Below are positions 1 through 64,000 of a DNA stretch of 64,000 nt, one piece after another. How positions within the stretch are numbered: the first letter of the stretch is position 1; every line of letters begins with the position of its first letter. The stretch is from Dromaius novaehollandiae. Its lineage: Eukaryota; Chordata; Aves; Casuariiformes; Dromaiidae. The stretch lies in NCBI RefSeq assembly GCF_036370855.1, contig NW_026991372.1, positions 310,001 to 374,000 on the forward strand. The letters are read 5' to 3'. A program made the position numbers and the translations under genes. The notes beneath the pieces are model-generated. The model was given only the letters and a program-made list of their open reading frames with translations, searched no databases and was not told where the DNA came from.

Positions 1-334
1 AGAGGCCAGCGCGAAGAGGTTGCTAACACATCAACCTGTCATCACTGGAGAAGCGGAACACCCAGCTACCACCCCATCTCAAGGACCAAGAGACAGCCAA
101 GGCACCAAGACTACAAAAACAGCCCATTTCTTGGCCCAGTCCAGTTACCAGCTCTATACAGAGAACTAAAGGAAGAAAAAAAAAAAGACATTATGGAGGG
201 CTGAGAATAGGAAGCAGTGAAAAGCAACTGTATTGAAAAAAACCATGCAGGGAGAGAAGCATCCTGTGGCTCTGCCACCAAACCTCTCAAGGAAGAAAAG
301 AGAAGTAAAGACCAAGTCTTAGCAGAGAACCAAC

Positions 335-442
335 CTTCTCCTTGGAAAAGTTTGGATAGTGGGCCATCTGCTGAGTTAACTCGCCATTCAGTTTCACATT
401 CCAGGTCTCATTCTTTATGGCTTCCAGAGATGTTCTCAGGAA
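335..442 (-). CDS. MROH exon 18 (108 nt), last exon found before the window edge
   Basis: The acceptor is CTCCATAG and the donor is AAG|GTTGGT. It encodes FLRTSLEAIKNETWNVKLNG followed by ELTQQMAHYPNFSKEK. The next exon is probably beyond position 1. In 1-334 I see no further exon I can support. Confidence 0.8.
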
Positions 443-3400
443 CTATGGAGAAAACAAAAAGTGGAGCAAATGCTTCCTCAGGTTTTGTCAAGGTCTTTCT
501 CTCATTCCAGTGTAACAAGAAGGTGTCTGGGGACAGCTCACACTACGGATAATCCATCTTCCCTTCCCACCCCTTTAATCTGCCCCAGACCCTTCTTCCA
601 ATATGGCAGCTAAGATCCTTCTGGGTCTCAGGAAACTATAGAGAAAGAGGCAGTGGCGCTTTTAGGACAACAGGCCCAAGTTCTGGGAGAGGACAGGCTT
701 GCCCAAAACCTCACCGCCAAGACCCCACCTCCCAGCTGTCATAAAATAACTCTGTACCTGCAGCAGACGGCACTCCCATTCTGCGTAGTCCAGGGAGCTC
801 TCATCTTTTCCTGGGAAACAAGAGGACACAACAGCAGGTCATCTGATTACAGTGAGCCCAAAAGAAGCATCCACACGTCTCCTTTGGAAGCAAAAAGTCC
901 AGCATTCCCAGGCTACCAGCTCCCAGAATGTACCTGTTCTGTCCGGGCTCAAAGGCAGCTACTCCACCAGCCCCTTTGTGAGTCCAAAGGCACAAGGTAT
1001 GTCCAAGTCCCATTTCTTCAGGACCATGGAATCAACGCTGGGGAATACTGACTGCTGGTCAAAGCAGCTGTCTATTTCCTCACAGGAAGAAAAATGAGGC
1101 AGAAGGGCCTTTCACAACCAGCTGGAGCTTAGTGCAAGAGAGAACTGCCACTGCCAAGCTGGACTCGACTGGTGACTCTGAACTTCCAAGGAGAGGGCAG
1201 TGCCACAAAATCTCCTCAAGGGGGAATGTAACCACTCACAAACACTGTCCAAGCAAGGGTGGGAGGATGCTGCCAGAGCCTGCCATTCTGATGCAATATG
1301 CCAGGCTAAAGCCCACACAGGGATCAGACTCCCTGGAACTGGGAGGGATGAAGAACAAGACAGCTTTAAGACACTCAAGGGCTCCGTTGTCCTCAGGCAC
1401 TCTGGGGACCTGCCTTTTCCTGACTTCCCTTCTGTCCTCTTCAAATCAATCCCCTCCCAGCGGACACTTTACCTTCAAGGTACTGCAGCAAGGAAGGGAT
1501 CTGTGCCATCCAGGGAATCCCCACCGCTCTGTGAATTGCCCTGTGAAGGGTCTTCAGCAGCTGCAGGGCAACAGCTCCATGGCCACCTCCTTCATAAGGA
1601 GAGCAAGCAAGCACCTGGAAGAGAGAAGGAGAGAGAATTTAGAGCTCCAGCCTGACAGAGGAACAGCAGTTTGTCTGAGAAAGGAGAGGGGCTTTGCAGG
1701 TGCCATGGCAGGCAGCACACAGCAGAACTGCTTCTCTTTTTGCACTGCCTCCCTGAGGAATGGCGCGTCCTTGCTATTCGAGAGGTCCACACTGGGAATG
1801 CCCAGGCAGTCCTTGGAGGGCAAGACGCCCTCCAGCAGGCTTGTTCCTCCCTGAAGGCTGCAAGCATCTGCCTTGAAAGCAGTCTCCATCCGGAGCTCTC
1901 CCCCTTTCCCTTGGTCAGGAAAACTCTGCCCCGAGGAGTCCCCAACTACTCACCAGGAGACGTACCAGCAGAGCCTGGGGAGTTGGCAGTTTGGCTGGAA
2001 AGAGAAAGAAAGATCCATTTCAGCAGGCCAAGTCCCACACAAGATGATCACCCGTCCATCCCAGGCAAAGCCTCCAGGACAGGACTGAAGGGGCCTGATA
2101 ATCTGCTGATAAATTTGCCTTCCCCCAGCTTTTCCCATCTTAGGGTATCCATGCAATTAACGTGCCGAAAGGAAGGTAACTCCCCAGCACTGCCAGCAAG
2201 GAGTCCTCCATTTTACAGGGAGAATGCTGAGAAATGAAGAGCAAAGCATTTTCTCTGGGAAATGCAGAGGAAATTTCCACAAAGGAAACACAGGGCAGGA
2301 CTCCCTGTCACCTAGCAGAAGGGCAAGGCTGTGCTGTTCACTCTTCCCAGCCTCCCAGTTGGGTCTGCCAGGGGACAGAGACACACACAGGCTCAGCCTG
2401 TCCACCTGACAGAGCAGGACAGAATACTTTAGAAGTTTCTCTCTTTTACCGCGTTCTTGGTAGCACAGGTAATTGGGTTCCTCCTTCTCTTCTGCTCTCT
2501 CCTGTCTCTCCACGAGCTCCCTGAGGCAGCGGGAGAGTGGGACCAGAGTGCCAGTGTACTGAGCTGGCACTACGAACTGGAGGAGCCTTGGCCATAGGAG
2601 CTGCAGAGCAAAATACAGCAATTCAGCACGTCATTCTTTCCATCCCTTCAACTCCTGTTTTCATAGTGGCTGTCCTCTGTGGCTATGACCCAGCCCCTCC
2701 ACTGTTAGCCCTCTCCAGGGCATTACTTCATGTCTCTCCCACCCTTTCTCTTCTGTCTCTCTTCCTTCTAGTCCACTGTCCTAATCCCCACTTGAGCCCA
2801 TCTCTTGGACTGTTATTCACAAGGCTTCATTTCCCCTCTCCTCCGACAAGACATTCTGGTAGCCCCATGCTCGGAGGAGCTTGTCAGCAGGGAGGGGGAG
2901 GGCTAGAAGAAGGTATCCTCAAGGCAAGGAGTAGCACCAGGTGGTGGGATGACTTACTCTTGTCATGCCGCTTGCTGAGACGTCCAGGGTGTCGAGGACA
3001 TGTAAGCAGAGAGTTTGAAGCGCGGTCTCTGCCACTGCTTCCCTCTCAGAGAGGTTTCCTGTCTCCTGCAAGACACAAGTTTGAAAACACTCCCATCAGC
3101 TACTGTTTCTTCAGGAAGAGGCTAGAGGCTTCAGTAGGAGACTTGGCTTTTGCTTTGGGAGCACAGGTCACCTGAGGTAAGACAATGGGAAATCCTATAG
3201 TAGGGGTCACATCCTGGACTGCAAGGAAAACTACACAGAATGCAGAGAGAGCAACTGCCTGTTTGCAATTACCCAACCAATGGGGGTAAATGGTTTATTC
3301 GCGACAGCAGATGCTCAATGGCCCGAGCTCTGTTTTAATGACACCAAAGAAACGCTCTTCAGAGGAGTTCTGCTCAATTCCTGCACTGAAAGGAGAGCAG

Positions 3401-6400
3401 AACTGGCCCCAAGGACAAGGAAGAGGAGGTGGGAGTTCTTGACACGCTTCTCCTTACAAATGCAGCCTTCAGGAGCCTCACAGCAAATGACTGAACAAGA
3501 GGAAAGGCACAGCCAAAGCCAAGAGTTTCACCAAGTCCTTGTTCTGGTGAGCCACCTACAAGGAGTCATTCCCTGTGGACCTGGCTGGCAACACCTAAGA
3601 AAGAGGTGCCTGTGGTCCCTTTGTTTCCAGAAAGCACACAGGGCCCGAAAGCACTGCATGGAGGGCAGGACAGGTTTGGACAGAAATATGGAGGACAAGG
3701 AAAGAACTGGAGAGCTTTTCCGGCTTGTCCTGCTTAGCCCACAATTTCTGTCTTTTGCTGATCATCCATCAGCAGTTCAGAAAAGACTTGTCCACCTTTG
3801 TATCCTGCTGAGAATCCACTTTTCCAGGGTGGCTTTTGCCAAGCAGTTTTGCTGAAATCCCTGGCAGCACCACTGCTCTTTTCTTACTCTCCCACGGTGC
3901 CTCCCATTGCATGACATGGTGGTGTAGCACCACAGCCGCACCCTTGACAGCAACAGAGAGACCCACGATTCAAGTCGGTTGGGATGCTGATGAGGTCATG
4001 GCACCAGGCACTCAAGGGCTGCTGCTTGGGGGCCTCCACATTTTCAGGGAAGCTCAGTGCAGTAGTCAGTGGACAAAAGGCACAAAACAAAGCCCCAAAT
4101 GTCACATTCTCCTCTTACCAGTCTGCTGGTGGCCCGACTGAACTCCCTGAAAACATAGGCCACCAGACCCCAGGCCGAACAGTTCTCGACACCAGAGCTG
4201 AACAGTTCCTTGATGAAACCAAGAACAGCCACCTTCACCTGCCGGGGAGGAGATTGCAAACAAGAGTAACCATGAGTCCTTCTCTCCGAAGCAGGAAACA
4301 TATGCCTAGGCTAGATCCAAACTGCGTAGGGAAATGCTTCCCCTGTCACTCATCAGGCTACCATCCCTTCCCCAGCCACCTCACCTTACTCCGGTGGTCT
4401 CCAAAGACAGTTTCCACTGCCTTGACAACCAGGAACATGTTCTTTCTTATCGCCATTGCTGAAAGGAAGTACAGGTACGTTGAGGCAGAGCCCACCCCTC
4501 CAAAAGAGCACTGTCAAAATGTCTCTGCTTTCTCATGGACAGCTAGACAGAAAGCACGGGGCCAAAATCTGACTTCAGGGGAAGCAGCAGAAGCCAGGAG
4601 CAACAGGGACTGCCTAACACAGAGAGTTAGAAAAATGGGATCCACACTGGAATTCACTACTCTTTATGCTCGGAGTGTTACTGAGCTTCAGCTGTCACCC
4701 CTGACGAAGCGTGGTCAATAACTATCCAGACAGACTGCTCAGCTGGGTTTGATACGGTTGGAGACTACAATTCATTTGGGTAACATAGTCTTTGTAAGCA
4801 CCCACGCATTTCTGTGCTTCACCCTTTCTCAGCTGAAACATGGTAAGGTGCTTGGTCCACACTAAGCGTGTGCCCTCCATGGATTTTGACAAGGCTGCTG
4901 GCCTGTTTCTCAGAGCTGAAGGGGACTCGGGCGACTTCTGAGATACCTCAGGGAGTGTGCACTTCTTGTGCACTCAGGTTGCAGAGGAGTCTGGTCTACC
5001 ACAGCCCAACTGCACAGCCTGAACACCTCCTCTGATCAGGCTCTGGCAGTTCATGGCTTCAGCTCTTGGCTGTTTCTGCTCGTAGTCCCTCAGCCAAAGT
5101 ACATCATTCCTCCTATTTTCTTCCTAGTGTTACTTACGGTCACAATGAACAAAGAATCTCAGCAGAGACAGGGCTGCTATTCTAGAAGCCTCGTTCTCAG
5201 CCTCCAGTTGTGAGTACAGAAACTCCATGGTCTCCTCAGGGAAGCTTCGGGCTGGAGGGAAGAAATCATGTTCTAGGTTAACAATCAAGCTCTTCTCCCA
5301 TTGCAGAGCTTTGCAGGAGAGTTTCAAAGAAACCACAGCCAAATTCTGTTTTCTCCTTACCTAGTAGCAGCATGCAGTGGCACAGCTCTGTTTTATGGCC
5401 AATGCGGTGCTTCTTGGTCACATCCGAGAGCTGTGGGAATGAGGTACGTTTTAGGATCAGTCTTGAGAGAGACTGAAAAGAATCGCTCCTATGAGGTCTT
5501 GTCTCCCTGGGGACTCACAGGGAAAGATGCCATTCAAGAAGGACAGTGCTCTGTCCTCTCAAAGCTGTCTTCTGCTTCCCCCCCACCCTTCTGTCTCTCT
5601 GGAACTCTACGGAGAGGCCAGAGATGAGCTTGTGCTCTGACAGACAGCTTCTAGATCCTGGAGTCAGAGATGAACACCTTCCTGAGCGTCTTGTCAGCTC
5701 CACTCTAATGCTCCAGAGGGAGTTTGAGCCTACGACAGGGGACCCACAGCCAAAACAAAGGCTACGCCCTAGAGGCAAGAGCAGCCTTTGAGCTCCAGTC
5801 AGTTCCGCAGCAGCAAAAGGCCGTTAGGATACAAGGGCTGGCTGGGATTCCAAGGCTCAGCTTCAGCTCTCTGGGCTCCAGATTCCTCCTGCTCTCTGCC
5901 CGAGCAGGAAACTCCTTTGTGAACTGAGCTGTCCCTGGAACCAGGCAAAGCAGCCCTGGAAAAGTCCGTGGGCACCTGGCCGGAATGGGGGCCTCAACAG
6001 CTGTATGGACCTGACTGCAAGGTATGAGAAAAGCCCAAAGGAGGGAAACTCTGCCCTGCCACCCCGTGGGTCTTTCCTGCCAACCAGAGGCAGACCTGCT
6101 AACCCAGAGGGAAGTGCAAGATGTTCAGCCCCTGCTTACCTGGTTGTGCACAACAATGCAGATGATAAAAACTCTTTCCCTGGGGATAAAGGGCTCAGTT
6201 TTCTCCACAGCTTCCAAGAAATGCCTGAGACGCTACAAGAAAAAGTGAAAACGAGAGGGTGGCTTGTGAGTGAGAGCAGCTCATTAACACAGGACAGCAT
6301 GCCTCCACAGTTGGCTGTTCTCTGCCCTGAAAAAACAGGCAGTATCAAGCCTCCCCCTCCATCTGTGTGCGACTGTCTTGGCTTCTTCTCTAACAGGTTC

Positions 6401-9400
6401 CCAGCTCCTCCAGGAACTCCCACAGCTCCCTGATCCCAGCACACACTCACCCTGACCCATGCAGCCACATCGTATCTTGCCAGACACCTCACCTTGGTCA
6501 CGTGAAAACCATCTTGGACCTCTTCATACTGGTCCAAGAGCCAGGAGAGCTGGTCGCACACATGCCCTTGATACTCTTCCTGATGAAGGAGGAGGCCCAT
6601 CATAGCTGCCACAGCCCTGATGATGTCCTCCTTGAGCTGCACACAAGGAAGACAGAAGACCTTTGTTTGCTCCGACTGAAGCTCTGCTCTAGGAGGCAGC
6701 ATCCCCCAGACACAAACTTCCCCCTTCCCAAAGACCGCCATTTCCCAGCTTCCTCTGGAGGAAACGGTCTTGCTCGAGAAGAGAGAGAACATTTCCCCTC
6801 TTCTAAACCCAAGACCCTTGGGGCTCAAAGGCCACTGGAATTTGGCTGGTTCCCAGCGGCGGTTCTCCAGACCCGGCCTGGCCTCACTAGTTCATCGCGA
6901 GGCTGCAAAGCGGGACTCCAGGCACACTGCCTGTTGGCCCACAGCATTTCCACACTGTCGAGCTGCAGCAGGCTCCCAGCTCTAGACAACGCCTCAACGA
7001 CCTGCTTCCTCCCTGGAAAGCACTTCTCCTGACGTGACACCACTGTTCCCCAGAAAGAGAGGTGAACTCCAGCATTGCAGCTGCTGCTGCTAAAGGGCCA
7101 CAAAGGCAGCCAGTCTCACCTCCTTCTCTTCACAGTCCAGCCAGTTTCTGACCACGTAGCAGAAGAAAGGGTATGTCTTCTCACAAAGCTGGGCTTCCCC
7201 TATTCGAGGGAAGGAGCACTTTGCCCAGTCTTGGAAGTAAACAGTCACCCCTTTCGACCACGTTTCCAGAACTGCATGAAAGATGGGGAGAAAGGTCACT
7301 CTGTCAAGTATGTCCCAGAGAGAAGAGTTTGCATTATCACTCCAGCCTGTCTCAAACTGCCGTCCCATGCTCATCAGCACTTAGCTCCAGAGCAGTTTTG
7401 GGTTCTGGGGCAGGCGTGAAATGTTTGAAAATGCCTTCCTTGAAATGCTAAGCTGTTTCTCTCCTCCCTCTTCTCCTCCTTGTTCCTGCTAGTCCTTTTT
7501 CCCCCTCCAAGATTAGCTGTTGAGTAGTAAAATTAGCTGAGTAGTAAAACTCCAACAACTCCATTCCCTTCCTGGCCACAGCCATCTCCTGAGCTTTAGA
7601 CACTCTTTTATGTTGTACAGACTGTTTGGAGCTTTAAGGGCTGGAGCTCCCTGGAGGTTCAGAACCTGCAGCAGCAGCTTGAGAGAGAAGAGACTTGGGT
7701 GCCGACTGCCGCTCACTAACTTCCCCTTCCCTCTGCATCCCAGTGCAGCCCTGGCACTAGAGGTGGACACTTACCAGCACAGAAGGCTTGCTTCATCCTG
7801 CTGCTCTGTACTCGCCCCAGCATGGTGTACATGACATTCCAGGTCATTTCCAGAAACGGGATGCAGCTCAGTGCTGCAGAGAAGGGCAGAGGGAAAGCAA
7901 ACAACCTGCTGTCAGGAAAGCTGTTCAGCAAGGGTGCCCTTCCCCGAGGGATGGGAGCAGGGAAGCCCTTCAGGGTGGGACTGGAAGCAGAGTGGAGCAG
8001 AACTCCGCTAGGCTGGGTCTTCCCACGGTCCCATCCTTAGGGCACTTAGCTCAGGGGACAAAGCCACCACTTCCGACTGCTCCCAGGCAGCAAAAGATGT
8101 GGAAGCCATAACCCTGTAGCCCTCCCATATTCCAACAACCGAAACCCTTCTCCCGCTGCTCAAAGAAGCCAGCACCAAAGCATGCAGCCCAAGTTGCCGT
8201 ACCATAGCTCGTGGCCAGTTTGCTGAGGGTTATAAAAACAAATTCCTGAGGGATATCCTCCACAGGCTTCAGATGACGCTGTAGCTCTTCCATGACTTGT
8301 AGGAAGTGAGAGCGGGCCAGGGAGACCAGGATGTTACTTGCTGCTCTTTGCACGACATCCGTTACACCCTACAAAAGGACCATGAAGGAAAACCATCAAC
8401 ACAGGAAAGACTGAGGCAGCGGGGCAGATGGAACTAGCCAACGATGGCTGTATGACTTCAGCTCTACATTTCCATGTTGAAGGGAAGAGTGAGAGAAACG
8501 TCATCTCTCCAGAGAGATCCATCAGTGATAAATATTCCCTGCCTTGTTTGGCTGCCACCGCTTTGCCCCTTTGTGAAAGGTAAGCAGTTCAGCAGTCCTA
8601 AACTTGTTGGTCAAGAAAGAGTTTGACCATTTGCCCTTCTGTGCTACTGCTGCCTCTCCCTTCCCTTTGTGACAGCGGGAGAATAGGAACAGAGAAGCTC
8701 CCAGAAGGCTCCAGCAACGAACACGCTCCACACAGAAGGCCAGATGGAATATTGGGTACAGCAGGGAAGGGACTGGCACTTCGCCATGCCTCTTCCTCAA
8801 AGCAGGATGACTACCTAAGAACGGTAATCCAATGGCCAACCGTGTGGAAGCAGGCTGAGTTTCTGCCTCCCTGCCTGGAGCCTTTCCCTTCAGCACAGAC
8901 ATGCTTGTTACAGCAGTCGTGGGCCTGCTTGCCTCAGCTGCAGCCAAAGGCCCAGTGCCACTTTACACAGGGCAGCTGCTTCAGAGGTTGCACCTGCTCA
9001 AGAGCTTGGCTGGATATGGCCCTTTCCCTCAAGGAGTCAGCTGCCCTGAGGAAGAGTCTCCCATAGCGGGATCTGGGGACTGTCATTGGTTCTTAAGGCA
9101 AAGGGGAGATCTTTGGTGTCATGCTATAGCTTTCCAGACAACAGGGCTCTAGGCAGGATGCTTTGACTAGCTTCGAAGAGAACAAGCTTGCCACTCTCAA
9201 ATCCCTTGAAGCCAATGTTATTAATTGGCTTAACAGATCTCTCTCCAAATGGTCACCATCTTCCTGGAGGATTCTCCCCAGTTCCTGGTAAATTTCTACC
9301 CGATTACCCTGAGGACAAATCAGAACAGGGAACATCTGAACTTCTTTCTCCTTGATGACCAGGATGTCGTAGAGCACTTGGTCCGTACAGCCTTCCCAAA

Positions 9401-10789
9401 CGGCATCATGCAGACAGCTCCATTTCGAGGATCTAGTCCTAGAAAGTAGCTGAGTGACCAGCCTCACAAGGAAGTGTTTCGCCAAACGGAGGATCCACCC
9501 ATTGCTCTGGTAAGGATCTCCCCAACTTCACAGCTCCCTCCACTCTGCTGGATATTCTGCAACCACACAGTTGCTGCCCCAAAGAGCTCATAGCTCCTCT
9601 AGACCAAACAAAGTGCCGGGGGCAAAAGGAATACACGGGACAATGGCATTTCCAGACTTCCTTGGTAGGGCCTGACTCACAGGCTTCCCCCGGCTCCTTA
9701 GGGAAGTTCCTGGGGTAACTTTTGTGGATCATACCGGGAGATCTACCTTCCCTGCACAGATTGGTTCTCAAATTATGTTTATGTTTCACTGTCTTTGAGA
9801 AGTCGACAAAGATCAAAGCATGGTCGGAGCCGCAGACAGCAGCCCAGACAGAGAGGTGGCCGGGGGCTTAGGGTGGGTGTAGGACTACTGCTGCGCTCAG
9901 GAAGTTTTCAGAGAATATGTCGACAAAAGGAGGAAGCCTGGGGAGAGCAAATGACCAGAAGGTTGGCCGTGTCCTCTACTGCACTCCTGCCTTCTGTGAG
10001 AAAGGATGATGTGCAGTAGCATTGTCTCCTAATGACTGGCAAAAATTGCATTTCTGTGATGCGGTGTTTGCAGGAGAGTGCATTTACCATGTGGCAAGAG
10101 CACATCCCCTGGTGCCTGGGCCAGGCACGTTCGGAATCCAAGTGCTTGAATTCAGGCGGAATCCACTGAAACTGCCACTCCCTTACCTCATTTTCCTGCA
10201 GTTGGCACAGAAAGGAGACCACAGAGCCAGGCAAGGTGTTGGTGGCTGCAGGAGGAGACTCTGCATCCACGCCTCCATCCTCAGGCTCCTCAGGTCTCAC
10301 CCGGGAAGCTCTTTTAGTCAAGCGACCTGGAAGGAAACAAGCTGAGGATTACCTGCCCTCAGGTACTAGCATCAGGCAGGGTCAAACGGCTCCCCAGCCT
10401 TCAGGGAAATCCCTCCCCTCACTGCTAACACCAGAAGACCAGCTGGTTTGCAGCAGGTGCCTCTATTACCCAGCCAAAGGTGGGCGTATTGGAGCCACCA
10501 GATTCAGGCAGGCAGGCCTGACGTCTGGCAGATGGCATCAAAGTTGTCTGCAGTGTGCCGAGGAGACACAGCAGAAAAACGACTCTGCCTTGGTTGCTTC
10601 CTTTCCCTTCCCTCCGAGGGATTTTGTGGATGAGTTCCTTGGGTGAGAAGTTCACAGCAGGAGGATCCAGGTCGAGATCAGGCATTTAGAAATCGAGCAG
10701 AGGACAGCCCCGAACGGGAGGAGCTCTGTGGGCCTGCCATAAAGAACTGAGGAGTGGCCCTTACCCCACCACAATCGTAATCTCTTCAT
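335..10789 (-). CDS. Maestro heat-like repeat (MROH) family protein, 5' half of gene, 18 coding exons, runs off the left edge
   Basis: MROH proteins are long, all-helical HEAT-repeat scaffolds; the molecular role of most members is poorly known. The exons joined here are 10789-10765, 10326-10187, 9308-9195, 8368-8203, 7873-7775, 7271-7120, 6636-6493, 6232-6140, 5430-5361, 5251-5138, 4458-4385, 4238-4119, 3065-2958, 2600-2450, 1994-1954, 1614-1473, 810-758 and 442-335. Together they give 638 codons in one frame without a stop. Every intron is GT-AG, and only the exon 3 donor is weak. Family-like stretches are HKTELCHCMLLLARSFP (exons 9-10), GVENCSAWGLVAYVF (exon 12), SGMTRLLWPRLLQFV (exons 13-14) and the KLPTPQALLVRLL block (exon 15). 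Full-length family members are much longer, so the 3' half lies outside the window. The start codon in exon 1 is the first in-frame ATG that splices cleanly into exon 2. MROH1 or MROH2-like is the best guess; the exact paralogue is not resolved. Confidence 0.88.
758..810 (-). CDS. MROH exon 17 (53 nt)
   Basis: The acceptor is TTGTTTCCCAG and the donor is CAG|GTACAG. It encodes KDESSLDYAEWECRLLQ, including the E-W-x-x-x-L-L pattern expected after exon 16. Confidence 0.83.
1473..1614 (-). CDS. MROH exon 16 (142 nt)
   Basis: The acceptor is CTCTCTTCCAG and the donor is GAAG|GTAAAG. It encodes VLACSPYEGGGHGAVALQLL followed by KTLHRAIHRAVGIPWMAQIP. Confidence 0.88.
1954..1994 (-). CDS. MROH exon 15 (41 nt microexon-like)
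   Basis: The acceptor is TTTCTCTTTCCAG and the donor is CTG|GTGAGT. It encodes KLPTPQALLVRLL. Phases join exactly with both neighbours. Confidence 0.83.
2450..2600 (-). CDS. MROH exon 14 (151 nt)
   Basis: The acceptor is TTTTGCTCTGCAG and the donor is CGCG|GTAAAA. It encodes LLWPRLLQFVVPAQYTGTLV and then PLSRCLRELVERQERAEEKE, ending in EPNYLCYQER. A charged linker follows the conserved LLWP helix. Confidence 0.9.
2958..3065 (-). CDS. MROH exon 13 (108 nt)
   Basis: The acceptor TTGCAG|GAGACA was chosen over a second AG seven bases downstream because only the first keeps the frame open. The donor is AGA|GTAAGT. It encodes ETGNLSEREAVAETALQTLC followed by LHVLDTLDVSASGMTR. Confidence 0.83.
4119..4238 (-). 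CDS. MROH exon 12 (120 nt)
   Basis: The acceptor is CTCCCCGGCAG and the donor is CTG|GTAAGA. It encodes VKVAVLGFIKELFSSGVENC followed by SAWGLVAYVFREFSRATSRL, a strong MROH signature. Confidence 0.9.
4385..4458 (-). CDS. MROH exon 11 (74 nt)
   Basis: The acceptor is CTTTCAG. Two overlapping donors exist. GTGAGG at 4384 keeps the frame into exon 12, while GTAAGG five bases earlier in the transcript would shift it, so I chose GTGAGG. It encodes MAIRKNMFLVVKAVETVFGD and then HRSK. Confidence 0.8.
5138..5251 (-). CDS. MROH exon 10 (114 nt)
   Basis: The acceptor is CTTCCCTCCAG and the donor is GACC|GTAAGTA. It encodes ARSFPEETMEFLYSQLEAEN followed by EASRIAALSLLRFFVHCD, a clear HEAT helix pair. 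Confidence 0.88.
5361..5430 (-). CDS. MROH exon 9 (70 nt)
   Basis: The acceptor is ATTCCCACAG and the donor is CTAG|GTAAGG. It encodes LSDVTKKHRIGHKTELCHCM, then LLL. This is one of the most family-diagnostic stretches in the gene. Confidence 0.88.
6140..6232 (-). CDS. MROH exon 8 (93 nt)
   Basis: The acceptor is CTTGTAG and the donor is CAG|GTAAGC. It encodes 31 residues, RLRHFLEAVEKTEPFIPRER followed by VFIICIVVHNQ. Phase 0 at both ends. Confidence 0.86.
6493..6636 (-). CDS. MROH exon 7 (144 nt)
   Basis: The acceptor is CTTGTGTGCAG and the donor is AAG|GTGAGG. It encodes LKEDIIRAVAAMMGLLLHQE and then WLLDQYEEVQDGFHVTK. Phase 0 at both ends. Confidence 0.86.
7120..7271 (-). CDS. MROH exon 6 (152 nt)
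   Basis: The acceptor is TTTCATGCAG and the donor is GAG|GTGAGA. It encodes LETWSKGVTVYFQDWAKCSF followed by ...CEKTYPFFCYVVRNWLDCEEKE. Confidence 0.83.
7775..7873 (-). CDS. MROH exon 5 (99 nt)
   Basis: The acceptor is TTCTCTGCAG and the donor is GCTG|GTAAGT. It encodes LSCIPFLEMTWNVMYTMLGR, a helix pair, followed by VQSSRMKQAFC. The phases join exactly with exons 4 and 6. Confidence 0.83.
8203..8368 (-). CDS. MROH exon 4 (166 nt)
   Basis: The acceptor is CCTTTTGTAG|GGTGTA and the donor is TATG|GTACGG. It encodes GVTDVVQRAASNILVSLARS and then VMEELQRHLKPVEDIPQEFV. The 'AASNILV ... VMEEL' pattern is typical of the N-terminal third of MROH proteins. Confidence 0.82.
9195..9308 (-). CDS. MROH exon 3 (114 nt)
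   Basis: The acceptor is TTTGTCCTCAG|GGTAAT. The block encodes one helical hairpin of HEAT type, including RVEIYQELGRILQEDGDHLE and LITLASRDLR. The donor I chose (AGA|GTGGCA) is weak, but it keeps phase 0 into exon 4. The 3' boundary of this exon is the least certain in the gene. Confidence 0.6.
10187..10326 (-). CDS. MROH exon 2 (140 nt)
   Basis: The acceptor has a pyrimidine-rich tract (TTTCCTTCCAG) and the donor is GAG|GTAAGG. The block encodes an acidic, probably disordered N-terminus (RPEEPEDGGVDAESPP) and then a helix-like end, VVSFLCQLQENE. It ends in phase 0. Confidence 0.75.
10765..10789 (-). CDS. MROH exon 1 (start codon, 25 nt coding)
   Basis: The ATG is at 10789-10787 and encodes MKRLRLWWG, with the last G codon split across the intron. 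The donor GTAAGG follows at 10764. Joining to exon 2 gives ...WWGRLTKRASR in frame. The ATG at 10685 (MPDLDLD...) was considered as an alternative start, but its open frame has no good donor. The 5' UTR and transcription start lie upstream and are not determined. Confidence 0.7.
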
Positions 10790-11300
10790 CTCGGAAGGAA
10801 TTCCTTCCGGACAGCAGTGCTCGCTCCAGCTACCTCCTCACAGGTGAAGGAGCAAGCCACTGAAGACCCCACCTCCCCAGACGCCCGGGCGGGCAGCCAA
10901 GGCCATTGTGACACCCCCGCGTCCCACGCACACCTCACAGACGTCTGCTGACCGCTGCGGGCTGGTGTCCCAGGCAGTCCCTCCCTTGGGGGATGGCACC
11001 AGAGGTGGGCACGGGCTCAGGAGCAGGCTCCTTGCCCTCCCACAAAGCCACTTTTCCCCATCTCGCTCAGTCACTCGTACGTGGGTCTTACTTCTGGAGT
11101 GGTCAGGAGTATGGACGGTATCTGCGCGTCTTCTCACACCTCCTTTTCTGTTCAATTAACATTTTCCAGCGACCGGAGATGGAGTGGTCACCTGGGCTGA
11201 TGGGCTCTTTTCTTTCTTTCTTTTCTGCCATGATGTCGATGCCCTCAGAAAAAGGGGCTTATGCCGTACCCTGGAGATAGAGTATTTCTGAATAGATTAC
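10790..11300. other. Upstream flank / probable 5' region of the MROH gene
   Basis: This stretch lies 5' of the MROH start codon and is moderately GC-rich up to about 11,080. It should hold the minus-strand promoter and 5' UTR, but I see no TATA box or strong initiator to fix a start site. A pyrimidine tract of TTTC repeats sits at about 11,208-11,226. No protein gene is supported here. Confidence 0.4.
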
Positions 11301-11896
11301 AAGAAGACAACCTTATGTGACTGTAATTTCCATATGAGAGTGAATAAAGATAAAATTGTAAACATATTTTCTGGAAAATCTTTTTCTTTCTGTGTATGGA
11401 AATACATTTTTGTGCATATTTCCAATAAAATGTAAAAAAAAAAAAGTAACAGTATTCTATTATCGTTGCCTAAAGCTTTTTTCCAGTTAGTGTGCATTTC
11501 AATTAATATATTTTAAATGTACAAGTATTACAGATAGCAATGTTAAAATATAAAAATTGATTTTTGAGTTACAAGCAACTTCCATTTAGATCCACATATT
11601 AAAATGTTTAAAAAATATCAATTAAAGACATCTTGAATTATTCTTCTCATCAGCCAACTCCTGGGAATTCATTAGCCAGGAACTTTCAGACATCCCCCCC
11701 ACCCAAATGTTTAATCACAGAACTGTATTCACAATTCTTATTTAGCTCACATGGTAAGACAGTGGCTTCTTGTTTATTCACTGTTCCTGTGACAAAAATC
11801 TCATATAGCATGTACAAGAACATCAGATACTTAGACTAACAGAAAATCAAACCACTAATCATAATTGTTAATTGCTATTGCTAATAAGCAGTCACA
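11300..11896. other. AT-rich spacer between the MROH gene and the macrosatellite
   Basis: This is low-complexity AT-rich DNA with several AATAAA hexamers (one at 11424-11429) and a 12-A run at 11434-11445. It may contain the 3' end of an old retroposed transcript. No convincing open frame or structural RNA is visible. The sequence changes abruptly to repeat-unit sequence at about 11,897. Confidence 0.45.
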
Positions 11897-12990
11897 GTGG
11901 CGCTGGGGTAGCACGTGTAGTGGAGGCTAAATGCAATAATACCTCGTTTTGATGTTGTTCTCTTATACGAAAGCACTTGGAGCAGATTAAGACATTTCTC
12001 GTCCTATTTTGTTTATTGAGTGGACCCTGATACTGGGGAGAAGCTGCCGTGAAGCAGACCTAGTAGTCAGCTTCCTTAGAGAAGGCGTCTTGTCCTGTAT
12101 TTGAGGGCTTCCGGTACGTTTTGACAGACAGTAGTGAGTGACGGGTTTCCTTTGGACCCCCCCGGGGAGCAGAAAGTTCTGCCGGGAAGGCAAAATGTTT
12201 CTTGCGGCTGGGTTGGAAGAAGCTGGCTGCTGATGCAAGGCAGTGACAATTCTGGGGAGTCGCGGGAAGTTCTGAAAAGACGGTCGTTCCCTTTACTAGA
12301 AGGCTATGCGCTTCGGTTCCTAATAGCTGTAGTAATGAAGCCAGGTAAGCGTTCGGGAGGAGCCCAAGCCACTTTTGCCTAGCGAGTATTTTGCAAGGGG
12401 GGCAGGAAAGCGCTGCGCCCTGCTCCTTGCTGCCCTCGCGTGTCTGAAAGGCGGCACTGCAGGCGGGAGGGGGGGCGCGCATGCGCATTGCGTTCCGGCG
12501 CGCTCACGGCTGCCCTCGCGTGTCGACAAGGCAGCACTGCAGCCGCCGGCGGCCACCGCTGCGTACGGAGACCGTTGCGGGCAGCCGGCGCACACGTGCG
12601 CGCTGCCGGTCGCCGCGTTGGCCGCTACTCTGCGCTCTCTCGGGGACGGGTAAGCGCAGGGGCCGCGCTCGTGCCCCCTGCCCGGTGCTCACGGACCGGG
12701 AGCGCTTTTCCCGAGAGGGCTTTTCCTTCTCGGTGCTTCCTGGGGGCGCGGGGACGGGCAGTGCCGTCTCGGAGCTGCTCCGCGGCGCTCTCTCCCCGGG
12801 GCAGCCCCAGCGCCTGCTCGCTGATGCCCGCCGCTCTCTCGGGCGCGGGCAGAGCAGCCTCGGGGCGCTCGCTGCTCGGCCTGAGCGCCGGGGTGGCGCG
12901 GCGGGCTGCGGTTGGCGCGCGGGAGCCGGCCGGCTGCAGCGCGGCGCTGCGACCACGCGAGGGTGGGGCCATTGCGGGTCTGGGCTGCCT

Positions 12991-13172
12991 CGCGCTGCGC
13001 TCCCCCCGCCCCTGGCGCTGCGCTCCCCCCGCCCCTCGCGCTGCGCTCCCCCCGCCCCTCGCGCTGCGCTCCCCCCGCCCCTCGCGCTGCGCTCCCCCCG
13101 CCCCTCGCGCTGCGCTCCCCCCGCCCCTCGCGCTGCGCTCCCCCCGCCCCTCGCGCTCCCCCCGCCCCTCTC
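12991..13172 (+). repeat. GC-box minisatellite, unit 1 (8 GC boxes)
   Basis: Seven repeats on a 23-bp period (CGCTGCGCTCCCCCCGCCCC then TCG), then one on the shorter 18-bp period that lacks CTGCG. Each copy contains CCCCGCCCC, the reverse of an Sp1/KLF GC box. Confidence 0.93.
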
Positions 13173-13183
13173 GCGCGGTCCTG

Positions 13184-13290
13184 GGCCGGCGCACGCGCGG
13201 TGCGGCGGCGCGAGCCCTGGGCGGCCGGCGCACGCGCGGTGCGGCGGCGCGAGCCCTGGGCGGCCGGCGCACGCGCGGTGCGGCGGCGGG
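13184..13290 (+). repeat. 39-bp minisatellite, unit 1 (3 copies)
   Basis: The core GGCGCACGCGCGG recurs at a 39-bp spacing (13190, 13229, 13268). GCGCACGCGC matches the NRF1 core. The period is a multiple of three, which is why long spurious reading frames cross it. Confidence 0.95.
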
Positions 13291-13600
13291 CAAGATGGCG
13301 GCGAGCAGGGCGGGTGTTTTCGCTGGACGGCGGCGGGCGAGGGCAGAGGCGGCCTGGAGTCGAGCATGTGGGGGCCGCGGTGAGGCGAGGCGAGGTGAGG
13401 CGAGCGTGCGCCTTCGGGTGGCCGCGGGTGTCGGGCTGTGTCCTGCCAGCCGGGGCCGTCGCTGCGTGGAGGCGGCGGGGCGGGGGGGGGGGGAGTCGGG
13501 CCGGGGGCCGCGCCGCGCGGCGCCGGGTCTGCGCGGCGCCGGGTCTGCCGGAGCGCGGCTCTGACTCTCCCTTTTGCGTGTGTCGCCTGTAGGGCCCCGG

Positions 13601-14832
13601 TTCCTCCCCAGCGCGGGCCGGGGCGTGCGCTCGCCCCTGCGGACGCAGCCTGGAGGAGTGTGTGGGGGGTGTCTGCGCGGGGGTCTGGATGTCTCTAGCA
13701 GCGGCACGGCAGCCTGATGCCTCCTCTCGTCTGGGACGCGGGGTCCTTGGGGAGTTCCCTGCTGCCTCCTCTGGCGTTCTCTGCGAGCTCATAGATCCCT
13801 CCACCTCCTCTCCTCCCCCCCCCCCCCCCGCCCCGCTCCCCTGTCTGGTGGGGTGGGAGACCGGTGGCTGCTCCCGCCGAGCTGAGAGCCACGTAGGGCA
13901 CCCCTGTGTGCTCACTACGCATCTGGGATGGCACCCCTGCCCTGAGGGCCCCGCAGAGTCCCACCCTTCCTGCAACCAGCCCCCCCAGAGCCATTAAACC
14001 ACCCACAAATCCTGCCCCAACACCCCCACAGGCCCCAAAATGCCTCCGAGCCCTGCCGCAATGTTGTCACTGACTCCAGACCTTCCCCTGCACTCTGTGC
14101 AAGGCCCCAAACATTCCTCAAACTGCTGCCAGACCCAGTGCCCGCAGCAGTGAGGCGTTCTAACAAAGATGGGGTGCGATCTGCGTCTCCGCCTCGACTC
14201 AGTCCCGCTTTAGAGAAACAGGAACTTAGAGCACTTCCTGGTGAAGAGTGTTGATGGGTGAATGTGCGGATGACAAAGAGACTTTTCTCTCTTTTCTTCT
14301 GAGCCGCCTCTCAGAAGCCTCTGTGTGTGCACGATGTGGCTGATCTGGGATAATCGTGCTGTGCGCAGTGCTTAAGGAGAACATTGCCCTAAAATGGAGG
14401 GCTAAGGAATAGCCTAAAAAACCTAAAAGGCTCGGGAAGAGCCAAAGAGAACACCGATGGGCTCTGGGAAGCCCCAGTGATGCTAGTGAAAACAGCGTGG
14501 CTTTTAGGCACCTCCTCAGAGCAGCAGCAATGTCTCGCTCCAGCCTATGGGGCAATGGGGACTCTTAATTACCGCCTTGAATTACCACAAGTGTTGCAAA
14601 AGCAGAAGGGACTAGGGAGCATGCAGAGCAGGTTATGGACTATATGTCAAGTTTAAACAAGCAACAAGCCCCTCTGCAAACAGAAACAGGTTTAGCCCTA
14701 AGTAATAGAGGAAGGTAGCTGTGAGTAACGTGAAGCGAAGCGGTGACGTCAGTCACCCCGAAAGCCTCGGAGAAGCGGACTGAAAATCTGGTACCCTCGC
14801 GGCCTCGGCAGTCTTTTTGGTTTGTTTGGCAG
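13601..14832 (+). other. Unit 1 segment between island 1 and the 933-bp array, with CRE
   Basis: It begins GC-rich with a poly-C tract (about 13,806-13,819) and becomes AT-richer. The perfect CRE TGACGTCA lies at 14744-14751. The wider GGTGAC-GTCA-GTCACC also forms an inverted repeat. A donor (GTGAGT, 14721) and a strong acceptor (14832) bracket the CRE in a potential 112-nt intron. Short open frames here (for example 14226-14555, minus) are recurrent but unsupported. The same segment recurs in units 2-6. Confidence 0.6.
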
Positions 14833-17800
14833 GGTAGCCCACCGAAGGGGGACATCTCGAAGAGAAGCAGCAAGACCTGGGGATCCGGTGGTTCATTTTG
14901 GTCGTCGCCTGTGAGGCCAGCATGCAAGAGTAAGAGGAAGCTAGGAGCAGTCTCAAAAAGGTAATAGGTCTGAAAGGGAGACAGGCAAATCGAGGGCTGT
15001 CGTTCCTCCACGTAGTTAAAGACCGAGAGAGTTGTCGGTTAAGCGCATGCATACGAGGGTTTGCGAACAGTAACAATAACACTGAAGCGGAATAAAAATA
15101 GGGTTTCGTGGAAGATGGCGTTAGGAAGGTATTAGGCGACGTGCCCGCCTGCCTAATAACCTAGCCCTAATTGCTGTGTGTAACGTTTCCAGACCGTTTA
15201 CCCTGCAACGTATGGTGCAAAGTGCCGTATTAAGACCTTTCCCTTAAGGAAAAGAAGAAGAAAAAAAGAAAAACAAGGGGGAAAAAGAAAACAGGGTAAA
15301 GAGAAAAAGATCATGCATAAACCTAAGCGTTTCACTGGAAGTAAAACGCGAGTTTATCGCTTCCTTACAGAGGTGGAACCAAGGACAGCAAATGCTGACG
15401 AGGAGAAGAGACGGACGAGCGTTTGCTTGCGGTTAATACCGAAGGGACGGGATGAAACAAGGAAGCCAGAATGCAGCGGCCCCTCGATATCACCAGGAAC
15501 TGCTACAGGAGGAGGCGTTCTGGCACGGGTAACTAGGGTAAGTATGGCTAATGACCGTTAGCAGTTATTTCGGCCTCCCCGAGGCAGCGCTGAGGACTGA
15601 GTAACCCGTTCCTGCCCTGTGGCTGCTGTTCCCTGTATCTGCCTTAGCTTTGCTTTGGCTGTTTCTCTTTTGTTTTGTTATCGTACACGCAGCTACGGAA
15701 AGGAATAGATGTCATACTTACTTTTTTAGATTAATTGCCACGGCTGAAGTTGAAGAGACCAAGAAACGTAAGCCGCGAAGGGGCACATCTTGAAGAGAGG
15801 GGGCTAGACCTAGCGATGCAGTTGTTCGTTTTGGTCGTCGCCTGTGAGGCCAGCATGCAAGAGTAAGAGGAAGCTAGGAGCAGTCTCAAAAAGGTAATAG
15901 GTTTGAAAGGGAGACAGGCAAATCGAGGGCTGTCGTTCCTCCACGTAGTTAAAGACCGAGAGAGTTGTCGGTTAAGCGCATGCATACGAGGGTTTGCGAA
16001 CAGTAACAATAACACTGAAGCGGAATAAAAATAAGGTTTCGTGGAAGATGGCGTTAGGAAGGTATTAGGCGACGTGCCCGCCTGCCTAATAACCTAGCCC
16101 TAATTGCTGTGTGTAACGTTTCCAGACCGTTTACCCTGCAACGTATGGTGCAAAGTGCCGTATTAAGACCTTTCCCTTAAGGAAAAGAAGAAGAAAAAAA
16201 GAAAAAAAAGGGGGAAAAAGAAAACAGGGTAAAGAGAAAAAGATCATGCATAAACCTAAGCGCTTCACTGGAAGTAAAACGCGAGTTTATCGCTTCCTTA
16301 CAGAGGTGGAACCAAGGACAGCAAATGCTGACGAGGAGAAGAGACGGACGAGCGTTTGCTTGCGGTTAATACCGAAGGGACGGGATGAAACAAGGAAGCC
16401 AGAATGCAGCGGCCCCTCGATATCACCAGGAACTGCTACAGGAGGAGGCGTTCTGGCACGGGTAACTAGGGTAAGTATGGCTAATGACCGTTAGCAGTTA
16501 TTTCGGCCTCCCCGAGGCAGCGCTGAGGACTGAGTAACCCGTTCCTGCCCTGTGGCTGCTGTTCCCTGTATCTGCCTTAGCTTTGCTTTGGCTGTTTCTC
16601 TTTTGTTTTGTTATCGTACACGCAGCTACGGAAAGGAATAGATGTCATACTTACTTTTTTAGATTAATTGCCACGGCTGAAGTTGAAGAGACCAAGAAAC
16701 GTAAGCCGCGAAGGGGCACATCTTGAAGAGAGGGGGCTAGACCTAGCGATGCAGTTGTTCGTTTTGGTCGTCGCCTGTGAGGCCAGCATGCAAGAGTAAG
16801 AGGAAGCTAGGAGCAGTCTCAAAAAGGTAATAGGTTTGAAAGGGAGACAGGCAAATCGAGGGCTGTCGTTCCTCCACGTAGTTAAAGACCGAGAGAGTTG
16901 TCGGTTAAGCGCATGCATACGAGGGTTTGCGAACAGTAACAATAACACTGAAGCGGAATAAAAATAAGGTTTCGTGGAAGATGGCGTTAGGAAGGTATTA
17001 GGCGACGTGCCCGCCTGCCTAATAACCTAGCCCTAATTGCTGTGTGTAACGTTTCCAGACCGTTTACCCTGCAACGTATGGTGCAAAGTGCCGTATTAAG
17101 ACCTTTCCCTTAAGGAAAAGAAGAAGAAAAAAAGAAAAACAAGGGGGAAAAAGAAAACAGGGTAAAGAGAAAAAGATCATGCATAAGCCTAAGCGTTTCA
17201 CTGGAAGTAAAACGCGAGTTTATCGCTTCCTTACAGAGATGGAACCAAGGACAGCAAATGCTGACGAGGAGAAGAGACGGACGAGCGTTTGCTTGCGGTT
17301 AATACCGAAGGGACGGGATGAAACAAGGAAGCCAGAATGCAGCGGCCCCTCGGTATCACCAGGAACTGCTACAGGAGGAGGCGTTCTGGCACGGGTAACT
17401 AGGGTAAGTATGGCTAATGACCGTTAGCAGTTATTTCGGCCTCCCCGAGGCAGCACTGAGGACTGAGTAACCCGTTCCTGCCCTGTGGCTGCTGTTGCCT
17501 GTATCTGCCTTAGCTTTGCTTTGGCTGTTTCTCTTTTGTTTTGTTATCGTACACGCAGCTACGGAAAGGAATAGATGTCATACTTACTTTTTTAGATTAA
17601 TTGCCACGGCTGAAGTTGAAGAGACCAAGAAACGTAAGCCGCGAAGGGGCACATCTTGAAGAGAGGGGGCTAGACCTAGCGATGCAGTTGTTCGTTTTGG
17701 TCGTCGCCTGTGAGGCCAGCATGCAAGAGTAAGAGGAAGCTAGGAGCAGTCTCAAAAAGGTAATAGGTCTGAAAGGGAGACAGGCAAATCGAGGGCTGTC

Positions 17801-18405
17801 GTTCCTCCACGTAGTTAAAGACCGAGAGAGTTGTCGGTTAAGCGCGTGCATACGAGGGTTTGCGAACAGTAACAATAACACTGAAGCGGAATAAAAATAA
17901 GGTTTCGTGGAAGATGGCGTTAGGAAGGTATTAGGCGACGTGCCCGCCTGCCTAATAACCTAGCCCTAATTGCTGTGTGTAACGTTTCCAGACCGTTTAC
18001 CCTGCAACGTATGGTGCAAAGTGCCGTATTAAGACCTTTCCCTTAAGGAAAAGAAGAAGAAAAAAAGAAAAACAAGGGGGAAAAAGAAAACAGGGTAAAG
18101 AGAAAAAGATCATGCATAAGCCTAAGCGTTTCACTGGAAGTAAAACGCGAGTTTATCGCTTCCTTACAGAGATGGAACCAAGGACAGCAAATGCTGACGA
18201 GGAGAAGAGACGGACGAGCGTTTGCTTGCGGTTAATACCGAAGGGACGGGATGAAACAAGGAAGCCAGAATGCAGCGGCCCCTCGGTATCACCAGGAACT
18301 GCTACAGGAGGAGGCGTTCTGGCACGGGTAACTAGGGTAAGTATGGCTAATGACCGTTAGCAGTTATTTCGGCCTCCCCGAGGCAGCGCTGAGGACTAAG
18401 TAACC
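14833..18405 (+). repeat. Nested 933-bp repeat array, unit 1 (about 3.8 copies)
   Basis: The period is exactly 933 bp (for example TTTTGGTCGTCG at 14896 and 15829). The first copy has a divergent first ~70 bp, and the last ends at GAGGACTAAGTAACC where internal copies read GAGGACTGAGTAACCCG. Each full copy holds exon-like block A (164 nt, CTTTTTTAG...AAAAAG|GTAATA), an AATAAA, a YY1-like AAGATGGCG, a hairpin, a ~65-nt purine tract and exon-like block B (167 nt, TTACAG...AGG|GTAAGTAT). Blocks: A 14833-14960, 15730-15893, 16663-16826, 17596-17759; B 15371-15537, 16304-16470, 17237-17403, 18170-18336. Confidence 0.95.
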
Positions 18406-19640
18406 TGAGGGGCTCTGGCCTGGGTTGGGGCAGAAGTGCAGGCAGGCGGGATCAGGCATTTTGCTCTCAGCTCTCCGAGCTGAATCCTAGCCCTGAAGGA
18501 AAAAGCACTGGGGGGAGGCTACTCGGACACCTGCCATGTCGAGGGCAGGGGCAGGAGCTGACCCTTCCCCGACGGACGTACGTACGGACAGACGCTGGTG
18601 CGGCGGTGACTCTTTGGATATCGTAGGTAAGGGGAGGCACGCTGGTGCCGAGCTCCAGGGCGGTTTGCCTGAACACGATGCCTGAGGCAGGAGGTTATGC
18701 ATTGTGTCCGGGGCTGGGAGCTGGTCCCCGAGTCCCATGTACTTGGGAGTGCCTGCACTTGCCAGGGAGCCCGGTGCTGTTCCCAGAGCTGCGGGGAATT
18801 TCCCTTGCGTTGCCTGGACCCTCGGGGCTCTTGGGGGTGTTTCCCCTCATCGCGAGGGCTGCCAGAGCCCCTCCAGGGCTGCGTGAGGTCCCCGAACCGC
18901 TCCCGGATTTGCTTTTGGCACTCCGCAGTGTCGCTCGTGTGCCTGGGGCAGCCTGCAGGCGCCATCCTGTCAGCCGCGTTGAGCCCTGCGGCGTGCCTGG
19001 TGACCCCTCTGGTGTGCGCCAAGGCCCTTCCTCTGTATTTTGGTCTGCCCCAGAGCCCTGCACTTGCCCTCTGATGCCCTCAGGACCCCTCAGTTCACAT
19101 TCTGGGTTGCCCCCGAGCCCTCTGCGTGCCTTTCGGTGCGCCCCGTGGCCCCGTGTGTGTTTTGCGGCACGCCGCAGAGGTCTCTGTTTAGCTTTTTCTC
19201 CTGTCCTGGAGTTTTCTGGGTGCTTCTGGGTGTGCCCCAGGGCCCTCCTTTTGGTGCCCCCCGAGTCACTCTGTTTGCTCTATCGTTGTTCTTTTTTTTT
19301 TTTTTTTTTTCTTGACTTGTGTTGCACCCAGAGCTCTCGATTTGTTCTTTTGTGCTCCGCATACTCCCCTTTCCGCACTCTACACCCCAGGCAGGGCTCT
19401 CCCTTCAGCTCTCAGCAAGCTGCTGTCAGGAGAGTGGGGGTGCCTCTGCTGCCCTGGCAGCCCCAGCTGTCCCTGAAGGGGCTGATGGCCAGGCCCCCTG
19501 CCCAGTTCCTGCAGGCCCACAGCTGCGGGCCCTGGGGCTGGGATGAATGCCAGGGGGAGCTGGGTGGCAGGACAGGCCCCAGGTGGGGCTGATGGCAAGG
19601 GCAGGCCCACATTTGGGGGCTGGGGCTGCAGTTGGGGGGA
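18406..19640 (+). other. Unit 1 poly-T segment between the 933-bp array and island 2
   Basis: Non-repetitive at first, with a candidate exon 18471-18626. It then contains degenerate ~30-bp tandem motifs of the type TGCCCC-AG-CCCT (about 18,990-19,280) and a T run at 19292-19310. A 315-codon open frame crosses it in unit 1, but it is cut short or altered by T-run length in other units. Equivalent segments: 27412-28646, 35625-36861, 47376-48610 and 56486-57724. Confidence 0.5.
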
Positions 19641-20540
19641 GCTGGCGCTGGGGCAGGAGCTGGGCAGCGGAGCTGCCACGGAGCACGGCCCTTCGGGACC
19701 AGCCCGGCGGCCGCCCCGCGGAGGAGGTGAGCGGGGCCGGGGGAGGCGCACTGCAGGCTGCGGGTCCCGCATGTGCCGGGGGTCCCGGCGGCTGGGAGCG
19801 TCCCGGGGCCACGGAGGCGGGGGGAGGAAGGGGGTGCGCCGGGGCTGTGGTGCGGTTTACTGCGCGGTCGGAGGAGCGCGGGGGGGGGGGGGGTCTCCTG
19901 TGTCAGCTCGGGAGCGTGTCGGGGAGCGGGGGGAGGAGGGTCGTGGAGGGGCGGGGGCAGTGTCGGAGCTGAGGCGGGGCCGGTCGCGGGGGTGTCGGGG
20001 GAGCCCCGGGCCGGTGGTGGGGCCGGCGGGGCCGCGCTCGGGGCTCTGCGGCCGTTTCCGGGGGGACAGGGGGGAAGGGGAAGGGGGGCGGGACGGAAAG
20101 GAACGGAATGTGCCGAGGGTCAAAGGTGCCCCAGCGCTGCGGGTGGGGGGCGGGAGTTGGGGTGCGGGACTGCGGGGAGCCGTAGCTTTCGGCGCGGCAT
20201 GCCGGGAGCAGTAGTCTTCCGGCACTGGGCTTCCGGTGGGGCATGTTCTGAGCGCGGCATGCTGGGAGCGGTAGTCTTCCGGCACTGGGCTTCCGGGCGG
20301 CCATGTTGCTTGGCATGGCATGCCGGGAGCAGTAGTCTTCCGGCACTGGGCTTCCGGGCCGCCCTTCTCGCGTGCACGGTATGCTGGGAGGTGTAGTCGT
20401 CTCAGGCGGGGCTACTGGGTGACCATGCTGCGCCTCTCGAGGTGGCCCCGCGGGGGGGGCGGCGGCGGCAGGTCCCTGCCAGCGGGGTTCCCAGCGGGTG
20501 GCCGCGTGGCAGGCCAGGAGCTGTAGTGCCCGCTGGGTCT
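19640..20540. promoter_or_regulatory. Unit 1 CpG island 2: ZNF143/THAP11, ETS and YY1-like sites
   Basis: A CpG-rich block with a donor GAG|GTGAGC at 19727, a G-quadruplex-prone purine stretch near 20,059-20,090 and a poly-G tract at about 19,880. Four ZNF143-type motifs lie at 20197-20398. CTTCCGG (ETS/GABPA) occurs twice between successive motifs. GCGGCCATGTTG at 20297-20308 resembles YY1 in the minus orientation. This combination is typical of housekeeping, often bidirectional, promoters. Confidence 0.6.
20197..20398 (-). promoter_or_regulatory. ZNF143/THAP11 (SBS) motif array, unit 1
   Basis: Four copies of GCATGCYGGGAGNNGTAGTC at 20197, 20257, 20318 and 20379 (the last begins GTATG). 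The reverse complement is GACTAC...CTCCCAGCATGC, the ZNF143/Staf-type element. Spacing is 60, 61 and 61 bp. A degenerate fifth copy (GGGGAGCCGTAGC) lies just upstream at about 20,175. Confidence 0.75.
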
Positions 20541-20826
20541 GTTCCTTACTGGACATGTGTCACTCACGCCTGAGTCCCCACAGGTCACGGGGGACAGTGG
20601 AATGCCCCTGTTTTTCCCCGGTACAGGGCAGGAAGTGTTTTCCATCTCCGATGGTGTTGCAAGACAACCTTGGAAGCTCAGAAAGAGTGTTCCTGCTGTT
20701 TAAACTAGGCAGATGAGGAGGAACCCCCCCCCCCCATTTCCTGGGAGGAAATAATTCTTTAATCAAGGCCATGCTAGAAGTGCTAAAGCCTTAAAGAAAC
20801 AGTAAATCAAAATGTTTTGTTTTCTA

Positions 20827-21230
20827 TGTAGACGTTGCCAATTTAGCAAAGGAATTCGAGGTATCCCCGAACTGAACTGTCCTCATTATAATACAAGAAA
20901 ATCACGCCCATAGGTCAGAAAGACCTGTGCCCGGGTGAAGACCCCTCCCCTGAGCATGCGTAGTTTTAAAATGGTGTGTAAGCAATATTAGAATTGTATG
21001 TAAATCACTAACCAACCGGTGTAAGAGGGAAAGTTGCAAACCTTGCAACTTGTATAAATGCTACTTGGAAAGCCGGGGGGGTGGGGGGGGGGGGGAAGTT
21101 GCGCTTGATTTGTGGGGAAAACACCGAGCAGCCAGGCTTGCACAACTCTGAAATAAATAAGCAAATGTCTCTCCTGAGCGTGTCATTATTGGCTTAGTGC
21201 ACAGCGGGCAACGAATCCGCTTTTCGGACA
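20827..21230 (+). mobile_element. LTR-like element (solo LTR of endogenous retrovirus type), unit 1
   Basis: About 400 bp that could begin TGTAGACG and end TTCGGACA, matching TG...CA ends. It has an AT-rich U3-like part, a TATA box (TATAAATG, 21053-21060), then AATAAATAA at 21152 and a short U5-like part. The 7-bp inverted repeat GTTGCAA-ACC-TTGCAAC precedes the TATA box. No gag, pol or env frame is present. I cannot find a target-site duplication, so the borders are approximate and an LTR origin is an inference. Confidence 0.5.
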
Positions 21231-21737
21231 GCAGCGTGACCAGGCAGGGTTGTCCCCGGGGGCTGGGGCTGTCCCTCTTGGAAATGGGGAGGGCGGGAAG
21301 AGTAGGAGGGGTGCTGCGGGCTCCTGGGGGTCGTAGCTTTGCTCAGGATTGGGGCCGGTTAGGCAGCTGCTGGGAGGAGTGGCGGTGCTGGGAGGGCACG
21401 GTGCGGAGCTGTCCTGCTGTGCAGCGCAAGGGAAAGTCGACCAGCACCGTTGCTGTCCGAGGACCCTGGAACAGCCCGAGAGACCCTGGAACAGCCACCC
21501 CACGGACACCGTGTCACTGCCTCGCAAGGCCACCGCATGCAGGTACGTTTGACTACATCCGGCAGAAGAAATGTAAGCCGAAGGATCAGGGCAAATAGCT
21601 GCTTGTCTAGGTTTGTTACCTAGCGACGCACTGGCAAAGCTTTTTATGAACACCCGTACTCGATCGAGTGCGTATTCATTCTGTGAATATTAATTACTGC
21701 CAGACCGCGTACGTCACTGATGCTTTAAAGCAAGTCC
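21231..21737. other. Unit 1 tail with small palindromes
   Basis: About 500 bp from the LTR-like element to the unit end. It contains a donor CAG|GTACGT (21543), an inverted repeat CTAGGT-TTGTT-ACCTAG (21607-21623) and a perfect 12-bp palindrome ACTCGATCGAGT (21658-21669). The 133- and 155-codon open frames here are conserved only because the units are young. The same tail precedes units 3-6. Confidence 0.5.
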
Positions 21738-22830
21738 GTGGCGCTGGGGTAGCACGTGTAGTGGAGGCTAAATGCAATAATACCTCGTTTTGATGTTGTT
21801 CTCTTATACGAAAGCACTTGGAGCAGATTAAGACATTTCTCGTCCTATTTTGTTTATTGAGTGGGCCCTGATACTGGGGAGAAGCTGCCGTGAAGCAGAC
21901 CTAGTAGTCAGCTTCCTTAGAGAAGGCGTCTTGTCCTGTATTTGAGGGCTTCCGGTACGTTTTGACAGACAGTAGTGAGTGACGGGTTTCCTTTGGACCC
22001 CCCGGGGAGCAGAAAGTTCTGCCGGGAAGGCAAAATGTTTCTTGCGGCTGGGTTGGAAGAAGCTGGCTGCTGATGCAAGGCAGTGACAATTCTGGGGAGT
22101 CGCGGGAAGTTCTGAAAAGACGGTCGTTCCCTTTGCTAGAAGGCTATGCACTTCGGTTCCTAATAGCTGTAGTAATGAAGCCAGGTAAGCGTTCGGGAGG
22201 AGCCCAAGCCACTTTTGCCTAGCGAGTATTTTGCAAGGGGGGCAGGAAAGCGCTGCGCCCTGCTCCTTGCTGCCCTCGCGTGTCTGAAAGGCGGCACTGC
22301 AGGCGGGAGGGGGGGCGCGCATGCGCATTGCGTTCCGGCGCGCTCACGGCTGCCCTCGCGTGTCGACAAGGCAGCACTGCAGCCGCCGGCGGCCACCGCT
22401 GCGTACGGAGACCGTTGCGGGCAGCCGGCGCACACGTGCGCGCTGCCGGTCGCCGCGTTGGCCGCTACTCTGCGCTCTCTCGGGGACGGGTAAGCGCAGG
22501 GGCCGCGCTCGTGCCCCCTGCCCGGTGCTCACGGACCGGGAGCGCTTTTCCCGAGAGGGCTTTTCCTTCTCGGTGCTTCCTGGGGGCGCGGGGACGGGCA
22601 GTGCCGTCTCGGAGCTGCTCCGCGGCGCTCTCTCCCCGGGGCAGCCCCAGCGCCTGCTCGCTGATGCCCGCCGCTCTCTCGGGCGCGGGCAGAGCAGCCT
22701 CGGGGCGCTCGCTGCTCGGCCTGAGCGCCGGGGTGGCGCGGCGGGCTGCGGTTGGCGCGCGGGAGCCGGCCGGCTGCAGCGCGGCGCTGCGACCACGCGA
22801 GGGTGGGGCCATTGCGGGTCTGGGCTGCCT

Positions 22831-23150
22831 CGCGCTGCGCTCCCCCCGCCCCTCGCGCTGCGCTCCCCCCGCCCCTCGCGCTGCGCTCCCCCCGCCCCTC
22901 GCGCTGCGCTCCCCCCGCCCCTCGCGCTGCGCTCCCCCCGCCCCTCGCGCTGCGCTCCCCCCGCCTCTCGCGCTGCGCTCCCCCCGCCCCTCGCGCTGCG
23001 CTCCCCCCGCCCCTCGCGCTGCGCTCCCCCCGCCCCTCGCGCTGCGCTCCCCCCGCCCCTCGCGCTGCGCTCCCCCCGCCCCTCGCGCTGCGCTCCCCCC
23101 GCCCCTCGCGCTGCGCTCCCCCCGCCCCTCGCGCTCCCCCCGCCCCTCTC
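22831..23150 (+). repeat. GC-box minisatellite, unit 2 (14 GC boxes)
   Basis: Thirteen repeats on the 23-bp period and one on the 18-bp period, computed from GC-box positions 22848 to 23142. Confidence 0.93.
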
Positions 23151-23161
23151 GCGCGGTCCTG

Positions 23162-23229
23162 GGCCGGCGCACGCGCGGTGCGGCGGCGCGAGCCCTGGGC
23201 GGCCGGCGCACGCGCGGTGCGGCGGCGGG
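23162..23229 (+). repeat. 39-bp minisatellite, unit 2 (2 copies)
   Basis: Cores at 23168 and 23207, directly followed by the YY1 motif. Confidence 0.95.
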
Positions 23230-24682
23230 CAAGATGGCGGCGAGCAGGGCGGGTGTTTTCGCTGGACGGCGGCGGGCGAGGGCAGAGGCGGCCTGGAGTC
23301 GAGCATGTGGGGGCCGCGGTGAGGCGAGGCGAGGTGAGGCGAGCGTGCGCCTTCGGGTGGCCGCGGGTGTCGGGCTGTGTCCTGCCAGCCGGGGCCGTCG
23401 CTGCGTGGAGGCGGCGGGGCGGGGGGGGGGGGAGTCGGGCCGGGGGCCGCGCCGCGCCGCGCCGGGTCTGCGCGGCGCCGGGTCTGCCGGAGCGCGGCTC
23501 TGACTCTCCCTTTTGCGTGTGTCGCCTGTAGGGCCCCGGTTCCTCCCCAGCGCGGGCCGGGGCGTGCGCTCGCCCCTGCGGACGCAGCCTGGAGGAGTGT
23601 GTGGGGGGTGTCTGCGCGGGGGTCTGGATGTCTCTAGCAGCGGCACGGCAGCCTGATGCCTCCTCTCGTCTGGGACGCGGGGTCCTTGGGGAGTTCCCTG
23701 CTGCCTCCTCTGGCGTTCTCTGCGAGCTCATAGATCCCTCCACCTCCTCTCCTCCCCCCCCCCCCCCCGCCCCGCTCCCCTGTCTGGTGGGGTGGGAGAC
23801 CGGTGGCTGCTCCCGCCGAGCTGAGAGCCACGTAGGGCACCCCTGTGTGCTCACTACGCATCTGGGATGGCACCCCTGCCCTGAGGGCCCCGCAGAGTCC
23901 CACCCTTCCTGCAACCAGCCCCCCCAGAGCCATTAAACCACCCACAAATCCTGCCCCAACACCCCCACAGGCCCCAAAATGCCTCCGAGCCCTGCCGCAA
24001 TGTTGTCACTGACTCCAGACCTTCCCCTGCACTCTGTGCAAGGCCCCAAACATTCCTCAAACTGCTGCCAGACCCAGTGCCCGCAGCAGTGAGGCGTTCT
24101 AACAAAGATGGGGTGCGATCTGCGTCTCCGCCTCGACTCAGTCCCGCTTTAGAGAAACAGGAACTTAGAGCACTTCCTGGTGAAGAGTGTTGATGGGTGA
24201 ATGTGCGGATGACAAAGAGACTTTTCTCTCTTTTCTTCTGAGCCGCCTCTCAGAAGCCTCTGTGTGTGCACGATGTGGCTGATCTGGGATAATCGTGCTG
24301 TGCGCAGTGCTTAAGGAGAACATTGCCCTAAAATGGAGGGCTAAGGAATAGCCTAAAAAACCTAAAAGGCTCGGGAAGAGCCAAAGAGAACACCGATGGG
24401 CTCTGGGAAGCCCCAGTGATGCTAGTGAAAACAGCGTGGCTTTTAGGCACCTCCTCAGAGCAGCAGCAATGTCTCGCTCCAGCCTATGGGGCAATGGGGA
24501 CTCTTAATTACCGCCTTGAATTACCACAAGTGTTGCAAAAGCAGAAGGGACTAGGGAGCATGCAGAGCAGGTTATGGACTATATGTCAAGTTTAAACAAG
24601 CAACAAGCCCCTCTGCAAACAGAAACAGGTTTAGCCCTAAGTAATAGAGGAAGGTAGCTGTGAGTAACGTGAAGCGAAGCGG

Positions 24683-24690
24683 TGACGTCA
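24683..24690. promoter_or_regulatory. CRE palindrome, unit 2
   Basis: Perfect TGACGTCA (CREB/ATF full site). Identical copies: 14744 (unit 1), 33829 (unit 3), 41845 (unit 4), 53756 (unit 5) and 62864 (unit 6). Confidence 0.55.
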
Positions 24691-24771
24691 GTCACCCCGA
24701 AAGCCTCGGAGAAGCGGACTGAAAATCTGGTACCCTCGCGGCCTCGGCAGTCTTTTTGGTTTGTTTGGCAG

Positions 24772-27411
24772 GGTAGCCCACCGAAGGGGGACATCTCGAA
24801 GAGAAGCAGCAAGACCTGGGGATCCGGTGGTTCATTTTGGTCGTCGCCTGTGAGGCCAGCATGCAAGAGTAAGAGGAAGCTAGGAGCAGTCTCAAAAAGG
24901 TAATAGGTCTGAAAGGGAGACAGGCAAATCGAGGGCTGTCGTTCCTCCACGTAGTTAAAGACCGAGAGAGTTGTCGGTTAAGCGCGTGCATACGAGGGTT
25001 TGCGAACAGTAACAATAACACTGAAGCGGAATAAAAATAAGGTTTCGTGGAAGATGGCGTTAGGAAGGTATTAGGCGACGTGCCCGCCTGCCTAATAACC
25101 TAGCCCTAATTGCTGTGTGTAACGTTTCCAGACCGTTTACCCTGCAACGTATGGTGCAAAGTGCCGTATTAAGACCTTTCCCTTAAGGAAAAGAAGAAGA
25201 AAAAAAGAAAAACAAGGGGGAAAAAGAAAACAGGGTAAAGAGAAAAAGATCATGCATAAACCTAAGCGTTTCACTGGAAGTAAAACGCAAGTTTATCGCT
25301 TCCTTACAGAGGTGGAACCAAGGACAGCAAATGCTGACGAGGAGAAGAGACGGACGAGCGTTTGCTTGCGGTTAATACCGAAGGGACGGGATGAAACAAG
25401 GAAGCCAGAATGCAGCGGCCCCTCGATATCACCAGGAACTGCTACAGGAGGAGGCGTTCTGGCACGGGTAACTAGGGTAAGTATGGCTAATGACCGTTAG
25501 CAGTTATTTCGGCCTCCCCGAGGCAGCGCTGAGGACTGAGTAACCCGTTCCTGCCCTGTGGCTGCTGTTGCCTGTATCTGCCTTAGCTTTGCTTTGGCTG
25601 TTTCTCTTTTGTTTTGTTATCGTACACGCAGCTACGGAAAGGAATAGATGTCATACTTACTTTTTTAGATTAATTGCCACGGCTGAAGTTGAAGAGACCA
25701 AGAAACGTAAGCCGCGAAGGGGCACATCTTGAAGAGAGGGGGCTAGACCTAGCGATCCAGTTGTTCGTTTTGGTCGTCGCCTGTGAGGCCAGCATGCAAG
25801 AGTAAGAGGAAGCTAGGAGCAGTCTCAAAAAGGTAATAGGTCTGAAAGGGAGACAGGCAAATCGAGGGCTGTCGTTCCTCCACGTAGTTAAAGACCGAGA
25901 GAGTTGTCGGTTAAGCGCATGCATACGAGGGTTTGCGAACAGTAACAATAACACTGAAGCGGAATAAAAATAGGGTTTCGTGGAAGATGGCGTTAGGAAG
26001 GTATTAGGCGACGTGCCCGCCTGCCTAATAACCTAGCCCTAATTGCTGTGTGTAACGTTTCCAGACCGTTTACCCTGCAACGTATGGTGCAAAGTGCCGT
26101 ATTAAGACCTTTCCCTTAAGGAAAAGAAGAAGAAAAAAAGAAAAACAAGGGGGAAAAAGAAAACAGGGTAAAGAGAAAAAGATCATGCATAAACCTAAGC
26201 GTTTCACTGGAAGTAAAACGCGAGTTTATCGCTTCCTTACAGAGGTGGAACCAAGGACAGCAAATGCTGACGAGGAGAAGAGACGGACGAGCGTTTGCTT
26301 GCGGTTAATACCGAAGGGACGGGATGAAACAAGGAAGCCAGAATGCAGCGGCCCCTCGGTATCACCAGGAACTGCTACAGGAGGAGGCGTTCTGGCACGG
26401 GTAACTAGGGTAAGTATGGCTAATGACCGTTAGCAGTTATTTCGGCCTCCCCGAGGCAGCACTGAGGACTGAGTAACCCGTTCCTGCCCTGTGGCTGCTG
26501 TTGCCTGTATCTGCCTTAGCTTTGCTTTGGCTGTTTCTCTTTTGTTTTGTTATCGTACACGCAGCTACGGAAAGGAATAGATGTCATACTTACTTTTTTA
26601 GATTAATTGCCACGGCTGAAATTGAAGAGACCAATAAACGTAAGCCGCGAAGGGGCACATCTTGAAGAGAGGGGGCTAGACCTAGCGATGCAGTTGTTCG
26701 TTTTGGTCGTCGCCTGTGAGGCCAGCATGCAAGAGTAAGAGGAAGCTAGGAGCAGTCTCAAAAAGGTAATAGGTCTGAAAGGGAGACAGGCAAATCGAGG
26801 GCTGTCGTTCCTCCACGTAGTTAAAGACCGAGAGAGTTGTCGGTTAAGCGCGTGCATACGAGGGTTTGCGAACAGTAACAATAACACTGAAGCGGAATAA
26901 AAATAAGGTTTCGTGGAAGATGGCGTTAGGAAGGTATTAGGCGACGTGCCCGCCTGCCTAATAACCTAGCCCTAATTGCTGTGTGTAACGTTTCCAGACC
27001 GTTTACCCTGCAACGTATGGTGCAAAGTGCCGTATTAAGACCTTTCCCTTAAGGAAAAGAAGAAGAAAAAAAGAAAAACAAGGGGGAAAAAGAAAACAGG
27101 GTAAAGAGAAAAAGATCATGCATAAGCCTAAGCGTTTCACTGGAAGTAAAACGCGAGTTTATCGCTTCCTTACAGAGATGGAACCAAGGACAGCAAATGC
27201 TGACGAGGAGAAGAGACGGACGAGCGTTTGCTTGCGGTTAATACCGAAGGGACGGGATGAAACAAGGAAGCCAGAATGCAGCGGCCCCTCGGTATCACCA
27301 GGAACTGCTACAGGAGGAGGCGTTCTGGCACGGGTAACTAGGGTAAGTATGGCTAATGACCGTTAGCAGTTATTTCGGCCTCCCCGAGGCAGCGCTGAGG
27401 ACTAAGTAACC
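24772..27411 (+). repeat. Nested 933-bp repeat array, unit 2 (about 2.8 copies)
   Basis: Same boundaries and internal layout as unit 1; exactly 933 bp shorter. Confidence 0.95.
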
Positions 27412-28645
27412 TGAGGGGCTCTGGCCTGGGTTGGGGCAGAAGTGCAGGCAGGCGGGATCAGGCATTTTGCTCTCAGCTCTCCGAGCTGAATCCTAGCCCT
27501 GAAGGAAAAAGCACTGGGGGGAGGCTACTCGGACACCTGCCATGTCGAGGGCAGGGGCAGGAGCTGACCCTTCCCCGACGGACGTACGTACGGACAGACG
27601 CTGGTGCGGCGGTGACTCTTTGGATATCGTAGGTAAGGGGAGGCACGCTGGTGCCGAGCTCCAGGGCGGTTTGCCTGAACACGATGCCTGAGGCAGGAGG
27701 TTATGCATTGTGTCCGGGGCTGGGAGCTGGTCCCCGAGTCCCATGTACTTGGGAGTGCCTGCACTTGCCAGGGAGCCCGGTGCTGTTCCCAGAGCTGCGG
27801 GGAATTTCCCTTGCGTTGCCTGGACCCTCGGGGCTCTTGGGGGTGTTTCCCCTCATCGCGAGGGCTGCCAGAGCCCCTCCAGGGCTGCGTGAGGTCCCCG
27901 AACCGCTCCCGGATTTGCTTTTGGCACTCCGCAGTGTCGCTCGTGTGCCTGGGGCAGCCTGCAGGCGCCATCCTGTCAGCCGCGTTGAGCCCTGCGGCGT
28001 GCCTGGTGACCCCTCTGGTGTGCGCCAAGGCCCTTCCTCTGTATTTTGGTCTGCCCCAGAGCCCTGCACTTGCCCTCTGATGCCCTCAGGACCCCTCAGT
28101 TCACATTCTGGGTTGCCCCCGAGCCCTCTGCGTGCCTTTCGGTGCGCCCCGTGGCCCCGTGTGTGTTTTGCGGCACGCCGCAGAGGTCTCTGTTTAGCTT
28201 TTTCTCCTGTCCTGGAGTTTTCTGGGTGCTTCTGGGTGTGCCCCAGGGCCCTCCTTTTGGTGCCCCCCGAGTCACTCTGTTTGCTCTATCGTTGTTCTTT
28301 TTTTTTTTTTTTTTTTCTTGACTTGTGTTGCACCCAGAGCTCTCGATTTGTTCTTTTGTGCTCCGCATACTCCCCTTTCCGCACTCTACACCCCAGGCAG
28401 GGCTCTCCCTTCAGCTCTCAGCAAGCTGCTGTCAGGAGAGTGGGGGTGCCTCTGCTGCCCTGGCAGCCCCAGCTGTCCCTGAAGGGGCTGATGGCCAGGC
28501 CCCCTGCCCAGTTCCTGCAGGCCCACAGCTGCGGGCCCTGGGGCTGGGATGAATGCCAGGGGGAGCTGGGTGGCAGGACAGGCCCCAGGTGGGGCTGATG
28601 GCAAGGGCAGGCCCACATTTGGGGGCTGGGGCTGCAGTTGGGGGG

Positions 28646-29547
28646 AGCTGGCGCTGGGGCAGGAGCTGGGCAGCGGAGCTGCCACGGAGCACGGCCCTTC
28701 GGGACCAGCCCGGCGGCCGCCCCGCGGAGGAGGTGAGCGGGGCCGGGGGAGGCGCACTGCAGGCTGCGGGTCCCGCATGTGCCGGGGGTCCCGGCGGCTG
28801 GGAGCGTCCCGGGGCCACGGAGGCGGGGGGAGGAAGGGGGTGCGCCGGGGCTGTGGTGCGGTTTACTGCGCGGTCGGAGGAGCGCGGGGGGGGGGGGGGG
28901 TCTCCTGTGTCAGCTCGGGAGCGTGTCGGGGAGCGGGGGGAGGAGGGTCGTGGAGGGGCGGGGGCAGTGTCGGAGCTGAGGCGGGGCCGGTCGCGGGGGT
29001 GTCGGGGGAGCCCCGGGCCGGTGGTGGGGCCGGCGGGGCCGCGCTCGGGGCTCTGCGGCCGTTTCCGGGGGGACAGGGGGGAAGGGGAAGGGGGGCGGGA
29101 CGGAAAGGAACGGAATGTGCCGAGGGTCAAAGGTGCCCCAGCGCTGCGGGTGGGGGGCGGGAGTTGGGGTGCGGGACTGCGGGGAGCCGTAGCTTTCGGC
29201 GCGGCATGCCGGGAGCAGTAGTCTTCCGGCACTGGGCTTCCGGTGGGGCATGTTCTGAGCGCGGCATGCTGGGAGCGGTAGTCTTCCGGCACTGGGCTTC
29301 CGGGCGGCCATGTTGCTTGGCATGGCATGCCGGGAGCAGTAGTCTTCCGGCACTGGGCTTCCGGGCCGCCCTTCTCGCGTGCACGGTATGCTGGGAGGTG
29401 TAGTCTTCTCAGGCGGGGCTACCGGGTGACCATGCTGCGCCTCTCGAGGTGGCCCCGCGGGGGGGGCGGCGGCGGCAGGTCCCTGCCAGCGGGGTTCCCA
29501 GCAGGCGGCCGCGTGGCAGGCCAGGAGCTGTAGTGCCCGCTGGGTCT
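28646..29547. promoter_or_regulatory. Unit 2 CpG island 2
   Basis: Same content as unit 1. The ZNF143-type cluster is at 29204-29405 and the poly-G tract near 28,886 is one base longer. Confidence 0.6.
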
Positions 29548-29834
29548 GTTCCTTACTGGACATGTGTTACTCACGCCTGAGTCCCCACAGGTCACGGGGG
29601 ACAGTGGAATGCCCCTGTTTTTCCCCGGTACAGGGCAGGAAGTGTTTTCCATCTCCGATGGTGTTGCAAGACAACCTTGGAAGCTCAGAAAGAGTGTTCC
29701 TGCTGTTTAAACTAGGCAGATGAGGAGGAACCCCCCCCCCCCCATTTCCTGGGAGGAAATAATTCTTTAATCAAGGCCATGCTAGAAGTGCTAAAGCCTT
29801 AAAGAAACAGTAAATCAAAATGTTTTGTTTTCTA

Positions 29835-30238
29835 TGTAGACGTTGCCAATTTAGCAAAGGAATTCGAGGTATCCCCGAACTGAACTGTCCTCATTATAAT
29901 ACAAGAAAATCACGCCCATAGGTCAGAAAGACCTGTGCCCGGGTGAAGACCCCTCCCCTGAGCATGCGTAGTTTTAAAATGGTGTGTAAGCAATATTAGA
30001 ATTGTATGTAAATCACTAACCAACCGGTGTAAGAGGGAAAGTTGCAAACCTTGCAACTTGTATAAATGCTACTTGGAAAGCCGGGGGGGTGGGGGGGGGG
30101 GGGAAGTTGCGCTTGATTTGTGGGGAAAACACCGAGCAGCCAGGCTTGCACAACTCTGAAATAAATAAGCAAATGTCTCTCCTGAGCGTGTCATTATTGG
30201 CTTAGTGCACAGCGGGCAACGAATCCGCTTTTCGGACA
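29835..30238 (+). mobile_element. LTR-like element, unit 2
   Basis: Colinear copy of the unit 1 element at the same unit position, so it was copied with the unit rather than inserted independently. Confidence 0.5.
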
Positions 30239-31838
30239 GCAGCGTGACCAGGCAGGGTTGTCCCCGGGGGCTGGGGCTGTCCCTCTTGGAAATGGGGAGG
30301 GCGGGAAGAGTAGGAGGGGTGCTGCGGGCTCCTGGGGGTCGTAGCTTTGCTCAGGATTGGGGCCGGTTAGGCAGCTGCTGGGAGGAGTGGCGGTGCTGGG
30401 AGGGCACGGTGCGGAGCTGTCCTGCTGTGCAGCGCAAGGGAAAGTCGACCAGCACCGTTGCTGTCCGAGGACCCTGGAACAGCCCGAGAGACCCTGGAAC
30501 AGCCACCCCACGGACACCGTGTCACTGCCTCGCAAGGCCACCGCATGCAGGTACGTTTGACTACATCCGGCAGAAGAAATGTAAGCCGAAGGATCAGGGC
30601 AAATAGCTGCTTGTCTAGGTTTGTTACCTAGCGATGCACTGGCAAAGCTTTTTATGAACACCCGTACTCGATCGAGTGCGTATTCATTCTGTGAATATTA
30701 ATTACTGCCAGACCGCGTACGTCACTGATGCTTTAAAGCAAGTCCGTGGCGCTGGGGTAGCACGTGTAGTGGAGGCTAAATGCAATAATACCTCGTTTTG
30801 ATGTTGTTCTCTTATACGAAAGCACTTGGAGCAGATTAAGACATTTCTCGTCCTATTTTGTTTATTGAGTGGGCCCTGATACTGGGGAGAAGCTGCCGTG
30901 AAGCAGACCTAGTAGTCAGCTTCCTTAGAGAAGGCGTCTTGTCCTGTATTTGAGGGCTTCCGGTACGTTTTGACAGACAGTAGTGAGTGACGGGTTTCCT
31001 TTGGACCCCCCGGGGAGCAGAAAGTTCTGCCGGGAAGGCAAAATGTTTCTTGCGGCTGGGTTGGAAGAAGCTGGCTGCTGATGCAAGGCAGTGACAATTC
31101 TGGGGAGTCGCGGGAAGTTCTGAAAAGACGGTCGTTCCCTTTGCTAGAAGGCTATGCACTTCGGTTCCTAATAGCTGTAGTAATGAAGCCAGGTAAGCGT
31201 TCGGGAGGAGCCCAAGCCACTTTTGCCTAGCGAGTATTGTGCAAGGGGGGCAGGAAAGCGCTGCGCCCTGCTCCTTGCTGCCCTCGCGTGTCTGAAAGGC
31301 GGCACTGCAGGCGGGAGGGGGGGCGCGCATGCGCATTGCGTTCCGGCGCGCTCACGGCTGCCCTCGCGTGTCGACAAGGCAGCACTGCAGCCGCCGGCGG
31401 CCACCGCTGCGTACGGAGACCGTTGCGGGCAGCCGGCGCACACGTGCGCGCTGCCGGTCGCCGCGTTGGCCGCTACTCTGCGCTCTCTCGGGGACGGGTA
31501 AGCGCAGGGGCCGCGCTCGTGCCCCCTGCCCGGTGCTCACGGACCGGGAGCGCTTTTCCCGAGAGGGCTTTTCCTTCTCGGTGCTTCCTGGGGGCGCGGG
31601 GACGGGCAGTGCCGTCTCGGAGCTGCTCCGCGGCGCTCTCTCCCCGGGGCAGCCCCAGCGCCTGCTCGCTGATGCCCGCCGCTCTCTCGGGCGCGGGCAG
31701 AGCAGCCTCGGGGCGCTCGCTGCTCGGCCTGAGCGCCGGGGTGGCGCGGCGGGCTGCGGTTGGCGCGCGGGAGCCGGCCGGCTGCAGCGCGGCGCTGCGA
31801 CCACGCGAGGGTGGGGCCATTGCGGGTCTGGGCTGCCT

Positions 31839-32100
31839 CGCGCTGCGCTCCCCCCGCCCCTCGCGCTGCGCTCCCCCCGCCCCTCGCGCTGCGCTCCCCC
31901 CGCCCCTCGCGCTGCGCTCCCCCCGCCCCTCGCGCTGCGCTCCCCCCGCCCCTCGCGCTGCGCTCCCCCCGCCCCTCGCGCTGCGCTCCCCCGCCCCTCG
32001 CGCTGCGCTCCCCCCGCCCCTCGCGCTCCCCCCGCCCCTCGCGCTGCGCTCCCCCCGCCCCTCGCGCTCCCCCCGCCCCTCGCGGTCCCCCCGCCCCTCT
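31839..32100 (+). repeat. GC-box minisatellite, unit 3 (12 GC boxes)
   Basis: A mixture of 23-bp and 18-bp repeats, with one single-C deletion (near 31,985) and one CGCGGTCCC variant near the right end. It looks intermediate between the unit 1/2/4 and unit 5/6 forms. Confidence 0.92.
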
Positions 32101-32112
32101 CGCGCGGTCCTG

Positions 32113-32375
32113 GGCCGGCGCACGCGCGGTGCGGCGGCGCGAGCCCTGGGCGGCCGGCGCACGCGCGGTGCGGCGGCGCGAGCCCTGGGCGGCCGGCGCA
32201 CGCGCGGTGCGGCGGCGCGAGCCCTGGGCGGCCGGCGCACGCGCGGTGCGGCGGCGCGAGCCCTGGGCGGCCGGCGCACGCGCGGTGCGGCGGCGCGAGC
32301 CCTGGGCGGCCGGCGCACGCGCGGTGCGGCGGCGCGAGCCCTGGGCGGCCGGCGCACGCGCGGTGCGGCGGCGGG
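32113..32375 (+). repeat. 39-bp minisatellite, unit 3 (7 copies)
   Basis: Cores from 32119 to 32353 at exactly 39 bp; the copies are essentially identical. Confidence 0.95.
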
Positions 32376-33917
32376 CAAGATGGCGGCGAGCAGGGCGGGT
32401 GTTTTCGCTGGACGGCGGCGGGCGAGGGCAGAGGCGGGCTGGAGTCGAGCATGTGGGGGCCGCGGTGAGGCGAGGCGAGGTGAGGCGAGCGTGCGCCTTC
32501 GGGTGGCCGCGGGTGTCGGGCTGTGTCCTGCCAGCCGGGGCCGTCGCTGCGTGGAGGCGGCGGGGCGGGGGGGGGGGGAGTCGGGCCGGGGGCCGCGCCG
32601 CGCCGCGCCGGGTCTGCGCGGCGCCGGGTCTGCCGGAGCGCGGCTCTGACTCTCCCTTTTGCGTGTGTCGCCTGTAGGGCCCCGGTTCCTCCCCAGCGCG
32701 GGCCGGGGCGTGCGCTCGCCCCTGCGGACGCAGCCTGGAGGAGTGTGTGGGGGGTGTCTGCGCGGGGGTCTGGATGTCTCTAGCAGCGGCACGGCAGCCT
32801 GATGCCTCCTCTCGTCTGGGACGCGGGGTCCTTGGGGAGTTCCCTGCTGCCTCCTCTGGCGTTCTCTGCGAGCTCATAGATCCCTCCACCTCCTCTCCTC
32901 CCCCCCCCCCCCCCGCCCCGCTCCCCTGTCTGGTGGGGTGGGAGACCGGTGGCTGCTCCCGCCGAGCTGAGAGCCACGTAGGGCACCCCTGTGTGCTCAC
33001 TACGCATCTGGGATGGCACCCCTGCCCTGAGGGCCCCGCAGAGTCCCACCCTTCCTGCAACCAGCCCCCCCAGAGCCATTAAACCACCCACAAATCCTGC
33101 CCCAACACCCCCACAGGCCCCAAAATGCCTCCGAGCCCTGCCGCAATGTTGTCACTGACTCCAGACCTTCCCCTGCACTCTGTGCAAGGCCCCAAACATT
33201 CCTCAAACTGCTGCCAGACCCAGTGCCCGCAGCAGTGAGGCGTTCTAACAAAGATGGGGTGCGATCTGCGTCTCCGCCTCGACTCAGTCCCGCTTTAGAG
33301 AAACAGGAACTTAGAGCACTTCCTGGTGAAGAGTGTTGATGGGTGAATGTGCGGATGACAAAGAGACTTTTCTCTCTTTTCTTCTGAGCCGCCTCTCAGA
33401 AGCCTCTGTGTGTGCACGATGTGGCTGATCTGGGATAATCGTGCTGTGCGCAGTGCTTAAGGAGAACATTGCCCTAAAATGGAGGGCTAAGGAATAGCCT
33501 AAAAAACCTAAAAGGCTCGGGAAGAGCCAAAGAGAACACCGATGGGCTCTGGGAAGCCCCAGTGATGCTAGTGAAAACAGCGTGGCTTTTAGGCACCTCC
33601 TCAGAGCAGCAGCAATGTCTCGCTCCAGCCTATGGGGCAATGGGGACTCTTAATTACCGCCTTGAATTACCACAAGTGTTGCAAAAGCAGAAGGGACTAG
33701 GGAGCATGCAGAGCAGGTTATGGACTATATGTCAAGTTTAAACAAGCAACAAGCCCCTCTGCAAACAGAAACAGGTTTAGCCCTAAGTAATAGAGGAAGG
33801 TAGCTGTGAGTAACGTGAAGCGAAGCGGTGACGTCAGTCACCCCGAAAGCCTCGGAGAAGCGGACTGAAAATCTGGTACCCTCGCGGCCTCGGCAGTCTT
33901 TTTGGTTTGTTTGGCAG

Positions 33918-35624
33918 GGTAGCCCACCGAAGGGGGACATCTCGAAGAGAAGCAGCAAGACCTGGGGATCCGGTGGTTCATTTTGGTCGTCGCCTGTGAG
34001 GCCAGCATGCAAGAGTAAGAGGAAGCTAGGAGCAGTCTCAAAAAGGTAATAGGTCTGAAAGGGAGACAGGCAAATCGAGGGCTGTCGTTCCTCCACGTAG
34101 TTAAAGACCGAGAGAGTTGTCGGTTAAGCGCATGCATACGAGGGTTTGCGAACAGTAACAATAACACTGAAGCGGAATAAAAATAAGGTTTCGTGGAAGA
34201 TGGCGTTAGGAAGGTATTAGGCGACGTGCCCGCCTGCCTAATAACCTAGCCCTAATTGCTGTGTGTAACGTTTCCAGACCGTTTACCCTGCAACGTATGG
34301 TGCAAAGTGCCGTATTAAGACCTTTCCCTTAAGGAAAAGAAGAAGAAAAAAAGAAAAACAAGGGGGAAAAAGAAAACAGGGTAAAGAGAAAAAGATCATG
34401 CATAAACCTAAGCGTTTCACTGGAAGTAAAACGCGAGTTTATCGCTTCCTTACAGAGATGGAACCAAGGACAGCAAATGCTGACGAGGAGAAGAGACGGA
34501 CGAGCGTTTGCTTGCGGTTAATACCGAAGGGATGGGATGAAACAAGGAAGCCAGAATGCAGCGGCCCCTCGGTATCACCAGGAACTACTACAGGAGGAGG
34601 CGTTCTGGCACGGGTAACTAGGGTAAGTATGGCTAATGACCGTTAGCAGTTATTTCGGCCTCCCCGAGGCAGCGCTGAGGACTGAGTAACCCGTTCCTGC
34701 CCCGTGGCTGCTGTTGCCTGTATCTGCCTTAGCTTTGCTTTGGCTGTTTCTCTTTTGTTTTGTTATCGTACACGCAGCTACGGAAAGGAATAGATGTCAT
34801 ACTTACTTTTTTAGATTAATTGCCACGGCTGAAGTTGAAGAGACCAAGAAACGTAAGCCGCGAAGGGGCACATCTTGAAGAGAGGGGGCTAGACCTAGCG
34901 ATGCAGTTGTTCGTTTTGGTCGTCGCCTGTGAGGCCAGCATGCAAGAGTAAGAGGAAGCTAGGAGCAGTCTCAAAAAGGTAATAGGTCTGAAAGGGAGAC
35001 AGGCAAATCGAGGGCTGTCGTTCCTCCACGTAGTTAAAGACCGAGAGAGTTGTCGGTTAAGCGCATGCATACGAGGGTTTGCGAACAGTAACAATAACAC
35101 TGAAGCGGAATAAAAATAAGGTTTCGTGGAAGATGGCGTTAGGAAGGTATTAGGCGACGTGCCCGCCTGCCTAATAACCTAGCCCTAATTGCTGTGTGTA
35201 ACGTTTCCAGACCGTTTACCCTGCAACGTATGGTGCAAAGTGCCGTATTAAGACCTTTCCCTTAAGGAAAAGAAGAAGAAAAAAAGAAAAACAAGGGGGA
35301 AAAAGAAAACAGGGTAAAGAGAAAAAGATCATGCATAAGCCTAAGCGTTTCACTGGAAGTAAAACGCGAGTTTATCGCTTCCTTACAGAGATGGAACCAA
35401 GGACAGCAAATGCTGACGAGGAGAAGAGACGGACGAGCGTTTGCTTGCGGTTAATACCGAAGGGACGGGATGAAACAAGGAAGCCAGAATGCAGCGGCCC
35501 CTCGGTATCACCAGGAACTGCTACAGGAGGAGGCGTTCTGGCACGGGTAACTAGGGTAAGTATGGCTAATGACCGTTAGCAGTTATTTCGGCCTCCCCGA
35601 GGCAGCGCTGAGGACTAAGTAACC
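33918..35624 (+). repeat. Nested 933-bp repeat array, unit 3 (about 1.8 copies)
   Basis: The shortest nested array, 933 bp shorter than unit 2. Its first copy carries two private changes in block B (near 34532 and 34588). Confidence 0.95.
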
Positions 35625-36860
35625 TGAGGGGCTCTGGCCTGGGTTGGGGCAGAAGTGCAGGCAGGCGGGTTCAGGCATTTTCCTCTCAGCTCTCCGAGCT
35701 GAATCCTAGCCCTGAAGGAAAAAGCACTGGGGGGAGGCTACTCGGACACCTGCCATGTCGAGGGCAGGGGCAGGAGCTGACCCTTCCCCGACGGACGTAC
35801 GTACGGACAGACGCTGGTGCGGCGGTGACTCTTTGGATATCGTAGGTAAGGGGAGGCACGCTGGTGCCGAGCTCCAGGGCGGTTTGCCTGAACACGATGC
35901 CTGAGGCAGGAGGTTATGCATTGTGTCTGGGGCTGGGAGCTGGTCCCCGAGTCCCATGTACTTGGGAGTGCCTGCACTTGCCAGGGAGCCCGGTGCTGTT
36001 CCCAGAGCTGCGGGGAATTTCCCTTGCGTTGCCTGGACCCTCGGGGCTCTTGGGGGTGTTTCCCCTCATCGCGAGGGCTGCCAGAGCCCCTCCAGGGCTG
36101 CGTGAGGTCCCCGAACCGCTCCCGGATTTGCTTTTGGCACTCCGCAGTGTCGCTCGTGTGCCTGGGGCAGCCTGCAGGCGCCATCCTGTCAGCCGCGTTG
36201 AGCCCTGCGGCGTGCCTGGTGACCCCTCTGGTGTGCGCCAAGGCCCTTCCTCTGTATTTTGGTCTGCCCCAGAGCCCTGCACTTGCCCTCTGATGCCCTC
36301 AGGACCCCTCAGTTCACATTCTGGGTTGCCCCCGAGCCCTCTGCGTGCCTTTCGGTGCGCCCCGTGGCCCCGTGTGTGTTTTGCGGCATGCCGCAGAGGT
36401 CTCTGTTTAGCTTTTTCTCCTGTCCTGGAGTTTTCTGGGTGCTTCTGGGTGTGCCCCAGGGCCCTCCTTTTGGTGCCCCCCGAGTCACTCTGTTTGCTCT
36501 ATCGTTGTTCTTTTTTTTTTTTTTTTTTTTTCTTGACTTGTGTTGCACCCAGAGCTCTCGATTTGTTCTTTTGTGCTCCGCATACTCCCCTTTCCGCACT
36601 CTACACCCCAGGCAGGGCTCTCCCTTCAGCTCTCAGCAAGCTGCTGTCAGGAGAGTGGGGGTGCCTCTGCTGCCCTGGCAGCCCCAGCTGTCCCTGAAGG
36701 GGCTGATGGCCAGGCCCCCTGCCCAGTTCCTGCAGGCCCACAGCTGCGGGCCCTGGGGCTGGGATGAGTGCCAGGGGGAGCTGGGTGGCAGGACAGGCCC
36801 CAGGTGGGGCTGATGGCAAGGGCAGGCCCACATTTGGGGGCTGGGGCTGCAGTTGGGGGG

Positions 36861-37761
36861 AGCTGGCGCTGGGGCAGGAGCTGGGCAGCGGAGCTGCCAC
36901 GGAGCACGGCCCTTCGGGACCAGCCCGGCGGCCGCCCCGCGGAGGAGGTGAGCGGGGCCGGGGGAGGCGCACTGCAGGCTGCGGGTCCCGCATGTGCCGG
37001 GGGTCCCGGCGGCTGGGAGCGTCCCGGGGCCACGGAGGCGGGGGGAGGAAGGGGGTGCGCCGGGGCTGTGGTGCGGTTTACTGCGCGGTCGGAGGAGCGC
37101 GGGGGGGGGGGGGGTCTCCTGTGTCAGCTCGGGAGCGTGTCGGGGAGCGGGGGGAGGAGGGTCGTGGAGGGGCGGGGGCAGTGTCGGAGCTGAGGCGGGG
37201 CCGGTCGCGGGGGTGTCGGGGGAGCCCCGGGCCGGTGGTGGGGCCGGCGGGGCCGCGCTCGGGGCTCTGCGGCCGTTTCCGGGGGGACAGGGGGGAAGGG
37301 GAAGGGGGGCGGGACGGAAAGGAACGGAATGTGCCGAGGGTCAAAGGTGCCCCAGCGCTGCGGGTGGGGGGCGGGAGTTGGGGTGCGGGAATGCGGGGAG
37401 CCGTAGCTTTCGGCGCGGCATGCCGGGAGCAGTAGTCTTCCGGCACTGGGCTTCCGGTGGGGCATGTTCTGAGCGCGGCATGCTGGGAGCGGTAGTCTTC
37501 CGGCACTGGGCTTCCGGGCGGCCATGTTGCTTGGCATGGCATGCCGGGAGCAGTAGTCTTCCGGCACTGGGCTTCCGGGCCGCCCTTCTCGCGTGCACGG
37601 TATGCTGGGAGGTGTAGTCGTCTCAGGCGGGGCTACCGGGTGACCATGCTGCGCCTCTCGAGGTGGCCCCGCGGGGGGGGGCGGCGGCGGCAGGTCCCTG
37701 CCAGCGGGGTTCCCAGCAGGCGGCCGCGCGGCAGGCCAGGAGCTGTAGTGCCCGCTGGGTC
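36861..37761. promoter_or_regulatory. Unit 3 CpG island 2
   Basis: Same content; the ZNF143-type cluster is at 37418-37619. Confidence 0.6.
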
Positions 37762-38048
37762 TGTTCCTTACTGGACATGTGTCACTCACGCCTGAGTCCC
37801 CACAGGTCACGGGGGACAGTGGAATGCCCCTGTTTTTCCCCGGTACAGGGCAGGAAGTGTTTTCCATCTCCGATGGTGTTGCAAGACAACCTTGGAAGCT
37901 CAGAAAGAGTGTTCCTGCTGTTTAAACTAGGCAGATGAGGAGGAACCCCCCCCCCCCATTTCCTGGGAGGAAATAATTCTTTAATCAAGGCCATGCTAGA
38001 GGTGCTAAAGCCTTAAAGAAATAGTAAATCAAAATGTTTTGTTTTCTA

Positions 38049-38445
38049 TGTAGACGTTGCCAATTTAGCAAAGGAATTCGAGGTATCCCCGAACTGAACT
38101 GTCCTCATTATAATACAAGAAAATCACGCCCATAGGTCAGAAAGACCTGTGCCCGGGTGAAGACCCCTCCCCTGAGCATGCGTAGTTTTAAAATGGTGTG
38201 TAAGCAATATTAGAATTGTATGTAAATCACTAACCAACCGGTGTAAGAGGGAAAGTTGCAAACCTTGCAACTTGTATAAATGCTACTTGGAAAGCCGGGG
38301 GGGGGGGGGGAAGTTGCGCTTGATTTGTGGGGAAAACACCGAGCAGCCAGGCTTGCACAACTCTGAAATAAATAAGCAAATGTCTCTCCTGAGCGTGTCA
38401 TTATTGGCTTAGTGCACAGCGGGCAACGAATCCGCTTTTCGGACA
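38049..38445 (+). mobile_element. LTR-like element, unit 3
   Basis: Colinear copy; the poly-G tract after the TATA box is shorter and lacks the interrupting T. Confidence 0.5.
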
Positions 38446-40045
38446 GCAGCGTGACCAGGCAGGGTTGTCCCCGGGGGCTGGGGCTGTCCCTCTTGGAAAT
38501 GGGGAGGGCGGGAAGAGTAGGAGGGGTGCTGCGGGCTCCTGGGGGTCGTAGCTTTGCTCAGGATTGGGGCCGGTTAGGCAGCTGCTGGGAGGAGTGGCGG
38601 TGCTGGGAGGGCACGGTGCGGAGCTGTCCTGCTGTGCAGCGCAAGGGAAAGTCGACCAGCACCGTTGCTGTCCGAGGACCCTGGAACAGCCCGAGAGACC
38701 CTGGAACAGCCACCCCACGGACACCGTGTCACTGCCTCGCAAGGCCACCGCATGCAGGTACGTTTGACTACATCCGGCAGAAGAAATGTAAGCCGAAGGA
38801 TCAGGGCAAATAGCTGCTTGTCTAGGTTTGTTACCTAGCGATGCACTGGCAAAGCTTTTTATGAACACCCGTACTCGATCGAGTGCGTATTCATTCTGTG
38901 AATATTAATTACTGCCAGACCGCGTACGTCACTGATGCTTTAAAGCAAGTCCGTGGCGCTGGGGTAGCACGTGTAGTGGAGGCTAAATGCAATAATACCT
39001 CGTTTTGATGTTGTTCTCTTATACGAAAGCACTTGGAGCAGATTAAGACATTTCTCGTCCTATTTTGTTTATTGAGTGGGCCCTGATACTGGGGAGAAGC
39101 TGCCGTGAAGCAGACCTAGTAGTCAGCTTCCTTAGAGAAGGCGTCTTGTCCTGTATTTGAGGGCTTCCGGTACGTTTTGACAGACAGTAGTGAGTGACGG
39201 GTTTCCTTTGGACCCCCCGGGGAGCAGAAAGTTCTGCCGGGAAGGCAAAATGTTTCTTGCGGCTGGGTTGGAAGAAGCTGGCTGCTGATGCAAGGCAGTG
39301 ACAATTCTGGGGAGTCGCGGGAAGTTCTGAAAAGACGGTCGTTCCCTTTGCTAGAAGGCTATGCACTTCGGTTCCTAATAGCTGTAGTAATGAAGCCAGG
39401 TAAGCGTTCGGGAGGAGCCCAAGCCACTTTTGCCTAGCGAGTATTTTGCAAGGGGGGCAGGAAAGCGCTGCGCCCTGCTCCTTGCTGCCCTCGCGTGTCT
39501 GAAAGGCGGCACTGCAGGCGGGAGGGGGGGCGCGCATGCGCATTGCGTTCCGGCGCGCTCACGGCTGCCCTCGCGTGTCGACAAGGCAGCACTGCAGCCG
39601 CCGGCGGCCACCGCTGCGTACGGAGACCGTTGCGGGCAGCCGGCGCACACGTGCGCGCTGCCGGTCGCCGCGTTGGCCGCTACTCTGCGCTCTCTCGGGG
39701 ACGGGTAAGCGCAGGGGCCGCGCTCGTGCCCCCTGCCCGGTGCTCACGGACCGGGAGCGCTTTTCCCGAGAGGGCTTTTCCTTCTCGGTGCTTCCTGGGG
39801 GCGCGGGGACGGGCAGTGCCGTCTCGGAGCTGCTCCGCGGCGCTCTCTCCCCGGGGCAGCCCCAGCGCCTGCTCGCTGATGCCCGCCGCTCTCTCGGGCG
39901 CGGGCAGAGCAGCCTCGGGGCGCTCGCTGCTCGGCCTGAGCGCCGGGGTGGCGCGGCGGGCTGCGGTTGGCGCGCGGGAGCCGGCCGGCTGCAGCGCGGC
40001 GCTGCGACCACGCGAGGGTGGGGCCATTGCGGGTCTGGGCTGCCT

Positions 40046-40272
40046 CGCGCTGCGCTCCCCCCGCCCCTCGCGCTGCGCTCCCCCCGCCCCTCGCGCTGCG
40101 CTCCCCCCGCCCCTCGCGCTGCGCTCCCCCCGCCCCTCGCGCTGCGCTCCCCCCGCCCCTCGCGCTGCGCTCCCCCCGCCCCTCGCGCTGCGCTCCCCCC
40201 GCCCCTCGCGCTGCGCTCCCCCCGCCCCTCGCGCTGCGCTCCCCCCGCCCCTCGCGCTCCCCCCGCCCCTCT
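40046..40272 (+). repeat. GC-box minisatellite, unit 4 (10 GC boxes)
   Basis: Nine repeats on the 23-bp period (GC boxes at 40063 to 40247) and a final 18-bp step to 40265. Confidence 0.93.
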
Positions 40273-40284
40273 CGCGCGGTCCTG

Positions 40285-40391
40285 GGCCGGCGCACGCGCG
40301 GTGCGGCGGCGCGAGCCCTGGGCGGCCGGCGCACGCGCGGTGCGGCGGCGCGAGCCCTGGGCGGCCGGCGCACGCGCGGTGCGGCGGCGGG
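40285..40391 (+). repeat. 39-bp minisatellite, unit 4 (3 copies)
   Basis: Cores at 40291, 40330 and 40369. Confidence 0.95.
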
Positions 40392-41933
40392 CAAGATGGC
40401 GGCGAGCAGGGCGGGTGTTTTCGCTGGACGGCGGCGGGCGAGGGCAGAGGCGGCCTGGAGTCGAGCATGTGGGGGCCGCGGTGAGGCGAGGCGAGGTGAG
40501 GCGAGCGTGCGCCTTCGGGTGGCCGCGGGTGTCGGGCTGTGTCCTGCCAGCCGGGGCCGTCGCTGCGTGGAGGCGGCGGGGCGGGGGGGGGGGGAGTCGG
40601 GCCGGGGGCCGCGCCGCGCCGCGCCGGGTCTGCGCGGCGCCGGGTCTGCCGGAGCGCGGCTCTGACTCTCCCTTTTGCGTGTGTCGCCTGTAGGGCCCCG
40701 GTTCCTCCCCAGCGCGGGCCGGGGCGTGCGCTCGCCCCTGCGGACGCAGCCTGGAGGAGTGTGTGGGGGGTGTCTGCGCGGGGGTCTGGATGTCTCTAGC
40801 AGCGGCACGGCAGCCTGATGCCTCCTCTCGTCTGGGACGCGGGGTCCTTGGGGAGTTCCCTGCTGCCTCCTCTGGCGTTCTCTGCGAGCTCATAGATCCC
40901 TCCACCTCCTCTCCTCCCCCCCCCCCCCCCGCCCCGCTCCCCTGTCTGGTGGGGTGGGAGACCGGTGGCTGCTCCCGCCGAGCTGAGAGCCACGTAGGGC
41001 ACCCCTGTGTGCTCACTACGCATCTGGGATGGCACCCCTGCCCTGAGGGCCCCGCAGAGTCCCACCCTTCCTGCAACCAGCCCCCCCAGAGCCATTAAAC
41101 CACCCACAAATCCTGCCCCAACACCCCCACAGGCCCCAAAACGCCTCCGAGCCCTGCCGCAATGTTGTCACTGACTCCAGACCTTCCCCTGCACTCTGTG
41201 CAAGGCCCCAAACATTCCTCAAACTGCTGCCAGACCCAGTGCTCGCAGCAGTGAGGCGTTCTAACAAAGATGGGGTGCGATCTGCGTCTCCGCCTCGACT
41301 CAGTCCCGCTTTAGAGAAACAGGAACTTAGAGCACTTCCTGGTGAAGAGTGTTGATGGGTGAATGTGCGGATGACAAAGAGACTTTTCTCTCTTTTCTTC
41401 TGAGCCGCCTCTCAGAAGCCTCTGTGTGTGCACGATGTGGCTGATCTGGGATAATCGTGCTGCGCGCAGTGCTTAAGGAGAACATTGCCCTAAAATGGAG
41501 GGCTAAGGAATAGCCTAAAAAACCTAAAAGGCTCGGGAAGAGCCAAAGAGAACACCGATGGGCTCTGAGAAGCCCCAGTGATGCTAGCGAAAACAGCGTG
41601 GCTTTTAGGCACCTCCTCAGAGCAGCAGCAATGTCTCGCTCCAGCCTATGGGGCAATGGGGACTCTTAATTACCGCCTTGAATTACCACAAGTGTTGCAA
41701 AAGCAGAAGGGACTAGGGAGCATGCAGAGCAGGTTATGGACTATATGTCAAGTTTAAACAAGCAACAAGCCCCTCTGCAAACAGAAACAGGTTTAGCCCT
41801 AAGTAATAGACGAAGGTAGCTGTGAGTAACGTGAAGCGAAGCGGTGACGTCAGTCACCCCGAAAGCCTCGGAGAAGCGGTCTGAAAATCTGGTACCCTCG
41901 CGGCCTCGGCAGTCTTTTTGGTTTGTTTGGCAG

Positions 41934-44900
41934 GGTAGCCCACCGAAGGGGGACATCTCGAAGAGAAGCAGCAAGACCTGGGGATCCGGTGGTTCATTTT
42001 GGTCGTCGCCTGTGAGGCCAGCATGCAAGAGTAAGAGGAAGCTAGGAGCAGTCTCAAAAAGGTAATAGGTCTGAAAGGGAGACAGGCAAATCGAGGGCTG
42101 TCGTTCCTCCACGTAGTTAAAGACCGAGAGAGTTGTCGGTTAAGCGCATGCATACGAGGGTTTGCGAACAGTAACAATAACACTGAAGCGGAATAAAAAT
42201 AAGGTTTCGTGGAAGATGGCGTTAGGAAGGTATTAGGCGACGTGCCCGCCTGCCTAATAACCTAGCCCTAATTGCTGTGTGTAACGTTTCCAGACCGTTT
42301 ACCCTGCAACGTATGGTGCAAAGTGCCGTATTAAGACCTTTCCCTTAAGGAAAAGAAGAAGAAAAAAAGAAAAAAAAGGGGGAAAAAGAAAACAGGGTAA
42401 AGAGAAAAAGATCATGCATAAACCTAAGCGTTTCACTGGAAGTAAAACGCGAGTTTATCGCTTCCTTACAGAGGTGGAACCAAGGACAGCAAATGCTGAC
42501 GAGGAGAAGAGACGGACGAGCGTTTGCTTGCGGTTAATACCGAAGGGACAGGATGAAACAAGGAAGCCAGAATGCAGCGGCCCCTCGATATCACCAGGAA
42601 CTGCTACAGGAGGAGGCGTTCTGGCACGGGTAACTAGGGTAAGTATGGCTAATGACCGTTAGCAGTTATTTCGGCCTCCCCGAGGCAGCGCTGAGGACTG
42701 AGTAACCCGTTCCTGCCCTGTGGCTGCTGTTCCCTGTATCTGCCTTAGCTTTGCTTTGGCTGTTTCTCTTTTGTTTTGTTATCGTACACGCAGCTACGGA
42801 AAGGAATAGATGTCATACTTACTTTTTTAGATTAATTGCCACGGCTGAAGTTGAAGAGACCAAGAAACGTAAGCCGCGAAGGGGCACATCTTGAAGAGAG
42901 GGGGCTAGACCTAGCGATGCAGTTGTTCGTTTTGGTCGTCGCCTGTGAGGCCAGCATGCAAGAGTAAGAGGAAGCTAGGAGCAGTCTCAAAAAGGTAATA
43001 GGTCTGAAAGGGAGACAGGCAAATCGAGGGCTGTCGTTCCTCCACGTAGTTAAAGACCGAGAGAGTTGTCGGTTAAGCGCATGCATACGAGGGTTTGCGA
43101 ACAGTAACAATAACACTGAAGCGGAATAAAAATAAGGTTTCGTGGAAGATGGCGTTAGGAAGGTATTAGGCGACGTGCCCGCCTGCCTAATAACCTAGCC
43201 CTAATTGCTGTGTGTAACGTTTCCAGACCGTTTACCCTGCAACGTATGGTGCAAAGTGCCGTATTAAGACCTTTCCCTTAAGGAAAAGAAGAAGAAAAAA
43301 AAGAAAAAAAAGGGGGAAAAAGAAAACAGGGTAAAGAGAAAAAGATCATGCATAAACCTAAGCGTTTCACTGGAAGTAAAACGCGAGTTTATCGCTTCCT
43401 TACAGAGATGGAACCAAGGACAGCAAATGCTGACGAGGAGAAGAGACGGACGAGCGTTTGCTTGCGGTTAATACCGAAGGGACGGGATGAAACAAGGAAG
43501 CCAGAATGCAGCGGCCCCTCGATATCACCAGGAACTGCTACAGGAGGAGGCGTTCTGGCACGGGTAACTAGGGTAAGTATGGCTAATGACCGTTAGCAGT
43601 TATTTCGGCCTCCCCGAGGCAGCGCTGAGGACTGAGTAACCCGTTCCTGCCCTGTGGCTGCTGTTCCCTGTATCTGCCTTAGCTTTGCTTTGGCTGTTTC
43701 TCTTTTGTTTTGTTATCGTACACGCAGCTACGGAAAGGAATAGATGTCATACTTACTTTTTTAGATTAATTGCCACGGCTGAAGTTGAAGAGACCAAGAA
43801 ACGTAAGCCGCGAAGGGGCACATCTTGAAGAGAGGGGGCTAGACCTAGCGATCCAGTTGTTCGTTTTGGTCGTCGCCTGTGAGGCCAGCATGCAAGAGTA
43901 AGAGGAAGCTAGGAGCAGTCTCAAAAAGGTAATAGGTTTGAAAGGGAGACAGGCAAATCGAGGGCTGTCGTTCCTCCACGTAGTTAAAGACCGAGAGAGT
44001 TGTCGGTTAAGCGCATGCATACGAGGGTTTGCGAACAGTAACAATAACACTGAAGCGGAATAAAAATAAGGTTTCGTGGAAGATGGCGTTAGGAAGGTAT
44101 TAGGCGACGTGCCCGCCTGCCTAATAACCTAGCCCTAATTGCTGTGTGTAACGTTTCCAGACCGTTTACCCTGCAACGTATGGTGCAAAGTGCCGTATTA
44201 AGACCTTTCCCTTAAGGAAAAGAAGAAGAAAAAAAAGAAAAAAAAGGGGGAAAAAGAAAACAGGGTAAAGAGAAAAAGATCATGCATAAACCTAAGCGTT
44301 TCACTGGAAGTAAAACGCGAGTTTATCGCTTCCTTACAGAGATGGAACCAAGGACAGCAAATGCTGACGAGGAGAAGAGACGGACGAGCGTTTGCTTGCG
44401 GTTAATACCGAAGGGACGGGATGAAACAAGGAAGCCAGAATGCAGCGGCCCCTCGATATCACCAGGAACTGCTACAGGAGGAGGTGTTCTGGCACGGGTA
44501 ACTAGGGTAAGTATGGCTAATGACCGTTAGCAGTTATTTCGGCCTCCCCGAGGCAGCGCTGAGGACTGAGTAACCCGTTCCTGCCCTGTGGCTGCTGTTC
44601 CCTGTATCTGCCTTAGCTTTGCTTTGGCTGTTTCTCTTTTGTTTTGTTATCGTACACGCAGCTACGGAAAGGAATAGATGTCATACTTACTTTTTTAGAT
44701 TAATTGCCACGGCTGAAGTTGAAGAGACCAAGAAACGTAAGCCGCGAAGGGGCACATCTTGAAGAGAGGGGGCTAGACCTAGCGATGCAGTTGTTCGTTT
44801 TGGTCGTCGCCTGTGAGGCCAGCATGCAAGAGTAAGAGGAAGCTAGGAGCAGTCTCAAAAAGGTAATAGGTCTGAAAGGGAGACAGGCAAATCGAGGGCT

Positions 44901-47375
44901 GTCGTTCCTCCACGTAGTTAAAGACCGAGAGAGTTGTCGGTTAAGCGCATGCATACGAGGGTTTGCGAACAGTAACAATAACACTGAAGCGGAATAAAAA
45001 TAGGGTTTCGTGGAAGATGGCGTTAGGAAGGTATTAGGCGACGTGCCCGCCTGCCTAATAACCTAGCCCTAATTGCTGTGTGTAACGTTTCCAGACCGTT
45101 TACCCTGCAACGTATGGTGCAAAGTGCCGTATTAAGACCTTTCCCTTAAGGAAAAGAAGAAGAAAAAAAGAAAAACAAGGGGGAAAAAGAAAACAGGGTA
45201 AAGAGAAAAAGATCATGCATAAACCTAAGCGTTTCACTGGAAGTAAAACGCGAGTTTATCGCTTCCTTACAGAGGTGGAACCAAGGACAGCAAATGCTGA
45301 CGAGGAGAAGAGACGGACGAGCGTTTGCTTGCGGTTAATACCGAAGGGACGGGATGAAACAAGGAAGCCAGAATGCAGCGGCCCCTCGATATCACCAGGA
45401 ACTGCTACAGGAGGAGGCGTTCTGGCACGGGTAACTAGGGTAAGTATGGCTAATGACCGTTAGCAGTTATTTCGGCCTCCCCGAGGCAGCGCTGAGGACT
45501 GAGTAACCCGTTCCTGCCCTGTGGCTGCTGTTCCCTGTATCTGCCTTAGCTTTGCTTTGGCTGTTTCTCTTTTGTTTTGTTATCGTACACGCAGCTACGG
45601 AAAGGAATAGATGTCATACTTACTTTTTTAGATTAATTGCCACGGCTGAAGTTGAAGAGACCAAGAAACGTAAGCCGCGAAGGGGCACATCTTGAAGAGA
45701 GGGGGCTAGACCTAGCGATGCAGTTGTTCGTTTTGGTCGTCGCCTGTGAGGCCAGCATGCAAGAGTAAGAGGAAGCTAGGAGCAGTCTCAAAAAGGTAAT
45801 AGGTCTGAAAGGGAGACAGGCAAATCGAGGGCTGTCGTTCCTCCACGTAGTTAAAGACCGAGAGAGTTGTCGGTTAAGCGCATGCATACGAGGGTTTGCG
45901 AACAGTAACAATAACACTGAAGCGGAATAAAAATAAGGTTTCGTGGAAGATGGCGTTAGGAAGGTATTAGGCGACGTGCCCGCCTGCCTAATAACCTAGC
46001 CCTAATTGCTGTGTGTAACGTTTCCAGACCGTTTACCCTGCAACGTATGGTGCAAAGTGCCGTATTAAGACCTTTCCCTTAAGGAAAAGAAGAAGAAAAA
46101 AAGAAAAACAAGGGGGAAAAAGAAAACAGGGTAAAGAGAAAAAGATCATGCATAAACCTAAGCGTTTCACTGGAAGTAAAACGCGAGTTTATCGCTTCCT
46201 TACAGAGGTGGAACCAAGGACAGCAAATGCTGACGAGGAGAAGAGACGGACGAGCGTTTGCTTGCGGTTAATACCGAAGGGACGGGATGAAACAAGGAAG
46301 CCAGAATGCAGCGGCCCCTCGATATCACCAGGAACTGCTACAGGAGGAGGCGTTCTGGCACGGGTAACTAGGGTAAGTATGGCTAATGACCGTTAGCAGT
46401 TATTTCGGCCTCCCCGAGGCAGCGCTGAGGACTGAGTAACCCGTTCCTGCCCTGTGGCTGCTGTTCCCTGTATCTGCCTTAGCTTTGCTTTGGCTGTTTC
46501 TCTTTTGTTTTGTTATCGTACACGCAGCTACGGAAAGGAATAGATGTCATACTTACTTTTTTAGATTAATTGCCACGGCTGAAGTTGAAGAGACCAAGAA
46601 ACGTAAGCCGCGAAGGGGCACATCTTGAAGAGAGGGGGCTAGACCTAGCGATGCAGTTGTTCGTTTTGGTCGTCGCCTGTGAGGCCAGCATGCAAGAGTA
46701 AGAGGAAGCTAGGAGCAGTCTCAAAAAGGTAATAGGTTTGAAAGGGAGACAGGCAAATCGAGGGCTGTCGTTCCTCCACGTAGTTAAAGACCGAGAGAGT
46801 TGTCGGTTAAGCGCATGCATACGAGGGTTTGCGAACAGTAACAATAACACTGAAGCGGAATAAAAATAAGGTTTCGTGGAAGATGGCGTTAGGAAGGTAT
46901 TAGGCGACGTGCCCGCCTGCCTAATAACCTAGCCCTAATTGCTGTGTGTAACGTTTCCAGACCGTTTACCCTGCAACGTATGGTGCAAAGTGCCGTATTA
47001 AGACCTTTCCCTTAAGGAAAAGAAGAAGAAAAAGAAGAAAAAAAAGGGGGGAAAAGAAAACAGGGTAAAGAGAAAAAGATCATGCATAAACCTAAGCGTT
47101 TCACTGGAAGTAAAACGCGAGTTTATCGCTTCCTTACAGAGGTGGAACCAAGGACAGCAAATGCTGACGAGGAGAAGAGACGGACGAGCGTTTGCTTGCG
47201 GTTAATACCGAAGGGACGGGATGAAACAAGGAAGCCAGAATGCAGCGGCCCCTCGATATCACCAGGAACTGCTACAGGAGGAGGCGTTCTGGCACGGGTA
47301 ACTAGGGTAAGTATGGCTAATGACCGTTAGCAGTTATTTCGGCCTCCCCGAGGCAGCGCTGAGGACTAAGTAACC
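41934..47375 (+). repeat. Nested 933-bp repeat array, unit 4 (about 5.8 copies)
   Basis: The longest nested array. Three copies are 934 bp because of an extra A in the purine tract (near 43,296 and 44,230) or a local rearrangement of that tract (near 47,034). Confidence 0.95.
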
Positions 47376-48609
47376 TGAGGGGCTCTGGCCTGGGTTGGGG
47401 CAGAAGTGCAGGCAGGCGGGATCAGGCATTTTCCTCTCAGCTCTCCGAGCTGAATCCTAGCCCTGAAGGAAAAAGCACTGGGGGGAGGCTACTCGGACAC
47501 CTGCCATGTCGAGGGCAGGGGCAGGAGCTGACCCTTCCCCGACGGACGGACGTACGGACAGACGCTGGTGCGGCGGTGACTCTTTGGATATCGTAGGTAA
47601 GGGGAGGCACGCTGGTGCCGAGCTCCAGGGCGGTTTGCCTGAACACGATGCCTGAGGCAGGAGGTTATGCATTGTGTCCGGGGCTGGGAGCTGGTCCCCG
47701 AGTCCCATGTACTTGGGAGTGCCTGCACTTGCCAGGGAGCCCGGTGCTGTTCCCAGAGCTGCGGGGAATTTCCCTTGCGTTGCCTGGACCCTCGGGGCTC
47801 TTGGGGGTGTTTCCCCTCATCGCGAGGGCTGCCAGAGCCCCTCCAGGGCTGCGTGAGGTCCCCGAACCGCTCCCGGATTTGCTTTTGGCACTCCGCAGTG
47901 TCGCTCGTGTGCCTGGGGCAGCCTGCAGGCGCCATCCTGTCAGCCGCGTTGAGCCCTGCGGCGTGCCTGGTGACCCCTCTGGTGTGCGCCAAGGCCCTTC
48001 CTCTGTATTTTGGTCTGCCCCAGAGCCCTGCACTTGCCCTCTGATGCCCTCAGGACCCCTCAGTTCACATTCTGGGTTGCCCCCGAGCCCTCTGCATGCC
48101 TTTCGGTGCGCCCCGTGGCCCCGTGTGTGTTTTGCGGCACGCCGCAGAGGTCTCTGTTTAGCTTTTTCTCCTGTCCTGGAGTTTTCTGGGTGCTTCTGGG
48201 TGTGCCCCAGGGCCCTCCTTTTGGTGCCCCCCGAGTCACTCTGTTTGCTCTATCGTTCTTTTTTTTTTTTTTTTTTTTTTCTTGACTTGTGTTGCACCCA
48301 GAGCTCTCGATTTGTTCTCTTGTGCTCCGCATACTCCCCTTTCCGCACTCTACACCCCAGGCAGGGCTCTCCCTTCAGCTCTCAGCAAGCTGCTGTCAGG
48401 AGAGTGGGGGTGCCTCTGCTGCCCTGGCAGCCCCAGCTGTCCCTGAAGGGGCTGATGGCCAGGCCCCCTGCCCAGTTCCTGCAGGCCCACAGCTGCGGGC
48501 CCTGGGGCTGGGATGAATGCCAGGTGGAGCTGGGTGGCAGGACAGGCCCCAGGTGGGGCTGATGGCAAGGGCAGGCCCACATTTGGGGGCTGGGGCTGCA
48601 GTTGGGGGG

Positions 48610-49520
48610 AGCTGGCGCTGGGGCAGGAGCTGGGCAGCGGAGCTGCCACGGAGCACGGCCCTTCGGGACCAGCCCGGCGGCCGCCCCGCGGAGGAGGTGA
48701 GCGGGGCCGGGGGAGGCGCGCTGCAGGCTGCGGGTCCCGCATGTGCCGGGGGTCCCGGCGGCTGGGAGCGTCCCGGGGCCACGGAGGCGGGGGGAGGAAG
48801 GGGGTGCGCCGGGGCTGTGGTGCGGTTTACTGCGCGGTCGGAGGAGCGCGGGGGGGGGGGGGGGGGTCTCCTGTGTCAGCTCGGGAGCGTGTCGGGGAGC
48901 AGGGGGAGGAGGGTCGTGGAGGGGCGGGGGCAGTGTCGGAGCTGAGGCGGGGCCGGTGGCGGGGGTGTCGGGGGAGCCCCGGGCCGGTGGTGGGGCCGGC
49001 GGGGCCGCGCTCGGGGCTCTGCGGCCGTTTCCGGGGGGACAGGGGGGAAGGGGAAGGGGGGCGGGACGGAAAGGAACGGAATGTGCCGAGGGTCAAAGGT
49101 GCCCCAGCGCTGCGGGTGGGGGGCGGGAGTTGGGGTGCGGGAATGCGGGGAGCCGTAGCTTTCGGCGCGGCATGCCGGGAGCAGTAGTCTTCCGGCACTG
49201 GGCTTCCGGTGGGGCCTGTTTGTTCTGAGCGCGGCATGCTGGGAGCGGTAGTCTTCCGGCACTGGGCTTCCGGGCGGCCATGTTGCTTGGCATGGCATGC
49301 CGGGAGCAGTAGTCTTCCGGCACTGGGCTTCCGGGCCGCCCTTCTCGCGTGCACGGTATGCTGGGAGGTGTAGTCTTCTCAGGCGGGGCTACCGGGTGAC
49401 CATGCTGCGCCTCTCGAGGTGGCCCCGCGGGGGGGCGGCGGCGGCAGGTCCCTGCCAGCGGGGTTCCCAGCAGGCGGCCGCGTGGCAGGCCAGGAGCTGT
49501 AGTGCCCGCTGGGTCTGTTC
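48610..49520. promoter_or_regulatory. Unit 4 CpG island 2
   Basis: The ZNF143-type cluster at 49170-49375 has a 4-bp insertion (CCTGTTTG) between motifs 1 and 2, shared only with unit 5. Confidence 0.6.
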
Positions 49521-49808
49521 CTTACTGGACATGTGTCACTCACGCCTGAGTCCCCACAGGTCACGGGGGACAGTGGAATGCCCCTGTTTTTCCCCGGTAC
49601 AGGGCAGGAAGTGTTTTCCATCTCCGATGGTGTTGCCAGACAACCTTGGAAGCTCAGAAAGAGTGTTCCTGCTGTTTGAACTAGGCAGATGAGGAGAACA
49701 CCCCCCCCCCCCCCCCCATTTCCTGGGAGGAAATAATTCTTTAATCAAGGCCATGCTAGAAGTGCTAAAGCCTTAAAGAAATAGTAAATCAAAATGTTTT
49801 GTTTTCTA

Positions 49809-50208
49809 TGTAGACGTTGCCAATTTAGCAAAGGAATTCGAGGTATCCCCGAACTGAACTGTCCTCATTATAATACAAGAAAATCACGCCCATAGGTCAG
49901 AAAGACCTGTGCCCGGGTGAAGACCCCTCCCCTGAGCATGCGTAGTTTTAAAATGGTGTGTAAGCAATATTAGAATTGTATGTAAATCACTAACCAACCG
50001 GTGTAAGAGGGAAAGTTGCAAACCTTGCAACTTGTATAAATGCTACTTGGAAAGCCGGGGGCGGGGGGGGGGGAAGTTGCGCTTGATTTGTGGGGAAAAC
50101 ACCGAGCAGCCAGGCTTGCACAACTCTGAAATAAATAAGCAAATGTCTCTCCTGAGCGTGTCATTATTGGCTTAGTGCACAGCGGGCAACGAATCCGCTT
50201 TTCGGACA
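49809..50208 (+). mobile_element. LTR-like element, unit 4
   Basis: Colinear copy; the poly-G tract is interrupted by C, as in unit 5. Confidence 0.5.
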
Positions 50209-51809
50209 GCAGCGTGACCAGGCAGGGTTGTCCCCGGGGGCTGGGGCTGTCCCTCTTGGAAATGGGGAGGGCGGGAAGAGTAGGAGGGGTGCTGCGGGCT
50301 CCTGGGGGTCGTAGCTTTGCTCAGGATTGGGGCCGGTTAGGCAGCTGCTGGGAGGAGCGGCGGTGCTGGGAGGGCACGGTGCGGAGCTGTCCTGCTGTGC
50401 AGCGCAAGGGAAAGTCGACCAGCACCGTTGCTGTCCGAGGAGCCTGGAACAGCCCGAGAGACCCTGGAACAGCCACCCCACGGACACCGTGTCACTGCCT
50501 CGCAAGGCCACCGCATGCAGGTACGTTTGACTACATCCGGCAGAAGAAATGTAAGCCGAAGGATCAGGGCAAATAGCTGCTTGTCTAGGTTTGTTACCTA
50601 GCGACGTACTGGCAAAGCTTTTTATGAACACCCGTACTCGATCGAGTGCGTATTCATTCTGTGAATATTAATTACTGCCAGACCGCGTACGTCACTGATG
50701 CTTTAAAGCAAGTCCGTGGCGCTGGGGTAGCACGTGTAGTGGAGGCTAAATGCAATAATACCTCGTTTTGATGTTGTTCTCTTATACGAAAGCACTTGGA
50801 GCAGATGAAGACATTTCTCGTCCTATTTTGTTTATTGAGTGGGCCCTGATACTGGGGAGAAGCTGCCGTGAAGCAGACCTAGTAGTCAGCTTCCTTAGAG
50901 AAGGCGTCTTGTCCTGTATTTGAGGGCTTCCGGTACGTTTTGACAGACAGTAGTGAGTGACGGGTTTCCTTTGGACCCCCCCGGGGAGCAGAAAGTTCTG
51001 CCGGGAAGGCAAAATGTTTCTTGCGGCTGGGTTGGAAGAAGCTGGCTGCTGATGCAAGGCAGTGACAATTCTGGGGAGTCGCGGGAAGTTTTGAAAAGAC
51101 GGTCGTTCCCTTTACTAGAAGGCTATGCACTTCGGTTCCTAATAGCTGTAGTAATGAAGCCAGGTAAGCGTTCGGGAGGAGCCCAAGCCACTTTTGCCTA
51201 GCGAGTATTTTGCAAGGGGGGCAGGAAAGCGCTGCGCCCTGCTCCTTGCTGCCCTCGCGTGTCTGAAAGGCGGCACTGCACGCGGGAGGGGGGGCGCGCA
51301 TGCGCATTGCGTTCCGGCGCGCTCACGGCTGCCCTCGCGTGTCGACAAGGCAGCACTGCAGCCGCCGGCGGCCACCGCTGCGTACGGAGACCGTTGCGGG
51401 CAGCCGGCGCACACGCGCGCGCTGCCGGTCGCCGCGTTGGCCGCTACTCTGCGCTCTCTCGGGGACGGGTAAGCGCAGGGGCCGCGCTCGTGCCCCCTGC
51501 CCGGTGCTCACGGACCGGGAGCGCTTTTCCCGAGAGGGCTTTTCCTTCTCGGTGCTTCCTGGGGGCGCGGGGACGGGCAGTGCCGTCTCGGAGCTGCTCC
51601 GCGGCGCTCTCTCCCCGGGGCAGCCCCAGCGCCTGCTCGCTGATGCCCGCCGCTCTCTCGGGCGCGGGCAGAGCAGCCTCGGGGCGCTCGCTGCTCGGCC
51701 TGAGCGCCGGGGTGGCGCGGCGGGCTGCGGTTGGCGCGCGGGAGCCGGCCGGCTGCAGCGCGGCGCTGCGACCACGCGAGGGTGGGGCCATTGCGGGTCT
51801 GGGCTGCCT

Positions 51810-51922
51810 CGCGCTGCGCTCCCCCGCCCCTCGCGCTCCCCCCGCCCCTCGCGCTCCCCCCGCCCCTCGCGCTCCCCCGCCCCTCGCGCTCCCCCCGCCC
51901 CTCGCGCTCCCCCCGCCCCTCT
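51810..51922 (+). repeat. GC-box minisatellite, unit 5 (6 GC boxes)
   Basis: All spacings are 17-18 bp; the 23-bp form is absent except for the opening GCGCTGCGCT. Two copies have one C fewer. Confidence 0.92.
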
Positions 51923-51934
51923 CGCGCGGTCCTG

Positions 51935-52314
51935 GGCCGGCGCACGCGCGGTGCGGCGGCGCGAGCCCTGGGCGGCCGGCGCACGCGCGGTGCGGCGGCG
52001 CGAGCCCTGGGCGGCCGGCGCACGCGCGGTGCGGCGGCGCGAGCCCTGGGCGGCCGGCGCACGCGCGGTGCGGCGGCGCGAGCCCTGGGCGGCCGGCGCA
52101 CGCGCGGTGCGGCGGCGCGAGCCCTGGGCGGCCGGCGCACGCGCGGTGCGGCGGCGCGAGCCCTGGGCGGCCGGCGCACGCGCGGTGCGGCGGCGCGAGC
52201 CCTGGGCGGCCGGCGCACGCGCGGTGCGGCGGCGCGAGCCCTGGGCGGCCGGCGCACGCGCGGTGCGGCGGCGCGAGCCCTGGGCGGCCGGCGCACGCGC
52301 GGTGCGGCGGCGGG
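51935..52314 (+). repeat. 39-bp minisatellite, unit 5 (10 copies)
   Basis: Cores from 51941 to 52292 at exactly 39 bp, the largest expansion in the window. Confidence 0.95.
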
Positions 52315-53844
52315 CAAGATGGCGGCGAGCAGGGCGGGTGTTTTCGCTGGACGGCGGCGGGCGAGGGCAGAGGCGGGCTGGAGTCGAGCATGTGGGGGCC
52401 GCGGTGAGGCGAGGTGAGGCGAGCGTGCGCCTTCGGGTGGCCGCGGGTGTCGGGCTGTGTCCTGCCAGCCGGGGCCGTCGCTGCGTGGAGGCGGCGGGGC
52501 GGGGGGGGGAGTCGGGCCCGGCGCCGCGCCGCGCCGCGCCGGGTCTGCGCGGCGCCGGGTCTGCCGGAGCGCGGCTCTGACTCTCCCTTTTGCGTGTGTC
52601 GCCTGTAGGGCCCCGGTTCCTCCCCAGCGCGGGCCGGGGCGTGCGCTCGCCCCTGCGGACGCAGCCTGGAGGAGTGTGTGGGGGGTGTCTGCGCAGGGGT
52701 CTGGATGTCTCTAGCAGCGGCACGGCAGCCTGATGCCTCCTCTCGTCTGGGACGCGGGGTCCTTGGGGAGTTCCCTGCTGCCTCCTCTGGCATTCTCTGC
52801 GAGCTCATAGATCCCTCCACCTCCTCTCCCCCCCCCCCCCCGCCCCGCTCCCCTGTCTGGTGGGGTGGGAGACCGGTGGCTGCTCCCGCCGAGCTGAGAG
52901 CCACGTAGGGCACCCCTGTGTGCTCACTACGCATCTGGGATGGCACCCCTGCCCTGAGGGCCCCGCAGAGTCCCACCCTTCCTGCAACCAGCCCCCCCAG
53001 AGCCATTAAACCACCCACAAATCCTGCCCCAACACCCCCACAGGCCCCAAAACGCCTCCGAGCCCTGCCGCAATGTTGTCACTGACTCCAGACCTTCCCC
53101 TGCACTCTGTGCAAGGCCCCAAACATTCCTCAAACTGCTGCCAGACCCAGTGCTCGCAGCAGTGAGGCGTTCTAACAAAGATGGGGTGCGATCTGCGTCT
53201 CCGCCTCGACTCAGTCCCGCTTTAGAGAAACAGGAACTTAGAGCACTTCCTGGTGAAGAGTGTTGATGGGTGAATGTGCGGATGACAAAGAGACTTTTCT
53301 CTCTTTTCTTCTGAGCCGCCTCTCAGAAGCCTCTGTGTGTGCACGATGTGGCTGATCTGGGATAATCGTGCTGCGCGCAGTGCTTAAGGAGAACATTGCC
53401 CTAAAATGGAGGGCTAAGGAATAGCCTAAAAAACCTAAAAGGCTCGGGAAGAGCCAAAGAGAACACCGATGGGCTCTGAGAAGCCCCAGTGATGCTAGCG
53501 AAAACAGCGTGGCTTTTAGGCACCTCCTCAGAGCAGCAGCAATGTCTCGCTCCAGCCTATGGGGCAATGGGGACTCTTAATTACCGCCTTGAATTACCAC
53601 AAGTGTTGCAAAAGCAGAAGGGACTAGGGAGCATGCAGAGCAGGTTATGGACTATATGTCAAGTTTAAACAAGCAACAAGCCCCTCTGCAAACAGAAACA
53701 GGTTTAGCCCTAAGTAATAGACGAAGGTAGCTGTGAGTAACGTGAAGCGAAGCGGTGACGTCAGTCACCCCGAAAGCCTCGGAGAAGCGGTCTGAAAATC
53801 TGGTACCCTCGCGGCCTCGGCAGTCTTTTTGGTTTGTTTGGCAG

Positions 53845-56485
53845 GGTAGCCCACCGAAGGGGGACATCTCGAAGAGAAGCAGCAAGACCTGGGGATCCGG
53901 TGGTTCATTTTGGTCGTCGCCTGTGAGGCCAGCATGCAAGAGTAAGAGGAAGCTAGGAGCAGTCTCAAAAAGGTAATAGGTCTGAAAGGGAGACAGGCAA
54001 ATCGAGGGCTGTCGTTCCTCCACGTAGTTAAAGACCGAGAGAGTTGTCGGTTAAGCGCATGCATACGAGGGTTTGCGAACAGTAACAATAACACTGAAGC
54101 GGAATAAAAATAAGGTTTCGTGGAAGATGGCGTTAGGAAGGTACTAGGCGACGTGCCCGCCTGCCTAATAACCTAGCCCTAATTGCTGTGTGTAACGTTT
54201 CCAGACCGTTTACCCTGCAACGTATGGTGCAAAGTGCCGTATTAAGACCTTTCCCTTAAGGAAAAGAAGAAGAAAAAAAGAAAAAAAAGGGGGAAAAAGA
54301 AAACAGGGTAAAGAGAAAAAGATCATGCATAAACCTAAGCGTTTCACTGGAAGTAAAACGCGAGTTTATCGCTTCCTTACAGAGGTGGAACCAAGGACAG
54401 CAAATGCTGACGAGGAGAAGAGACGGACGAGCGTTTGCTTGCGGTTAATACCGAAGGGACGGGATGAAACAAGGAAGCCAGAATGCAGCGGCCCCTCGAT
54501 ATCACCAGGAACTGCTACAGGAGGAGGCGTTCTGGCACGGGTAACTAGGGTAAGTATGGCTAATGACCGTTAGCAGTTATTTCGGCCTCCCCGAGGCAGC
54601 GCTGAGGACTGAGTAACCCGTTCCTGCCCTGTGGCTGCTGTTCCCTGTATCTGCCTTAGCTTTGCTTTGGCTGTTTCTCTTTTGTTTTGTTATCGTACAC
54701 GCAGCTACGGAAAGGAATAGATGTCATACTTACTTTTTTAGATTAATTGCCACGGCTGAAGTTGAAGAGACCAAGAAACGTAAGCCGCGAAGGGGCACAT
54801 CTTGAAGAGAGGGGGCTAGACCTAGCGATCCAGTTGTTCGTTTTGGTCGTCGCCTGTGAGGCCAGCATGCAAGAGTAAGAGGAAGCTAGGAGCAGTCTCA
54901 AAAAGGTAATAGGTCTGAAAGGGAGACAGGCAAATCGAGGGCTGTCGTTCCTCCACGTAGTTAAAGACCGAGAGAGTTGTCGGTTAAGCGCATGCATACG
55001 AGGGTTTGCGAACAGTAACAATAACACTGAAGCGGAATAAAAATAGGGTTTCGTGGAAGATGGCGTTAGGAAGGTATTAGGCGACGTGCCCGCCTGCCTA
55101 ATAACCTAGCCCTAATTGCTGTGTGTAACGTTTCCAGACCGTTTACCCTGCAACGTATGGTGCAAAGTGCCGTATTAAGACCTTTCCCTTAAGGAAAAGA
55201 AGAAGAAAAAAAGAAAAACAAGGGGGAAAAAGAAAACAGGGTAAAGAGAAAAAGATCATGCATAAACCTAAGCGTTTCACTGGAAGTAAAACGCGAGTTT
55301 ATCGCTTCCTTACAGAGGTGGAACCAAGGACAGCAAATGCTGACGAGGAGAAGAGACGGACGAGCGTTTGCTTGCGGTTAATACCGAAGGGACGGGATGA
55401 AACAAGGAAGCCAGAATGCAGCGGCCCCTCGATATCACCAGGAACTGCTACAGGAGGAGGCGTTCTGGCACGGGTAACTAGGGTAAGTATGGCTAATGAC
55501 CGTTAGCAGTTATTTCGGCCTCCCCGAGGCAGCGCTGAGGACTGAGTAACCCGTTCCTGCCCTGTGGCTGCTGTTCCCTGTATCTGCCTTAGCTTTGCTT
55601 TGGCTGTTTCTCTTTTGTTTTGTTATCGTACACGCAGCTACGGAAAGGAATAGATGTCATACTTACTTTTTTAGATTAATTGCCACGGCTGAAGTTGAAG
55701 AGACCAAGAAACGTAAGCCGCGAAGGGGCACATCTTGAAGAGAGGGGGCTAGACCTAGCGATGCAGTTGTTCGTTTTGGTCGTCGCCTGTGAGGCCAGCA
55801 TGCAAGAGTAAGAGGAAGCTAGGAGCAGTCTCAAAAAGGTAATAGGTCTGAAAGGGAGACAGGCAAATCGAGGGCTGTCGTTCCTCCACGTAGTTAAAGA
55901 CCGAGAGAGTTGTCGGTTAAGCGCATGCATACGAGGGTTTGCGAACAGTAACAATAACACTGAAGCGGAATAAAAATAAGGTTTCGTGGAAGATGGCGTT
56001 AGGAAGGTATTAGGCGACGTGCCCGCCTGCCTAATAACCTAGCCCTAATTGCTGTGTGTAACGTTTCCAGATCGTTTACCCTGCAACGTATGGTGCAAAG
56101 TGCCGTATTAAGACCTTTCCCTTAAGGAAAAGAAGAAGAAAAAAAAGAAAAAAAAGGGGGGAAAAGAAAACAGGGTAAAGAGAAAAAGATCATGCATAAA
56201 CCTAAGCGTTTCACTGGAAGTAAAACGCAAGTTTATCGCTTCCTTACAGAGATGGAACCAAGGACAGCAAATGCTGACGAGGAGAAGAGACGGACGAGCG
56301 TTTGCTTGCGGTTAATACCGAAGGGACGGGATGAAACAAGGAAGCCAGAATGCAGCGGCCCCTCGATATCACCAGGAACTGCTACAGGAGGAGGCGTTCT
56401 GGCACGGGTAACTAGGGTAAGTATGGCTAATGACCGTTAGCAGTTATTTCGGCCTCCCCGAGGCAGCGCTGAGGACTAAGTAACC
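53845..56485 (+). repeat. Nested 933-bp repeat array, unit 5 (about 2.8 copies)
   Basis: Same layout. The first copy has GTACTAGG (about 54,141) where others read GTATTAGG, weakening the hairpin stem. Confidence 0.95.
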
Positions 56486-57723
56486 TGAGGGGCTCTGGCC
56501 TGGGTTGGGGCAGAAGTGCAGGCAGGCGGGATCAGGCATTTTCCTCTCAGCTCTCCGAGCTGAATCCTAGCCCTGAAGGAAAAAGCACTGGGGGGAGGCT
56601 ACTCGGACACCTGCCATGTCGAGGGCAGGGGCAGGAGCTGACCCTTCCCCGACGGACGGACGTACGGACAGACGCTGGTGCGGCGGTGACTCTTTGGATA
56701 TCGTAGGTAAGGGGAGGCACGCTGGTGCCGAGCTCCAGGGCGGTTTGCCTGAACACGATGCCTGAGGCAGGAGGTTATGCATTGTGTCCGGGGCTGGGAG
56801 CTGGTCCCCGAGTCCCATGTACTTGGGAGTGCCTGCACTTGCCAGGGAGCCCGGTGCTGTTCCCAGAGCTGCGGGGAATTTCCCTTGCGTTGCCTGGACC
56901 CTCGGGGCTCTTGGGGGTGTTTCCCCTCATCGCGAGGGCTGCCAGAGCCCCTCCAGGGCTGCGTGAGGTCCCCGAACCGCTCCCGGATTTGCTTTTGGCA
57001 CTCCGCAGTGTCGCTCGTGTGCCTGGGGCAGCCTGCAGGCGCCATCCTGTCAGCCGCGTTGAGCCCTGCGGCGTGCCTGGTGACCCCTCTGGTGTGCGCC
57101 AAGGCCCTTCCTCTGTATTTTGGTCTGCCCCAGAGCCCTGCACTTGCCCTCTGATGCCCTCAGGACCCCTCAGTTCACATTCTGGGTTGCCCCCGAGCCC
57201 TCTGCATGCCTTTCGGTGCGCCCCGTGGCCCCGTGTGTGTTTTGCGGCACGCCGCAGAGGTCTCTGTTTAGCTTTTTCTCCTGTCCTGGAGTTTTCTGGG
57301 TGCTTCTGGGTGTGCCCCAGGGCCCTCCTTTTGGTGCCCCCCGAGTCACTCTGTTTGCTCTATCGTTGTTCTTTTTTTTTTTTTTTTTTTTTTTCTTGAC
57401 TTGTGTTGCACCCAGAGCTCTCGATTTGTTCTCTTGTGCTCCGCATACTCCCCTTTCCGCACTCTACACCCCAGGCAGGGCTCTCCCTTCAGCTCTCAGC
57501 AAGCTGCTGTCAGGAGAGTGGGGGTGCCTCTGCTGCCCTGGCAGCCCCAGCTGTCCCTGAAGGGGCTGATGGCCAGGCCCCCTGCCCAGTTCCTGCAGGC
57601 CCACAGCTGCGGGCCCTGGGGCTGGGATGAATGCCAGGTGGAGCTGGGTGGCAGGACAGGCCCCAGGTGGGGCTGATGGCAAGGGCAGGCCCACATTTGG
57701 GGGCTGGGGCTGCAGTTGGGGGG

Positions 57724-58640
57724 AGCTGGCGCTGGGGCAGGAGCTGGGCAGCGGAGCTGCCACGGAGCACGGCCCTTCGGGCCCAGCCCGGCGGCCGCCC
57801 CGCGGAGGAGGTGAGCGGGGCCGGGGGAGGCGCGCTGCAGGCTGCGGGTCCCGCATGTGCCGGGGGTCCCGGCGGCTGGGAGCGTCCCGGGGCCACGGAG
57901 GCGGGGGGAGGAAGGGGGTGCGCCGGGGCTGTGGTGCGGTTTACTGCGCGGTCGGAGGAGCGCGGGGGGGGGGGGGGGGGGGGGGTCTCCTGTGTCAGCT
58001 CGGGAGCGTGTCGGGGAGCAGGGGGAGGAGGGTCGTGGAGGGGCGGGGGCAGTGTCGGAGCTGAGGCGGGGCCGGTGGCGGGGGTGTCGGGGGAGCCCCG
58101 GGCCGGTGGTGGGGCCGGCGGGGCCGCGCTCGGGGCTCTGCGGCCGTTTCCGGGGGGACAGGGGGGAAGGGGAAGGGGGGCGGGACGGAAAGGAACGGAA
58201 TGTGCCGAGGGTCAAAGGTGCCCCAGCGCTGCGGGTGGGGGGCGGGAGTTGGGGTGCGGGACTGCGGGGAGCCGTAGCTTTCGGCGCGGCATGCCGGGAG
58301 CAGTAGTCTTCCGGCACTGGGCTTCCGGTGGGGCCTGTTTGTTCTGAGCGCGGCATGCTGGGAGCGGTAGTCTTCCGGCACTGGGCTTCCGGGCGGCCAT
58401 GTTGCTTGGCATGGCATGCCGGGAGCAGTAGTCTTCCGGCACTGGGCTTCCGGGCCGCCCTTCTCGCGTGCACGGTATGCTGGGAGGTGTAGTCTTCTCA
58501 GGCGGGGCTACCGGGTGACCATGCTGCGCCTCTCGAGGTGGCCCCGCGGGGGGGCGGCGGCGGCAGGTCCCTGCCAGCGGGGTTCCCAGCAGGCGGCCGC
58601 GTGGCAGGCCAGGAGCTGTAGTGCCCGCTGGGTCTGTTCC
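57724..58640. promoter_or_regulatory. Unit 5 CpG island 2
   Basis: The ZNF143-type cluster is at 58289-58494 and has the same 4-bp insertion as unit 4. The poly-G tract near 57,964 is the longest in the window (over 20 G). Confidence 0.6.
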
Positions 58641-58928
58641 TTACTGGACATGTGTCACTCACGCCTGAGTCCCCACAGGTCACGGGGGACAGTGGAATGC
58701 CCCTGTTTTTCCCCGGTACAGGGCAGGAAGTGTTTTCCATCTCCAATGGTGTTGCCAGACAACCTTGGAAGCTCAGAAAGAGTGTTCCTGCTGTTTGAAC
58801 TAGGCAGATGAGGAGAACACCCCCCCCCCCCCCCCCCATTTCCTGGGAGGAAATAATTCTTTAATCAAGGCCATGCTAGAAGTGCTAAAGCCTTAAAGAA
58901 ATAGTAAATCAAAATGTTTTGTTTTCTA

Positions 58929-59332
58929 TGTAGACGTTGCCAATTTAGCAAAGGAATTCGAGGTATCCCCGAACTGAACTGTCCTCATTATAATACAAGA
59001 AAATCACGCCCATAGGTCAGAAAGACCTGTGCCCGGGTGAAGACCCCTCCCCTGAGCATGCGTAGTTTTAAAATGGTGTGTAAGCAATATTAGAATTGTA
59101 TGTAAATCACTAACCAACCGGTGTAAGAGGGAAAGTTGCAAACCTTGCAACTTGTATAAATGCTACTTGGAAAGCCGGGGGCGGGGGGGGGGGGGGGAAG
59201 TTGCGCTTGATTTGTGGGGAAAACACCGAGCAGCCAGGCTTGCACAACTCTGAAATAAATAAGCAAATGTCTCTCCTGAGCGTGTCATTATTGGCTTAGT
59301 GCACAGCGGGCAACGAATCCGCTTTTCGGACA
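58929..59332 (+). mobile_element. LTR-like element, unit 5
   Basis: Colinear copy with TATA and AATAAATAA intact. Confidence 0.5.
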
Positions 59333-60924
59333 GCAGCGTGACCAGGCAGGGTTGTCCCCGGGGGCTGGGGCTGTCCCTCTTGGAAATGGGGAGGGCGGGA
59401 AGAGTAGGAGGGGTGCTGCGGGCTCCTGGGGGTCGTAGCTTTGCTCAGGATTGGGGCCGGTTAGGCAGCTGCTGGGAGGAGCGGCGGTGCTGGGAGGGCA
59501 CGGTGCGGAGCTGTCCTGCTGTGCAGCGCAAGGGAAAGTCGACCAGCACCGTTGCTGTCCGAGGAGCCTGGAACAGCCCGAGAGACCCTGGAACAGCCAC
59601 CCCACGGACACCGTGTCACTGCCTCGCAAGGCCACCGCATGCAGGTACGTTTGACTACATCCGGCAGAAGAAATGTAAGCCGAAGGATCAGGGCAAATAG
59701 CTGCTTGTCTAGGTTTGTTACCTAGCGACGTACTGGCAAAGCTTTTTATGAACACCCGTACTCGATCGAGTGCGTATTCATTCTGTGAATATTAATTACT
59801 GCCAGACCGCGTACGTCACTGATGCTTTAAAGCAAGTCCGTGGCGCTGGGGTAGCACGTGTAGTGGAGGCTAAATGCAATAATACCTCGTTTTGATGTTG
59901 TTCTCTTATACGAAAGCACTTGGAGCAGATGAAGACATTTCTCGTCCTATTTTGTTTATTGAGTGGGCCCTGATACTGGGGAGAAGCTGCCGTGAAGCAG
60001 ACCTAGTAGTCAGCTTCCTTAGAGAAGGCGTCTTGTCCTGTATTTGAGGGCTTCCGGTACGTTTTGACAGACAGTAGTGAGTGACGGGTTTCCTTTGGAC
60101 CCCCCAGGGAGCAGAAAGTTCTGCCGGGAAGGCAAAATGTTTCTTGCGGCTGGGTTGGAAGAAGCTGGCTGCTGATGCAAGGCAGTGACAAGTCTGGGGA
60201 GTCGCGGGAAGTTTTGAAAAGACGGTCGTTCCCTTTACTAGAAGGCTATGCGCTTCGGTTCCTAATAGCTGTAGTAATGAAGCCAGGTAAGCGTTCGGGA
60301 GGAGCCCAAGCCACTTTTGCCTAGCGAGTATTTTGCAAGGGGGGCAGGAAAGCGCTGCGCCCTGCTCCTTGCTGCCCTCGCGTGTCTGAAAGGCAGCACT
60401 GCACGCGGGAGGGGGGCGCGCATGCGCATTGCGTTCCGGCGCGCTCACGGCTGCCCTCGCGTGTCGACAAGGCAGCACTGCAGCCGCCGGCGGCCACCGC
60501 TGCGTACGGAGACCGTTGCGGGCAGCCGGCGCACACGCGCGCGCTGCCGGTCGCCGCGTTGGCCGCTACTCTGCGCTCTCTCGGGGACGGGTAAGCGCAG
60601 GGGCCGCGCTCGTGCCCCCTGCCCGGTGCTCACGGACCGGGAGCGCTTTTCCCGAGAGGGCTTTTCCTTCTCGGTGCTTCCTGGGGGCGCGGGGACGGGC
60701 AGTGCCGTCTCGGAGCTGCTCCGCGGCGCTCTCTCCCCGGGGCAGCCCCAGCGCCTGCTCGCTGATGCCCGCCGCTCTCTCGGGCGCGGGCAGAGCAGCC
60801 TCGGGGCGCTCGCTGCTCGGCCTGAGCGCCGGGGTGGCGCGGCGGGCTGCGGTTGGCGCGCGGGAGCCGGCCGGCTGCAGCGCGGCGCTGCGACCACGCG
60901 AGGGTGGGGCCATTGCGGGTCTGG

Positions 60925-61102
60925 GCTCCCCCGCCCCTCGCGCTCCCCCCGCCCCTCGCGCTCCCCCCGCCCCTCGCGCTCCCCCCGCCCCTCGCGCTCC
61001 CCCCGCCCCTCGCGCTCCCCCCGCCCCTCGCGCTCCCCCCGCCCCTCGCGCTCCCCCCGCCCCTCGCGCTCCCCCCGCCCCTCGCGCTCCCCCCGCCCCT
61101 CT
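60925..61102 (+). repeat. GC-box minisatellite, unit 6 (10 GC boxes, pure 18-bp period)
   Basis: GC boxes run from 60933 to 61095 at an exact 18-bp period. Even the opening GCCTCGCGCTGC of the other units is gone. Confidence 0.93.
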
Positions 61103-61114
61103 CGCGCGGTCCTG

Positions 61115-61416
61115 GGCCGGCGCACGCGCGGTGCGGCGGCGCGAGCCCTGGGCGGCCGGCGCACGCGCGGTGCGGCGGCGCGAGCCCTGGGCGGCCGGCG
61201 CACGCGCGGTGCGGCGGCGCGAGCCCTGGGCGGCCGGCGCACGCGCGGTGCGGCGGCGCGAGCCCTGGGCGGCCGGCGCACGCGCGGTGCGGCGGCGCGA
61301 GCCCTGGGCGGCCGGCGCACGCGCGGTGCGGCGGCGCGAGCCCTGGGCGGCCGGCGCACGCGCGGTGCGGCGGCGCGAGCCCTGGGCGGCCGGCGCACGC
61401 GCGGTGCGGCGGCGGG
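61115..61416 (+). repeat. 39-bp minisatellite, unit 6 (8 copies)
   Basis: Cores from 61121 to 61394 at exactly 39 bp. Confidence 0.95.
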
Positions 61417-62952
61417 CAAGATGGCGGCGAGCAGGGCGGGTGTTTTGGCTGGACGGCGGCGGGCGAGGGCAGAGGCGGGCTGGAGTCGAGCATGTGGGGG
61501 CCGCGGTGAGGCGAGGTGAGGCGAGCGTGCGCCTTCGGGTGGCCGCGGGTGTCGGGCTGTGTCCTGCCAGCCGGGGCCGTCGCTGCGTGGAGGCGGCGGG
61601 GCGGGGGGGGAGTCGGGCCCGGCGCCGCGCCGCGCCGCGCCGGGTCTGCGCGGCGCCGGGTCTGCCGGAGCGCGGCTCTGACTCTCCCTTTTGCGTGTGT
61701 CGCCTGTGGGGCCCCGGTTCCTCCCCAGCGCGGGCCGGGGCGTGCGCTCGCCCCTGCGGACGCAGCCTGGAGGAGTGTGTGGGGGGTGTCTGCGCAGGGG
61801 TCTGGATGTCTCTAGCAGCGGCACGGCAGCCTGATGCCTCCTCTCGTCTGGGACGCGGGGTCCTTGGGGAGTTCCCTGCTGCCTCCTCTGGCATTCTCTG
61901 CGAGCTCATAGATCCCTCCACCTCCTCTCCCCCCCCCCCCCCCCGCCCCGCTCCGCTCCCCTGTCTGGTGGGGTGGGAGACCGGTGGCTGCTCCCGCCGA
62001 GCTGAGAGCCACGTAGGGCACCCCTGTGTGCTCACTACGCATCTGGGATGGCACCCCTGCCCTGAGGGCCCCGCAGAGTCCCACCCTTCCTGCAACCAGC
62101 CCCCCCAGAGCCATTAAACCACCCACAAATCCTGCCCCAACACCCCCACAGGCCCCAAAACGCCTCCGAGCCCTGCCGCAATGTTGTCACTGACTCCAGA
62201 CCTTCCCCTGCACTCTGTGCAAGGCCCCAAACATTCCTCAAACTGCTGCCAGACCCAGTGCTCGCAGCAGTGAGGCGTTCTAACAAAGATGGGGTGCGAT
62301 CTGCGTCTCCGCCTCGACTCAGTCCCGCTTTAGAGAAACAGGAACTTAGAGCACTTCCTGGTGAAGAGTGTTGATGGGTGAATGTGCGGATGACAAAGAG
62401 ACTTTTCTCTCTTTTCTTCTGAGCCGCCTCTCAGAAGCCTCTGTGTGTGCACGATGTGGCTGATCTGGGATAATCGTGCTGTGCGCAGTGCTTAAGGAGA
62501 ACATTGCCCTAAAATGGAGGGCTAAGGAATAGCCTAAAAAACCTAAAAGGCTCGGGAAGAGCCAAAGAGAACACCGATGGGCTCTGAGAAGCCCCAGTGA
62601 TGCTAGCGAAAACAGCGTGGCTTTTAGGCACCTCCTCAGAGCAGCAGCAATGTCTCGCTCCAGCCTATGGGGCAATGGGGACTCTTAATTACCGCCTTGA
62701 ATTACCACAAGTGTTGCAAAAGCAGAAGGGACTAGGGAGCATGCAGAGCAGGTTATGGACTATATGTCAAGTTTAAACAAGCAACAAGCCCCTCTGCAAA
62801 CAGAAACAGGTTTAGCCCTAAGTAATAGACGAAGGTAGCTGTGAGTAACGTGAAGCGAAGCGGTGACGTCAGTCACCCCGAAAGCCTCGGAGAAGCGGTC
62901 TGAAAATCTGGTACCCTCGCGGCCTCGGCAGTCTTTTTGGTTTGTTTGGCAG

Positions 62953-64000
62953 GGTAGCCCACCGAAGGGGGACATCTCGAAGAGAAGCAGCAAGACCTGG
63001 GGATCCGGTGGTTCATTTTGGTCGTCGCCTGTGAGGCCAGCATGCAAGAGTAAGAGGAAGCTAGGAGCAGTCTCAAAAAGGTAATAGGTCTGAAAGGGAG
63101 ACAGGCAAATCGAGGGCTGTCGTTCCTCCACGTAGTTAAAGACCGAGAGAGTTGTCGGTTAAGCGCATGCATACGAGGGTTTGCGAACAGTAACAATAAC
63201 ACTGAAGCGGAATAAAAATAAGGTTTCGTGGAAGATGGCGTTAGGAAGGTATTAGGCGACGTGCCCGCCTGCCTAATAACCTAGCCCTAATTGCTGTGTG
63301 TAACGTTTCCAGACCGTTTACCCTGCAACGTATGGTGCAAAGTGCCGTATTAAGACCTTTCCCTTAAGGAAAAGAAGAAGAAAAAAAGAAAAAAAAGGGG
63401 GAAAAAGAAAACAGGGTAAAGAGAAAAAGATCATGCATAAACCTAAGCGTTTCACTGGAAGTAAAACGCGAGTTTATCGCTTCCTTACAGAGGTGGAACC
63501 AAGGACAGCAAATGCTGACGAGGAGAAGAGACGGACGAGCGTTTGCTTGCGGTTAATACCGAAGGGACGGGATGAAACAAGGAAGCCAGAATGCAGCGGC
63601 CCCTCGATATCACCAGGAACTGCTACAGGAGGAGGCGTTCTGGCACGGGTAACTAGGGTAAGTATGGCTAATGACCGTTAGCAGTTATTTCGGCCTCCCC
63701 GAGGCAGCGCTGAGGACTGAGTAACCCGTTCCTGCCCTGTGGCTGCTGTTCCCTGTATCTGCCTTAGCTTTGCTTTGGCTGTTTCTCTTTTGTTTTGTTA
63801 TCGTACACGCAGCTACGGAAAGGAATAGATGTCATACTTACTTTTTTAGATTAATTGCCACGGCTGAAGTTGAAGAGACCAAGAAACGTAAGCCGCGAAG
63901 GGGCACATCTTGAAGAGAGGGGGCTAGACCTAGCGATGCAGTTGTTCGTTTTGGTCGTCGCCTGTGAGGCCAGCATGCAAGAGTAAGAGGAAGCTAGGAG
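62953..64000 (+). repeat. Nested 933-bp repeat array, unit 6 (start only)
   Basis: One copy and part of a second are visible before the window ends. Confidence 0.94.

Follow-up and report, generated by a model that had tools for sequence, protein, structure and literature searches.

A hierarchical subtelomeric macrosatellite with gene-like units on many chromosomes of one bird genome

Introduction

What is a tandem array in which every unit, several kilobases long, is laid out like a gene, and where in the genome does it belong? The 64,000-nucleotide stretch analyzed here, which we call the window, poses this question over most of its length. The original prediction, made from the letters alone, was of a macrosatellite amplified from a non-coding transcription unit, with two promoter-like CpG islands, splice signals, an LTR-like element and a nested tandem array in each unit, and with human D4Z4 and DXZ4 as parallels.

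Architecture of the Array

Self-BLAST of the window resolves positions 11,898 to 64,000 into five complete units and one cut unit, head-to-tail on the plus strand and ∼97–99% identical over long alignments (Table 1). There are 94 self-alignments of at least 500 bp, the longest being 11.8 kb at 98.3% identity, and all of the 80 of these that were listed are direct. Of the predicted scales of repetition, TRF returned the 18/23 and 39 bp periods and self-BLAST the unit scale and the 933-bp copies, which form a nested array in each unit. Being tandem, multikilobase, head-to-tail and highly similar, the units make up a macrosatellite, and a hierarchical one. The window holds 20 starts of 933-bp copies; the final copy in each complete unit is shortened to ∼764 bp, and the plus strand is purine-rich throughout this nested array. 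Genome-wide, the unit measures ∼7–13 kb, made up of ∼6.2 kb to which 933-bp copies, variable in number, are added. TRF also finds periods of 61 and 29 bp in the array, for which we claim no homology with the human 61-29-37 repeats. Further levels of repetition are a 30.6-kb four-unit pattern at the right end of contig C1 and a 44-kb block on C172/C181. The array runs past the window end (374 kb of contig C132), contiguously to 394 kb and again at 420–422 kb; no match was found at 430–431 kb.

The LTR-like element is supported by a relic unit at the right end of C1 that, compared with a window unit, is missing the insert; the TATAAA of the insert is not a motif in excess. In the literature searched, a part of what is in print, we recognized nothing as a 7–13-kb subtelomeric unit of birds whose inner repeat is 933 bp long. 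A 22-mer from the 933-bp repeat finds no locus in either viral_contigs or genome_contigs, which carries little weight because neither is a eukaryote collection.

Table 1. Features of the window, by position
Feature	Position	Strand	Remarks
MROH2B-like (maestro HEAT-like repeat) gene, 5' part	1..10400	-	Pfam; exon limits approximate
Unit 1	11898..21738	+	9,841 bp, four 933-bp copies
CpG island 1, unit 1	12400..13600	+	NRF1-like, YY1-type, 5' splice site
23-bp VNTR (18-bp form in units 5, 6)	12988..13157	+	TRF
39-bp VNTR	13184..13288	+	TRF and motif scan; one GCGCACGCGC per copy
Nested 933-bp tandem array, unit 1	14843..18405	+	GC 0.48, CpG o/e 0.94, purine 0.59
167-nt exon-like segment, first 933-bp copy	15371..15537	+	3' splice site TTCCTTACAG, 5' splice site GTAAGTAT
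CpG island 2, unit 1	19701..20560	.	60/61-bp repeat (TRF); ZNF143-like and ETS-like sites on - strand
LTR-like insert, ∼580 bp	20651..21235	+	TATAAA 21,053, AATAAA 21,152; edges approximate
Unit 2	21739..30746	+	9,008 bp, three 933-bp copies
Unit 3	30747..38953	+	8,207 bp, two 933-bp copies
Unit 4	38954..50716	+	11,763 bp, six 933-bp copies
Unit 5	50717..59840	+	9,124 bp, three 933-bp copies
Unit 6	59841..64000	+	4,160 bp up to window end, at least two 933-bp copies

Promoter, Splice and Coding Signals

Both CpG islands of the unit carry predicted promoter motifs, as had been proposed. In island 1 (GC 0.77–0.87 and CpG o/e 0.96–1.24 in 500-bp blocks), NRF1-like sites lie in unit 1 at 12,477 and at 13,189, 13,228 and 13,267, the last three one per 39-bp repeat; the pattern gives four strand-matches at three places against 0.09 expected, a result reached in 0/300 shuffles. 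They are followed by a YY1-type site, AAGATGGCGGC, at 13,292 (one match, 0/300 shuffles; exact in all six units) and by a 5' splice site at 13,395. Island 2 (GC 0.75, CpG o/e 0.84 in unit 1) is enriched in a ZNF143-like motif, three sites of which recur at no more than two mismatches in 5/5 complete units, and is possibly a divergent or antisense promoter. All of these promoter sites are predictions from motif matches, and the splice sites are predictions from scoring matrices.

The splice signals bear out the prediction. The 3' and 5' splice sites that bound the exon-like segment are both kept, with at most one mismatch, in 19/19 of the 933-bp copies not cut earlier by the window end, and such a pair arises in 5/500 shuffles. 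On the plus strand, 5' splice sites are in excess (5 vs 1.44 in shuffles, 2/200), whereas the minus strand has none (0 vs 0.76). The 3' splice sites show no plus-strand excess (1 vs 1.93) and are somewhat commoner on the minus strand (6 vs 3.0, 16/200 shuffles). At the threshold used, there is no strong plus-strand 3' splice site outside the 933-bp exon, and a complete gene model is therefore lacking. An AATAAA stands in each 933-bp copy of unit 1, and transcripts could end early. A structured RNA was considered and set aside: there is no Rfam match at the gathering score and no tRNA, and the fold of the exon is unremarkable (z −0.64).

Among 20 ORFs of the unit, none has a Pfam match at or above the cutoff; two have sub-threshold matches (E 0.037 and 0.31). 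Neither the VNTR period (23 bp) nor the exon length (167 nt) is a multiple of 3. Long ORFs are present in the GC-rich islands, and the longest vary in length from unit to unit. ORFs of 148, 130, 125 and 104 aa have a constant length in 5/5 units, as is to be expected of units that are 99% identical. In 19/19 of the 933-bp copies an 82-aa ORF stays open; its changes are 6 nonsynonymous and 3 synonymous, and those of an 84-aa antisense ORF are 38 and 13, near the neutral expectation in both (0.71 nonsynonymous). These results, with promoter and 5' splice signals on one strand, the telomere-facing one, fit the proposed amplified non-coding transcription unit, in which transcription is a prediction from the signals.

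Location, Polarity and Flanks

In the genome to which the window belongs, a 31-base promoter anchor occurs in 409 exact copies. The 100 of these that were listed, on contigs C1–C3, are all at most 0.51 Mb away from a contig end, point toward that end and occupy all six arms. Nine further contig ends carry the array, and at 15/15 ends seen it has the same strand toward the contig end. Of 1,594 candidate matches, 40 were scored, and 40/40 are terminal and end-pointing, on ten ends and the unplaced C109; the assignments of the left ends of C7, C10 and C16 consist of one partial match each. The array is subtelomeric on many chromosomes of this genome, and the number of anchors contradicts, at the level of the assembly rather than of reads, the idea that only one or two units exist. 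Anchor spacings below 13 kb span 7.0–12.8 kb. A set of 85 spacings clusters modulo 933 (R 0.33; 0/5,000 uniform simulations), but the fit improves at a period near 1,003 (R 0.42), so that the copy numbers that spacing implies elsewhere in the genome, some 1 to 7, are only rough.

In the window, the proximal flank is an MROH2B-like gene, whose joined exon translations match PF23221 (E 3.4e-25) and PF23210 (E 1.1e-19); a PDB search for MROH returned 0. Such a gene adjoins the array at 7/15 ends, and 1.3 kb of it recurs at 99–100% close to the ends of six other chromosome contigs and, tandemly repeated, on C172/C181. The gene itself belongs to a repeated subtelomeric block. An interstitial paralog lies at C1:180.33 Mb (90%). 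The MROH junction is common to C132 and the left end of C5 (98.7–99.6%); from ∼32 kb outward, 0/4 sampled pairs match within the ∼0.7 to 3 kb searched around the expected place. C132 and that end may be two haplotypes of one chromosome end, which would leave 14 independent ends.

End-ward of the array, a 162-bp satellite was found on seven sampled ends (R, right; L, left): C132R, C9L, C1R, C12R, C6R, C5L and C17L. On the first five, the sampled stretches give the order array, 162-bp satellite, TTAGGG telomere, the C12R satellite sample being one piece of ∼170 bp; on C5L and C17L the satellite is present with no telomere sequence. The contigs at C2R and C7L end in telomere, and there it was the terminal stretch that was sampled. 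Samples of C132 gave satellite between 460 and 742 kb and telomere at ∼771 kb. From the outermost unit matches to the contig end, the distance is ∼137 kb (C6R), 240 kb (C9L, C12R) or 260 kb (C1R). Kinship of module C1 with the satellite was not supported (score 46 vs a shuffle maximum of 50.5 in 60 shuffles).

Over 2 kb, copies differ by 0.41% within arms (30 pairs) and 0.87% between arms (123 pairs), in a comparison of 18 copies, some of them picked as best matches; the lower divergence within arms than between them (∼1%) indicates local homogenization together with exchange between ends. Transitions at CpG are ∼6 times as frequent per site as other transitions (27/895 vs 28/5,666), which indicates that germline methylation affects the array for at least some of the time. 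The array retains its CpGs, but two relics have fewer of them (16 vs 6 and 24 vs 3).

Discussion

We consider it probable, though far from certain, that the array is a subtelomeric macrosatellite whose units are non-coding RNA polymerase II transcription units, spread by polarity-keeping exchange and probably transcribed in the germline. The predicted NRF1/YY1 promoter in island 1 would drive RNA telomere-ward through the 933-bp copies, each of which could provide one 167-nt exon, and island 2 might serve as an antisense or second start. The array would have spread with one polarity because exchanges between chromosome ends necessarily preserve it, and unequal exchange would uphold homogeneity. 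Transcription may be mainly germline, as it is for the repeats at the ends of lampbrush chromosomes in birds, although the array is at times methylated there. The data do not call for a cellular function. We think it rather unlikely that, with all its details taken jointly, a larger picture holds, in which hundreds of NRF1/YY1 units on many ends form a pan-subtelomeric ncRNA family transcribed in unison. Telomere-ward transcription in growing oocytes would then give rise to terminal lampbrush loops or to giant RNP aggregates at the chromosome ends, the number of 933-bp exon modules (2 to 6 in the window) would set the valency of an RNA scaffold, and the family would be a convergent counterpart to human NRF1-controlled TERRA promoters and FIRRE-like repeated exons.

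The same features could belong to an inert subtelomeric satellite, its motifs being relics of an ancestral gene start carried by exchange and untranscribed, a reading that we doubt without dismissing it. Recombination alone accounts for polarity and homogenization, and the CpG transition excess, hence germline methylation, also suits inertness; against this stand the YY1-type site exact in every unit, the NRF1-type site in every 39-bp copy, the three recurrent ZNF143-like sites, the CpGs that persist in the array yet are fewer in relics, and the precedent of the Z-macrosatellite, which is reportedly transcribed. A multicopy protein-coding gene of the D4Z4/DUX4 or dot-chromosome amplicon type would explain the long island ORFs, the ORFs of constant length (though expected at this identity) and the open 82-aa frame, but is made very unlikely by the lack of Pfam matches among the 20 ORFs, the unequal longest ORFs and the near-neutral codon changes.

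That the assembly has falsely expanded the array, or multiplied it as haplotigs, is extremely improbable. Five ends (C1 left, C2 left, C3 right, C10 left, C16 left) do break within the array, C109, C172 and C181 appear unplaced, and C132 shares its MROH junction with its possible haplotype; however, the units are unlike in 933-bp copy number, VNTR length and substitutions, and the arms have different flanks, five of them traced to telomere by samples. An architectural boundary array, a CTCF platform like DXZ4 or FIRRE, would account for tandem CpG islands and a YY1-type site in all units, but the unit shows no excess of sites that score as CTCF-like with the matrix used (1 at ≥11 bits vs 1.7 in shuffles). 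The DXZ4-like platform was set aside on this ground, the predicted DXZ4 parallel is weak, and we give the boundary role scarcely any credence. Tandem NRF1-like sites in a telomere-pointing subtelomeric CpG island, as in the human 29-bp repeats (PMC6600276), would suit a TERRA-type promoter array whose transcripts enter the telomere, like the human 61-29-37 subtelomeric repeats. This too is highly improbable: the 162-bp satellite intervenes on the five sampled telomere-reaching ends, which led us to drop a strict TERRA promoter, and the outermost unit matches found are so far from the contig end that a direct transcript would need ∼137 to 260 kb.

Avian lampbrush chromosomes are described as forming giant terminal RNP aggregates (PMC7151628), and terminal repeats of chicken chromosomes are reportedly transcribed in oocytes (PMC4301066, PMC7397634). 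With promoter and splice signals in end-pointing, gene-like units, the array, read as a set of non-coding transcription units, is a concrete candidate for the bird chromosome-end transcription that has long been known, at base level and in one genome. It supplies a candidate promoter with a direction, predicted splice sites, an exon count that varies, and the order in which array, satellite and telomere follow one another. It would be an apparently independent instance of chromosome ends with NRF1-type promoters in tandem. Its single polarity at 15/15 ends also makes it a clean case of exchange among nonhomologous ends, useful for measuring subtelomeric exchange.

Comparison with Known Systems

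FIRRE has repeated exons. FIRRE and DXZ4 are presented as tandem-repeat loci with CTCF-YY1 sites, DXZ4 having an internal promoter element (PMC6985041). The array resembles them in its tandem repeats and YY1-type sites; they are X-linked, whereas it is subtelomeric on many chromosomes and has no CTCF excess. Chicken dot-chromosome pericentromeric amplicons and the HINT1W array are described as genes or lncRNAs amplified in tandem within the heterochromatin of birds (PMC9974502), and are pericentromeric or W-linked, in contrast to an array that lies near contig ends, on large contigs and small ones alike. The human 61-29-37 repeats are reported to combine a subtelomeric CpG island, tandem NRF1 sites and TERRA transcription toward the telomere (PMC6600276). 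Predicted NRF1-like sites in tandem, the subtelomeric CpG island and the telomere-ward direction recur here, but the promoter is not near the telomeric repeat, the 162-bp satellite lying between.

Human D4Z4 is GC-rich. Its near-identical units (4q35/10q26) are reported on several chromosomes, at subtelomeric among other sites and with a beta-satellite flank (PMC12963445), and measure 3.3 kb (PMC2639723). The parallel is stronger than first claimed, as the array too is subtelomeric and polar, with a short satellite distally on seven sampled ends; it differs in having ∼7–13-kb units without a recognizable ORF, where the D4Z4 unit holds the DUX4 ORF, and in its 15 ends and nested exon-like array. 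The repeat unit of the chicken Z-macrosatellite is probably ∼24 kb, against ∼7–13 kb here, and the likeness seen is one of location. That repeat (Hori et al. 1996, as cited) is described as subtelomeric, at the termini of GGA1, 2, 3 and Zq, on GGA1 next to another tandem repeat, PO41, and as transcribed in oocytes from terminal or subterminal lampbrush loops (PMC7397634, PMC4301066); the terminal chromomeres that carry it (GGA1, GGA2, GGA3p) are reported to be rich in 5mC and H3K9me3 (PMC7397634). The array likewise sits at the ends of several macrochromosomes, on all six arms of C1–C3, and on the best reading its mode of working is that of the chicken Z-macrosatellite and of D4Z4.

Organization of the Array and Its Unit

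Self-comparison of the window agrees with the original prediction of five complete units and one partial unit, nearly identical and head to tail, with repetition at 18/23/39 bp, 933 bp, and ∼9 kb. Long direct repeats run from ∼11,886 to the window end with 97–99% identity in alignments of at least 4 kb, and the six unit starts mark out five full units plus a sixth that the window end truncates. The units differ mainly in the copy number of the 933-bp repeat (4, 3, 2, 6, 3, and at least 2, in order) and in the 18/23-bp and 39-bp VNTRs. The array extends outside the window and is far above chance.

The promoter-like CpG islands, LTR-like element, and nested array predicted for each unit could all be placed on a map. 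Each unit starts with a CpG-rich stretch upstream of island 1, the island that contains the 23-bp and 39-bp VNTRs. After a spacer come the 933-bp array, a T-rich module, island 2, which holds a 60/61-bp repeat, and lastly an LTR-like insert of ∼580 bp. In the collapsed unit the NRF1 pattern gives four strand-matches at three places, one of them a palindrome, versus 0.09 expected and 0 of 300 shuffles. A YY1-type sequence, AAGATGGCGGC, occurs once per unit in the + orientation (the telomere-facing strand), ∼100 bp upstream of a 5′ splice site, and ZNF143-like and ETS-like sites lie on the − strand of island 2. All these sites are candidates, a motif match not being the same as binding.

Location and Polarity

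The window spans C132:310,001–374,000, and the assembly searched comprises 1.468 Gb in 271 contigs. A 1-kb probe (island 2 plus insert) matched at ∼99% at 40 of 40 scored places, from 1,594 candidates, on ten contig ends and the unplaced contig C109; the ends C10L, C16L, and C7L (L and R denoting left and right) were each added by one partial match only. A 31-base promoter anchor, which each window unit contains once, occurs 409 times as an exact copy genome-wide, against none for the reversed control. Among the 100 of these 409 that were listed, all on C1–C3 (C1 left 23, C1 right 12, C2 left 17, C2 right 27, C3 left 13, C3 right 8), every one points at the nearer contig end and lies no more than 508 kb from it. 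Polarity is single on 15 of 15 contig ends, a tally that excludes contigs C109, C172, C181, C188, and C249; these ends are not independent trials, because copying between ends preserves polarity. The contig of the window, C132, could represent the second haplotype of C5L.

The end-ward order was read from sampled stretches rather than from continuous sequence. On C132 right, the MROH2B-like gene is followed by the array, a satellite, and the telomere; between array and satellite, 430–431 kb gave no match. The order of array, satellite, and telomere recurs on C9 left, C1 right, C12 right (where the satellite is known from a ∼170-bp piece only), and C6 right. On C5 left and C17 left the satellite lies outside the array, but both contigs begin with N and showed no telomere. 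Telomeric repeats close C2 right and C7 left, where the sampling covered the ends themselves. Contigs break within the array at C1L, C2L, C3R, C10L, and C16L.

The satellite, a CpG-poor 162-bp sequence built of an 81-bp half-repeat, lies between macrosatellite and telomere in the sampled stretches, and its strand matches the array polarity wherever BLAST gave one. Several chromosome ends also share, at up to 98% identity, a near-telomere segment bearing a 1,419-bp repeat and a TGTCT-type minisatellite. The left ends of C11, C15, C18, and C23 are occupied by another repeat, short and GC-rich (TGACCTCACAAGCACAGCC... or its complement), perhaps a centromeric satellite of acrocentric chromosomes.

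Locations of the array, its features, and neighboring repeats (L-numbers are sampled stretches)
Feature	Location	Detail	Samples
Unit starts (n = 6)	window: 11,898; 21,739; 30,747; 38,954; 50,717; 59,841		
82-aa ORF	window: 16,246–16,494, and equivalent place in each 933-bp copy	overlaps exon-like segment	
Array, C132	321.9 kb to ∼422 kb		
Telomere, C132	from ∼770.8 kb		
Higher-order pattern	C1 right, 219.215–219.270 Mb	spacings (bp) 7,067/7,002/7,418/9,152, then 7,068/7,002/7,418/9,298	
Partial match to unit	C10L	602 bp	
Partial match to unit	C16L	598 bp, 92.6%	
Partial match to unit	C7L	379 bp, in LTR-like insert	
Relic	C1R, 219.300 Mb	318 bp aligned, 88% identity	L041
Relic	C12R, 27.350 Mb	690 bp aligned, 87% identity	L070
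162-bp satellite	C132:460–742 kb; C9:60–182 kb; C1:219.37–219.50 Mb; C5:150–301 kb; C17:100 kb; C6:49.90 Mb; C14 left end		L026–L033, L036–L038, L042–L044, L051, L073, L076–L078
1,419-bp-repeat segment			L010, L013, L014, L015, L017, L020
GC-rich end repeat			L049, L052, L054, L059

Larger Repeat Levels and the MROH2B-like Flank

Spacings below 13 kb between the listed anchors (n = 85) range from 7.0 to 12.8 kb, with a median of 8,380, and roughly fit 6.2 kb plus one to seven copies of 933 bp. They cluster modulo 933 (0 of 5,000 uniform simulations), yet a period of ∼1,003 fits better, so the 933-bp spacing rule is only approximate. On C1 right, a four-unit higher-order pattern of 30.64 kb is repeated.

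The MROH2B-like flank adjoins the arrays of C1L, C1R, C2R, C3L, C5L, and C6R at 99–100% and is thus present, C132 included, on 7 of 15 ends; with all 39 candidates scored, none was found on the remaining eight. The segment also stands in tandem with a period of ∼43.8 kb, in five copies on C172 and seven on C181. On C1L, C1R, and C2R, single exact anchors stand 44.0–44.4 kb proximal to the array, and the MROH segment lies between the two. A block of 44 kb thus seems to comprise the gene together with one unit, and the tandem block of C172 and C181 probably includes one macrosatellite unit. Interstitial MROH paralogs on C1 show 90, 77, and 68% identity.

Divergence and CpG Decay

A 2-kb comparison of 18 copies, some of which were picked as best matches to a single unit, gives differences of 0.41% within arms and 0.87% between arms. 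The four copies from C9L are almost identical to one another, and the distal units of C132 cluster together. In the tree, which has full support on just 4 of 13 inner branches, the proximal units of C132 join C1L, and C109 joins C12R. This divergence and grouping suggest local homogenization together with exchange between ends.

Distal to the arrays of C1R and C12R lie diverged relics, the former without the LTR-like insert. They hold 6 CpGs versus 16 in the array (C1R) and 3 versus 24 (C12R), which we infer to be losses in the relics rather than gains in the array. Within the array, CpG transitions are ∼6 times commoner per site than others (27/895 vs 28/5,666), and the array is therefore, at least sometimes, methylated in the germline. 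From these sequence comparisons, array copies would be either renewed faster than CpGs decay or often unmethylated.

Splice Signals and Coding Potential

Splice sites were scored with splice-site matrices on the collapsed unit against block shuffles (n = 200). The predicted splice signals held for 5′ sites, of which the + strand has five strong ones versus 1.44 in shuffles (2 of 200 reach five) and the − strand none versus 0.76 expected. On the + strand, strong 3′ sites show no excess (1 vs 1.9); the − strand has a mild one (6 vs 3.0; 16 of 200 shuffles). In the 933-bp repeat, one 3′/5′ pair encloses a 167-nt exon-like segment; such a pair arises in 5 of 500 shuffled repeats, and the − strand of the repeat has none. 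The + strand is rich in purines, with a fraction of 0.59 over the array and 0.65 in the exon-like segment. The search for a complete gene model of the unit yielded none, as it found no strong terminal 3′ site and every 933-bp copy of unit 1 contains an AATAAA.

Among 20 ORFs of the unit, none had a Pfam match reaching the curated cut-off; two weak sub-threshold matches gave E values of 0.037 and 0.31. The longest ORFs vary in length between units; several that are shorter, of 148, 130, 125, and 104 aa, have a constant length in 5 of 5 units, which is no surprise at such unit identity. In the 933-bp repeat, an 82-aa ORF (6 nonsynonymous, 3 synonymous changes) and an 84-aa antisense ORF (38 and 13) both stay open in 19 of 19 copies, with a neutral expectation of ∼0.71 nonsynonymous. 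The codon changes in the 82-aa ORF look neutral, and the ORF and codon results would be compatible with a short peptide from the unit.

Proposed Mechanism and Relation to Known Systems

We consider it probable that the array is a non-coding unit amplified at chromosome ends, spread with its polarity kept, homogenized, and transcribed toward the telomere. A non-coding transcription unit, possibly at first adjoining the MROH2B-like gene, would have been amplified at one or more ends, would have reached further ends through polarity-keeping exchanges, and would have been homogenized by unequal exchange. By its motifs and by the precedent of the chicken Z-macrosatellite, island 1 would drive transcription toward the telomere, and splicing of the transcript would perhaps include 167-nt exons in varying number. 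In the rival reading, which we regard as unlikely, the array is an inert subtelomeric satellite that is not transcribed, its promoter and splice motifs being leftovers. Our confidence in the transcribed unit is slightly lower, and that in the inert satellite slightly higher, because three of the 15 ends are known from single partial matches and the MROH gene adjoins only 7. The interest of the array is that it opens terminal transcription in birds to study at the sequence level, its function being putative. Avian lampbrush chromosomes bear giant terminal RNP aggregates, according to PMC7151628; a link to the array would be speculation.

PMC7397634 and PMC4301066 place the chicken Z-macrosatellite at the termini of GGA1, 2, 3 and Zq, describe its transcription on lampbrush chromosomes, and locate 5mC and H3K9me3 at the terminal regions of GGA1, GGA2, and GGA3p. 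By analogy the array may work alike and may be a relative of this macrosatellite. The predicted resemblance to D4Z4 stands for position and flanking satellite, although D4Z4 has a DUX4 ORF and a 3.3-kb unit, both absent from the array; that to DXZ4 is weak, a DXZ4-type CTCF array not being supported. Human TERRA promoters, as described in PMC6600276, share tandem NRF1 sites with the array, where they are candidates, whereas the array is set apart from the telomere.
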